A DNA stretch of 64,000 bases from Morchella semilibera (lineage: Eukaryota; Ascomycota; Pezizomycetes; Pezizales; Morchellaceae). Made by a program: the position numbers and the translations under genes. This document shows, one piece after another, positions 1 to 64,000 of this stretch (within the stretch, counting starts at the first letter, position 1; the number at the start of each line of letters is the position of its first letter). The stretch spans positions 3,100,001-3,164,000 of the forward strand of contig CM018604.1 of assembly GCA_009192285.1 (NCBI GenBank), in the 5' to 3' direction. The notes below the pieces were generated by a model, which was given only the letters and a program-made list of their open reading frames with translations, did not search any database and was not told where the DNA came from.

Positions 1-24
1 ACCATGAACGAGCCCCCGCTACTG

Positions 25-700
25 AACGAGCCTGTCCCGGTGTCTTGACATCGGTCCCGAGGGTTTGGTAGTTGAAGCGCTGTTGCGATTGTTTAGGAAT
101 AGTTAAGCGAGGAGGGGATGCGCTAAGAGAGGTTGTCGTCATGGGCTTCTAGGAGTTTCGATGGCGTGATGGATTGGTAATGTGAATAGCGGAGATGGTG
201 GGGAGGATTACGCAGTGTGGTAGCGATGAATTTCTATGGGATTCGATGGATGACGATATGTAGCCTTGGCGGGCTGGCGGAGGAGGTATGTTAAATAGTG
301 AAGATAGATGTTTTCCTTAGTTCTTTCTTTCTTTTCTCTTCGTCTCGTCTTCCTGTTATCTCGGTACATAGGAATATACTCCTATCCACAGCCATAGCTC
401 CTCACATCCAAACTCGCCTTCGCAGGGGGCCCCTCATAGTTCTCTCCATCTTTGCTGACGACCTATCTGGTCTTCATCTTCCCTGCTCTGCTCCGTTCTT
501 CTCTAGTTTCTGTTCTCGCTCGTGCCTTTGCCCTTGTCCTTGTCTCTGGCTTTGCCGGTGCTTGCGCCTGTGCTTGCCCGGTCTTCGTCGTCCTCGTCAG
601 TGTCCCCATTGTATGAAACTGTGCTCCTCGAGTTACCTTGCGTCATTGTTTTCATCTGTTCGGCTGTTCTCGGTTACTCCGTTACAGCCCCCGCTACAGG
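25..700. repeat. Dispersed GC-rich repeat A, copy 1
   Basis: This stretch is clearly homologous to 18225-18870. Shared blocks include the segment around 40-130 (matching 18235-18330), the segment at 190-215 (matching 18395-18415) and the TTTCCTTAGTTCTTTCTTTC run at 309. Many differences are C/T or G/A transitions. Low-complexity reading frames run across it in several frames, which is expected from biased composition, so I do not call a gene here. Copy 2 lies just inside the outer TIR of the large transposon, which suggests that this copy is part of a related element cut off by the window edge. Confidence 0.7.
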
Positions 701-1505
701 GCGTGAATAAACCGCCGCCGGAGATAGTCCAGAAATTTTGTGAATATATTCGAAACTCACATAGCAAGGTGGTATATCAGGAGGCAGCAATGATTTACGA
801 TACGGTGATACTTTTCCCTGAGTTGATGGTAATATCATGATCACTTAATAGCTACGTTGATCTTCTAATATTTGGCTAGGTGAGCATCGCCTGACCTTAC
901 AGTGGGCTTGGTTTGGAAAACGGAGGATCTATGAATTAATTCATATGAAGAGTTATAACCATATATTACATCATATCTTCATCTATAATGACATAACGGC
1001 ATCTGTTAGCTATAGGGATACATGTATTATTATTATCCCATAGTCCGTAGTTTGCGCCCAAATAAAATTAGGCTACCAGCACATGCCCTTGCAACGATAC
1101 GAGTCCTATTGACTGGGGCAGCCACCTAAACCCTGTTTCTAGGCTCCTGTTTCTACAATAATTTTCCCTATCGCTGTACTATAGTGTGTAGTGTTTGCTT
1201 CATTAATCGACGTTGTGGACCTGTACTATATGCAGAATTCCCTATAATTTCATATCAATTGGTATGATTTCATATGAATTCGTATGTATGCACTGACAGT
1301 ATAGTGACACACCCGAATAAACACAGTGTAGTTTGATTTGATTAGATGATTAGGTGGATACCTTCCCATGCACGTGCAGCAGCCTCACACGAGGGTCCAA
1401 TCACATAGAGCTTTCCATGCTTTATGTATTGTCTAAGACACCAACAAAGAGCGGCATATGCAGATTTTTCTTTTTCTTTTAGTGTTTGCTCTCTGCATTG
1501 TTTTT

Positions 1506-1609
1506 TCATATGAAGAGATACGCACTCACACGGCTTCAAATGAAGATATACCCAGTTACACGGCTTCATATGAAGAAATACCCACTCACATGGGCTCGTA
1601 TGGGGAAAT
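1506..1609. repeat. 30-bp minisatellite, three units plus a part
   Basis: Units begin at 1506, 1536 and 1566, each of the form TCATATGAAGA followed by TACCCACTCACACGGC with small changes. A partial fourth unit runs to about 1609. The surrounding 840-1890 stretch is AT-rich, carries scattered CATATGAA motifs, and shows no gene I can support. Confidence 0.75.
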
Positions 1610-1890
1610 GATTAACGGGTGTAGATATTGTTATCCCTCTTATCAGATCATTGGTCTCTAATGCAAACCCCCCCCTCCCCCCCCAAAAAAAAGAAGAGTT
1701 AAAATACTAATTTCTAGCATCCCTTAGGCTAGCGAAGAATACTACCCACCTAAAGCTAGTGGAGCTTTCCCACCAATTAATTGATTTCACACCAAAACTA
1801 TAACCCTCTACTTTACAGTGGGCAGCATCGCCAGACTAGAGAATAAAGACATTTACCCTTGTACTTGTAATAAATAAATAACTAAAAATA

Positions 1891-3231
1891 CTAGCCTTCA
1901 TATTTCCAACCAGGTGGCATCTCTAGCCTCTTCATCTCTCTTTGGGCTCGACGAGACTGACTGTTAAGAGTCTCCTCCTTACGCTTCCTTTTCGATCTAG
2001 CCGCCTGCTCTTCCAGTTCATGCACTTTGTCCTGCCAAACCTTGAGTTGTTCTCCACAAGAAGAGTTAAGGTCTAGCCGAAAGGCTCTAGATGTTTCTTT
2101 GTAAAGTCTTGTTATCTAAAAAAAAAAAAAAAAGAGAGAGAGAGAGTTAGATGCCGCAAAACAACTAGCTACAACATAATCTCGATAGTAGCATATCGAT
2201 TGCCGTTCCCGAAGGAGCCGGCGTGGGCAAGTTTGTCAATATAACCATACCCCCGGCAGTGGCATACTATATGCCACTATTGAGACTCTATTGTACATAA
2301 TATGCTGGAGAGATTCATACCAGCTGGTTCCAGGAAGGTGTTGAGATATCATTAAAACATTCCCAATTCCCTATAGGCATAGGTAAAATAGTAGTTTCGC
2401 AAGGACCGCCACAGTTCTCCAAATTCAAGCCGGGTGCTTCATAATCGACAGCAGATGGTAGCTCACCGTGTGATACATCTTCTGGATATGTAAATGGTGG
2501 TGGTGAGGCTGGGGGTGGGGGTGGGGGTAGAGATGGAGATCGGAGTGGAAGTGGAAGTGGAGATGGTTGATCATGGCGAATATCCGGTTCTTCTGGCTTG
2601 TTAGCAAGTTGGGCTTTTAACTCTTTACAGGAAAACCCAGGGCCCACCTCTCTCATATATTCTAACCATGAAGCGTGGTTCACTGGATACGCTGACTGCC
2701 GAAAGGCGTGCTAGGTTATCAGAATTAAATGGCAAGTTCATCAGCAAACTCAACTTGTGACTGGAGTCTCCCAACAGTCTCCCAGGTCTCCTGAGAGTCT
2801 CCTGAGACTCCTGGATATTTTTTGAGTCTCCTGAGGCTCAGGAGGCATCAGGAGACAAATGAAGTCTTGCTGATGTTTTCCGTAGCCGTAGTAATGTTCT
2901 CTTCCTCAATGATTTGGAGGGGATTACTGCCCGTGTCGTTATCAGGGTGAATCCTAATCTGAATCCATTGCTGATACGCACAGCAAGGCCTAATCAGACT
3001 TCACAACATTGTAAATTTCGCTCAAGCCTGTAATGTATTTACTCGAATTTCCTCCTCCAACATCACAGTTTTCCTCGAAACACGTTGAACTTGTAGGATA
3101 TTTAAACCCTTTCCATTTTGCGTAGAAGCGAGGAGCTTGTTGAGGAAACTAAGTGATCGACTCGACAGAGTTTTCCCAACACCGTTACAAGATAGAACGG
3201 TATCTACTAATGATGGGGTTTTTTGAGACAT
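1891..3231 (-). pseudogene. Unknown spliced gene, probably decayed, with a MITE inside
   Basis: I do not recognise this protein. The best part is the 3' end. A proline-rich exon (about 2683-2321) ends at a GTATGA donor. A 205-bp intron (2320-2116) with a long pyrimidine tract ends in TAG. A 74-codon final exon (2115-1891) is lysine/arginine-rich and probably forms a coiled coil (HELEEQAARSKRKRKEE). Upstream, 3231-3045 gives an ATG-initiated stretch, and 2965-2878 gives a frame with QIRIHPDNDTGSN that seems to follow a short intron. The 137-bp MITE at 2739-2875 lies between these blocks. The frames on its two sides do not join into one continuous model, so I call it a relic. It abuts the KDZ relic and could be its accessory gene, which is inference. 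Confidence 0.4.
2739..2875 (+). mobile_element. 137-bp MITE, copy 1 (full length)
   Basis: The ends are CATCAGCAA and the inverted TTGCTGATG. The interior is built from GTCTCCTGAG-type motifs that can fold on themselves. The insertion is flanked on both sides by TT (2737-2738 and 2876-2877). The length is exactly that of three other copies at 21625, 25335 and 32491. It has no coding capacity, so it must be mobilised by another element. Confidence 0.9.
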
Positions 3232-3489
3232 TTACGCATGTGAGTATACAGAAATATGCGAGCTTAGGGTGAATGAGCTCGGATGGCTGGTTGAGAGATG
3301 AATAGTGAGAGACGGTGGGGTGGATGGTGGGTGGATGGCAAATAGTTGATATTTTCTGATGAAGAGCTGGATCCTTGGCCTTAAAGGACTTGATATTATA
3401 CTATGTGCCAATAACGGTTCCACTCGCATGCTGAATCCTTTGAAGATTGCGACCGCCCTTTGCAGTAACCACAAAACGTACACGTTATA

Positions 3490-6407
3490 TCTTTTGAGGA
3501 GTTTAAAACCATCTCCTATCGCTATTGCAACTGTGGGAAGCAATGTGCTAAGCTTCTAGAGCAAGGCGTCTTTCCCTCATTCCCAGTAAGGCCACGGTTT
3601 GCTTTTGGGATTCCCTTTTTGGGATTATTCCATGGTTTATCAATGCGATGTTCTTCTAGCGGGTTAGCATTTGGGGAGAGCTGGAGAGATCTGTGGGAAG
3701 TTGAATACCTTCAAACACTCCCTAGTTTTTACAGAGAGGTAAGGGGCCTCTATATGGGTGTAAAGCACTATGTTAATCAGTACGAGATAGCTCAAAAACG
3801 TATACCATCGATGGAGGGCAGTAGTAAGCATTGCATCATCCAAGACTCTCAATGACTTACTAGTATGCGGTGAAACGATTCTAGAGGATCATATTCTAGC
3901 CAACATGTGTCCTTCGTGTTTCGCTTTTTCGGATAAGGAAAACGAAGAGAATAAAGTTGTATATGTTGCTTTGGATGGAAACATGTAGCACTCCCGCTAT
4001 AAAGACACACATTTTGAGTATGAAGAGCTTCCCGTTAAGTAGATACCATATATCCCAGAAATACCATTCATCTTCGTGATAAAGTGCTAAGGGCATTCAT
4101 TAATGTCGGAATCCGTCAATATAATCTTGCTTCAGTGTTGAACACTTCTCATCCTGTTGGTGATAGTGAAGGGCCATGCGGGCACAACTTCAAGGCTAAC
4201 GGTAATTGGTGGCGCAAGGAAAAGGAAGGTACGCAGCATCTTTAATTCAAGCAGCTACGTAGTACTAGTAGCTAAATCGCCCTAGGTGGGCATTTGCCAA
4301 GTCAACAAGCGTTAGACGAGACGGGGGTTTTTGGAATGTGTTGTAAGCATGGAATACTACTCCGACTTCTCAACATGTATAGCGGGGAGAGAGAAGCCCA
4401 TGCGTTTGCGATTCTAGAAGAGCTGCACCGGGAATGCAAGGATGCAAAGGAGCATTGTATATGCTACGATTTGGCATGTCACCTGTCCCCAGCTGTAAAG
4501 GTTTGTTAGCCTTCTTCTTCTACGAGGTATTCAATCATCAGTCAAATATGTTGAGCGAATCGCCAAGCATCATATCCTACATATTGCCGCAAAGTCAGCC
4601 CTCCGTGTAGGGAGATTTCATTTGTATGGTCACGAATATAGTTTCACAATACTATGGAATCCCTTACGAAGCATCGGCTGGGGGCAGATGATCAGGGAGG
4701 AAATAGAGACGTACTGGTCTCTGGCATCTCATCTGGTTTCTTCCGGAAGAGTGATGTCATCTCCTCGACGCACCCAGCGGCTTGACGAATACGTTCTTTT
4801 TAGAGCCAGGGATTCAAAACAATGTTTGGGATACCTCCTACGTCAAAGATATGAGAGGGCAAAATCTATTACTGTAGAAACAGGGAATCTGCTCGACAGT
4901 ATTCTGGGAACCTATTTGCCGAATGGTGATAAGATGACTATTGATTATTTAAAGAACCAAAGGCAACTTCAAGAGGATTACTTTAAAACCTATAGGAAGC
5001 CAAGGAAGGACGAATTAGAAATAGTATTCGCGTCCATTGTGGAGGAAGAAAGACAGGCTTATAATTGGATACTTCAGAGGTACATCCATCCATTACGGCC
5101 CACCCTACGTATTCACCCTCACTAATATCGTTGCACAATACCATCGAAGGGCACAGAGTCAGCCGGAGTGGTTACCTACCCATGCTCAAAATATTCGCTC
5201 ACTCACCTTCGAGGAGATGTTAGGCCAAAGACGCGGCGAGATATTGATTGCCAAAACACATCGACTAATGAAGTCACTTGGTCAACAACGCCACCCTGAC
5301 TGACTCCCCGGTGGTTCACAATATCTGAAGTACGAGGAGATATACAGGCGAAGGGAATTAGCCAAATTAAGTCAGAAGCTTGTACATGTTATAACATCAC
5401 GAAACATTCAACTTCATCAGATCCGGTCTAGGGTTCGAGGCTACAGAGATTCCTCGTGGCTTGTGAACCAGCTAAATAGCAAATGGACTCAGTTTGAGAT
5501 GGTGGTAAAGGCATATAATAAGGCTGCTGCAAAGCTTCGTGGTCGCGGAGAGGAAAAGCCCCCGCCCGTAACACTCAAAGATCTTAAAGAGAAAGGTGTG
5601 ACATGTGAGCTCATATGATATCTCGAAAGGAGCCCCGCAAAAGAGGATTGGGCTATGTTCCAGGAAGTGCGTGATGGCATTGACGCTATACTAAAGCAAG
5701 AGAGGGCCCATGAAGAGATGGTTCAGACACCACTGGAAGCACGGAGGGCAGTTGAATGGCTTGTGCGAGGGCTTGGCCTAATCATTTCAAAGATTGAGGG
5801 CTCCGACAATCGAGCAAACACGTTTGTTGTCAATTCATTATGGGATAGATTGAAAATGCTGGAAGGGTTGCTGAAGTGTTGCACGGGTATTATCCTTCAA
5901 GAAGACGATACGCGGACATTATTTGGTCAGTACAAGTCTGAGCCAAGATTCCGAACCCAAGTCTAATACCCGTAAGATATCAGAAGCCGGGTTAGAGCTA
6001 TCCCTTTCCTTCAGCACCCTTCAGTCCTTTCGGCCCCTTTAAGTCGACCCCCTTTAGTTCCTTCTTCAGGCCAACCCTCTTTACTTGCTACCGCAGTCAC
6101 TGAATTAGAACCTGAACGTATTCGTGGCGATATAAAAAGTAATGACGAGGACGATGAGGTAGAAAGCGGAGGTGAGGATTACCCTCAGGAGGATGAAGTT
6201 TTGGGGGATCTGCTCTGGAACGGTTTATGTGTCTTGGAACGCAAGGAGGAAGAGTTACAGATGAGAAAGAAACGGGCTGCTCTGAGGGCAATACGAAAGC
6301 AAAAAAAGCCTTTGGACACTACAGATTTAGGTTCGCTCGGCTCAGATTTTGATATAGATATATATAATGATCTCTTGACCAGCGACGAAGACGAAGAGGA
6401 TCTATAG
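3490..6407 (+). pseudogene. KDZ-type (Kyakuja-Dileera-Zisupton) DDE transposase relic
   Basis: Successive frames carry the landmark order of fungal KDZ transposases. An N-terminal YCNCGKQCAKLLEQGVFPSF block lies at about 3520-3590. A CPSCF...YVALDGNM block at 3908-3990 holds the first catalytic D. A GPCGHNFKANG block follows at about 4170. DETGVFGMCCKHGILLRLLN...GERE...CYDLACHLSP lies at 4316-4500, and a GHEYSFTILWNP...RRTQRLDEYV block at 4626-4790. Charged C-terminal frames run on at 5655-5966 and 6201-6407. The frame is broken many times. Directly after DGNM a TAG stands where the family usually has Gln, as a C-to-T change would give. I see no TIRs around it. It is not functional. Confidence 0.75.
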
Positions 6408-7083
6408 CGTGAATGTAAAACGCGTTGTTTATCTTACCACTCCTCTAGACTGGTGGTATCACTTTGAGGGTTAATGTTGAGCCACCACTACAATGGGATG
6501 AATTAATTTCTGAGGTAGTAGTTATATTTCCTGTACAACGACTCGCGATGGAGCTTCTGCACAACCAAAACCCTTAAAACATCAACCCCACCTCCCTTGG
6601 TGAGGGCCCTGAATTGACCTTCATATTCTTTACCTCTTATTCCGCTAATTAGAGGCTGTAGTATACGTATGGTTGCAATGTTTCTAACAAGATCGATCTA
6701 CCATACTGCCGTGCGCACTTACATGAACCTGTATGAATTCATATGAATTCGTGTTGGCACATAAGATCGGAACTAAACGGTAGACGTGTTTGCGAGGGAG
6801 TGACACTCAAGGGGGTGGGGTATATGGTTCGTTACCTTCCACAGGCCTAGGGCAATGAATGTGGGTAGTATTTACAAATTGGTTTATATAGTACCCGCAA
6901 GCGCTGTAACGGGGAGGCCCCCACCCTCGTGACTATATGGGCATCGGTCCCCACCCGCCCCTTTCTAGGACGATACCGAGCACGTTGCATATACCCTGTA
7001 CTAAAGGTTTTATAACCACTCATAGTTTCCGGGCCGCCGGGCTTTATAGCAAGCAACTCGGAATATTGTACCGGTACCTCAAC
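6408..7083. other. Intergenic, no gene seen
   Basis: I find no supported coding frame, RNA gene or clear repeat boundary here. A short palindromic GAATTCATATGAATTC occurs near 6735. Confidence 0.6.
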
Positions 7084-7192
7084 CATCAGCAAGCTTTACC
7101 ATTTGTGACTGGAGTCTCCTGAGTCTCCTGACAGTCTCCTAAGTCTCCTGAGAACCCGGTAATCTCCTGAGATTTGTAAAATCTTGCTGATG
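7084..7192 (+). mobile_element. MITE of the 137-bp family, shortened copy (109 bp)
   Basis: It begins CATCAGCAAGC and ends TTGCTGATG, with the same GTCTCCTGAG motifs. The central part is diverged and 28 bp shorter than the full copies. It is flanked by AC on both sides (7082-7083 and 7193-7194), a duplication that is not TA. Confidence 0.8.
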
Positions 7193-7564
7193 ACGATGGG
7201 CCGAGGGGATACAAATTTATATGAATTACAGGTGCCGGAGTTTCCCTGATCTAGCTCTGGAGCACTGAGCATAGCGAGGATTTTTTTTGGGGTGTGTACA
7301 AAATAGAATTAATAGGTGCCAAGGATTTTTTAAACGGGGAGACTCCACCATATATGTGCACTGGCATAGGTTTTGTGGAGCCTCCAGGAAAATAAAAAGC
7401 TATACAGGGGGGACTCCACCATATCGCGATCAGTGTTATACACTGAAAAGAAAAATAGAAAACAGTATTAACATTTCCTACTCATACGTGATCATGTGAA
7501 GAGGTATGAACGCACGTGCAAAGCAATATATGTACATGTATATTGGTCAGTCCTAATTGAATCG

Positions 7565-7925
7565 TGACGACGGCTTCGAGGGAGAGGGCGTTAATTATAT
7601 ATTCTGTTCATATGAAGACATATGGGCTTATACAGTAAGATATTATATATATATAAGTTAGCCTCGTATCGTCGCCTAACCTCAAGCAACGGCGGCATCG
7701 AGGGAGAGGACGTTAATTATTACCTGGAGTGTCCTATATTCTGTTCATATGAAGACATATGGGCTTATACAGTAAGATATTATATATATATAAGTTAGCC
7801 TCGTGTCGTCGCCTAACCCTTAAGTGACGGCGGCGTCGAAGGAGAGGATGTTAATTATTATCTGGAGTATCATATATTCTGTTCACATGAAGACATATGG
7901 GCGTATATGTAGTGGGATGTCTAAC
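7565..7925. repeat. Tandem repeat, about 123-137-bp unit, two full and one partial
   Basis: Units start near 7567, 7690 and 7827. Each contains CGGC..TCGA.GGAGAGG..GTTAATTAT, then ATATTCTGTTCATATGAAGA and GTTAGCCTCGT.TCGTCGCC. The third unit decays after ATGGGCGTATA. No reading frame crosses it. Confidence 0.85.
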
Positions 7926-8376
7926 ATATTGCTTTGTACAATTGTATAAAATTGGCTTTTGAGCTCTACAAGTTATTTACTATACATCTATGATATAGAT
8001 AGATATATTTTGTTCATATGTGATCATATAAAGGCACTTGAGTACATTCAGGGAACTTACGAAATGATATAACTTAAACAGTGCGGCGATACATAAAAAA
8101 AAAGGCGCTCGGAAATGATTTTTTAAATCGTCGTCCCCCAGGTCCTTGCGAAGACGTTTTGGGCCTGGTTTAGGGTTACGGTGACTAATCACCCAATGAC
8201 TGCTGGCTGGATAAGCTTACGCCCCGTCATATGACTCGTTGACCAACTTCCCGCTTATCCACCCGCGTATGCCGTTGGTCTGCGTTAAGTGCAGGATACT
8301 ACCAGCCACATGTCCTAACCAAGGCTTGGCTAACACCCACACCCCCAGTTTCGTCATACCTCCGGGAGCGCTTCTA

Positions 8377-10363
8377 CAGTATCCGGTAGAATTATTGCAA
8401 AAACAGGTGTTAGCGAGTGCTGTGGGGCTGCAAAGGTGGCGAGTGCTGTGATGGGGTGAAGTGGGACCTCACTGTGAAAAAGGTTTTTTTCACGGCCTCA
8501 ATAGTGGTTAACGGTCAGTGGCTGACGGTTTCCGGAATGAAAAAACAGAAGAAAAAGATGTAGTATAAAAATCACGGGCGTACTTGATTAACAAGTACGA
8601 CCATCATTCTTACAACATGGTAACGATAAGGACAGAACATGTCAGCTACAAAAAGAGATGTTATGTCCAGGCACTCAGATATTCTGGCTAGACATTTCAA
8701 CGGATTGCGGACGATCAAGGCCTTGCAGTCTCTACCGTATGGCATATCTGACATTCCCCTGCCACTCCGCAAAGAAACAATAGATGTGGACGCCCAGTCA
8801 AAATTGATACACCTATACGCCGTCGACTTGTATTTGAAGCAACTGCTACAGCTCTAACGGGGCAGGGTCGGATCAGGGACGAAGCGGGGTAATTCCACGG
8901 GCGGAGACAGGGCAGGGTCGGCTCAGGATGCACCCGAGGCGAGGCAGGTTCAGGTTCAGGTTCAGGTTCAGGGACAAGGCGAGACAAGAGGGCCGAAGCC
9001 AAAGTAATATATTGCTAACGGAAAGAAGACGTTGCCTAGAGAGGCAAAACATAGGAAAGAACGAACACTATATATACAACTTATCCCCTCGCACCGATAA
9101 CTAATGCCATAGAATCCCATAGAAACTCTTACATTCTCGTATCACCCGTACTATTCCCAATAACCCCAATTCTATCCCGTCACTACCCAATCCTTTCTAG
9201 CACTTACATTCCATTCCCGAACTCCTTCCTAATCCTCCATTCTACTTCCGACATCGACCGATACTATCCAACAACCCTGTTCCGAAGACACCTTAGCGGC
9301 AGGCGAGGTGCAGGAGGCGGAGCTGTGATAACAGCTGAATCCCGAAGAAAACCCTGGTCAGAAATTGCAAATGACATAGGTATTGAAGCCTCTGACAAAA
9401 CTCTACGTTCTGCATTCGCCAAAGAAGGTTATCACCGCCGTATTGCTCGAAAGAAGCCATTCATGAACAAAAATCAGAGAAACAGACGGTTCCAATTTGC
9501 CCTTGAACACCATCACTGGACTGAAGAAGATTGGCAACGAGTAATCTGGACTGATGAAAGTTTTATTTGGCTGAGTGGTTCATGCAGAAGGATATTTGTT
9601 ACTAGGACAGTTGAAGAAACCTGGATCGACGATTGTATTGCCCCTAAATTTGCAAACGAGGATTCAATCATGGTTTGGGGGGGAATTTTAGGTGCAGGTG
9701 GTAGGAAAATACTCGTCATTTGGGAGAGAGATGATTGGGGTACTATTACAGCAAATACCTACTGCAATAATATCTTGATACCTCATATCCAACCCTTTTG
9801 GTTACGGGAAAGTCAGAGAATTGGTCAGTGGTTGTGGTTGGTTGAAGACAACGCACCAGCTCATAGAGTAAGGTCAACCCAAGTAAGTACACCTCTGTAT
9901 CTGCACCCGCTACCATCTCTACCCTTTTGCTTTTTCTTACTAACTCCTAATAGCATGTGCGGGATGAACTCAGAATTCCTACCCTGAACTGGCCTGCATC
10001 ATCACCTGACCTAAATCCCATTGAGAATATTTGGAGTATTTTGAAGGGCCGGCTCAATGATAGTTCCAGAAGACAAAGACCTAGGGGTAGAGCAGCGGTT
10101 AGGGCAGCAATCTTAGAGGAATGGAATCTTCTTTCAGAGGAGGAGATTACCAGATGTGTAAGCAACATGCCAGAGCGTATAGAGGCAGTAATTGCTGCCA
10201 ATGGCGGGCACACCAGGTGGTAAGATACATAAGGGTTGCGACAGAATAGAAAATACATTCACTCGTTCATTCATTCATGTCCACCACTCAAATTTTGATA
10301 CTCGCTAGGCTTTTTTAGTGTGCTCGCTAAACCCTGTTTTCGCAATAATTCTACCGGATACTG
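8377..10363 (+). mobile_element. Complete Tc1/mariner (DD34E) transposon
   Basis: The two ends are inverted repeats of about 44 bp starting CAGTATCCGGTAGAATTATT (8377-8420 and 10320-10363), with four or five mismatches, mostly transitions. Both ends are flanked by TA (8375-8376 and 10364-10365), the standard Tc1 target duplication. The element is 1987 bp and encodes one transposase at its 3' half. The 5' 940 bp are non-coding as far as I can tell and include a GGTTCA hexamer array at 8945-8980. The structure is complete, but the start of the transposase frame is uncertain, so activity is unknown. Confidence 0.92.
9325..10223 (+). CDS. Tc1-type DDE transposase, one intron
   Basis: Exon 1 runs from at least 9325 to 9882 and exon 2 from 9954 to 10223. 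The 71-bp intron between them (9883-9953) has a GTAAGT donor, a TTACTAACTC branch site and a TAG acceptor. The catalytic triad is visible: D in VIWTDESFIW, D in LVEDNAPAH, and E in NPIENIW. Splicing places exactly 34 residues between the second D and the E, which gives a DD34E enzyme. An N-terminal helix-turn-helix-like block (WSEIANDIGI...TLRSAFAKEGY) precedes the core. The frame stays open upstream of 9325 for at least 35 codons with no good ATG, so the true start may lie in another exon or be lost. Confidence 0.85.
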
Positions 10364-10365
10364 TA

Positions 10366-10881
10366 AGCGTAACGTATTCTTCACCATTAGCTTTCTTTTA
10401 CTAAATGTAGTTTAGCAGGTGGCCTTGGCAACCCCCCAAGACCTTGCGGTATCAGGCTAAGTGTTCTACCGAAGAAAAAGCTTACTGATCGGAACGATTA
10501 CCGAAGATAGTGGAGTACGGACAAGTGCAACGGTCACGCCTAGCGCCCGGCGGAAATCTATCCGACTACATGTATCTTTACTACATGTAAGTGCCTATCC
10601 GAACTACATGTAGGTAACATCACGGTCGAAAGGAAACAGACCTATGTGGGATCGGCGCACATCCATGCTGTTATCTGTCTGTGCTTGCCCCGCAAAACGT
10701 ACCTTCCACACTTAGGTGGGGCGTAGTTAAGTACCCGTGATGTTTTACCCCGGATAATGATTACAGATGAAGACGCGGGAAGCTTAAATTGAGGGTTTCC
10801 CACCAGTTTTTCTCCGATTCCATGCTTCAAGCGCCCCCCTAAATTACATTCTATAAAATTTGTATCACGACGGCTTGAGCC
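10366..10881. other. Intergenic, upstream of the permease
   Basis: No gene is seen. TACATGTA palindromes occur at about 10566, 10583 and 10606. The 5' leader and promoter of the permease must lie in the last few hundred bases, but I see no clear TATA box. Confidence 0.5.
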
Positions 10882-13160
10882 ATGACCGAGTTAAATACCC
10901 ACGGGTTTTCTCTTGACGACAAGGAGGATCAAAAACCAGCAGAATTTATCGACGATATTGAGCCAGATCCAGACGCCGGTCTGAGTGATGAGGAAAGAGC
11001 GCGGATTGTGAGATAACATACCTTAGCGCTTTGCACCCAGTGAAATTACCAAATTTCTTATAAGCTCTGAGTCTTTAGGACCGGGAATTGGTGAGAAAAT
11101 TAGATATTCGATTGATCCCTTGGTTGTGTATTCTCTACCTGGCTTCATTCTTAGACAGTGAGTCGACCCCCCGTAAATTTAGCCAGTTATCAATAATTTT
11201 TGAACTCCTGCTAATTGGGTACTCCAGGAACCAATATTGTAAGCTATTTTATTATTGAACTAATACACTAGTGTACTTCATCAGTTATAGCCTCTAGTTA
11301 TTCATGAAACGGACTTGTACTAACCATATTTGAAAAGGGAAATGCCAAAATCGAAGGTCTAGTAACAGATTTGAACATGACTGAAGGTCAATATAATGCG
11401 TGCCTCACGATATTTTTTGTGTCTTATGTATGCTCCCTTTGCTTAACACTACTACTTTTACTGACTCCAAATTAGTCAGTATTTGAACCCGTCAGCAATA
11501 TACTTCTCAAACGAATGAGGCCAAGTATCTACATACCTCTCATCATGGTATTATGGGGTCTTTGTATGACATTCATGGGCTTTGCCAAGAACTTTTCGGG
11601 CATGATGGCTGCAAGATGGTGAGTTTTCAGGATGATCCCCAGACGATAGTACTTCCCACTCTTCGTTCCTTATCTAACATTCTAACAGGTTTCTGGGTTT
11701 AACGGAAGCTGTAAGGTCCATTTCCTGGATGATACATAGTTGTATAAGTACTTACCAAATATTTCTGCCTGAGTCATTAGGGCCTTTTCCCGTATGTCAA
11801 CCTGTTGCTAGAGGTGGACCACCCAACTTGCTAACGTCCCCAATAGAGGTGTCAATTATTACTTGTCATGCTGGTATAAGAGGCGTGAGTTCGGAATTCG
11901 AGCTGCTATTTTTGTAAGTGTTCATTTATATTCATTTGCCGCCACCAGAAATCTAATTTTGCTATAGTTTTCCGCTGCTGCTGTGAGCGGTTCTTTTGGT
12001 GGACTCCTTGCTGCGGCCATTTCAAGGATGGACGGCATCGGCGGAATGAGGGGCTGGGCCTGGATATTTGTATGGTAGCTTAGCTCCTCTATAATTCAAT
12101 TACTGACCGAGTCTTTTAGATCCTTGAGGGTATCGCAACTATCTTTATAGGCGCAGCCTCGTTCTGGCTTGTAGTCGACTTTCCTGATGATGCACAATTC
12201 TTGAGTGATCAAGAGAGAGCGCGCGTGATCCGGAGGTTGAAAGAGGATCAGCAAAGTTCCGCCGGCCACGAAGACTTCAAGATGACATACATGTGGGACT
12301 CCCTGAAAGATTGGAAAACTTGGACTGGAATGTTGATTTATATGGGCGTTGATGGTAAGACAAACCCGAAGACCCCCAAGCGTTACCTTACCTAGTGTCA
12401 ATGTATAACATCTAATCAATATTATAGGAGCTTTATATGCATTCTCGCTATTCCTTCCTTCAATCATTGCCGAGCTTGGCTATTCATCTACCCGTGCACA
12501 GCTGTTGTCGGTGCCCCCGTATGCTGCGGCTTGTGTCCTTACTGTGCTTATCGGTTGGGCGGCTGACCGCACCAACAAACGTGGGATTTTTAATATTGGG
12601 GTCTCTTTTCTTGGTATTATTGGTTTTTCTATTCTCCTGGCATCCAGAAATGCAGCTCTGAGCTACGTTGGTGTTTTTCTCGGCGCTCTGGGCATATATC
12701 CATGCATTCCAAACACAATTACCTGGGTGAGCAATAACGTAGAAGGCGTTTACAAGAGAGGTGTTACCTTGGGATTTGTTATTGGTGTGAAATATCTCAC
12801 CCTTGGATGTCCGTGTCCCAAGTTTTACTAACCTGTGATTAGGGTGGGGAAATTTGAATGGTGTCATGTCTTCGAATGTTTATCGAGGGCGAGATAAGCC
12901 TCACTATACTCTCGGGCATGCCATTGTACTTGGATACCTTGCTATTGGTCTCTTGGGTGGCTCAATCTTGAATTATGTACTTCTGCAGCGTGAGAATAAT
13001 AAGCGGAGGAACGGAGAAAGGGATGTTTGGGCCCAAGGGTTAGATCAGAGGCAGCTTGAAGCACTTGGTGACAAGAGGTAAGAGAGACTCTAGCCCAAGC
13101 TCAGTCGAAACTGTTACTAATTTTTGATATCATAGGCCTGATTTCATTTACACGATGTAA
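10882..13160 (+). CDS. ACS-family (Dal5/Tna1-like) MFS permease, 13 exons, 500 aa
   Basis: The exons are 10882-11007, 11079-11157, 11228-11238, 11338-11427, 11476-11618, 11689-11710, 11781-11791, 11847-11913, 11968-12069, 12120-12354, 12428-12784, 12843-13077 and 13136-13160. All introns are GT-AG and the joined frame is open for 501 codons. The order of motifs is typical of the anion:cation symporter family: DRELVRKLDIRLIPWLCIL, then LDRTNIGNAKIEGL, TEAGLFPGVNYYLS and GWAWIFILEG. The cytoplasmic loop contains LSDQERARVIRRL, and the second half has GWAADRTNKRG and ends at LGDKRPDFIYTM. It should have 12 membrane segments and import an organic anion such as allantoate, nicotinate or a vitamin with protons. 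The substrate cannot be read from sequence. Exons 3 and 7 are only 11 nt long. Confidence 0.9.
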
Positions 13161-16100
13161 GGTCTGGCTTAAACACCATACCCATAGCCCCGAACCTTCA
13201 ACCCAAAGCCCCTGGGTCTATATAACATACAACGATTTTGTATATAAAGCTATGGTTCCGTATCAGGGCAACACGTGAATGTAATGATGTATGAATTATA
13301 AATGAATGTGAATGTGATACATGGGTATTGGGTCACCAAATCTCACTCGGTAGATTTACTCTGATATTGGCCCTTCTTGAAGGCCTGTCAGGCTGAAAGG
13401 TAACGAGTTAACCACCCCTGGGCTAGACTTATAAACTATATAGTTTAAATACCATAAAATCTAACCCACACTTCTTACTAGAGGGAGGTACGGATAACAC
13501 CTACTACATAAGTCTAATTAGGAGCTTAGGCAAAAAAAAGCAAAACTTATTGTCATAAGTAACTGAACATTCGTGTTGCAACCAAAATTTCAATATTACT
13601 CTACAACTGCAAGGGAATTGAGGAGGAAAACTTTATAGATGGAATCCCTGATTGTGAGAGTATTTTTAGCTCAAGTGTCCCATCAAGAGCACTCCCTTAA
13701 AATTTTCGACTTGTTTAGTGGGTTTGGTGGTTACTCTCACGACATATGCACCCCCCCTCCCTCCTTACCAGCTTCCACTTCTCGCAAGGTTATGTAATTA
13801 CCGGGAAAGCAAGCCCCTCAGTCCTCGGTAATGCAGCCCGGATGATAGTCTACTGGTTGTGCACTCCTTGGCGCGTTACCCTGCCTCGAGTCAGGTGCAA
13901 CCGGGCCACTCCACAATACTGAGCATGAGATTCTGGCACAGCTGCCATTATAGGGGCCAATATGAAAGGCAAGAATGAGAATTGGGGGAGTGGAGGGGGG
14001 GGGGGGGGGGGGGGGCGAAAGCCCCCAATAACTACATGTATGTACCGTAGAGGATTAGTTACCGCTGTCCCCTAAAATTTACATAACTCCCGGTCGCGAG
14101 GTGGTAGCCCTAGTATGTATGTATACAGTATGAAAAAATGGGGTGAAATCACTACCATGGGACTACGGAATTTAATGACAAATACCGAATTAAACCGGCA
14201 TTAGAGGAAGTGTACTGTACAAATACCGTATTCTTACCGCATTTCTAGCGTATCAACGGGAATACCGTAGTGATCCCACCCCTCTTTTTGGTACTGTATG
14301 CATGTACTCATACCCGACCTTTATACTTCTTGTCCCCTTGCATGAATCTCTTCGGCTGGCAGAGTCCAACTCCCCTCGCACCTTCGGCGCTTTTTATATC
14401 TGGAACCATGAGACTGCTTTCAACGATCTACATAGGTATTTCTTGTGATCTTGCATCTGTCCATGTATCTCGTCTTCTGTCTAACAAAGCTAGCGAGTGC
14501 ACTTCGCTTCAAACTCGAATGTATCTCTATCTCATTATAATATGATAACTTTAACTTCATATATCCTTGTGTATTGCCTTGCATATGGCTTCGACTCCAG
14601 TAAAAATTGGCCTGATTAGGTTGAATTATGGGGCCAATGATCCAACGCCCTAAACTTTTACTCTTGACCTCATCCTGTGCGATTTTAGTGTCCTTCTCAT
14701 AGGCCGAGGATTGCTCTTTTTAAAATTATCGTTTTCAGACTATGTAACTCTTGCAAGTGCATTAGCTGTATAGTACTCTCACGCATCATGTCCGGTTCTA
14801 GAAAGACCATGTGGTTGATAGCATGAGGCTGGAAAGATTGCTTTAACTAGTGTTCAGTATAGTGGGGTGCCTTACATGATTCTGTGAATCCATAGTGATT
14901 CAATAACTTGTACTTGATGGAACCTACTGATATAGCCAGATAATGTTAGCAAGTAAGCAAGTCTCACGCAATAGCATGAGTAAATGGTTAGTAGGGATAA
15001 CTAATAAATCCAACATTATTTGGAGAGCATCAGTTCCCGGGATATAAACTATGCGGTCGAGAAACCCCAAACAAATGGGGTGAATTCTAATTGCCATTGC
15101 GGTTTCCCTCAAGAAAGTAGTTCAGGCTGTTCATGGATATCCTGGGTGAGTATACCAGAACGTGGCCGGGCTACGGGTTTTATGAACCCCGTCGATGAGC
15201 AGAAGGCCCACTAAGTACATATTGTTATATTAAGTTAGGCGTTTCTATTTAAATTCATATATATATCCGTTTAAGGTACAGGCCCCTTGCCCTAAACCTC
15301 CCATTAAAAACCTCTAAGGTCCGGTGGGAGGCCAAATGCTATGTTCATGTTTCCACTAAAACTGTTACACCCGATCCATACCACCATAAAACCAGACCTA
15401 TTAGCAGGTACGCCGTATCTATAATAGTAATATTCCTCCCTAACGTTACGTACACTTTTGATTAGATATCACACAATATATGTTCGGAACATTGAGCCCG
15501 GCCGGCAGCGAATATAATTCTCCAGGTTGCTATGTCTGCTCCTAATACAGGAGGGAATTTAGCTGCCCTTTTATAACAATAATTGCCTTGGCAAAGAAGT
15601 AGTAATGGCATAATATAATAGCTATCTAGACCTTGCCACAATCATTACAGGGACGATATATATTCCCCGGCTCGCAATAATAATCTCAACAATAAATGTC
15701 GTAAGGCAAGCGAGTGATATTTCATGTTTTGCCCTTTTCTCAAGTTTTATGAACTACTTGACATAGACCTAGCCCTATGTTGATGTGCGGTGTTGAGGTG
15801 AAATGTGTTAGGCTATTCCTAGATCAGCTCCGATTTTCAGTGCTCAGGCGAGGAGGTAATAAGAAGAAACCTAGACCGCTAGAGAAACTTGAGATTTCGC
15901 CTTATTTTACTAGCCTTACCCTCTGCTCTGATGTTGACTATTATGAGGTAAATGTATTACTTTCACGGGTCCACAATCTCTATTGACAGGCTGGTGTACA
16001 TGTCTATATGTTCTTACATGTAACTTAGTTGATAAGCACATACATGTACTTATGTATGTGTGTGTATGTATGTTCCTTGACACGATGCACTACATGTAAG

Positions 16101-16694
16101 TACATTGTAGTGGGGGCGTCTAAGTTGCATGTAGTAGTACTCGCACACAGTGCACGATGGCGTTGAATATAGGCATACATGAAGTATGTAACATACATGC
16201 ACTCACACTGTGGCTCTCTTGATTCACATAGTAGGTACATACATGTACATGTACATGTATGTACAGACTCCCCAAATTTCTAAAGTGGGCACAAACCATA
16301 TAGTATGTAGCGAATCTATAGATCAGTACTAATCACCCAGTACAGTACACTATGTAGTATCTGAAGGTCATTCAGCTAATACTAAGTTGTTTAAGGCGGA
16401 AAGATTATCTGTGTCCGCTGGAATTTGCCTCTGGGCTTGATTATACTCTCCCAGTGACAAAGTTTACTGACCCGCACATATGTGCGGCATTCTTCTAACT
16501 GCACAATAACACATTGCGATTATGCCTTTGAACATCTCTCTAGCTGTCACCACCTTTACTGCTCCATTAGCTTCGCTCAGTATCACCGTGACTCGCTCCT
16601 CCTCGGTAAAGTTATTAAGTCGATTCGCCTACATTCTCTGACGGGCTAGAAGACTCCGCATCCGACACATTAACTTTATATCTTATCATCCAGC
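13161..16694. other. Long intergenic region, no supported gene
   Basis: The stretch is AT-rich with frequent stops. It contains a run of about 22 G at 13995-14016, a small TIR-bounded insert at 14140-14283, and a cluster of ACATGTA repeats at 16010-16265. A few frames of 60-90 codons look random and match nothing I know. Confidence 0.55.
14140..14283. mobile_element. Possible small MITE, 144 bp
   Basis: The left end GGGGTGAAATCACTAC and the right end GTAGTGATCCCACCCC are inverted repeats matching at 14 of 16 positions. Both mismatches are G/A. I found no clear target duplication and no second copy, so this remains tentative. Confidence 0.35.
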
Positions 16695-17471
16695 ATGCCG
16701 ACCTTACACGGCCCAATGTCAGACCCCCGACCGAAAACAGGAGCTCTGGAGCAAATAAATTTATCTTCTGTATTAACTGAATTTGAAGGTCTGTCAAATA
16801 TTCTGTTGAATACAGATTATCCGCCGGAATTGTTGACAACTTCGAAACGTACAGACAATTACCCCGTACTCTACTCTGCCAGTGCTTTTATCTCTAAGCC
16901 CTCCGCCGTCAACAATTTTGAGCTCCAAGTGTTATCGTACGTAATGATCCAGGGCCTGCAGCCTTCGATAAGCTTTCACATGCAAGATCTTGATGAGATC
17001 GATGTTGATCAAGGAATGATTACAGAGACCACGGACTATGACCCCAACACTAATGAGACCATCGTTTCCTATAGTGCGAGCGATGCGAGAGCCTGGCATC
17101 AGTTGGGCAGGGAACGCATTGCTCTATTTGAAAGTTGGACAACTTTCTCCTGGGAGCTTCCATTAGATCGACCAGGCTTCACCGCTGCCCTCATGCCAAT
17201 TCAATTCACGCCATGGATCACAGGCGCTCCCGACAAGGCATTCCTCTCTTACCACAGACCAAAAATCACCGCCCCTCTACGATATTCTACGCTCTCGGGG
17301 CTGCATAGAAGTGTTCGAAAACACGGGGCAGACGCTTATGACCCAGACAGCTTCACTAACACTGCATTCCAAGAGCTGTTTGAGGCAGAGAGAGCTTCAT
17401 ATAACATGACCCCTGAGCTTCCTAGTGATGAAATTCTCATGCATCTCACACCTATACCTAAGGAAATATAG
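16695..17471 (+). CDS. Hypothetical protein, intronless, 258 aa
   Basis: An ATG-initiated frame stays open for 258 codons with balanced codon use, so it is likely real. The start at 16695 is the first ATG. I do not recognise a family. There is no obvious signal peptide or membrane segment. The protein contains an acidic stretch (QDLDEIDVDQGM), an aromatic block (ESWTTFSWELPLDRPGF) and a short C-terminal tail, and looks globular. It lies alone, between a long gene-poor region and the outer TIR of the large transposon, about 430 bp from that terminus. It could be a lineage-specific gene or cargo of an older insertion. Confidence 0.6.
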   Translation: MPTLHGPMSDPRPKTGALEQINLSSVLTEFEGLSNILLNTDYPPELLTTSKRTDNYPVLYSASAFISKPSAVNNFELQVLSYVMIQGLQPSISFHMQDLDEIDVDQGMITETTDYDPNTNETIVSYSASDARAWHQLGRERIALFESWTTFSWELPLDRPGFTAALMPIQFTPWITGAPDKAFLSYHRPKITAPLRYSTLSGLHRSVRKHGADAYDPDSFTNTAFQELFEAERASYNMTPELPSDEILMHLTPIPKEI

Positions 17472-18224
17472 TCAGGATTAAGGAGGACTACAAGAATTAT
17501 TCCTATGTTTGCATCCAGCAATCAAATTTGGCTTAATACAATAGGAGGAATATCTACATAATATACATGCAGTTACAACCTCTTGAGAATCAGGGTCAAG
17601 GGCAAGATAAACATGAGCTAGTCATGAATACTATATTTAATAAAGGCTCAAGTACAGTTGCTTTAATAATCTCATTGGGTTGTTGCCAAAGAACTGTGGA
17701 GGTATAATGAGACCGGGTCGGGAATAACTACATGTAGCTGCTAATGTACTCACTCTGACAAAATTAAAATGCCGCTGACTTTATATTCTACCACCAAATG
17801 ATACTTAATTGGGGTTGATCGGCGGCATTTTAATTACATGTAGATATAGATATAATACATGTATGTATGTACCCGAGACAGTTAAAGTATAGACTAAGTA
17901 GAGTACATTACCGCCAGTCCGTATAAAAATATCAGGCTGATTTTGAGACCGGGGTCTGATTAGAGCGTGATATGACAGAATCACCCTCAATCTTTCCTGA
18001 TTGGGCAATAACTCTGATATTTGGAGCCTATTCACATCTCAATCAGGCTCAATTAGGGGTGAATCATTCACGGAGAAATCAGATGATGAAAAATATCAGC
18101 GGGAATAAGGGTTAGGGTTGGGGACTTAGAGATATATCACGTCCTCCTTCCTTCTACGAGCACCTTCCCTACACCTTCACCTCTACACCTTCATCTCTAC
18201 ACCTTCATCTCTACGCCTCCATCC

Positions 18225-18870
18225 CTATGCCTTTGTCCCGGCGTCTTGGCATTGGTCCCAAGGGTTCGGTAGTCGAAGCGCTATTGTAATTGTTTAGGAA
18301 TGGCTAAGCGAGGAGGGGGGTGTGTGCTAAGGGAGATTGTCGTCATTGGATTCTAGGAGGTTCGATGGCATGATGGATTTGTAATAGAATTAGCGGAGAT
18401 GGTGGGGAGGAATACGAGGTGTGGATGCGACGGGTTTTTGTGGGTTTCTATGAACTGATGTTTGAGTCATAGCGGACTGGTGAAGGAGTAATGTTAAATA
18501 GCGGGGTTAGATGTTTTCCTTAGTTCTTTCTTTCTTTTCTCCCTGTCTCGTCTTCCTGTTATCTCGGTGCATAGGAATCTATTCCTATTTCTAAGCCATA
18601 GCCTCTCATACCAAAGACTCGATCCTCTGACAAGAGGAAACTCATAGTACCTCTCATCGTTCTCGTTGAGGTCCATCCAGTCCTCACTCTCCCTGCTCTG
18701 TATTCTTGTGCCCTTGCTCTTGCCTTTGCCTTCGCCGGTGCCTGTGCTTGTGCTTGCCCGGTGTCGCCTCTGTCTTCATCAGTCTCCTCGCAGCGTAGAT
18801 TGTGCTCCTTGAGTCCTTCTACGTCATCATTGTCATTTTCTTCTTTGCGTCGGGTTACTCCGTCACAGCC
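18225..18870. repeat. Dispersed GC-rich repeat A, copy 2
   Basis: This is homologous to 25-700 at the window start and lies between the two left TIRs. A minus-strand frame (19020-18559, 153 codons) crosses part of it with an AQAQAPAKAKARARAQ low-complexity run. Part of that frame can be followed in copy 1, where it is interrupted by a stop. I do not call it a gene with confidence. Confidence 0.65.
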
Positions 18871-19020
18871 TTCACCTCCAATGCAATTGAGTATTACATC
18901 GTCCAAATACTGGCATGGGCTAATCGGTGAAGCAGGCAGCGAATCAAGTAGTGAATCTCTACAGCTCCCTCTCAACGGATTCATCTCTACGACTTCATCT
19001 ACGCCCTCCCCTTTAATCAA
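18559..19020 (-). CDS. Uncertain low-complexity ORF in repeat A, 153 aa
   Basis: The frame starts at an ATG and is open for 153 codons. It is acidic in the first two thirds (KEENDNDDVEG, EETDEDRGD) and Ala/Gln/Lys-rich after that. No domain is visible. It overlaps repeat A, and the homologous frame in copy 1 contains a stop. It may be a transposon accessory ORF or chance. Confidence 0.25.
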   Translation of the reverse strand: MIKGEGVDEVVEMNPLRGSCRDSLLDSLPASPISPCQYLDDVILNCIGGEGCDGVTRRKEENDNDDVEGLKEHNLRCEETDEDRGDTGQAQAQAPAKAKARARAQEYRAGRVRTGWTSTRTMRGTMSFLLSEDRVFGMRGYGLEIGIDSYAPR

Positions 19021-19202
19021 TCATCCTCATCATTAGGATACGAGCTAATCGGTGAATTAGGCACCCAATCCAATGAATTTAGTGAATCCAGCACCAAATT
19101 CAGCGAATCCAGCACCAAATCCCGGGCCAGCGAATCCAAATAAGCACGCCGGCAGAACCAAGCACTGTACCGCAATTTACCATACTGTAGCGTACTGTAC
19201 AG

Positions 19203-19252
19203 AACATGTAATGAAGCAGGCAAGCAGGCAAGCAGGCAAGCAGGCAAGCCGT
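19203..19252. repeat. Short AGCAGGCA tandem repeat
   Basis: An 8-bp unit (AAGCAGGC) is repeated about five times just before the inner left TIR. It is probably a simple microsatellite. Confidence 0.7.
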
Positions 19253-19487
19253 TGTAGTAATAATTTTTAGACATACTTTAACGCCGGAACGGATATTCCT
19301 ATCAGGCTTAGTTAGCGACCTAGAGCTAATAAAGACCTTATATATCTCTTTTATGCAAAATACGCCTTAATTTACCCTGATTAGGTAATATGCCTGATAT
19401 TTGGTAGCTTTTTAGTGCCCGATCCGGCTTAATTAAGGCTGTTTAGGGGGGGGAGCGTGGGTCAATAAATAAGATTATTGAAAACTC

Positions 19488-19690
19488 ACATCTTATTCAC
19501 TAAACACCGTGTAAACACCATATATAAACACCATACTCTATCATACACATGTTTACGCATTTCTGATACGGAGAAAGAGTGTTTTTTTTGATGACTTCTA
19601 TATACTATATCTTATCTACTAAACACCACTGTGTACTAAACACCGTGTATAAACACCGTGTATAAACATGACTATGCATATCGAATACCA
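19488..19690 (+). repeat. Subterminal inverted repeat, left arm
   Basis: The motifs CACTAAACACCGTGTA, TGTTTACGCAT and GAGAAAGAGTGTTTTTT recur in inverted order at about 21245-21480. The two arms flank the three-unit tandem array. Confidence 0.7.
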
Positions 19691-19784
19691 AGTAAAACGA
19701 GCTCTTTCCAATCACGCGTCTTTTGCTAGGCTAGGGTGCCGTACCTGCTTGATTCGCTGCGGTGCTTGATTCGGTGATAGTTTC

Positions 19785-20962
19785 GCGTAGGATATCTAAA
19801 AAAAACCTTAGCCTCGAACGGACTCTCTAATTCAGATTCGTGTCATTCTGCGGACTCTTGCTACTCGTCCCTCCATGACGTTTCCGAACACAACCAATAT
19901 TGCATACCATACAATAGGGGGACTTGGCGTGTTCGGAAACGTCATGGAGGGACGAGTAGCAAGGAGGCCCGCATGCAGATCAGCCCGGGGCTCCCACTGC
20001 CCCGAACCTTTTCACAAATCGACAGATACATACTACGCAGCCTCGGAGGGTTGGGAACGCATCCAGCAGTGTACATGTCAGTGCTCTGTATTAGTACCCG
20101 TGGCTACCCGTACAGCGGCGTTTAATAGTACCCACGTTAGATGTCATTTGAGGGACTGCTGTTTGCCCCCCTCCCTCGTCGGAGCGTGTATCAATCCAAA
20201 AGAGACTAAGTGGGGATGTAACCCACCTTTAAACGTCGTTTGGTCGGGTTGGGCGTAGGATATAGAAATATATATCTAAAAAAAAAAAGTTAGCCTCGAA
20301 CGGATTCCCTAATTCAGACTCGTGTCGGCTCTTGCTAGGCAATGACGCCCTACAGGCTTTCACTAACCTGCAGACGCATACTACGCATGCCTAAAAGGTT
20401 GGAACGCATCCAGCAGTGTACATGTCAGTGCTCTGTATTAGTACCCGCGGCTGCCCGTACAGCGGCGTTTAATAGTACCCCCACGTTAGATATCATTTAA
20501 GGGACTGCTGTTTGCCCCCTCGTCAGAGCGTGTATGAATCTGAGAGACTAAGTGGGGGTTAACCCACCTTTAAACGTCCGAGTTTGGTAGGGCTGGGCGT
20601 AGGATATAGATATATCTAAAAAAAAAAAAAAAGGTTAGCCTCGAACGGATTCCCTAATTCAGACTCGCGTCGGCTCCGTAGACGACTCTTGCTAGGCAAT
20701 GACGCGCTCCAGGCTTTCACTAATCTGCAGACGCATACTACGCATGCCTCAAAGGTTGGGAACGCATCCAGCAGTGTACATGTCAGTGCTCTGTATTAGT
20801 ACCCGCGGCTGCCCGTACAGCGGCGTTTAATAGTACCCACGTTAGATGTCATTTGAGGGACTGCTGTTTGCCCCCCCTCCCTCGTCGGAGCGTGTATCAA
20901 TCCAAAAGAGACTAAGTGGGGATGTAACCCACCTTTAAACGTTGTTTGTAGCATCGACTTAG
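19785..20962 (+). repeat. Tandem array of three ~345-366-bp units
   Basis: Units start at GCGTAGGATAT at 19785, 20253 and 20597. Each has TTAGCCTCGAACGGA.TC, then GGGAACGCATCCAGCAGTGT, GCTCTGTATTAGTACCCG and ACCCACCTTTAAACG. The first unit is 468 bp, because it carries a 107-bp hairpin. Without the hairpin it would be 361 bp, like the others. No gene is encoded. Confidence 0.88.
19857..19963. repeat. Perfect 35-bp-arm hairpin inserted in array unit 1
   Basis: Arm 19857-19891 is exactly complementary to arm 19929-19963, with a 37-bp spacer. The other two array units lack it. It could be a fold-back element or a palindromic rearrangement. Confidence 0.85.
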
Positions 20963-21244
20963 GCGTAGAGACTAAATAGACATGGAGATTAGTAAAGGTG
21001 TAGTAGAGAAGGTGTAGTGGAGAAGGTGTAGTGTAGTGGAAAAGGTGTAGTGTAGTGGAAAAGGTGTAGTGTAGTGGGAAAGGTGTGGTGTAACGGAAAA
21101 GGTGTAGTGGAAAAGGAAGGTGTAAGAGAGATGAAGCCGTAGAGATGACCTTAAGTAAGCCGTAGTGATGACTCACCCTCTTTCCAAACCCTAACCCACT
21201 CCCAGCGATGACTCACCCTCCTTCCAAACCCTAACCCACTCCTA

Positions 21245-21480
21245 GCGATGACTCACACTCTTTCCCGGTATAAGATATGCGTAAACATGCGTATGATATA
21301 GTATGGTTTTTATACACGGTGTTTAGTAGTACACGGTGTTTAGTGAATAAGATGTAGTATACAGAAGTCGTCAAAAAACACTCTTTCCCGGTATCAGATA
21401 TGCGTAAACATGTGTATGATATAGTATGGTGTTTAGTGAATATGTAGTATACAGGCGTCGTCAAAAAAAAACACTCTTGC
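21245..21480 (-). repeat. Subterminal inverted repeat, right arm
   Basis: This is the inverted counterpart of 19488-19690 and is itself partly duplicated (TTTCCCGGTAT.AGATATGCGT at about 21262 and 21386). It is followed to about 21880 by a TAGTGGGTATAGTATG minisatellite. Confidence 0.65.
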
Positions 21481-21624
21481 CCAGTATTAGATATACAGTG
21501 CTTAGTATGATATTAGATATGCGTAGAGATGTGTATAGTGGGTATAGTATGGTATTAGATATACGTAGAGATGTGTATAGTGGGTATAGTATGGTATTAG
21601 ATATGCGTAGAGACTCTGTGTATA

Positions 21625-21761
21625 CATCAGCAAACTCAACTTGTGACTGGAGTCTCCCAACAGTCTCCCGGGTCTCCTGAGAGTCTCCTGAGACCCCCGG
21701 ATATCTTTTGAGTCTCCTGAGGCTCAGGAGACATCAGGAGACAAATGAAGTCTTGCTGATG
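21625..21761 (+). mobile_element. 137-bp MITE, copy 3 (full length)
   Basis: It is flanked by TA on both sides (21623-21624 and 21762-21763). It sits inside a minisatellite unit whose uninterrupted neighbours read GTGTATAGTGGGTATAG. That gives a direct empty-site comparison: exact removal of 137 bp plus one TA restores the repeat unit. Confidence 0.93.
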
Positions 21762-22120
21762 TAGTGGGTATAGTATGATAGTAGAGATGTGTATGAGATA
21801 GTATGGGGTATAGTATGATATTAGATATGCGCAGACACGTGTATCATATGGTATGGGTGTAGTATGATATTAGTACTGCGTTTCTTCGGTCCCTCCTTCA
21901 GAAACCTCCTCATCCTCCTCTAGCTCTTTCTCCCCATCCTCCTCTAGCTCTTTCTCCCCATTCTCCTCTAGCTCTTGCTCCTCTTCATCCCGCTCCTCTT
22001 CACGCCGTAAACCCTACAACGACAGGGCGTTTTTGAGTTGCTTGTTGGGAACGATGGGGCGTTCCTAGGCTGTGAAGCACTGGGCAGGCTTCCAGAAGCA
22101 CTCCGGCGGTGTACGGCAGC

Positions 22121-22246
22121 GGAGGTGCGTACGCCTGTGGAGGTGCGTACGCCGGTGGAGGTGCGTACGCCGGTGGAGGTGCGTACGCCGGTGGAGGTGC
22201 GTACGCCGGTGGAGGTGCGTATGCTGGTGGAGGTGCGTACACCGGC
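22121..22246. repeat. 18-bp minisatellite, seven units
   Basis: GGAGGTGCGTACGCCGGT is repeated seven times with few changes. Read on the minus strand it encodes a hexapeptide repeat in the accessory protein's C-terminal part. The middle four units are nearly identical. Confidence 0.92.
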
Positions 22247-22756
22247 TGGTGCGATATCTTCGCCGCCGGAATCGTGATCAATATCAGAGGATATCTCGTA
22301 AGGTGTGTTGGTGACGTTATATCTAGTATCAACATCCATTGGGGCGTAGTTACGCTCGTCCCCGATCTTATTTTTACCCTTCTTGATTTTGGGCTCCCTT
22401 AGGATGAAGTGCTCGAGCTTCACATTATCCCAGCACTTTGATTGGCCCAATCTATCCCAGTATAGGATTAACGCTTCACGATTCCATTTTGCGGAGTTTT
22501 TATCCTCGATATGGAATTTCATAAACATGCAGAAATTAGCGTATGCATCTGTGGTGGAGATTAGCTGGATATTCAAAAGGATGTGGATGGATTATCGTAC
22601 TGTGTAGGAAGGTGTGGACTCTTTTGGGGCACTTCCCCAAATCGATAATCGGCTCGATCCAGAAGAAAACTGCCAAGAGATTCTCTACGCTGTATAGCGT
22701 GTTGAAGTGCTCCCTAATCGTCTCTTCATCCCGACTAGTTTTGATTGGCTTACCCC

Positions 22757-23336
22757 TGTTATAGGATATCCGGGGTGTTGTGTTAAGGGTGTTATAATGG
22801 GCATGGATCTAGAGTGATGAGTCGTGAAGAGAGTCGGTCGGGTAACCAACAAGGGTCTTGGTTAAATACAATGGGGTTGCGCTATCCATGAGGGGTGAGT
22901 CGCAATAGCATGGGCTTGTTGGCTTACACGTTCTATTGCATGTGGGAGACTCTCCCTGAAAAAGCATAGAAGCGGGGTAGGGTGCTTAGCACCTCTAACG
23001 TCCTATTGTATTGACGCCTTGGCTCTTGGCAAGTTACACGGTCGCGGATAGTATGGGTGGTTTTAGGAAGCACCGCCGATGCAAGGAATCGGACAGGGTT
23101 GCGAGGATAGAATGTTATGGAAGGAATTATGGCGTGATCTTAGATAGAAGACTCGTCTAGGCCTTGAGCCACTCATGTATAAATAGAAGCCTGATTGCCC
23201 TCGTCTTGTTGGAATCATCATCCTTCAAGAACTCAAGCGAGCGGAATCCGGTTTATCAAATTACAAAGTTTAAACGCTACAGAACTATTGCTTAGCAAAA
23301 GCCATATCCCAATACTCTTCGGGATATCCCTAAACA
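22757..23336 (+). repeat. 5' LTR of the gypsy element
   Basis: 580 bp, beginning TGTTATAGG and ending TAAACA. A TATAAATA box lies at 23178-23185, so transcription probably starts near 23210. The sequence appears identical to the 3' LTR. Confidence 0.95.
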
Positions 23337-23795
23337 CTATTTGATACCTTATCCGATCGCTTATCCTACGAGCATCCCACTACTTCTTGAGAAGACTCTT
23401 CGCTTAAACAACTACCTTGTGTGATTGCTAGGTACGGATAGTACACGGGCACTTGGTACGAGAATAAGAGAAGTAGCGATCGAAGGAAGATAGTCACATG
23501 CACCCTCGGGAACTCTCTATCTACGAGTTTCCCTGCAAGACATCCTTTGTTGTCCCCCGAGGTAGCGCAGAACATCTTTACTGCGGCTACCTTGAATATC
23601 GAGGCTTCTTTTACGAAGCGCAAACCCACTGCTTCTTCGAGGAATACGATCCGTGTATCCTCGAACCTACCACCCTTCCACCCATCAAGGTATCGCTTTA
23701 CCAGAACTCCCACGGTTTAGCGCACCAAGTACCTTGGTTCACCCCACAACCTTGGACCCGACGAACTCCTAATCTCCGCTTCGAACAATTCCACG
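23337..23795 (+). other. Gypsy leader, with an overlapping upstream frame
   Basis: The bases right after the LTR (CTATTTGATACC) lack the TGG expected of a tRNA 3'-end primer site, so the primer is unclear. From 23498 an ATG opens a frame of 336 codons that overlaps the start of gag in another frame. Its first ~100 codons (for example YLEYRGFFYEAQTHCFFEEY) look protein-like, while the rest is probably a shadow of gag. Confidence 0.45.
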
Positions 23796-26079
23796 ATGTC
23801 TCAGCAGCAGCAGCTACCGTACGAGGAAGACTTGCTGATGTCAGATGCAGTCGCATTGCGGGATCAGCGTACCTTCATGGCGCAGACTCAGCAGAGACAC
23901 ATCGGCACAACCAGGGATACGCCAATAACACATCTCTGGGAGTCAACGAGAGAGGCGAGATTACCTGGCCAGAGACGGCTCAGGGACAGGAGGGAGACCT
24001 CCCCTTACCGAACGCCAACTCGAGGGTCACACTTGACTCGCAGGCCCTCCGAAGTCAGGGAGGAAGCCGAAGACAGCGACGAGTCATCGCCCCCTCGCAG
24101 CACACACGATCCCTTCCTTACCGCTACGGTCCGCAGGGAAGTGCTGAGGCAAGGAGGACAGGTCGTCCAGGGACTCCACCAAGGCGTGAACGAGCTCGCC
24201 ACGCGTACCCAGAATATACCCGCCATCGAGGAGCTTATCTCCCGTCACGAGCGCCGAATCGAGGAGAGCAACCGGGCCCATCACGCTCTAATCAGCGAGC
24301 TACAGGCCAAGTTCGTCGTGAACGACGAGAATACGGTGCGGATAGCTACCGCCCTCCAAGATATGAACCTCCGGCTGCAGACGCAAGCGGGTACGCAGGC
24401 CCAGCAACTCAACGAGGTCGTGACCCGCCTCGCCAACACCGCCACAGCCCAACACCAGCGCCAGGAAGAGCAGACTCAGGCCCTGGTTACCTACGTCAAC
24501 CAACTTAAAGAAACTCAGCCTGCAGTGATCATACCCGCAGAAGTCACTGAGGCCCTCCAACGAATCGAGACGGCCAAAGCGGCGGATCAGGAGGAATTGA
24601 CTAGGGAAAGGGAACGTGCAGAGCAAATGTTGGCCGCCACCCAGGAAGGTATGAAAACCCTCCTGGAAGCGATGAAGCGGGCCGCGGGGAAAAAAGGGAA
24701 GGGTAAACAGGCGGCAGTGGAAAGTGAGTTGGAGGAAGGAGGGCGAGTGCCGCCACCACCGCCAATCGAGAATGCGCCACCTCCACCAGCGGATCCAATT
24801 GTTGTGAGATCCCAGCACGGAAGTGCCCATGGAGGCCAGGGAGGCGGACGCGGAGGCAACGGTGGAGGACGAGGAAGGACTGGAGGTAGCAATCCAGACC
24901 CTTCGGACTCCTCTGACTCGGATGAGGATGAGAGAAGATGGAGAGCAGAGAGAGATCGCCGGAGACGGGCTCAACGGTGGGCAGAAATGCTACCTCCCCC
25001 GGTCACCAATGTTCCTGCTGCGGGAGAAACCCCAAAGCAAGCCAAGATCCCCTTCGCCGGAAAACCAGACCAAGACGTGCGGCACTGGATAGATCAGATG
25101 GAGATTCTGATCGACCTACAGAAGAAGGTCCGATGGGATGATAAGACCAAGATTCTGTGGGCGTCCCTCGAACTTCAGGGAAGTGCCGCTAGCTTCTGGC
25201 GAAATTACAAGGAAAGGCTCAGTGTAGAACCTGGGCTCGGTACTTGGGAGGCTTTTAAGAGGGAACTGCGCACCCAGTATGGTAATCGTACCAGTCAAGA
25301 ACAGGCCAAGCAAAAGATGGATAGGCTCCGTCAACATCAGCAAGACTTCATTTGTCTCCTGATGTCTCCTGAGCCTCAGGAGACTCAAAGAATCTCCAGG
25401 AGTCTCAGGAGACTCTCAGGAGACCTGGGAGACTGTTGGGATACTGCAGTCATAAGTTGAGTTTGCTGATGAAACTGGCCCAATCGACGATTACATCAAC
25501 GAGATGCAGAACCTCGAATGGGACGCACAGGTAGGGCCAATCGTCATGAAGTCTATGATCCTTGCAGGAATAAACTCCTCCTTGGAAACAAGACTCTCGG
25601 CGGCGATCGAAGAACCATCCAGCTTTCCGGCCTGGTTAGCCTGGGTACGCAAGGTCGGGCGCAAGGACGCTGAGGTAAAAGCCCGCAGAGAGATACTGCG
25701 TGGCAAAGAACGGGAGAAAACCCGGGAACCTCAGGCCTCCAAACGCCGACAACGCTCCAAGGAACGGCCAAGAAGGCAACAGGCAGAGACGACGCACCGT
25801 GAGCCCCAGTCTGGAAGCCTTGGTGCTACCCAGGACGAGAAGGACCGGTGGCAAAAGGAAAATAAATGCCTCAGGTGCGGTCGAGAAGGTCACATCGCTA
25901 AGAATTGCTTTGCGACCAGTAAAGTTAGGTTTACAAGTGAGTCGAGTGGGGGAAAACGCAAACGGGAAGAAACTCCTTCCGGGAGAAAGGAGCCTGGAAA
26001 GGGGGGTGAGAAAAAGAGGAAACAAGGATCGCAGGCGGAAGCATTTAGGTCTAGGATTACGTCACTGGAGGAAGATTAA
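23796..26079 (+). pseudogene. Gypsy gag, interrupted by a MITE
   Basis: The first part (23796-25334) has a long coiled-coil-like Gln/Glu/Ala-rich region, then a basic patch and a proline and glycine-rich linker. A capsid-like block follows (DVRHWIDQMEILIDLQ). The MITE at 25335-25471 supplies an in-frame stop at 25458-25460. The frame resumes after it and carries the zinc knuckle CLRCGREGHIAKNC (CX2CX4HX4C) at 25867-25908 in a basic tail. Exact removal of the MITE and one AA duplicate brings the two parts into one frame. Confidence 0.88.
25335..25471 (-). mobile_element. 137-bp MITE, copy 4, inside gypsy gag
   Basis: Same ends and length as the other full copies, in reverse orientation. It is flanked by AA on both sides (25333-25334 and 25472-25473), not TA. 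Because gag returns to frame when exactly the element and one AA are taken out, this boundary call is firm. It is younger than this gypsy copy or its direct parent. Confidence 0.95.
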
Positions 26080-26495
26080 AATTGTTATCGGGTTTTTTTC
26101 ATAAAGTTATTTCTTAGAGTTATTATTTTTGGATATTTATACCGCATGGCTATGCGGAGATTGTATGGGCTACACGGAATTTAATTGGTCTTCTACGAAA
26201 AAATGCCTCAACAGTCACATGTGCACGGGAAATCCCTATTTATCAAGAGCAACCGTAACCGAAAAGCGGGACATGTGGATATGCTGCGGGAGGAGCGTAT
26301 GACGCACCCATAGGCCACGACCCACATAATCTGTCGAGCAATAGTAAGTTAACACATGCCAGTATAAAAAAGGATTACCCCGCACTTAGCTATAAAAGGG
26401 CACTACCTCCCACCTCTTCGAAGAACATAAACAACCTTCTTCATCGACCTCTACCATACAACCAACACCTCTCATACCCATTGCATACTTTCACA
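26080..26495 (+). promoter_or_regulatory. Apparent internal promoter between gag and pol
   Basis: The 416 bp between the gag stop and the pol ATG are non-coding. They contain TATAAAA at 26363 and 26391, followed by a pyrimidine-rich leader and CACAATG around the pol start at 26496. This resembles an ordinary fungal promoter and leader. Whether it is used is inference. Confidence 0.45.
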
Positions 26496-27224
26496 ATGTC
26501 CTCCTCAACTCAAGAAACACGCCTGGAGATAGAAATCTCTTGGGTTAACCAAAAGACCAACAAACACTTCACTCATGTCGTCAAAGCCCTCTTAGACAGC
26601 GGTACCGAAGACTGGATCATGTCCTGGGACTGCGTCAAAAAGGCCGACATCCCAATCCAGGATCGACCTAAAATCCTCCTCATTAAGCAAGCCGATGGCA
26701 CACGCATGCCTCACTCCGGCACTCACACCACCCAACCCCTCACACTCCGGATCGGTAGCCACCTCGACAGGCTAGTCACCTGCGAAATCGGTACCTTTGC
26801 TGGAGAAGACCTTGTAATACCACATCGATGGCTCACAGAGCATCAACCTACGATACATTGGGGACAGAACCTAGTCACCTTCAATAGTATCCAGTGTCAG
26901 ATTAAGGGATGCATGATGACAGACTTGGATATGTACGAAGAGGGTTGGCAAGAGAAAGTGGTCAGGCTTCTCAGACACATGCCAGACCCCGAGCCAGTAG
27001 TATCCATCGAGTCGCACCCTTTCTGGTCACGCGGGTCGGGAAGCGAGACTCTCGCTAGTGCTATCCCGGCAGAGTTCCAAGACTACGCAGACGTGTTCTC
27101 CTTAGACGGAGCAGGCCGCCTGCCGGAACATGGACAGTGGGATCATACGATCCCTCTGATAGACGGAAGCCAGCCTCCGTGGGGTCCGATCTACCCGTTG
27201 AGCCCCCGGAACAGAAAGCGCTGA
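26496..27224 (+). CDS. Gypsy protease and start of pol
   Basis: The first ATG is at 26496 (MSSSTQETRLEIEISW). The aspartic protease motif is ALLDSGTEDWIMS, followed by ADGTRMPHSG and the flap region. The end of the frame already shows the start of the reverse transcriptase (GQWDHTIPLIDG, PPWGPIYPLSP). It then runs out of frame at a run of five C at 27203-27207 and stops at 27224. Confidence 0.85.
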   Translation: MSSSTQETRLEIEISWVNQKTNKHFTHVVKALLDSGTEDWIMSWDCVKKADIPIQDRPKILLIKQADGTRMPHSGTHTTQPLTLRIGSHLDRLVTCEIGTFAGEDLVIPHRWLTEHQPTIHWGQNLVTFNSIQCQIKGCMMTDLDMYEEGWQEKVVRLLRHMPDPEPVVSIESHPFWSRGSGSETLASAIPAEFQDYADVFSLDGAGRLPEHGQWDHTIPLIDGSQPPWGPIYPLSPRNRKR

Positions 27225-30028
27225 GGGAATACCTGGACGAGATGTTAGCGGCAGGTAAAATTGTCCCGTCTTCGAGCCCAGCAGCGGCACCAATCCTTTT
27301 CGTCCCCAAACCAGATGGGTCATTACGGTTATGCGTCGACTACCGCGGACTAAACGCCGTCACAGTCAAGAACCGTTACCCCTTGCCACTCATGACTGAG
27401 CTGGCAGATTCGACGAAGGGCGCTCTCTTCTTCACCAAGATAGATCTCAAGAACGGTTATAACCTAGTAAGGATCGCCGAAGGAGAGGAGTGGAAGACAG
27501 CTTTCCGAACCAAATATGGCCATTTTGAATACAAGGTGATGCCCTTCGGCTTGACGAACGCGCCAGCAACGTTCCAAGCGATGGTCAACACGATATTCAA
27601 GGATCTGTTAGATCAAGGCCTAGTGGTATACTTGGATGATATCCTGATATATTCCAAGTCTAGAGAAGAGCATATTGCTCTGGTGCGCAGGGTGTTGGAG
27701 CGGCTACGACAACACCATTTATTCGGCAACCTGAAAAAGACGGCTTGGTTCCAAACGGAGGTAGAATTCCTAGGATTCAAGCTATCAGGTACGGGAACCC
27801 AGGTCTCACCAGAAAAGGTGAAGGCTATCACCGAGTGGCTGGCGCCAACCAAGGTGAAGGAGCTTCAGTGCTTCTTGGGATTCGCCAACTTCCTCCGACG
27901 GTTCATCTACGGCTACTCAGAAGTGTGTAGACCTATGACCGATCTCCTGAAGAAGAACGCCGTCTGGAAATGGGGTCGGGGGCAGCAGGATGCTTTTACC
28001 GAACTCAAGAAGAGATTCACCACCGCTCCAATCCTCCGACACTATGACGAACATCGCCAGGCTGTCCTTGAAACTGATGCCAGCGACTGGGCTGAAGGCG
28101 CGATCCTATCCCAGGTGTTCGAAGATGGTATGTTGCATCCGGTGGCATATCACTCTCGCAAGTTCAACGAGGCAGAGGTCAACTACGAGATCTATGATAA
28201 AGAGATGCTCGCGATAGTTTCTGCTCTCTTGACTTGGAGACACTGGCTGGAAGGTACGGACATACCTATCCAGATATATTCTGATCACCAAAACCTTCAG
28301 TACTTCACAACAACCAAGAAGCTGTCAAGAAGACAGGCTCGGTGGGCCGAAAAGATAGCACCTTTTCGCTTCAAGATCCACTACCGACCAGGCGACAAGA
28401 ACGGCAAGCCCGATGCGTTGACACGGCGTCCGGAGTACGCTCTGGAAGGGGGAGTAATTCGCGAGCAACCCGTAAAACAGCTGCTCACAATAGAACAATT
28501 CGCAAGAAAGTCAAGCACCGAGGTAGCATTCGGTAGCGAAATTGTTAGTAACCCCCATGCGGAACGGACACTATTGGATCAGTGGGTACACATACCGGGT
28601 GTAGGTCTGCCTTCGGCGCTACAGGACTGGTATGAGCAAGGAAGTCAATGGACACGCAGAGTTGTTCCGGATGAGCAATCTGATGGCGAGTGTCCGGAAG
28701 ACTGGTGGACCCGACAGACGTCGAGCTCAGGAGAGGACACGCTGCATGAAAAGTGGGATCCCGATCAGAATACGGCCACCCACGATGGACGTTGGGTTGT
28801 GCCTGGGCATGCGGTCAAGCAAGTCATTGAAGATCATCATGACCGACCGGTAGCGGGGCATCTAGGGAGGGATAAAACCCTTGAGTTGATTGATAGGAAT
28901 TACTGGTGGCCTGGAATGACCACGGACGTCGCTAGGTACGTTCAGACCTGCGATGTTTGCCAGCGAGCAAAACAGCGACGGCGTCACCTATCGTTACCTC
29001 AACCCCTGGAGTTAGCGACTACGCCCTGGAACGACATCTCAATGGATTTCGTAGTAGAAATGCCAAAGGAGAAGTCGGGATACCGTAACGTATTGGTTGT
29101 CGTAGACCGTTTTAGTAAGATGGCCCACTTCATCCCAATGACGGGTATCAATGCGGAACAGACCGCACAGGCCTTTGTTAAGGACATATGGCGCTTCCAC
29201 GGACTACCTCGATCGATAGTATCAGACAGGGGTACCCAGTTCGTGTCGGCTTTTTGGGCGGCAGTTACGGAACGACTAGGGATTCGTAGAAGACTCTCAA
29301 CATCGTTCCACCCCCAAACAGATGGCCAAACCGAGAGGACAAACCAGCATATGGAGTCCTACCTTCGCGCATTTACGGCCGGTACGGGTAAGAAGTGGAG
29401 AGATCTCCTTCCTATCTGTGAATATGCCTACAACAACGCGAAGCATTCCTCTACCGGACAGTCACCCTTCTATGTCAACTATGGGTTCCACCCTCGGACA
29501 GACTGGCCAACGGACGCAGAACTCGAACGACTGGATGACAACGGGAATAATTATCTCGATGAAATCCTATCGGCCCATGAGATGGCACGGGAGACACTTC
29601 AGAAGACGTACGATAAAATGGCGTCACGACCCGGACCAGCAGTCCAGCAGTTTATACCAGGACAGAAGGTTCTTTTAGACACTAGGAACCTCGGTAGTTA
29701 CAACAAGTGGTCAGATAAGTTCACAGGACCCTTCGAAGTTCTCGCCAAAATTGGCAACCGAGCGTACCGCTTGGATCTTCCGGTAGAATGGAAGATACAC
29801 AACGTGTTCCATGAGATGTTGCTTCGGCCCTATCGTGAAGATTCGGATCCGAGTAGGCAACAGAACACCCGTAAACGACTCGCAACACCGGAACCACAGG
29901 AAGCCTTGGCTGATGAAAACGCCAAACCCGTCACTAAGACTCACCCTCATACTCGTAGTCAAGGAAGCCAGGATCTTGCATCGGGAGTCAGACGGACTCA
30001 AAAGAGACGGCGGTTGCTTGAAGAGTAG
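27206..30028 (+). CDS. Gypsy reverse transcriptase, RNase H and integrase
   Basis: The frame is open from 27137, but homology begins at the C run near 27206. Reverse transcriptase shows LRLCVDYRGLNAVTVKNRYP and VYLDDILIYSK (about 27623). RNase H shows ETDASDWAEGAILSQ and YSDHQNLQYF. Integrase has an HHCC finger (GHLGRDKTLEL...CDVCQRAK, about 28855-28970) and DDE residues in SMDFVVEMP, VSDRGTQFVSA and DGQTERTNQ. A GPF/Y module follows (FTGPFEVLAKIGNRAYRL). The C terminus is a short basic tail without a chromodomain. Reaching this frame from the protease frame needs a -1 shift. Confidence 0.93.
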   Translation, partial: PEQKALREYLDEMLAAGKIVPSSSPAAAPILFVPKPDGSLRLCVDYRGLNAVTVKNRYPLPLMTELADSTKGALFFTKIDLKNGYNLVRIAEGEEWKTAFRTKYGHFEYKVMPFGLTNAPATFQAMVNTIFKDLLDQGLVVYLDDILIYSKSREEHIALVRRVLERLRQHHLFGNLKKTAWFQTEVEFLGFKLSGTGTQVSPEKVKAITEWLAPTKVKELQCFLGFANFLRRFIYGYSEVCRPMTDLLKKNAVWKWGRGQQDAFTELKKRFTTAPILRHYDEHRQAVLETDASDWAEGAILSQVFEDGMLHPVAYHSRKFNEAEVNYEIYDKEMLAIVSALLTWRHWLEGTDIPIQIYSDHQNLQYFTTTKKLSRRQARWAEKIAPFRFKIHYRPGDKNGKPDALTRRPEYALEGGVIREQPVKQLLTIEQFARKSSTEVAFGSEIVSNPHAERTLLDQWVHIPGVGLPSALQDWYEQGSQWTRRVVPDEQSDGECPEDWWTRQTSSSGEDTLHEKWDPDQNTATHDGRWVVPGHAVKQVIEDHHDRPVAGHLGRDKTLELIDRNYWWPGMTTDVARYVQTCDVCQRAKQRRRHLSLPQPLELATTPWNDISMDFVVEMPKEKSGYRNVLVVVDRFSKMAHFIPMTGINAEQTAQAFVKDIWRFHGLPRSIVSDRGTQFVSAFWAAVTERLGIRRRLSTSFHPQTDGQTERTNQHMESYLRAFTAGTGKKWRDLLPICEYAYNNAKHSSTGQSPFYVNYGFHPRTDWPTDAELERLDDNGNNYLDEILSAHEMARETLQKTYDKMASRPGPAVQQFIPGQKVLLDTRNLGSYNKWSDKFTGPFEVLAKIGNRAYRLDLPVEWKIHNVFHEMLLRPYREDSDPSRQQNTRKRLATPEPQEALADENAKPVTKTHPHTRSQGSQDLASGVRRTQKRRRLLEE

Positions 30029-30109
30029 TCCTGATACCTTTCCTCGCGTATGGGTTTTCCCACAGGGTTTTTACTATACAGAGGTTTTAACGGTCGGGGA
30101 CGACGTCTT

Positions 30110-30123
30110 AGGAGGGGGAGTAG
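30110..30123 (+). other. Polypurine tract of the gypsy element
   Basis: AGGAGGGGGAGTAG lies directly before the 3' LTR, the expected site for plus-strand priming. Confidence 0.85.
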
Positions 30124-30703
30124 TGTTATAGGATATCCGGGGTGTTGTGTTAAGGGTGTTATAATGGGCATGGATCTAGAGTGATGAGTCGTGAAGAGAG
30201 TCGGTCGGGTAACCAACAAGGGTCTTGGTTAAATACAATGGGGTTGCGCTATCCATGAGGGGTGAGTCGCAATAGCATGGGCTTGTTGGCTTACACGTTC
30301 TATTGCATGTGGGAGACTCTCCCTGAAAAAGCATAGAAGCGGGGTAGGGTGCTTAGCACCTCTAACGTCCTATTGTATTGACGCCTTGGCTCTTGGCAAG
30401 TTACACGGTCGCGGATAGTATGGGTGGTTTTAGGAAGCACCGCCGATGCAAGGAATCGGACAGGGTTGCGAGGATAGAATGTTATGGAAGGAATTATGGC
30501 GTGATCTTAGATAGAAGACTCGTCTAGGCCTTGAGCCACTCATGTATAAATAGAAGCCTGATTGCCCTCGTCTTGTTGGAATCATCATCCTTCAAGAACT
30601 CAAGCGAGCGGAATCCGGTTTATCAAATTACAAAGTTTAAACGCTACAGAACTATTGCTTAGCAAAAGCCATATCCCAATACTCTTCGGGATATCCCTAA
30701 ACA
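30124..30703 (+). repeat. 3' LTR of the gypsy element
   Basis: 580 bp, apparently identical to 22757-23336 at a constant offset of 7367. The ACCCC duplication follows at 30704. Confidence 0.95.
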
Positions 30704-31238
30704 ACCCCCTTTCTGTACGGCGGCTTCCACGTGCCTCCTAGCGTAATCTAGTGTACTGTGTTTGGTTTGGTACACCACGTTAAGCATACGTTTCCTGATT
30801 ATGGCATGTTTGTAGGGCTCTTTGCTCTTATAATCCTCCCCAAAGACATCCGCGATTAGTGAATCCGGGGATTGCACCGTGAAGTAACGAATCATATGCT
30901 TTTTGGCGTTTTTATACAGGATGTTGATTTTGAGTTGCTCTCCCGTGTTGAACGAATCATCATTCTTCTTGGGCTTCTTCCTAGCAGGCTCCTCTTGCTT
31001 AATGAGCGATTGAATAAGCTCCAGAGACTCTGAAGGACGCTCTGTAGGTCCCGCGAGCTGATCCCACATATTAACCAAAGCCATGATATCACGTGTACGC
31101 CAGAATCTTGTAGTCTATGTATTATCGTTAATCTCCGTTGATTACTAAGAGAAGAGGGTGCCTACATACACTAATTTTGATAGTCCTCTCGATAATCTCA
31201 ACGGGATCCTTCTCCGATTGGCTCATATTTGGCGGCAT

Positions 31239-31505
31239 CGCTGATTAGGCAGATAAGGTGGTGGAGTTGATGATTAGGCTAAACGTGGTGGAGGTGGAGG
31301 AGGCACTAGTCGGTGGAGGAAGCCGAGGAGGCACTAGTGAGGGGTAAGCAGAGATCTCACCCCTAACCCTTAGTGCAGTTGCTTTTGCTGAGGTAAGCAA
31401 ATGCACTAAGGGTTAGGGATATGGACTTAGTAAAATCTCTGTCGACTCCCACCCATCTTCATCTTCATCAACTCCACCACTCATCTTCATCGACTATCGC
31501 CACAT
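31239..31505. promoter_or_regulatory. Bidirectional promoter region with a 24-bp-arm hairpin
   Basis: This segment separates the start of the accessory gene (31238, minus) from that of the transposase (31506, plus). At 31361-31384 and 31395-31418 an inverted repeat (CCCTAACCCTTAGTGCA...TGCACTAAGGGTTAGGG) has 23 of 24 paired positions around a 10-bp loop. It could be a transposase binding site or fold in RNA. Confidence 0.6.
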
Positions 31506-34500
31506 ATGAGCTCACGTGATATCCAGAATGCTTTATCTAACGCGAAAAGGACGCCTATTCATAGGAGAGAGCCTTCAGCTCAACGTCGACGAAGGGAAGC
31601 TTTAGAGCGTCACAATTCACAGCTTCTAGAAGCATACTCCCCCTTTCCGAACGTTGAGGAGGTTGAAGAGGCTGGAGAGGCTGAAGAGGCTGATTATACA
31701 CCCGCAGACGTCGAGATTGAGCCCGATTCAGAGCCTGAATTAGAGCCATATGTAGAAGATATCGTGCCCCTAGAGGGCCAGGATATATGGACGCCTCAAT
31801 TGGATGATCAAAACCGCTGTTTGGCGGCGGCGGCGGAAGTGGAGATGGCTATTACGGCGGAGACGGAGGTGGGGACGGAGGCACTATATGCGGGCCCAGG
31901 GCTTAGTAAGGTGGCTTGGGAAGCTCCCAAATCAGGACGCCCACTCAGTGCTTTCCTCTTAGCTTTTGCCGTATGGTGTGATAGGATTAACCTCTCTAGG
32001 GCAGATTATTCAGCCTTCTACGAGGTGGTGAAGCTTTCTTACGATAATCGTGAGTCGTGGGAAGAGCTTCCTAAGAAGTTGGATACCCTGCAGCATATAT
32101 ATCAATCGCACCTCCCTGCACCTCCTATATACGAAAGAGATATTGATCTATGCTTAGATAAGCAACCTACTGGCCAATCAGGTGCAGGAAAGGTCTATCA
32201 TTTCGACCAGATTCACCTGACGGAGACTATCCTGCAATCAAAGGAGCTTACTAAGCATATGCACTTCGGTATGGCGGAGTTGGTTGATCAACCATCGGAA
32301 CTATGGCATGGGGAGGCTTGGGCGGAATTCATACGGACGTGTAGTGGGCAATTCGCTCTGTACCCTGACGGTCAAACCCTCTGTTTACTAGTGTTTTGAA
32401 CCATGTTGACCGAGTTTGACAGTTAAACCGGTCTTTCCTTCGGATATCGTGCTTTACAGGACGCCAGAGACCGGCACGACGATCCACCTACATCAGCAAA
32501 CTCAACTTATGACTGCAGTCTCCCAACAGTCTCCCAAGTCTCCTGAAAGTCTCCTGAGACTCCTGGAGATATTTTGAGTCTCCTGAGGCTCAGGAGACAT
32601 CAGGAGACAAATGGAGTCTTGCTGATGTAGGGCGGATTCGCAGTGTCTACCAGGACCTACGCCAAGCTTCCCCCCTTCCGGCGCCGATTATCCTATATAT
32701 TGATCAATTAATTAGATATGCCGACCTAGCACTTGATATTCAGGGACTAGTTGATTATCATTACCCTACGGAGTGCTTTTTGATTGAGGGCTTGGCACCT
32801 ACACTGATTCTAGCCAATCAAATCATCTCTAGATATCAAAATCTCCGGTTTGATAGAGACTACCGGGAACGTAGGGAAATCACCGAAGAAGCCGAGCTCC
32901 GAAGCACCCAGGAAGCCGCCCGGGAGAGGGTCGCAGAAGCACGCCGGCAAGTACGTCGGGAAGTCGGTAAGCGTGTGAATAAGCCCCGGAATCGGGCACC
33001 AAACCGAGGCACGGGTATGCCCCCTCCACCTATACCAGGGACTGCGTACCATGCGTTTATCACAGTACGGCGGGTAATCGATGTCTCAAAACGCTCAATT
33101 AGGGCTGTCCGCCTTACCCATCCAATCAGAGGCGAGCTCGAGATAGATATATACGGTCGAGATATGCTAGAGAGGTGTTTTGTATCACGTGCAGGAGATA
33201 GGCCGATCAGATGCATGCCCCAAATGACGTTTATCGACGGTTTTGGGCTCTACCGGAATATGTATAGGTCGTTGACGGGTAAGCCCCAAATACCCCTCCC
33301 TTTGGGTATCTCATGGTTTCGGCTACAACTCAAATACCCCCCCCTTTGGATATCTACTGATTGGATATAGGGATATATATGATACCGTCGAATCTACCCC
33401 TTAGAGAGAGAAGTCGATTGGTTAACGTCTTCCCGCTGACACTGGGACCCCACGGCAGTGGGTTAGCCGACGTTTTGGGGTGCTTGGAAGCTTCTTCGAA
33501 GGCTCTAGAAGGAGGGTTAACCCTGCTTATTCCCGACGAATCAGGCACCGGGAACCTAATCGAAACATTCGTTTCCAGCCTTACGCTCGGATACCTCGGA
33601 GATATGCCACAGCAAAACGACTGCGCAGGCTTCCTACGGCATACCGCTCTATACGGGTGCCGAAGCTGCCGAGTCCTGAAGGCTATATACGGTGACCTGG
33701 ACTACGATATATCCAGCAAGGGTAGATATCATCACGAGACGTCGAAAATTAGAGCTCAAACGGCAACTATGCCCCCTTCTGTACAGAAGAAGCACCTTAA
33801 CTCGCTAGGAATCAGCGTACCCCCCCCTCCTGTTTTGAAGCTCGCTCCTGCGATAGATATATGTAGAAGCTTCCCAGCTGACCCACCTCACGCGGAGATG
33901 GCGGGGATTGGGCGCTTACTACAGGACTTGCTTATTCAAAACCTCCTCCTGCCCGCTGCCCGAGATGCATACGGGAATGCCTTCCGGACTATATCCATAC
34001 CCCTTGGGTGGGGGCGTGTCCAGAATCCGGTACGGCACAGAGGTTCATGGGATCTTAGTGAACAGACCAGAGCTTGCGTCTTGACACCAGTTTTACTGCG
34101 GAATCAGATGTCCAACCAATGGCTACACCCTACTCTGATACGAACCATCAAATCCCAATTCGGTACTGAGCTTCAGACACTTCCCCTCCGTAGGGAGTGT
34201 GATATGATAACCCTGGTATTCAGCCATCTAGCACAGGCATATTATATGCTCACGAAGCCATATACAAGTCCAGATATGGCGGCGGAGACGACGAGGTTGA
34301 TCATTCAGGTACGGAGAAGCTTCCAGAAGCTCGTAAGGTGCGCAATAATTGCCAAAAGGGTAGGCGGCGGCGCTAGGGAGGGGCGGCAATCGCGTGCCTC
34401 GTCGGTGGCTAGCAACCCCGTGGATGAAGCGGTACCTCAGGGAGCCAATCAAGAAGCCGCTAGGGACCTGGAAAAGTGGATTAACCGTCCAAATATCCAT

Positions 34501-35229
34501 GTAGGGCTCCACTACGAGATATACTGCAGGCAGTACGGTACACTGTGGAATACCAACGTCTTGATCGGAGAGCAATATCACCGACTATTTAAGCGCCAAG
34601 CCGCTAACACTAATCACAGACACGTGGATTTGCACCTCCTACGGCACGAGGGTAGGAAAAAGGCTCTACGATTCATTCTAGAAGGTGCTTTTGACGCCGT
34701 TAAGCCGGAGATATCACGTGCCTTCGCCGCCCTACAAATATCGTGCCCTACTTTGATCGAATATCTGCTTCCGGCATCTTCACACCGCTTTTTAGAGCCT
34801 TCGGAGGCGGAATTAGGGCTCAGGTTAGGCTCTACAGCCAATCACATTAATCCTAGAGTCCTAAATAGGATACCGGCATACTATATTAGAGACATATCCC
34901 TACTTCCGACTAAAACAGGAGCTTCTGCAGTCTTCGACGGCATGCTATTGGAAGCTTACATCAGAGATTATGGGCGTACTAATATGCTAGGTTTGGGTGC
35001 CAAAGGGAAGCTTACATAAGATATGGGTGTACTAATCTGCTAGGTTTGGGTCCCAAAAACTACATATATTATCAGCGATTTACTTCTGTCGACGCGGAAG
35101 CCCAAAAGCGGCTTGGGTATACTACGGGCACCTATATCCAATTGAAGCATAACGATTCGGAATTTCTGATTGGCCGAATCGAGTATCTCTTCACACATAA
35201 TCTCCACCAAAACGAGCGCTTATTCGTGT
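31506..35229 (+). pseudogene. Plavaka-like (Tnp2/CACTA-related) DDE transposase, broken
   Basis: The gene is spread over frames 31506-32399, about 32630-33370, 33361-35019 and 35046-35231. Family-like blocks appear in order. An acidic N terminus is followed by FGMAELVDQPSELWHGEAWAE. Then come MTFIDGFGLYRNMYRSLTG, NLPLRERSRLVNVFPLTLGP, LGYLGDMPQQNDCAGFLRH and GCRSC. FPADPPHAEMAGIGRLLQDL matches the D-P-x-H block seen in Tnp2, Plavaka and KDZ enzymes. Breaks include a stop at 32397, the MITE at 32491-32627, and short tandem duplications near 33285-33355 and 34965-35050, each causing a frame change. The last piece (IYYQRFTSVDAEAQKRLGY) is a normal C terminus. The exact family within the CACTA/KDZ group is uncertain. 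Confidence 0.65.
32491..32627 (+). mobile_element. 137-bp MITE, copy 5, inside the transposase
   Basis: It has the same ends and length, flanked by TA (32489-32490 and 32628-32629). Taking out the element and one TA joins TIHL to GRIRSVYQDL in one frame, so it interrupted coding sequence. Confidence 0.93.
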
Positions 35230-35231
35230 AG

Positions 35232-36259
35232 TTATACATAAAGGGGGGGGTTTCCGGCGCCAAAAAATCGTTTCGTCGCGATCCCAAGGTTTCGAAACAA
35301 AAGCATATCGTTTTTTCGACGCTTTTCCATGTATATAGAGAATCTAGTATTTAATAGAGGTTTAATCCGTGAAACGCACCAATCTAGAGCCACAGTTATT
35401 TTACGTGTAAGGACGCATCAGGCTTTTTAAGCGAATAAACATCTCTTAAACATCCTTTTTCAATAAGACTTTTATGGGCATTATCACGTCTCCTAATACC
35501 AAAAGAATATCAGACTTCGCGAAAAGTTAGTCTAATAGCGACGTTAAAAAAAATATCAGATTAAATTTCAAAAAAGGCTAATATGTCGATTATGTAAGCA
35601 TCATATCTGGCTGATAGGAATATCCGTTCCGGCGTTAAAGTATGTATATAGTATTAAATTGTGAAATAAATAAGAATTTAATCTGTGAAATTTCCCTATG
35701 CAGAACAAGTGTGAGTACTGGCCTACCTGCGCATTTGGGTTTTTCAGTGAGTAAAATCAGTATTATATAGGACTTCTCCATGATATCATATGATAAAAAT
35801 ATCAGACTGAGCCAAAAGTTAGCTTCAACGAGGCATGATAAAAAATATCATATGAAACGCCAAATCAGCCATATATCATGTTTAACTAGACCCTATATCA
35901 AGCTGATAATACTATGTGGACTGGCGGTAAAGTATGTACAAGCCATCTTGGAAACGTCCAGATTTTGAGCTCTGCACTCACACCCCTGCAGATAGCACGT
36001 GGTTCCCCGATGGGAAGCTGCGGCAACCCTTCTACCGCGTAATTTCATATTCAGAAAAACCCCGCCAAGGCTATGGCATGCACTAGTGGTCGGGTCCGGA
36101 AACGTCGTGACAATACAATATGAGTACCAGTTAGTTCGGAATGCTTGTCGGTCAATTCGAGTGATTTCACATGACGGAATCTTTTTGCTGGTTAAATCCA
36201 CGATATAATACATGTATATTCGAATTTACTCCGCAACAACTACCTCCCCTCTAGCCCTA
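35232..36259. other. Right subterminal region of the transposon nest
   Basis: AT-rich and non-coding. It contains two diverged tandem copies of the transposon terminus (about 35490-35645 and 35790-35937), each with AATATCAGACT...AAAAGTTAG near its start and GGCG.TAAAGTATGTA at its outer end. No gene is visible up to the end of PEX1. Confidence 0.65.
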
Positions 36260-39200
36260 TTACATTAAACTGCTCCTTCCTCCCACCTCGGTGCTCCCCT
36301 GGCCTGTGGGCATTTCTCCATTTCTCTGCCCAACGAATTCTGTGTATATTGCCTCTAGTCTCTTCCTTTCATCTGGAGCTATACTAGGACGCGTAGAGCT
36401 TAAAGAGCTCTCGACGTGGTCCCAGGTGATCATGACCTCCGTTTTCCCGTCGCAGTCTAATGCCCTTTCTTCTTCAGCTGCTTGAAACGCTCTACCTTCC
36501 TCAGAAGGAGTGAGATCGCGGAGGCGTTGTTTCTTTTTCAGTGCTTCCAACTATAAAACGTAAATGTCAGTGCTAATTTTGTGCTAGACGAATGGAGGAA
36601 TTAATACTTTCTCCATAAGAACAAGTCGTTCCTTTAGCAGTTTCTTTGCTGCTAGGCTCTCTTCCACCTTGCCTTTACCCTTGCGGCTATCTCCCCAAAC
36701 AAACTCTAGAAACTCTACATCTTCACCACGCTCCTTCTCTCTTTGATCGCTGGTACCCTGCTCCTCTCGCTTTCGAACCTCCTCACCAATCATGCCCTGA
36801 ACGGCCTCGAGGTGAGCGTTATAGAGTACTGCTTGTAGGTCTGCCCCAGAGAACCCTTCTGTTCTTCTAGCAAGCTCCCTGAGGTCCACTGTATGGTCGA
36901 TATGTAGCATACCGTCCCCTACAATGGCTTCAAAGATCTCGAGCCTATCCTGTGAGTTTGGCATATCACAGAGCAGAGATTTGTCCAATCGCCCAGGGCG
37001 CAATAGCGCAGGATCAATGAGGTCAGGCCGAGAGGTGGCAGCAAGGACATACACACCATCCAACCCTTCAGCCCCGTCCATCTGAGTCAGCATCTGATTG
37101 ACAACACGGTCTGTGACACCGGTGCTGTCATGACCTCTCTTTGGTGCGATGGAGTCGAATTCGTCAAAGAACAAAACGCATGGTTTTGCACCGGAGGCCC
37201 GTTCGAATAAATCACGAACGCTTTTTTCCGATGCACCAATATACTTGTTCAGGATCTCCGGTCCTTTTACAGAGATGAAGTTGAGGCCACACTCTCCAGC
37301 TACAGCAGAGGCAAGAAGTGTTTTCCCACAACCGGGATAACCGTACAAGAGTAATCCAGAACGGAGACGGAGAGGGCATGATGCAAAAATCGGTGCATAT
37401 TTAGTTGGCCATTCAAGCGTCTCCAACAGGATCTTTCGCGTCTCTGTTAGGCCTCCAATGTCCTTCCATCGGGCTCCGGAGGTCTGCAGCTTCACACCAC
37501 GAAGACCAGCAGGAACAAAGCCCTTTAGAGCGGCGTCGAAGTCGACTCGTCGGAGCACAAGAGCTTCTTGGGAAAGGCGGTTGTGACCGGCATCGACCAT
37601 GCGCACTACAGCTTCGTGCCTAGCTCGTCCAACGAGAAGTACGAGATCACCCGGCATATATCCCTCCGTCTTTGCGGCAATATCCCTCAAGTCCAACCCT
37701 TTCTCAAGGACGCCATCTTTACCAATCACCCCCTCGAGTACGATTCGTCTCCCCTCTTTACTCATCGCCTTCAAGCTTACGATTTCCCTAAATACGTGTC
37801 CGCCGATGACAAGGTTATGCGTGCTCTCTTTGGCTTGACAGCTTCCAAGAACTACAACACCCCTTTTCACGCCACTTCCCCCAGAAGTATATTTTTTCAC
37901 TGCAGCCACTACAATCTCTGCAACCTGCCGCACACGGGAATTGTCCTGGTTTTCGGATTCCGAAGCGCATAACCTGTCAAGGTCATCCAAGATTACTACA
38001 GTTTTCCCAGTCTTTCCTGCAGTCCATGCAGCTTCATTAAACCAACGTGAGACTTGTTCCTTCACTGTTCCAACTCTTTCCTCCGCCATTTTCGAGAGCG
38101 AACCGGGGTCGACGACTCTGTGGAAGTGGGGAGAGCCAGAGAGATGTTTAGCAATAAGACGGAGAATGCTTGTCTTTCCCGAGCCGTGGGCACCGGAAAG
38201 AAGGACTGAGGACGATGACAAAAGACTTGTAGTAATATTATTGAGGATATCGTCAACTCCTACAATCGGCGTCTCCTTCTCATCCGGTGTAAAGATAGTC
38301 TCGCTTGTTTCCTTCGGTGCAATTGGTTTCGGGACAGGGGCGCCCAGCTCTATGGGGAGTCGTTTATCAGTTGCAAGGACCCACTTGATGGCTGTTGAGG
38401 AATCGGTGCCATCAGTAGACGAAAGTTCAATCCGTATGATACCACCGGTGGTAATAGGAGAGTCTTTGACGGCTGGAAGAATCAAATTATCCGTTATTGC
38501 ACCCTCGAGAATGTACTCTCCCGGGGAGATAGCACTTTTGTCCTCCTCGATCATGGCCTTAGTACCATTTCGCTGTCTTCTTGGACCTAGGACCTCTTGC
38601 AACCTAGCAATTGCTGCCTCCTCAAGTCTTTTCGTTCCTCCGCCCCATTTCAGTCCCGCATCCTTCTCAACACCCTGGAATGGGAAGACCTTAATCTTCG
38701 CTATGTTTTTGACGGGAATTTGTGATGGCGCGGGTTCGATGCGAATCATATCTCCTACCTGTCCCGGAGCAAGGTGAAGGGCTGTCGATAGGAGCCGGGA
38801 GAGTGCAATATGCGTCCCATCTGGCGCAGATGGCCATTGCTTGATCACCGCTACGAGTTTAGTTGCTGGCATAATTTCTGGAGTAACATCTTTCTTGTCC
38901 TTTTTATCCTTCTCATCCGGCTGCTGAGCTTGTGCCTGGGAAGGATCTAGTGGTGGTGCAAGGCCTGGCGGCTTAACGACTGAGACTACTACGTGCGATA
39001 CTCCCCGGAGCTGGCGTGCAGAAAACATCATGGTTGGATCGAGATAAACCGCCATCCCCTTCCCACCCTCAGCAATCTCCTCCTCCTCTTCATTGTCTAG
39101 TTCTGTTTCTTCGTCATCGTCGGTTCTAGGAATATATTGAATTGCGGGTAGAGCTACGGCTCTCAGAAAAAGTGCATTTGATGAAACGGCTGATCCTTCG

Positions 39201-40107
39201 CTCTTCTTCTTTCCCGAGGTCGTCTTTGTACTTGTTGTGCTTTTTGCGCCTCTACTAGATCTTCTCTGTCGAGTTTTTGGAGCAACGACAATCTCGGCGT
39301 CTGGGGAAATTTTCGCAAACCCATTGGGAGATGAAAGGGCTGACTCGGGCTCGACCTTTGTTAGGCGAATTGACGCGGTAGATGTAGGAGAAAGATAGAC
39401 GCTTATTGGATGGGCGGGAGACACGCAACGAATTTGGGTGATTAAGTTGAGCTCAAGGAAATTGGCGTGGAGCTCAATAATTTCCCAGTCACTCGGAGTA
39501 AGTGGTTCGATATGCAATGTATGGGCCGGCGGAGGGTCAAGGTGCAGGTGGAGGGAAACCTGGTTGTTGTTTAGTCGAGCCCACGATATATGCGCAACAA
39601 AGGTATATAACAAAAGAGGATCTATGATGTAGTGGTATGATGTAGTGGTATTAAGGCAGAAGGAGGATACAAGCACGAAAGTTCGGTATAGTAATAATAA
39701 CAAGTTGAGTTATAGGTTATAGAGGGTATAGGTTCGGTAAACTGTGGGTCAGGCACAATAAGGAGTTGTCACACCTTGGACCCTTCACTCAACCCCACGT
39801 TCCTCGCAAAAGCCGGATCCATCTCCACCACTGCATCTTCCGCTCTCCCTGCGCCTGGCTTCCTTTTACTTGACATTCCCGTCCATCCCGCATACGCACA
39901 TCTCGCAGTACTCGTTGTGCCCGAGCTGTTTGAGGTAGTTGTCCGGAATGAGATCTCAACAACTACATTTTGGGCAGGAGTATTACTGTTGGTAAGCACT
40001 GACACGAGGGATGTAGGAAGGTTGAGGAAACAGTTCTTAAGTGGAGAGAAGGAAACTGTAGCTGGTGTTGCAGGTGGGGAGGTTTTTCGTGAAGCTGCGT
40101 GAGGCAT
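36260..40107 (-). CDS. PEX1: Peroxisomal AAA ATPase PEX1, three exons, 1191 aa
   Basis: The exons are 40107-39775, 39559-36608 and 36550-36260, with GT-AG introns of 215 and 57 bp, and the joined frame is 1192 codons. The N terminus (PLKNCFLNLPTSLVSVL, YAGWTGMSS) is the PEX1 double-psi barrel. The first AAA domain has GAHGSGKTS (about residue 565) and VVILDDLDRL. The second has GYPGCGKTLLASA (about 851), VLFFDEFDSIAP and RPDLIDPALLRPGRLD. The first domain is the degenerate one, as in PEX1 generally. With PEX6 it forms the motor that pulls ubiquitinated PEX5 from the peroxisome membrane. Length and domain order are normal. It starts back to back with MCM7. Confidence 0.95.
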
Positions 40108-40719
40108 CGTGCAAAGCTGGTGTAGATATTAAGATATGGTTATTGTGATTGATTGATGGTGTGTGTCAGTCAAAGGGTGAAGAAGGAGAGTGTTTATCTG
40201 TATATATGAATGCAGAGCCCGCCAACAGAACTCGGGGTTCAGATGGCTGCTGAGTGCTGAGGTGTCTGAGACCGAAGCCGAGGCACAATTGGCCGTCGCG
40301 GAGGTGCAGGTGCTAGGTACAACCATAAACCGATCCACACTCTGTCACTAAGCAATATTGCGATTATTGCTCCCTCAACGATAAACTCTTGGTGCTTCCT
40401 ATAAGGTCTGCCATATACATCTTCCGCCCTGATTAACAGGGGCTGGAATATCTAGATCTTGGGTCAAATCAGATCCTCCCAACACGGTAAATTGTTGACT
40501 CTCACCTACGAACGCGTGTAACAGTGCAACAACGATAAACGCACGCGTTCTTGTTACTGGCCATCCAACAAACCTAACCCCTTCCCTTGACAACAGAACA
40601 AACCTCTTTCTCTGGTCTCTTGTGTCTTTATTGTCACCGACACCCTGTGCTCGACCACCCCCACTATCCATCAATTAATTGTTTAATACCCTTGAAGGTG
40701 TCCTGCTTATACCGCAAAC
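40108..40719. promoter_or_regulatory. Shared PEX1/MCM7 upstream region
   Basis: 612 bp lie between the two start codons. No TATA box stands out. The sequence before MCM7 is pyrimidine-rich (40560-40690), as is usual for fungal housekeeping promoters. I find no MluI-type ACGCGT core, only an ACGCGTG/ACGCGTT pair at 40511 and 40542. Confidence 0.5.
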
Positions 40720-42468
40720 ATGGCCCAGCTTCCGACTATGAAGCTGGATGTCGACTACGACAAACAGCAAAGTATGCCCCTCTCTCTTGATCATTGACCA
40801 AGTCCTGTCCTTGGGCCGCAATTCCCCCCCCCCCCCCCTTCAAAGAAGAGTTTATCGCTAATTATAGATTAGTTGCATTTCAGTCTTTTCTCACGGAATT
40901 CAAAAGTACAACTGTCACGGAAGCCGATGCCCGTGATGCTTTGTCAAATCTCAACATGGACGATGAGGAGGAGGATATGGATATGAACGACACTCCCGGT
41001 CGCCGGTCTACGCGATCGGGCGGCGCCAGAAGGCGTGCTGGGAGGAGGCCAAGAGCTGCGGTACAGGAGCCTAAGCTCAAGTACATGGTGCAGCTACAAG
41101 AAATTGCGAACAGAGAGCGGGAATCGATAACAATTGAGTTGGATGATCTCAAAGAGGTATTTCTAAACAAGTGTGGGGGGAATCTACCAGCGCAGGCTAA
41201 TAATTTTGGTATAGTATGAGGAGGTGTATCCTGCGGATGAGTCATTGAATTTAGTTTCTTCGATAAACAAGAATTGCGCACACTATATTGAAATATTCTC
41301 GAGAGCAATTGACAAAGTTATCCCTCCAGAGACACTTGAAAACACGTAAGAACCTCAGCCACATGCTCACCACACGATACAATACTAACTCACTTCAAGG
41401 TACAATGACGATGTACTCGATGTCATTCTCACACAGCGCCGAAACCGCAACATCGCCGCTGCTGATTCAGGCACTGACCCACTCTCCCTTGACGATGCCC
41501 CTCAACTATTCCCCGCGCTTCTTACTCGTCGCTACCAGGTCTACTTCAAACCTCTCACCCCCACCGGCAGTGAGGGTAGTAAGGCTATGGCTGTTCGTAA
41601 TGTCCGCGGAGCCCATCTAGGTCATCTCATTACCGTCCGCGGTATCGCTACCCGCGTCTCAGATGTGAAGCCGACCGTCCTAGTTAATGCATATACATGC
41701 GATCGTTGTGGCTCTGAAATCTTCCAAGAGATCAAGACCAAGTCCTTTGCCCCGCTTGTTGATTGCCCTTCGCAGGAATGCAAGAATAATGATGCTCGTG
41801 GTCAACTCTTCATGTCCACTCGTGCTTCAAAGTTTCTTCCGTTCCAGGAAATCCGTATCCAAGAAATGTCCGATCAGGTTCCAGTCGGCCACATCCCCCG
41901 TACTCTCACCGTCCATGCGCATGGGTCCCAAACCCGCACCGTTAACCCGGGCGAAATTGTCGATATTTCTGGAATTTTTCTCCCAACGCCGTATACCGGT
42001 TTTAAGGCGATCAAGGCAGGACTCCTCACAGATACCTATCTCGAGGTAATGCATGTGGAACAACACAAAAAGCAGTACGACGATATTGTTGTAGACCCGC
42101 GTACAGTCCGACGCATTGAGGAACTTCGCGCGGCTGGTAACCTATATGATACTCTTGCCAAGTCAATTGCGCCAGAGATTTATGGTCATGAGGATGTCAA
42201 GAAGTGCCTCCTCCTCCTACTCATTGGTGGCGCAACCAAAGAAATGGGTGATGGTATGAGAATTCGTGGTGACATCAATGTCTGCCTTATGGGAGACCCT
42301 GGTGTGGCCAAATCTCAACTTTTGAAATACATCTGTAAAGTTGCTCCTCGCGGTATCTATACCACTGGTCGCGGTTCCTCGGGTGTTGGTCTTACTGCGG
42401 CCGTCATGCGTGACCCCGTCACCGATGAGATGGTGCTTGAGGGGGGTGCTCTTGTTCTTGCAGACAAC

Positions 42469-42501
<33 letters not shown>

Positions 42502-43427
42502 GACGACTCTGATAGAACAGCAATTCATGAAGTCATGGAACAGCAGACAATCTCTATCTCAAAGGCTGGTATCACCACATCTTTGAATGCACGGACTTCC
42601 ATCCTTGCAGCCGCAAATCCGTTATATGGGCGCTACAATCCCAAGATCTCGCCAGTGGAGAACATCAATCTCCCCGCAGCTTTACTGTCCCGTTTTGATA
42701 TCCTGTTCTTGATTTTGGATACCCCAACTAGAGAGAGCGACGAAGAGTTGGGACGTCACGTGACCTTCGTGCATATGGAAAACCGTCACCCCGAAATGGA
42801 CTTTGAGCCATTAACACCGAGCGAGATGCGAATGTACATTGCTCAAGCCAGGCAGAAACGACCAGTAATCCCGAAGGAAGTGGCAGACTATATTGTTGGA
42901 GCTTACGTTAGTATGCGGAAGAACGCCAAGAAGGCAGAGAGTGAGAATAGGTAGGTTCTTCACCCATCACACTTGAATTCGTATCTAACATGCCCAGACA
43001 ATTCACACACGCCTCCCCACGTACTCTTCTGGGCATAATTCGTCTCTCACAAGCTCTTGCCCGTCTTCGTTTCGCCGACGAAGTTGTCATTGAAGACACC
43101 GACGAGGCTCTACGCCTCATTGAAGTTTCGAAGGCCTCCTTATACGGAAAAGATGACTGGGACGAGGATAATACTGTGAGCTCCAATATCTATAACATCA
43201 TCCGCTCGCTCGCTTTCCCTGGCGGCTCCGCCGCTGGCGACAGAAATGGCGAGCTGAGCATGAGGACCGTGAGGGACCGTGTACTGGCAAAGGGATTCAC
43301 GGATAATCAGCTTGCAGAGGTGGTCGATGAGTATGCTGCGCTGGACGTATGGCAAGTAGCGGGCGAGGGTACAAAATTGATTTTTGTCGGCATGGATGAC
43401 GAGGAGGCAATGGATGTGGATATGTAA
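40720..43427 (+). CDS. MCM7: Replicative helicase subunit MCM7, five exons, 815 aa
   Basis: The exons are 40720-40771, 40873-41156, 41215-41345, 41400-42950 and 42998-43427. The introns are all GT-AG, and the joined frame of 816 codons ends [11 protein letters not shown]. The zinc finger reads [10 protein letters not shown]...CPSQEC. The AAA core has [14 protein letters not shown] (Walker A), [11 protein letters not shown] (Walker B), [10 protein letters not shown] and LLSRFD (arginine finger). [16 protein letters not shown] and [10 protein letters not shown] are MCM7-specific rather than general MCM features. It works in the MCM2-7 ring in the nucleus. The first intron carries a run of about 16 C. 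The C terminus is acidic. Confidence 0.95.
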
Positions 43428-45626
43428 TAAGTACGGGTTTCTGTTACTTTCTTTTTTGTGTGTTTAAAACCTTTGAATGTACGATACTATTGAATGTTAT
43501 GTGCTAACGTTATCCAAGATTACTTTCTATCTTTTTTTCAGTTTCGTGGGATTGGGGTTTTTATGGTTCAATCATGAAATATCACTCGTCACGGCAAGCT
43601 CGATAAATGCAAATCATCCATTCACTACTCTACTGCGTAACCAAATAAATCTTTTAGCATTTTCACCTCCACATATTTTAACGGTTATGGCCCTGCATAG
43701 GGCTAATACCTTTGGAAGATGAGTCCACCTTGAAGTTCAATAAAATAGATGTGACAAAAGAGCTACAACATCGTCCGGGGAAGCGCTCAATTTGAAGGAG
43801 GCAACTTGTGTCCAGCTTTTGCTCATTGTGAAATACAAAACCATCTCTTCACCTCAAGTGGGGATCTCATCGTGTCTCTTTAGGAAAGAATTGCCAATTA
43901 TGCCCCACTCCCCCGCGATATACACTGCAAAGAACCAGTACATCTCACAGCTCAGTCACCAGTGTACTTTAGTACCCTAATTCGAGCTTAAACAATGCCT
44001 ATGACTTGCTACAATGTGCTTTCCTGCCATGGGCTGTTGGTCCCCCTAAGGATAGTCGAGCACGGGTCGGGTCCACCCATCTTAATGCAGACCACCCTTC
44101 CCACCTTGCGGTGTCACAGTATTCTCGAACGTCATGTCCCTGGCCCAAATCTTTCACCATTTATTATTCGATTGACACAAGAGCTGAGAAACGTTGGGCT
44201 AAATACGCGTCCGCATGAGTGGTCCAAGTGCCGCTTAAAAGTACATGACTTGAGGCAGCCAAGGGTTTTTCAGCTTAAGATACATGTAGGTATATTCGGA
44301 AGAGTTCAATTAGTGGCAGATAACAAGGATCCCTGGCCCGGTAATGAACATAAAACCATCTCTCTGAGTCGCCAAAGACTACACTAATGATATTTTCAAA
44401 TAGCCATACCAGTGTCAACCCGAGTGAGGATACCCGGTAGATGTGTGGCGAGCACTTTTTACGTACACATTATTAGGAGAAGATGCTTGAGCTAGACCTG
44501 GGCTTGCATAATCCAATAAACTGCACCAAAGATGAGTTGCTAGGATGTATGCAAATACTCTGGCGTATTTAGTACCGTGGCACTGGATATACGCAACAAC
44601 AGGCTACTTTTATTCCCCTGCTCAACAGCATACCTTAGCCCATCGACGTCGAGTAGCACTTTCTGTAGGTCAAGGTAATCCGCATCTGGCCCGGAGATAG
44701 AAGGAACTGACACTAAGTAGAGTATGTTTACATCCGTGACACAGGACAAACACTAATATTTTACTCATTCACAGCATTAACAGAACCACGTTTATAGACT
44801 TACATAAGTATATGATTACTCTAAATTCCCCAGGTGTTCAAAAGAGAAACCCCCTTTTGTCAATCATATACCAAAAACCCATGCGAACGAGAAGAGCTCG
44901 ATGTGGAATGGAACCACACCCGATCTGACTGTGAGTCCCCCTATAACAGACGAGTGAAATTTGTATTGAAGATCTATCATTTGATAAGAGAGATAGCAAT
45001 ATCTGTTAGTAAAGCCACACCAAACTTACCCTCCTTGGGGGATCAGTATCTTACTGAACGATGGGATAGAATGGGTGAAACTGCTGGGTTGGACCCATGG
45101 ACTGATCCTCAGTCCCCTTACCGAGTATGCTGTCCGTAGATTGGTATAAACCATGCACCCAACATCTAATATATTGTTTATAGGTTGCACGATTCTTCCA
45201 TTTATTCATTGCACTTGCCGGAGGCCTCTCATCCCGCTTGCATACATGTATGAATTTGACAAATAAGCCTAAGTATGTAGGTAGCGTGACAATCTATCGC
45301 TAGATACATAGTACTTATAAAGATATAGAGCCTCTCTTGGGCTCCTTAATACATCAGTCATCTCTCTTATCATCTAATAGTTTGGTCTCACATCAGTCAT
45401 TAGAACACACAACCCCTTGTAGTCGTACCCATCCCTTATGGACTGCTTGCTGTTCGGCCTTGTAATATCAGGGATAACCATAGGGACAATATCTTGAAGT
45501 GTTGTCCAATTGATGATTATTTGCGTTGCTTGTATGGAGGTGGGGGGAGGATCCCAAACTTAAGGCGCCAGACCATCAGGATTACTATAAGGAAAGAAGG
45601 AGTGGGCCAAATACACCACTACTATA
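43428..45626. other. Intergenic, no supported gene
   Basis: Short frames (for example 44834-45139, about 100 codons) look random, and I could not splice them into anything familiar. One ACATGTATG palindrome cluster lies near 45244. Confidence 0.5.
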
Positions 45627-46782
45627 CTAAACTACTATCCCCTCATCCTCAATATACTCCTTTACCACCTGTATAAATTCTCCATCTCCTTTAAATCCTA
45701 ACTCCATTGCCCGCTCCATATCAAATCTTGCAGGCCAACTTCCCACAATCCTCTCCACCGTCTCATCCCTCTGCTCCGCCACCAGCCCCACTCTATGTTC
45801 CCCGCCCACAGCACACAGCGCCTCGAGCATCTCCTTCACTGTGACTGTGATCCCCGGAAGGTTGACCTGCCGGGTCCCCCCCATGTCCCCCGCCGGCACC
45901 CCCACGGCATGGAGTATATTGGCAACCACAGTGCGTGGGGACGACAACCACAGCGGCATATCACGGGATACGGGCAGAACAGAGGGTAGATTATTCAGCG
46001 GCTCACGAATAATGCCTGAGACGAACGAGGAGGCAGCACCGGAGGGTGCACCTGGGCGGACCACGACTGTGGGGAATCTCAGAGTACGGCCGTCGATATA
46101 GCCACGGCGTGAGTAGTCGTTTATCAGGTATTCGCACAGCTGATCGGCGGGGGGTATCAAATTAACGGTTTCTTTCTTATTCCTTTTTTTCTTTTTCTTT
46201 TTACTTTTTTTCATTTTGGGCTGCAGGGTAGGCGGCATATTACCATTTTCTGCATCCCATACGATGTGGACGGCATGGGCATCGTGCTCTCTGTCACTTT
46301 ATCGGGGAGGGCTCCACCAAAGACGGCAAGCGAGGAGGCGTATATGACCTTGATTCCGGGGACGACCTGGGTACCAAAAACACCTATAAACAGCCATTCT
46401 TCTTCACCTCCCATTTACTCTGCTCCTATCTCTCCAATAGCTCCTCCACACTACAACATACCTTTCTCGCACACTCCAGCATGCCTCTTGTAGAGTCAAA
46501 ATTAACCATCATGCCACTCTCAAAGTTCTTCTCGGCCATGCCACTCATAATCCCGTGGAGAATGAAGATGACATCCAAGTCCTTGGTGACCAGCATGTCA
46601 CGGTCCGCCTGTGTCGCAAGGTTAGACAGTACGGCCGTGATATGCTTTCCCTCTGGCGACGGGGGTGTCTTGGGGAGTATGATGTCCGTGATTGTAATTT
46701 CCGTGTAGAGGGGGTCCGCGATGAGGGCTGCCACGAGCTTTTGTCCGATAAAGCCGGCGGCACCGGTGACGAGAACCTTCAT
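45627..46782 (-). CDS. DenD-like D-erythronate dehydrogenase (extended SDR), 318 aa
   Basis: The exons are 46782-46462, 46366-46244 and 46139-45627, with introns of 95 and 104 bp. The joined frame is 319 codons with stop. The N terminus MKVLVTGAAGFIGQKLV is a Rossmann NAD site. VIYASSLAVFGG gives the catalytic Ser, and TSYGMQK gives the YxxxK pair at about residue 143. LINDYSRRGYIDGRTLRFPT, VVRPGAPSGAASSFVSGI and LPGITVTVKEMLEAL are typical of DenD rather than general epimerases. The family oxidises D-erythronate to a 3-oxo acid with NAD. The divergent neighbour is a DUF1537 kinase, the next enzyme in that pathway, which supports the call. Substrate remains inference. Confidence 0.85.
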
Positions 46783-47721
46783 TTTTGGGAGGAACTGGTA
46801 TTTCGTTTTGATAAAGGCACAACTAAGTAGTATGTAGAGATTTACAGAATAAAAGATTTTATTGCTTGCTTATATACATATATTCCCTATTCCCCGCAGA
46901 TGGGTTAGGGCTCTGTTGTCTTTCTCGAGAAAGCGGATTAAAGCCAATCGAATTCGGATCGAATTACATCATGGGAGAGGGAAAAAAAGAAAAGAAAGCG
47001 GGAGGGGAGTCTTTTTCTCTTTTTCGGCTATGCAGTTATGAAGGAGCGTGGTGGGATCGTTGGGTTGATTGGGTCCAGTTACGCCTGCGGTTAAAACAAG
47101 CATCGGTGGTAGGTGACAGGCTCCTTCTCGTCATGATCCAACGACCCCCCTTTTCTTTTTTTTCTTATCAGCGCGGGTGTAGAGCGGATCTCTGTAGCTG
47201 CTGTTGTGTTGGCGCGGACCTGGGACCCCGCAACGTTATCAGGCTGGGAACTACCAATACAGTGCTGCGTTCCCGTGCCGTCTTATCTTCTTCTGTCTGG
47301 AGTAGCATAGTCTTATGGGCGGGTGGATAATACATGTAGTTTGATAGGTCTCGGGTTCCTGGTACGGTATTTTAGGGTAGGATTAGCCTCTGTTTTTTTT
47401 ATCGGGGAAGGAGCGTCAAGCGCCCCCGGTAAGAAAGAATGGCACCGAGTGAGAGATTGTGATGCGGATATTATTCTACAATTGGCACCCTTGTAACTGC
47501 ATGTGTAACGCGAGTACCCCACTGTGGGGTAATGATCGGTAGGTCAATAATTACCGAACTCTCCCCGAAGCTCGTCTTTTATTAACAGCTTCACGTCAGT
47601 CTAGACCACTGTACCTACCTACCTACATGGCTATATAGCTACAGATATCACAGAAAGAAGCCCAAACTCCCTTATCATACTCTCGCCCCCCCCCCCCAAA
47701 AGGAAAAAAGAAAAAAAAAAC
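46783..47721. promoter_or_regulatory. Divergent promoter between dehydrogenase and kinase
   Basis: 939 bp separate the two start codons. The half near the kinase ends with A-rich and C-rich runs (47686-47720). One region for both genes would allow co-regulation. I could not identify a particular factor site. Confidence 0.45.
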
Positions 47722-49304
47722 ATGCCAACACAATACCCCCGCCTCCCCTTGAGCAGCCTCACCTCCCCCACACTCCCTCCCGAGAACCATACCACCCCCC
47801 GCACGCTCCTCCGCACGCTTCTCACGCCCTCCACACCCAAACTCGTCATCCTCGACGATGACCCAACCGGCACACAGACCTGCCACGACATTGCCGTCCT
47901 CACAACCTTCGACATACCCTCACTGCAATCGGAGCTTTCCTCGCCATCACCAGGCTTCTTCATCCTCACCAACACGCGCGCACTCTCCCCTCCAGCCGCC
48001 TACAGTCTGCTGCAGTCATTGCTCGAGAACCTACAGATTGCAGCGGCGGCCGCAGCCACGACCTTCACTGTTGTGCTCAGGGGGGACTCGACACTACGTG
48101 GTCATTTCCCGCTCGAGTGTGATGTGGTCGAGGAGGTGTGTGGTTCCAGCGATGCGTGGGTGATTGCACCCTTCTTTTTGCAGGGAGGACGGTATACAAT
48201 GGGAGGGGTACATTATGTTGCTGAGGCAGGGGAGCTGGTGCCGGTGGGGGAGACGGCGTTTGCAAGGGATGCGACGTTTGGGTTTGCGGCGAGTAATGTG
48301 AAGGAGTGGGTGCTCGAAAAGGCGCCGGGAAGGTGGGAGAATGAGGAAGGGATGGTGGTGAGTTTGGGTGTGGAGGAGATTAGGACTGGCGGGAAGGAGA
48401 GGGTTTGTGAGTTATTGAGGGGAGTGAAGAAAGGTGCAGTGGTGGTGGTGGATGCGGTTGCTGAGAGTGATATGGATGTGGTCGCGGCAGGGGTTCTGAT
48501 GGGTATGTTTTTATTCCTCTCTCTCTCCCCTCGACGGTAGCTTTGGCGCCTATATGTACGTAGTGGTGGTGAGCTGATAAACAGCAGCCGAATCCCTCGG
48601 TTCAAAGCTGCTCTTCCGCACCGCCGCTGCTTTCGTCTCCTCTCGTCTTGGTATAACTCCTCAACCGCCCCTTAGCGCCCATGATGTCGGACTCCGTGCG
48701 GCCCCCGGCGGCCCCGGCGCACTCATCGTCGCCGGCTCCTACGTCCCCAAGACGACCGTTCAGCTCAGCGCGCTCATCACCGCTCGCGGCGAGCGCCTGA
48801 AGGTCGTCGAGCTGTCTGTCAACTCGCTTCTCTCCGGGGTGGAGTCAGAGACAATAATCAACACGGCGGCAGAGGCGGCAAGCAATGGGATTGATGAGGG
48901 GTTGGATGTACTTGTCATGACGAGCAGGGCACTGGTAAAAGGGCAGGATGCCGAGAGCTCATTGGGTATTGGGAGCGTTGTGGCTGCAGCGCTGGTTAAA
49001 GTGGTACAGAGAGTTTCGACGCGACCGAGGTATATCGTTGCGAAGGTGAGCTCTTCCTTTGATCCTTCGTTCTAGTATGTGGACTGATAGTACGGTAAAG
49101 GGCGGTATAACCTCTTCAGATATAGCGACAAAGGCCCTGTTCATGCGGCGGGCAACAGTGCTCGGCCAGGCAGCTCCCGGGGTCCCACTATGGAGATGCG
49201 ACGAGGAGACGAGCATGTATGCTGGAGTGCCGTACGTTGTGTTTCCGGGGAACGTTGGTGGGGACGATGCTTTAGCAAAGCTGGTAGAGGGATGGGCTGT
49301 ATAG
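47722..49304 (+). CDS. Four-carbon acid sugar kinase (DUF1537, OtnK/DenK-like), 480 aa
   Basis: The exons are 47722-48502, 48588-49045 and 49101-49304, with introns of 85 and 55 bp. The joined frame is 481 codons. The N-terminal domain shows LVILDDDPTGTQTCHDIAVL, FFILTNTRAL, VVLRGDSTLRGHFPLE and APFFLQGGRYTMGGVHYV, which are hallmark substrate-domain motifs. The C-terminal nucleotide domain shows LIVAGSYVPKTTVQL, VMTSRAL, GGITSSDIATKAL, VLGQAAPGVP and YVVFPGNVGG. The family phosphorylates 3-oxo-tetronates or related acids at the 4-OH. The pathway's usual aldolase/decarboxylase partner is not in the window, so it would have to lie elsewhere. Length is normal. Confidence 0.9.
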
Positions 49305-49763
49305 ACAATAGACGTACGACGTACGACATATGAATTTGAGTACAATACATGTACTGACGACCTATATACATGTAGACACATGCAATGTCATGTAGTTGAT
49401 GGTGATGATAATGGTGATGGTGCATATATGGAGCTATCACTCGTGGTAGAAAGGTCGAACAAGTTGAGGGTTCAATGACTTGACTTGGATAACAGACATA
49501 GAGCCCAGCCAGAAAGTACAAAAAGTATGAGTATCAACTATAAAAGTTATGTACATACATTGTACATGCAATATGTAGAATGTAGAAAGAGAAGTGAGGC
49601 ATGAAACAGAGTGGATGTCAAGACAGGGAGATGACGAGCCAGGAAGATGTCAATAAATGTCAAGAGAGAAAAAAAGCCAAATACATGTAACGTATCTAAC
49701 AACTACGCGCTTATATGTACATGTACTTATGAGTACTTAAATGTAAGTACATCATATACTCGC

Positions 49764-49827
49764 GAGAATCAGTTTCCGCCAACCACTTTTGTGTAGCAAC
49801 CGCACAATTTGGCGGAAACCTATTCTC
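49764..49827. repeat. Small inverted repeat, 64 bp
   Basis: GAGAATCAGTTTCCGCCAA (49764-49782) pairs with TTGGCGGAAACCTATTCTC (49809-49827) at 17 of 19 positions. This may be a tiny fold-back element or an RNA hairpin. Confidence 0.6.
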
Positions 49828-50151
49828 ACCGCAAGTACCTTGAAGTTGTTGTTATACCTACATGTATCTATATTGAGTAGATTAGAGGCCGGGGGGGGGC
49901 ATCAATGATCAATGGTAGAGAATTAATTGCTTTTTGCAACCGCAACATGAACGACGGCCTCGTCTTGCCTTGCCATGCCTGCCCCTGCCTTGCGTTCTAT
50001 CGATAGAACATTGCAAAGAAAATAACTAGCTCAGACTCCCAGTTCGAAGGTGTCTTCCCTCTTGCATACCATGTTTAGGTTAGAAGTCTAACAATATCCA
50101 GGCCACCAGCCACCAATCCAGCACCAAACTCCCCCCGGCCTTGAGTCCGCA

Positions 50152-51024
50152 ATGAACCCTCAACCTGTCTACAACCAGCTTCCCACACCCTCCGGCGGCT
50201 ATCAAGCCTACAAACTCGCTGGCAAGCTCTAGGGTATCACCGGCGGTGACAGTGGTATCGGCCGCGCCGTAGCAGTGCTTTACGCAATGGAAGGCGCAGA
50301 CTCAGCTATTGTGTATCTCCCAGGCGAAGAGAGCGACGCACAGGGGACTAAGAGGCTGGTCGAGAAATACGGGCGCAAGTGTGTGCTATTCCCAACGGAC
50401 TTGACGATCGCGGAGAACTGCAAGAGGGTTATCGAGCAGACCGTGGCAGCACTGGGGGGATCAATATCTTGGTTAATAATGCGGCTACACAGCTGGCACA
50501 GGAGTGTATTACAGATATCTCAGATGAACAGTGGAACTTTACGTTCAAGACGAATATCTACTCTATTTCCTTATCTGTCGAAATATTCGTGAGTATTTCC
50601 AGTTGACTTGTGATACGTAGCATATTTCCTTGGAATATTTGTATTAATCTCAGCTCAGACTCCCACACCTGTCTTCTGGTGACACGATCATCAACAACGC
50701 ATCCATAAACCACTACATCGGCAAGCCGAACCTGCTCGACTACACCTCCACGAAGGGCGCAATCATCGCCTTCACACGAGCTCTATCCAACCGACTCTGC
50801 GGCAAGGGTATCCGCGTCAATGCTGTAGCACCAGGACCCATCTGGACCCCGCTGGTGGCGTCGACGATGACGAGCGACGACTTGGATGGATTCCACTCGA
50901 CGCCCATGGGTAGAGACAACCTAGTGAGGTGGCTACTTGTTTTGTCTTTTTGGCGAGTGCGGACTCGAGCTTTATTAGCAGTCAGACGTTACATCCTAAT
51001 GGTGGTAGTGTTATTAATGAATAG
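50152..51024 (+). pseudogene. SDR dehydrogenase pseudogene
   Basis: Most of a classical SDR of the glucose/ribitol dehydrogenase type (about 290 aa) can be followed: GITGGDSGIGRAVA, VYLPGEESDAQGT, NILVNNAATQLAQE, DTIINNASINHYIGKP, DYTSTKGAI (YxxxK kept), GIRVNAVAPGPIWTPL, and an end at TLHPNGGSVINE. Breaks are a TAG at codon 27 (50230), a frame change at a run of six G near 50456, and another near 50915-50950. An intron probably lies near 50588-50656. It sits 850 bp after the acid sugar kinase in the same direction and may once have belonged to that locus. Confidence 0.85.
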
Positions 51025-51494
51025 GGGGTAGTAATAGAGTTATGTGTTGGGCATATAAGTGTATAGCATGTAAATTTGATTTCTCTTTGGCGATAATAGA
51101 AGCAATTATTTATCTCTCAGCAAAAATCAATGATTGTGAGACTTCCAGTGATAAGAGTTGTGTGGCTTTACATCCTGGGCAGGCAGGCAGTCAGCCTTTG
51201 CCTACATGTATTAGATTAAGAGGATGGCTTCGATTTGTAGCCGAGGTTCGAGTGATAATTTGTGAAGAGCTCTATCTATATGGTACTCTACATGTATGTA
51301 CATACATGTACGTATGTAGATAAGCGTGAAATCCGTAGCATTAATCACACAGCCACAGTCCAAAAATCCCGCCCAATGATTCAATAAACTGTTTTTCAAT
51401 TTATTTCTCAAGCTCCCACGCATGGGCACTTCTAAAACAAATATTCTCAAAACACATGATCATTATCACTTTACCTGCGTCCAAAACATGTAGA
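51025..51494. other. Intergenic, no gene seen
   Basis: Contains a TACATGTATGTACATACATG cluster at about 51288 and no supported gene. Confidence 0.5.
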
Positions 51495-52010
51495 CTAGAG
51501 CGGAACACCCGCCCAAGCCCCCAAACCAGTCCCTTCCCTAATTACGCCCACCCACCACCCCTTCAACTCCGCGAACCCGCGCCTGCAAATCTCTACCCCC
51601 TCAAACACCTGCTTAAATGCATCCTTCAAAGCCTGGTTGGTCTCGTCAGTGCGATAATACTTCTCTTTCAGCTCACTTGTTCGCATTTCTGCCCCCTGGA
51701 GGGCTTTCTCGAACTCCTTTAAACGGGCGGGGATGTCACGGGATGTTGCGCGAAGTGCTTTGACCTTGCAGATGGATTTGGGGGTAGGGGTGGGCGGGGA
51801 GGGCGATGGGGACGGAGAGGAAGAAGAGGTAGTGGAAGAGGAGGAGGAGGAGGAGGAGGAGGAGGAGGGGGCAGAGAGAAGGGTGGGGTGTGTAAGTTGG
51901 TGGTAGGTTAGGTTGGCGATATCGCGGTCGAGGTCAGCGAGGGTTTCGAGGAGGATGGTGAGGTGGGTGTTGAATGCAGTTACTGTAGTCAGTGGGGTGG
52001 CGGGAGGCAT
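51495..52010 (-). CDS. Hypothetical protein with poly-Ser linker, 171 aa
   Basis: The frame starts at ATG 52010 and has no intron. A helical N-terminal part (LTILLETLADLDRDIANLTY) is followed by a long Ser run with Thr and Pro (encoded by a GGA-rich microsatellite on the plus strand). A second helical, charged part follows (DIPARLKEFEKALQGAEMRT, KDAFKQVFEGVEICRRGF). The two helical parts with a flexible linker resemble small coiled-coil subunits of larger complexes. I cannot name a family. Confidence 0.6.
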   Translation of the reverse strand: MPPATPLTTVTAFNTHLTILLETLADLDRDIANLTYHQLTHPTLLSAPSSSSSSSSSSSTTSSSSPSPSPSPPTPTPKSICKVKALRATSRDIPARLKEFEKALQGAEMRTSELKEKYYRTDETNQALKDAFKQVFEGVEICRRGFAELKGWWVGVIREGTGLGAWAGVPL

Positions 52011-52447
52011 TCTAAGCTAGTGGGAGGGGAGGGTGAGATGAATATGGAGAGTATAACAGAGATTGTAGGTCGGTAAGCTTCCTTTATACTATACATATAA
52101 TAATACAAGCATGAAGATATATGAATCCTTAATTTCAACCCTGGGATTATGAAATATCAAGGGGGTGCTTGCTGACCGCCTATCAAGTTGTCAAAAACTA
52201 CCTTGAGTCGTCTACGAGCACGTTAGTAAGTACAGGTATGTATGTACTACTGACAAACTGTCATGTAACCACCCGCACTCACATGGCGCGACCTAACTTC
52301 CAAACAAGATTAGCCTGCTCTCAGCTTCTCCATCTCCTACGTCTCTCCATTCATCAATCCTAACCTACATAACCAGCTCCCATTTCATATCGACAACCAC
52401 ACAGAATCACAAACACATAAACCAACAAACCCACACAGCTATTGAAA

Positions 52448-52921
52448 ATGACCGAAACAACACCAACCCACCATACCTTCATTCCAACCTTCAACCTCGC
52501 CCTCTTACGCCCTAATTCTACTCTCACCTCCGCCCGACGCTCCAGGTCTCACTCATCAGACTCCAGTTCTACCAGCTCGGCCTCTGTCACCGCCGTCTGC
52601 GGCAGCCCCCAGCCCCAGCTCCTCACCGAGGCCGCCCTCCAAGAGCTCGAGGAGGAACTAGGAGCCGAAGACTACGCCTTCACCATCCGCTCCGAGAGCA
52701 ATATGGCCACCGAGGGCAGCGTTGCCACCGTTAGAGCCACGACCCATAAGACATTGTCCAGGGAGAGCCTTTGGGCCGAGGCGATGGACGCTGCGGAGAG
52801 GGAGGTGCAGATGGAGGAGGCCGCCGCCGCCACCGCAGCGGCAGCAGCATCAGCTGCTGCTGCGGAAAACGATATGGTGAATGTCCCAGAGGTGGAGGGG
52901 GATCACGAGGGTAGTGCGTGA
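52448..52921 (+). CDS. Hypothetical small acidic protein, 157 aa
   Basis: I take the ATG at 52448 (MTETTPTHHTFIPTF) as the start. The protein is Ser/Thr-rich at first (SRSHSSDSSSTSSASVTAV). An acidic helix follows (AALQELEEELGAEDYAFTI), then an alanine-rich run (EEAAAATAAAAASAAAAEND) and an acidic tail. No known domain. The upstream region has a pyrimidine-rich leader. Codon use is GC-rich at third positions, unlike the flanks, which supports coding. Confidence 0.55.
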   Translation: MTETTPTHHTFIPTFNLALLRPNSTLTSARRSRSHSSDSSSTSSASVTAVCGSPQPQLLTEAALQELEEELGAEDYAFTIRSESNMATEGSVATVRATTHKTLSRESLWAEAMDAAEREVQMEEAAAATAAAAASAAAAENDMVNVPEVEGDHEGSA

Positions 52922-53922
52922 TGGGGGTGTATTATCTGTGGGTAGGTAACGATTTTCTTTTGTTGGAATTTTGGGCCCGAGGTAGCTCTGACCATAGAGC
53001 CTTACCTGGCGGGTTCGGGAATGGGTGTGGCGGTGGGCCAGGAGTAGGAACAAATTGAATTTTTTTTTTTAAATTGTGAGCTTCTTAGTGATAATATGTG
53101 ACTAAGTATATGAGCAGAGTGTCATTGATTGAGAGTTGTTTTCTTTAAGTATAGTATCCTGATATGGTATCAAACCAGGGGCCTTGTCTCGGTCTGCACA
53201 GTTTTGGGCCCCCATGGTCAACACATGAGTACATGTATGTACCCAGGGTGCTGGAAAGTGATGCACATTTTGATGTATTTTATCACAATACAACAAAATC
53301 GTATAGAACCTCTCTACTATACCTAAGTACTAAGCATATATTTGATGAAGAGTATCTGCACACTCATATTTACCTTCAAATAGCCTGGTGTGGAAATTTA
53401 TTCCCGTGTGGTTTCATACTTTACTGTTTACAAGCTGGGCTTATAGATAGATCTTGGAATCTTTTACAAAACTTACATAAGGCCTCAACCTGATCAAGTG
53501 TTATGCCGATATCGATAGCTGCATGTAGTTGGCTAATATGAAGATTCTTGGTTTTGTAATTGTTGTAATTGCATCGTTCAGGTAGAATCATCTGGTCGGG
53601 CGCTCATCTACCTCCCTCGGCTTGAGCTACCTATTCCGGACTGTCAATGATCACAGAACCTCAAGGGTTAGGGTTGTCTGTCACATCGGCCAATCACGTG
53701 GCAAGTTCACTACATTGCGGGGCACGGAGAGTTCCGATGGATAAGATTCTGAGCTTAGGCTATTGTTCACTGAGCTACTACGGAGGAACAAGGGATCAGA
53801 TTCGTTAAGACAATATATCTAGCTCTCCTCTGCTGATGTCCCAGCCTGCACGGTGGGTATACATGTTCCATACATAGATAGATAAGAGATGGTGGGGTGG
53901 TGGTGGTGGTGATGATGATGCA
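52922..53922. other. Intergenic, no gene seen
   Basis: AT-rich, with short frames only. A TGGTGG/GATGAT microsatellite lies at 53891-53920. Confidence 0.5.
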
Positions 53923-54481
53923 CTACTCCTTCATGAAAAAGACCTCGTTCATGCCTTTCCACCAACCAGGGCCTTCTTTGCTGTTAATTGCGCCGACGAT
54001 AGGACTCTCCTACATTGACAATTTACCATCAGCACAAATCCAGAAGCAAAGAACTGGGGGGGGGGGGTGTAGTGCTGACCTGCATACGGTCCGTAATATC
54101 CCACCACTCGCGCACCTTCTCGTTCTCGCTCATCTTCTTCATGTCGGCCTTGTAATCACACCCGACGTACTTGTAGGTTGCAAAGAGGATGCCTGATTGA
54201 TCGTCGTAGAATATCGAGTCTGTCTCACACACACCGAACAACAATTAGAACTTTGCCCTTCCCAGGTGACCTAGGGAAAAAGGGGGGGGGGTAAACGAAC
54301 AGTCACGGATGTTGCTCTCCCGTAACGCTTGCAGGACCTCGGGCCAGACATTCTGGTGCATCTCTTTGTACCTGCGTAGCGCGGAGGCGTGCAGGCGGAC
54401 TAGTTGTCCGAAGCGCTGTTCATGGGGATGAGAGGGGGCTTCGCAGGCGGTGGCAGTAGTGGTGGGGGGTGCGGTGGACAT
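53923..54481 (-). CDS. L-rhamnose mutarotase-like protein (RhaM family), 135 aa
   Basis: The exons are 54481-54301, 54219-54080 and 54009-53923, with introns of 81 and 70 bp. The first intron has a GTTCGT donor and a C/G homopolymer. The joined frame is 136 codons. The motif order fits the family: RFGQLVRLHASALRRYKEMH, QNVWPEVLQALRESNIRDYS, LFATYKYVGCDYKADMKKM, REWWDITDRMQ and a short Trp-rich end (GPGWWKGMNEVFF). The active-site Tyr and His of YKEMH and the WW pair are present. The family interconverts the alpha and beta forms of L-rhamnose or similar sugars in the cytosol. The 20-residue Thr/Ala-rich N-terminal addition looks unstructured. Confidence 0.9.
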
Positions 54482-56070
54482 GTTTTGGTCTGGGATTGTG
54501 GGGTAAGAAATGAGATAGGTTGATGAGGGAGAGATGAGTATTGTCCTGGGTGCTGGTTTTGTTGTGGGTGGGGGCTTGGATATATATATATTTGTATATA
54601 TATGTCTATCCTGTATATTTTATATACTGGGGTGATTCGGTATCGGCTGAGTTTGTGCCGATTCGATATACCTACATACATGTATGTACTATATACTTAT
54701 TCAAAGACCCCGCATCCCCACTTTGTTCTGTGTGTGTAGGGGGGATAGAGTATCAGCCTTGTAATGAGGTGCAGTGCACCTTGTGGGGAGCGCACGCAGA
54801 AGAATTGGGCGGAAATCAGCCTTATGGGTGTACCTTGCGGATGGAGCCTTGGCTGTCGCACAGAGGACGGAGATAGAACATGTTCAAGAAATTGTGCTTG
54901 TGCAGATGAAGACGGATCCTAATCTACTGGTCCTGGTCTGTACTGTGATATCGATCCTTCTTTGCCGTCCCCATCATGGATAATTGCGCCCACTGGTGTT
55001 CAGATGAGTTTGATGAGTTTAATAGATTTGAGTGTTAACAAAGGATGCTTCTTCCTTCACATGCTCCTACGAATAATACGCACCTTAAATCAACGCAATT
55101 GATCCTCCACTCCAGGAATAAACACGCTATCGATATATCACAGTTGCGTCACCTCCTGTAATTTCTTGCCGGAAAAACGTTCTTCCTTTACCGTTTCCAT
55201 GTTGTTACCTTGCGATTAAGCCTGGTGGAAAGTGGGAACTAATCGTATACCTACTTATGCACAAGAACATATTATGCGCTGCATGGTATGTTAGAAAAGA
55301 CGACACCTGACGGTCTTGATATTCTCCAGCCTTACTCATGGCCCCCTCGATCCCCCGCACTTTGACCAGTGTGAAGGCACCAATGCGGGGTTCTCCGCAG
55401 TTATCAGGAACTTTCAAGCCTCGCCAAGAACCCACAAATTAGAAAATTCTAGGCCTAGTGTAACTATCATCACTCATCACTCGATCATTTTCCTATCCAC
55501 TAGCAGAGCGTGGAAGTGAATGCTGGTTACCCCTCTAGAAGATGTTAGCAATCGAAGCGGAGAACCAAACTTCACCATGGAACTCACGCTCGAAGCTATG
55601 AGAAGGGGCTCTAGCGATGTCTGCGGAACTACTAGATCCTGTTAAAAGAAAGTGTCTCGGTTAAAAACGCAATCAATTGAATCGATTTCCGTCACCTACA
55701 TACTAAGAACGCGTCAGAAACTTCTTGTCTTCAGGGCGAAAAAAAAAAGATCAGCCTAGTTTAAAGTTTCGTATATCACGCCCGATTGACTGATCTGGTG
55801 CATCAGCCTCATGTTTTAGTCGTACGAGTGTTGTGAACAATCTGAGAGACCACACTGCTTGCTACAAGGTCCGTGTATGATGATACTTGCGACAACTAAC
55901 TCAACTAACTACGCTGCACAGAGCCCCCCGACGGTTGACCTACTCGTTTGCTCATCATTAAATCCAGAAGCATCCCCCGCCCCAGCCCTTCCCTACTCCC
56001 CCCCCCCCAATTCAGCGTTTTATCCCTCCCTAAATTCTCAAAACTCTCACCCTAACTAGAGCAATCAAAC
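54482..56070. other. Intergenic, no supported gene
   Basis: It starts with a microsatellite-rich part (TATATA repeats at 54575-54635) and a TACATGTATG motif at 54677. No gene or RNA is recognised. The last 100 bp are pyrimidine-rich and lead into the ATG of the vWA gene. Confidence 0.5.
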
Positions 56071-58692
56071 ATGAATTCAGAAGGTCACCGTGATAGACGA
56101 CCTCGCCTTAATCATCACTCCTGGGGACAGAGGCAAATACAACAAGGTTCAGAGGTATCGATTCCTTCACCAATACTACCACTGCAGGGTTCCGGGATTA
56201 GGCGCCGCCATGAGCTCGGACTATCAGCTTTAGGACCTCCGCGAGGTGAACAAACACCCCAGGCGGCCGCAACTCCCTCTCCTCAAGCTCCAGAAGACAG
56301 CATATCACAAAGTGTTGGAAGCTCTATGCAGACGTCTCCCCCCGCATCCCCACAACCACCTTTACTATCATCAGGACGTTCAACGGTCAGTCCGCTTACA
56401 GAGCCTTCGGGATCCACACCCCATGAATCTCCACTTCCGCCAGTAACCCAGCCCGAAAACAGCTCCTCAACATCGCCAAATACCCCTGGAACCCCCGCAA
56501 CCCCACCTCCGGAGACAGCTAGGAGACAGCCAACTCCGTTTCCACAATGTCAAATATCTCTAGCGATCGATATATCAGGGTCCACTGCCGGTCGTGTTAT
56601 CGCCTCCGAGCGTGAATTCGTAACAAAGATAATCCTCCAGCTTGTACAAGGAAACGTTCAACAGAACGTGTACGTGCTACCATGGACCAACACGGCTTTA
56701 AGGCCATGCCTCATTTCGGATCTACACAGACTTAGGCCGGGTAGGGGTACAGATCCGGTTGTATTGCTGAAGTCGGAACCGCATCTAGCGGCGTTGAAGA
56801 GGAGCAATATGTGGTTTCTTCTCACAGACGGAGAAGTTAATAGTAGCGGGGTAAACAATCTGGCAACAACCCTGGCTGCGAAGAGCATGCATGGCGTGCC
56901 ATGTGTCATTGTTATCTTTGGGAAAGGAAACAGCGAACCATCAAGATGTAACATTTCTGTCGGCATCTCCCCTTTTGCCGCCATACCAAACTCTGCCCTA
57001 TTATACCAGAATATAAACAGCAGGGTTTGTTATGTACTTGGAGCCAAGGGTTGCTTTAACAAGCTTCTCCCGGATGGAACCTCACAGCCAATGCTCGATC
57101 ATGGTACAAAATGGGAGGATCTCCCTACTATCCGACCCGATACGGCGTTCGGGAACGTAGTTATACCGGCTGCTCAGGAGCTTGCGCCTGGTGAGCTAGC
57201 ACTGAGCGATAACCTTACTATCGATTTCAGCAGCCTGTTTACCCAAGACCTCGATGATGCACAAGTAAATACTTTGCTTGGGAACCAAGATCACCTCCAA
57301 GCTATCTTACTCTCATCGCATTCTCGCGGGCAATCTTCTGAGGCACTTACCTGGCTGCGGCGCCAAAACTCAGTTTCTAGACCATCCGTGACAAGCGACT
57401 CTGCTGCAGAGTCTGTACGTAACATATCTACAGCAATTGCGAACCGGCGATCCTCTGGTCCGGAATTCGAGAGACTAGTACAGGAAGTCCGAGAGAGCAA
57501 TAGAAACACAAGGTTTCGCAATTCCCGTAATCTGGTGATTGAGCAGGCTATTAATTCCCTCCACGAAACTTCAACTCGGCGATGGGAGTCCTCCTCTCTG
57601 TCTACTTCCAGCCGATCGTTCTATCCAAGTGTTCCGAGGAGTATCCCAAGCACAAAGTACAGCGACCCATCGCCTAAATCCTTCAAAGGTGATTGTGGCA
57701 TATGCTATGAGAATGACATAATCCTCACTCTTCTCCTAAAACGACCAGTTTCTTACAACGCTGCCACGGCCAGACGCAATGTCAGACTTGTCTTTCCGCT
57801 TTCTGCCGGCGGGGCTCCTGAGAATGACATCATATCCGCGTTTCTAGTTTGCGAGCATTGCGCTGTTTATCTTGTTGACGCCGGGGAAACCCCATTTCGC
57901 GAGAAAGCCACCTCCGCCCTTCCATTAATTTCATGGACTGAGCAGTCCGCGCAATGGCGTAGGGCACTGGCCAAGGCGCTCGACTACTTCACTTCTGATT
58001 CTATTACCGTCCTCCCCCTTCTCTTCTTTGCAATTCTAGACCACACTCTTCAAAATAAGGAGTGGACCAAGGCAGATGGTTCGCAGGAGAATCAGCAGCG
58101 GAACCGTGCTCTTAACTGGTGTCGTGATATGATCCTTAATGAAGTGAAGATGAATGGCGGTGGCACAAAAGGTATGTTGGGAGAATGGTGTAAAATGATA
58201 ATTACTACACCCGGAGATTCTGGACTGGTGTGGAAATACCCCATGGATGGATTCGTGCTCATGCTTGAGATCGCCAAGAAACGCAACTTATCGCAAGAAG
58301 TAGCGACGAAGACCGTATGGAAGAAGCTACTACATCAGGTCACCGCACGATATATGTTTGAACTTGACCATGACACACAGAAACGAGGAGTGACCTCAAC
58401 TTTGGATTGCGCCTTGAGTAAAGTTGGCTCTCCGGGATGGATCGCCGAAATGACCAAACCGGAATGTAGGCTTGTCGGAAGAGGGGATCTAAAGATATTA
58501 AAGAAATTGGAAACCGAGCTTGCTTGGGTTGAGAATGTGGCGGGAGGAGCTATGGGGAACTGGCTTGAGTGGTTGAGAGATCTGGGACCAGGAAAGAGTA
58601 CTGCTGAAGCGATAGTGGAGGTTATAGAGAAATGGGGACAATTGGCAGTGAAGGCCTTTGAGACGCCGGAAGATTTTGTTGGGTCCTCGTAG
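56071..58692 (+). CDS. von Willebrand A-domain protein with paired CxxC motif, 873 aa
   Basis: Intronless frame. Residues 1-160 are Pro/Ser/Thr-rich and disordered. A vWA domain begins with ISLAIDISGSTAG, where D167-S169-S171 form the metal-binding MIDAS motif, and contains WFLLTDGEVN (D253). A vWA-like fold seems to extend to about 300. A Ser/Arg-rich linker follows. A C542-x2-C545 pair (DCGICYEND) and a C594-x2-C597 pair (VCEHCAVY), 48 residues apart, could bind one zinc. The remaining ~270 residues look helical and match nothing I know. The combination suggests a scaffold or adaptor that binds ligands through the metal site. Function is unknown. Confidence 0.85.
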   Translation: MNSEGHRDRRPRLNHHSWGQRQIQQGSEVSIPSPILPLQGSGIRRRHELGLSALGPPRGEQTPQAAATPSPQAPEDSISQSVGSSMQTSPPASPQPPLLSSGRSTVSPLTEPSGSTPHESPLPPVTQPENSSSTSPNTPGTPATPPPETARRQPTPFPQCQISLAIDISGSTAGRVIASEREFVTKIILQLVQGNVQQNVYVLPWTNTALRPCLISDLHRLRPGRGTDPVVLLKSEPHLAALKRSNMWFLLTDGEVNSSGVNNLATTLAAKSMHGVPCVIVIFGKGNSEPSRCNISVGISPFAAIPNSALLYQNINSRVCYVLGAKGCFNKLLPDGTSQPMLDHGTKWEDLPTIRPDTAFGNVVIPAAQELAPGELALSDNLTIDFSSLFTQDLDDAQVNTLLGNQDHLQAILLSSHSRGQSSEALTWLRRQNSVSRPSVTSDSAAESVRNISTAIANRRSSGPEFERLVQEVRESNRNTRFRNSRNLVIEQAINSLHETSTRRWESSSLSTSSRSFYPSVPRSIPSTKYSDPSPKSFKGDCGICYENDIILTLLLKRPVSYNAATARRNVRLVFPLSAGGAPENDIISAFLVCEHCAVYLVDAGETPFREKATSALPLISWTEQSAQWRRALAKALDYFTSDSITVLPLLFFAILDHTLQNKEWTKADGSQENQQRNRALNWCRDMILNEVKMNGGGTKGMLGEWCKMIITTPGDSGLVWKYPMDGFVLMLEIAKKRNLSQEVATKTVWKKLLHQVTARYMFELDHDTQKRGVTSTLDCALSKVGSPGWIAEMTKPECRLVGRGDLKILKKLETELAWVENVAGGAMGNWLEWLRDLGPGKSTAEAIVEVIEKWGQLAVKAFETPEDFVGSS

Positions 58693-61117
58693 TTGGAAAG
58701 TGCTCATTGGAGTCCATTTGTAAGGTGTCATTGCGAGGGAGAGTTAAGTACCATGCTAGAAACATAGACTACATGTACAGTGCTTACCATAGTTCTTTTA
58801 TACTTAGTAGATTTTTAGTTATGGCTCGGGGAGCATCATGAATCAACATTCTTATTCTATCAAGAGTTATCAGCAGTTTCTATTATAGATTGCCTGAGCC
58901 CAGATTCCAAACATATTACCGACAGGTCACGTGTTCATGACGATTATCTACATTTTCCAACATGTACATAATATAGTAATGATACAAGTTATCAGTTGCC
59001 TTTTCCTTAATCTCACTCCTATAGATGTAGAATATTTGTTTCAGTCGATACTACAAGCCCGGAAGATTATACCCCGAGTATTATAATTATGGCAAGGTCT
59101 AGATCTTTATTTTCTTATATTACTACTTCTTGAAAAAGTAATTATTATGAAAGGGCTACCAAACTTCCTGGCAAGAATTTTTTCCGCTACTATAGCTAAT
59201 ATTTTGCACAAAATTATTTTTTTGGTTAATAAACAGCGAGTGATATTTCATGACTATGTGAGAGAGAAGATCACTGCTCAGAGCGTCTTGCCCCCCATAT
59301 TGGTATAGACTCTGCAGGTTTATAATAGCTTCTTCAGTACCGCGGCCACAAGCCTTTCTACGTCCAAAATGAGTACCAGTGGATACTATATATATTGTGA
59401 CCAACAGAAGTTGAATTCTGGTAGTACACCTATATGTAGCTCTAGATTTCATCGTGGTTGATTGACTTGCTCATGTGATATAACACCTGATTTGAGTCTA
59501 ACCACCTTCTATATGTAGTAACTTTCTAACTAAATCCTTTATACCACACATGATACTCTACGGATGTCGGATAGCCGTCCGGGACGTCTCTATAATTATT
59601 TAGGTTAAACGAAATCGAATCTATAATAAATTAAAATCACTGCCTTAAACTTCATGAGAAGTCGCCATAGGAGCTCCCTGCATGCGATATTTTTATAACC
59701 TAGAAAACAATGAAATTATGATGGGTAAAAAAAAAAAAAAAAAAAAAAATTCATGAGAAGCAAAATATTCCCCCTACAACCATAAGAAGGGGAGATTTCC
59801 CCCTGTTCATATCAATGAGTTAGTAATATAATAGAATATGAATTATCCGGAGTTCTGTTCTCTGTTTGTCGATCTCGAATCACCCGTTAGCCTAAATGCT
59901 GAGCTTGGTGTCAGTTTGGCACTGAGGGTTTGTCTAAATCCGCTATATCTACATGCTAAGGGACTTTTTTCCGAAGCATAACTCAATATCATGTGTGATT
60001 GTGTGGAGGAGTATTTCTGGGATGGTTACGGCCAGCTTCTACTAGCTAGTCCATTCCACTAGGTGATGGCTTGGCCGATTTCACACAAAACACCGATTTC
60101 ATGCCCAATAGGAGAGTATATTGAAAAAGACATTAGCTAACCATATTTTTATTATCTTGCAGGGTTGAAGATCGCTAGTGACCGACCACTGGGTGGTACT
60201 CTGTGTGAAGAGACAGGGACTATTTGTATGGAGTGGCGCCGCTCTCCCACCAAATAACTTCATTGCATGTTGAGAAGAACCTTTTTTGTATGGGAATTAA
60301 AGAAATTCCACTGTTAGGCTAGATACCAGTACCATTATGGGAGTAGATATAGATTGATTGGCTGTAAACACCGAAGTTTACACACCTACGCACCATAGCC
60401 TCTCGCACCATACCTCATTTTCATATGTACCTAGTTGGGCAGTCGGCTTAAGCTTTGGAACAACGGCGGGACTGGTGGAACGACAAGCAGGAGTGTCTAA
60501 GACATTGAAACAATGGCGCCTAGGAAGATACTAAGTGTCATGACTCGCTGGAACCTGCAGTTTCGTCGCGGTTGTTGTTTGCGGTACGTCATTGCTCCCG
60601 AAGTAACTCTAACTGTAGGTAATTCACGCGGGGTTTCTTTCTTTCTCCATTTTCATTTTAAGCTGCGCCGATTTGCATTATCAAATTACGTTACATCAAT
60701 CCCTTATAGAACGGTAAGTACTTATACCACTGGTTACCGCTCCCAATCCCTCAAGAAAACACGCACTTCAAACAATGGTTAAACCTGCAGTCAAAGCTGT
60801 ATGCATTATTCTAGGGTTGTTGAAGTCTTGGCGGTATACCAAGATTCAGCAGGGATGTCTCTCGGCAACATTTTTAACTTCCCCTCCCTCCTAGAGCTCA
60901 GCGGCAAACCACCAACATAACTCTGGGAGTGCAGCTACAGACCACGCATACCGTACCAAACCCTCATAAAACTCATAGAAGTTTAACAAGGTGCCCGGAA
61001 CCCCATCGAGACCTTCGTAGCTTCATATACATACATGTATGTATATAAGCAACACGTATTCATGAATGAAAAGAGCTAATCAGTAGCTAGCTAATCGCCC
61101 GTGTGGTACTTTCGAAA
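58693..61117. other. Intergenic, one retroposed insert, no supported gene
   Basis: AT-rich, gene-poor. The only structure I can define is the poly(A)-tailed insert at 59662-59749. A small frame at 60513-60782 is not convincing. Confidence 0.5.
59651..59760 (+). mobile_element. Short poly(A)-tailed retroposed insert with 11-bp target duplication
   Basis: TTCATGAGAAG occurs at 59651-59661 and again at 59750-59760. Between the copies lie about 65 bp of unique sequence ending in 23 A (59727-59749). Direct repeats around a 3' A tail are the mark of target-primed reverse transcription by a LINE-type machinery. The body is too short to identify. It may be a truncated SINE or a cDNA fragment. Confidence 0.7.
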
Positions 61118-62311
61118 ATGTCAGACGAAAAAAGGATAGGGCGACGGCCAACAGCTATGGTAGAAATAGCACCTCAAGGAGATTTAATCCTCGAAGTCGA
61201 CGCTCTTACAGGTATAGCAAGGTTTAGGGTACTATCTTCAGTGCTCTGTCTAGCGTCCCCGGTATTCCGTGCGATGCTAGGTCCAAGCTCGAATTTCAAA
61301 GAAGCATGCGGGCTGCGGAACTCGGATAGCGATTATTACACCGTACCACTTGATGAAGCGGACCCAGGAGCTTTAGCAGTCATTTTAAATGTATTTCACC
61401 TCCGGAACAGCCATGTACCAAAGACGGTTTCATTCGCAAACTTGTACAAGCTTGCTGTTATCTGCGATAAGTACGATTGTGCTACTGCCGTAGCATTGTG
61501 GGTGCCGATATGGACAGGGGGGTCTATATCGAGCGTCCTACAGCCCGGGAACGGGAAATGGCTATTCATCGCATGGGCACTAAAGATTGAGCACATCTTT
61601 GCGGAAGTTTCTAAGAAGATAATATTAGAGGGGTTTTATGTTGACGCTAATAGTGGACTTATGACTACTGGAGGGTTTCCAGCGGTTGACACTGATACGC
61701 CCGAGATTGTAGTTGGTAAGTTACTTTTACTTGTCGGCTGTGCCTTAGGGCTTTCTTCGCTGATGCCACCACAAGAGGAGATAATCCAGAGGAGAAGACA
61801 GACCATCAGGTCGATGTTAAATTCGGCAACAGCTTTCTTACAGCGATATTATCATAACCCTAGTGATAAGCCGCCTCGATGTCGGCACCTTGTTCGCACG
61901 GAACAATGTGACATGATGATCCTCGGATCTCTCATCAAAGTCTTTCAATCCATGAAGATCATTCCTCCCATCTTTGGAACCCCCTATAAACAAGAAGATA
62001 TGTGGTTAGAGAGTGTCGTCTCGCTAGATACCGGTCTGCGCCGTTTCCAGCTCCAGTTCCTCCAAGTTCCTAGAGATAAGCCGTGCAAGCCGAACCACTA
62101 CGAACCGAAGCAGTGTTACATCCACGGAGCCGTGGTGAGATGTGGTGATCACACTAAATGTAGTTTTTTACCTGAGTTTTATATGGAGTTGGATGGTATA
62201 AAGGCGGGGGTACAGGGACTGAGTTTATACGACTTCAAGTCACGTCAGATGCCGCCCAAGAGGGAGCCGCCTGGGGCGTTGTGGGAGTCTTTTCAGTTTA
62301 TGGGGATTTAA
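61118..62311 (+). CDS. BTB/POZ-domain protein, 397 aa
   Basis: I chose ATG 61118 (MSDEKRIGRR). A BTB fold covers about residues 20-140: DLILEVDALTGIARFRVLSSVLCLASPVFRAML, then ALAVILNVFHLRNSHVPKTV and LYKLAVICDKYDC. After it comes a helical region and a C-terminal Cys/His cluster (KPCKPNHYEPKQCYIHGAVVRCGDHTKC) that may bind zinc. Such proteins are common and expanded in filamentous ascomycetes, and most have no known role. BTB domains in general pair proteins or recruit Cullin-3. No intron is needed. Confidence 0.85.
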   Translation: MSDEKRIGRRPTAMVEIAPQGDLILEVDALTGIARFRVLSSVLCLASPVFRAMLGPSSNFKEACGLRNSDSDYYTVPLDEADPGALAVILNVFHLRNSHVPKTVSFANLYKLAVICDKYDCATAVALWVPIWTGGSISSVLQPGNGKWLFIAWALKIEHIFAEVSKKIILEGFYVDANSGLMTTGGFPAVDTDTPEIVVGKLLLLVGCALGLSSLMPPQEEIIQRRRQTIRSMLNSATAFLQRYYHNPSDKPPRCRHLVRTEQCDMMILGSLIKVFQSMKIIPPIFGTPYKQEDMWLESVVSLDTGLRRFQLQFLQVPRDKPCKPNHYEPKQCYIHGAVVRCGDHTKCSFLPEFYMELDGIKAGVQGLSLYDFKSRQMPPKREPPGALWESFQFMGI

Positions 62312-64000
62312 CTTAATCGTTCTAAGCCCAGTGAAATAGGGTGAATTGGACCTACTTGTATGCAAAGACACCCGTTGAAATTCTTATTTTGTTCGAGTTA
62401 ATGTATTTGCGCCCTATCGAGCGAGATGCTTCTAATGACTGGATCGCGCCCTAACTTTGGATATATGTGGAAGCCCAGTTGGTCGAAATCGCCAACATTT
62501 GTATCTCTTCTTCCTAAAGGCTCAAATAATCTTATAGAGATCTTGGAGACCAAGCCAAATAGTGATACGCCAATCCATAATATACATGTATGTGCTTACG
62601 GATCGTACTCCATGAGGGAGTGAAAAGCTTGTCTAGAAGACAATCTACTTGAATTTCTGCAGGAAAAGAAGAGACGTGCTCTACTCTTTCCACATCCGTA
62701 GGCAAGCGCAGAATATGATACCTTACATGATGACACCGGTTCTTTACTCCTCTGCCAATCCCTCGAAAACAATGTATCACTATATAGATTGCCTCACTGG
62801 AGCTAACTACCCGTAGTGTGGGAAACAATATATATCAGACCCTACAGCCTAAAGTTTAGTTTCTTTTATCTTCGCACTATTATACCAACAAACACCTTAT
62901 GTCGCATGTAGTTAAGTATATCAGTTCAAATCTATTTATACCAACCCCGAGCTCTTAGCCCCTATAGACACTGCCAGATCAGGACCTAAGAACAGTACGG
63001 GGATAAGAAGAAACGCCAATACATATTACTTAGAACAGCAGCGAAATCTTTAAAACGAGACTTGAAAGGCCCAACAAATACGTGGATCGCGCGAGGCGTG
63101 GGAAACTGAGACCTGAATCCTTCATGAATCATCACTCGTTTTTCGTGTCGCATTGGCAAAGTCAGTGCGATTATTTATTTATAATTCATACATAAAGTCA
63201 ATGCGAGTTTGTGCGTGCACAAATCAATTCTAGTACTATCTAATGTTGTTCAATCCCTAGGTTAGCTATTGCCCCTTAGTCACAAATACCAGTCTATTGG
63301 GTTGAGTATAATCATAACACGGCCAGGAGCCAATAGTGCATAGGCAGATCACCTACATATTTTGGAACCTGCGCAAAAGATAGCTACGCCGGCGTTTCTC
63401 TAAATGTATAATTCTAACGCTATAGAAGTGATTCTCCTCAACATCTCTAGAGCTCTTGTTGTATTCCTAGATGACTGATTTGTGGAGATTGTTGTCAGCG
63501 GATACTGCATTTATCTGTGTTCATTTTATGTTAATTTGTGCTGCAAGATGCTAACCTGAATCGCCAAAAGCACGTACCTAATACATTAATTCCTCACCGG
63601 CCACTGGATGTTATTGTCCTCCATCTTCCACCCCCGGGAGGAAGGCACCGGTAAATTATAAATAGAGGTTAGGGAATGATCTAGCGTGGAGTGGAGATAT
63701 GGGTCAGAGAAAGTCTCCCAGAGGCGATGGCCGTGTGTGCCTAACCTCCAGGCCGACGCATACAATTAATGAATTAAACAGAGGGGGAAGGGAAACCCTT
63801 CAGGTCGGCACTCGGTCACTTATTCTCACTCGGTTTTGAGGACGCGTAATAATAACATTCGTGCGAGTCTGTTCGCCATCATACTCGTTAGTAATCGCAC
63901 TTTCTTATTTGTATTGGGTCCGTGATATATACATTTTTTACTGACTTTTTAGATTCCCATAGCTCAGACAGTGTTCATGTTGTCCTTTGATCAATTTGTT
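62312..64000. other. Intergenic to window end, no gene seen
   Basis: AT-rich. Short random frames only, with an ATACATGTATG near 62582. No repeat or RNA gene recognised. Confidence 0.5.

Follow-up and report, generated by a model that had tools for sequence, protein, structure and literature searches.

High-copy 137-bp MITEs with a relaxed 2-bp target duplication in Morchella semilibera: a very probable non-autonomous PlavakaB-type family

Which transposase moves a family of miniature elements that duplicate two bases of their target, when these two bases are not always TA? The question is raised by a 64,000-nt stretch of the Morchella semilibera genome (GCA_009192285.1, contig CM018604.1, positions 3,100,001 to 3,164,000, forward strand), here called the window. 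Tc1/mariner and pogo elements are characterised by a 2-bp target duplication that is TA only, and a preliminary description of this DNA had pointed to a different transposase for the five MITE copies that it recognised. Its positions, lengths, ends and identical flanking dinucleotides, in whose list the 7084 copy comes last, are exact for all five copies, which are the following.

2739..2875, + strand: MITE copy 1, 137 bp, target site duplication (TSD) TT (2737-2738 / 2876-2877)
7084..7192, + strand: MITE copy 2, a related shorter form of 109 bp, TSD AC (7082-7083 / 7193-7194)
21625..21761, + strand: MITE copy 3, 137 bp, TSD TA, within a minisatellite of 42-bp units
25335..25471, - strand: MITE copy 4, 137 bp, TSD AA, inside the gag of a Ty3-type retrotransposon
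32491..32627, + strand: MITE copy 5, 137 bp, TSD TA

All five copies have the termini CATCAGCAA / TTGCTGATG, and the copy at 25335 is oriented opposite to the other four. On both strands of the window, the 9-base end CATCAGCAA is matched 11 times versus 0.55 expected, a number reached in none of 100 shuffles; the termini of the five copies account for ten of these matches, and the remaining one (23832, - strand) has no partner. The four 137-bp copies differ from one another at 5-10 of 137 positions. Folded as single-stranded DNA, the copy at 2739 forms a long hairpin of -31.7 kcal/mol, which fits the expectation for a MITE; 200 shuffles gave -18.5 kcal/mol (sd 2.95), none of them as low as the real sequence.

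A search of the genome (56.76 Mb in 23 contigs) with this same copy, as the preliminary description had proposed, revealed a high-copy family. It returned 964 candidates, 40 of which were scored, and among the 43 matches listed 40 cover 136-137 bases at 98-100% identity and the other three are partial, at 79-92%. With two mismatches allowed at most, the 25-base left end of the MITE is found 435 times in forward and 473 times in reverse orientation, that is, near 900 matches in which allelic contigs are counted twice where both haplotypes are present; the reversed control sequence has no match in the genome. In the contig pairs C9/C10, C12/C13 and C21/C22, features lie at near-identical coordinates, including two MITEs with the same spacing in C9 and C10 and identical transposase loci in C21 and C22, which makes it probable that part of the genome is represented in the assembly by both haplotypes.

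The target duplication was read in the window and in 30 fetched loci, which are the best-scoring matches and not a random sample. Copies with inexact terminal 9 bases (including the matches for which L026 and L027 were fetched) and repeats of the same flanks were left out of the count, and L017 and L023 added nothing to it. Identical 2-bp flanks bound 38 of 42 distinct end-to-end intervals, while two arbitrary pairs agree by chance in about 6% of cases. The 38 duplications are TA (11), CA (7), TT (5), AA (4), TG (3), AT, AG and GT (2 each), and TC and AC (1 each), so that 27 are not TA. With strands pooled, TA is enriched over its 6.6% background in the window and CA/TG is mildly over-represented; CC/GG, CG and GC do not occur among the 38. 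Four intervals lack a 2-bp match: L006 at 1442 (196 bp) and L021 at 1250 (388 bp) join the ends of different copies, nested or adjacent to each other, and the true misses amount to two of 40 single-copy intervals (L008 at 1071 and L018 at 1501). L006 also presents a MITE within a MITE, a 137-bp copy (1501-1637) lying within another (1442-1717) with an AA duplication. Longer duplications were considered and rejected, as a longer match exists at just two of the 38 sites (3 bp in L024, 5 bp in L015) and the empty sites described below fit a drop of two bases only. The MITE duplication is therefore 2 bp, with TA preferred and not required. Flanks restricted to TA, or longer duplications, were the outcomes named beforehand as contrary to a relaxed duplication, and neither was encountered.

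Empty sites lead to the same dinucleotides. The flanks of 39 sites at which they are equal were joined and compared with the window and the fetched sequence; when gaps were allowed, 13 of these sites had a related counterpart without the insertion. A stricter ungapped search (34 letters, up to four differences) included a register control: with two bases dropped, an empty site was recovered for 11 of 39 sites, and with 0, 1, 3, 4 or 5 bases dropped for none of the 39. Nine of the 11 are insertions at dinucleotides other than TA (AA, AG, GT, CA, TG and TT). The empty counterpart is perfect for L002 (TA) and differs at one position for L022 (TG), L025 (AA), L028 (CA) and L029 (TT). L006 at 1501 is also one of the 11; as its insertion site is within a MITE, further MITE copies serve as its empty sites.

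Within the window, the preliminary description had reconstructed three empty sites, of which one stands clearly, one is well supported and one is weak. At 21625, the 42-bp minisatellite unit that the MITE splits is found whole in the neighbouring units, which thus provide the empty site. The copy at 25335 separates the capsid part from the zinc knuckle of gag, and the two flanking frames (538 and 201 open codons) are in phase with each other if 139 bases are subtracted. Its host, a Ty3-type retrotransposon with gag, RT, RNase H and integrase, occupies window positions 23796-30028, and the 120-bp left flank of the copy is itself multicopy: at least 40 matches to it were scored in the genome, and three of these, including itself, are at 100%. 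At 32491, 27 open codons on the left are in phase with a 246-codon frame on the right, and the reading-frame argument for this third site is weak.

A larger element with the same ends and a transposase gene, the search for which had also been proposed, is present in the genome, and its inner sequence differs from that of the 137-bp copies. There are 128 matches to the Plavaka transposase (PF18759; CMCT/EnSpm), belonging to several Plavaka families. Thirty loci were fetched, and 14 of these (L071-L085 without L083) represent one family, 96.7-100% identical to L073. Its right end was read in the contig 2 copy, and the copies on contigs 3 and 1 have theirs at an identical offset; all three finish in ...GAATCTTGCTGATG. 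Beyond this GAATCTTGCTGATG/TTGCTGATG end the host sequence differs, beginning with TA... and AA... in two of the copies and being the interior of a MITE in the contig 1 copy, which sits inside a split 137-bp MITE. From the MITE ends and a 2-bp duplication, the left junction of this copy was predicted as the left MITE half up to TC followed by CATCAGCAA; the predicted sequence has exactly one occurrence in the 56.8 Mb, on the same strand, and delimits the following element.

C1:1925528-1936188: Plavaka element in the split MITE, 10,661 bp, with TC on both sides

The interrupted MITE is an old copy, since both its outer ends are degenerate. In ten Plavaka loci TTGCTGATG is also matched at position 1775, a candidate end that was discarded because it falls within the transposase match.

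For this large family, a search with up to two mismatches located 43 left ends and 46 right ends in the genome. Twenty-four end pairs were matched by eye and both flanks were read for 20; the four left out are C10:722104-734210, regarded as an allele of C9, and three pairs with spans of 22-28 kb (C14:504850-529142, C19:1341502-1363611 and C19:1451047-1478789). A 2-bp duplication flanks 13 of these 20 pairs, which comprise the large family and its derivatives, and nine of the 13 are not TA (TA 4, AA 3, and one each of AC, CA, AT, GT, TC and AG); the seven pairs without a matching duplication perhaps result from wrong pairing or recombination. Fourteen pairs span 9.0-13.5 kb, with a duplication in eight. 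The six shorter ones (152, 294, 305, 326, 1,097 and 3,674 bp) have it in all cases except the 1,097-bp pair, so that it is present in all four derivatives of 152-326 bp. Among the matches listed, PF18759 is found in nine of the 14 long pairs, and seven of these nine are flanked by a duplication.

The copy at C2:1736376-1748077, examined here over 9,578 of its 11,702 bases, is a TA insertion with a clean empty site in a duplicate located about 500 bp from its right end. Two adjacent frames match PF18759 (E 2.4e-14 and 1.8e-51), and another five frames have no Pfam match above the family cut-off. The large element also contains CAGGAGA-rich units of about 101 bp, arranged in an array (L086 1-700), and, nearer its left end, an inverted counterpart of this array (L094); different array lengths may explain the length differences among copies. 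Two accessory frames, L086 945-2099 (-) and L087 6-785 (-), are 60% identical over 259 residues and have no Pfam match.

Taken at the level of sequence, the MITEs are very probably a high-copy non-autonomous family of PlavakaB type, moved by the Plavaka transposase of larger relatives; the assignment to PlavakaB is made from the termini, the length of the duplication and the presence of PF18759 in the larger same-end relative. The 137-bp copies are too short to encode a transposase, and because their ends are the same as those of a large transposon carrying the Plavaka transposase, they are most likely passengers of the latter, not a new kind of element. The PF18759 transposase would be supplied by the larger relatives elsewhere in the genome and would recognise the 9-10 bp end CATCAGCAA(G/A), probably aided by the CTCAGGAGA-type repeats just inside the end. 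It would then excise the MITE, presumably by cut-and-paste chemistry, and insertion through a 2-bp staggered cut would duplicate any dinucleotide, with TA over-represented. That the transposase of the particular Plavaka family read here acts on the 137-bp copies is something we infer.

It is on this last point that the strongest alternative arises, as a variant within the explanation just given: the MITEs would be of PlavakaB type and moved by a Plavaka family other than the one read, for example that of L057-L059 or of L060-L069, which may be the true partner. This is a serious possibility, to which we grant somewhat less than an even chance. The coexistence of several Plavaka families in the genome speaks for it, as does the fact that the 137-bp copies and the family read have little in common beyond their ends, namely 9-10 bp at each end and 11 bp at the right end. 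Since only these ends and short inner motifs are common to both, the 137-bp copies are not simple internal deletions of the family read. Against this variant, the 109-bp sister copy at 7084 has 13 bp at its right end in common with the large element, and short CTCAGGAG-type inner matches are present in both the MITE and the family read. The motif CAGGAGA/TCTCCTG, picked after the sequences had been seen, occurs 4-5 times per MITE and six times in the rest of the window. In the large element, the internal array that makes up the first 700 bases of L086 contains it 18 times and the last 536 bases of the element three times, and it is lacking in the first 113 bases. A tentative idea is that short elements are cross-mobilised by the Plavaka transposase when all they have in common with its own ~11 kb element is the 9-10 bp end and an inner repeat of CTCAGGAGA type in scattered positions; we hold it to be rather less probable than its opposite. 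If true, the substrate would be recognised by a dispersed inner motif and not by a long inverted repeat, and the rise of a 137-bp element with unrelated inner sequence to ~900 copies would be explained.

Far less probable is that the MITEs belong to another CMCT-type transposase sharing CATCAG ends, such as Transposase_21 (EnSpm/CACTA). The genome does contain 25 matches to its domain, PF02992, but in none of these 25 loci (3.2-3.5 kb with 1.5 kb flanks, so that longer elements are possible) is the transposase match enclosed by paired CATCAGCAA/TTGCTGATG; in L047 a 137-bp pair lies beside the match, and L033 contains a single unpaired end. Finally, an origin from Tc1/mariner or pogo, with the non-TA pairs explained by chance or mutation, would account for TA being the commonest single duplication and above its background, but it is rejected as practically untenable by the majority of duplications that are not TA, by the clean empty sites of non-TA insertions and by the Plavaka transposase of the larger same-end elements, and the preliminary description was right in looking beyond these two groups.

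Comparison with known systems places these MITEs beside PlavakaB. A 2-bp duplication is shared with Tc1/mariner, pogo and the PHISTA elements, but theirs is TA and that of the MITEs is relaxed; for PHISTA, which is Harbinger-type, TA duplications are given in the portions of PMC12730594 drawn on here. In Marasmius oreades, according to the sections used of PMC8290104, about half of the DNA elements are KDZ or Plavaka, both of which are termed understudied, and non-autonomous families are classified by their terminal motifs or TIR and their TSD. Those elements resemble the present ones in being assigned to a superfamily by TIR and TSD within a Plavaka-rich genome; unlike here, the same sections do not state which of the non-autonomous families are Plavaka. 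Plavaka and, separately, non-autonomous elements or MITEs are mentioned in the parts consulted of PMC9674265 and PMC11075540, and in the literature on Plavaka and MITEs or non-autonomous elements, as far as main texts outside most subscription journals go, no described Plavaka MITE family was found. The 137-bp MITEs thus represent, within that literature, a new high-copy family whose ends and type of duplication are already in print for PlavakaB (PMC12730594). They provide a concrete high-copy non-autonomous partner for Plavaka with a well-defined, TA-independent 2-bp duplication and, given their fixed ends, a ready substrate for testing the Plavaka transposase.

In the passages available of the PlavakaB account (Kojima 2025, PMC12730594), this group has 2- or 3-bp duplications and the termini CATCA..TGATG. 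These termini are present in all five window copies and in the larger family, and the 2-bp duplication in 38/42 MITE intervals, 13/20 pairs of the larger family and the register-controlled empty sites. The larger same-end relative with PF18759 exists as well, its sharing with the MITEs being confined to the ends and short inner motifs. Whereas the PlavakaB families of those passages were placed by their transposases, the 137-bp copies are short, lack a transposase and number near 900. They have in common with PlavakaB the CATCA..TGATG termini, the 2-bp duplications, PF18759 in a larger relative and a fungal host, and a modest wider lesson is that fungal elements combining CATCAG ends with a relaxed 2-bp duplication point to PlavakaB.
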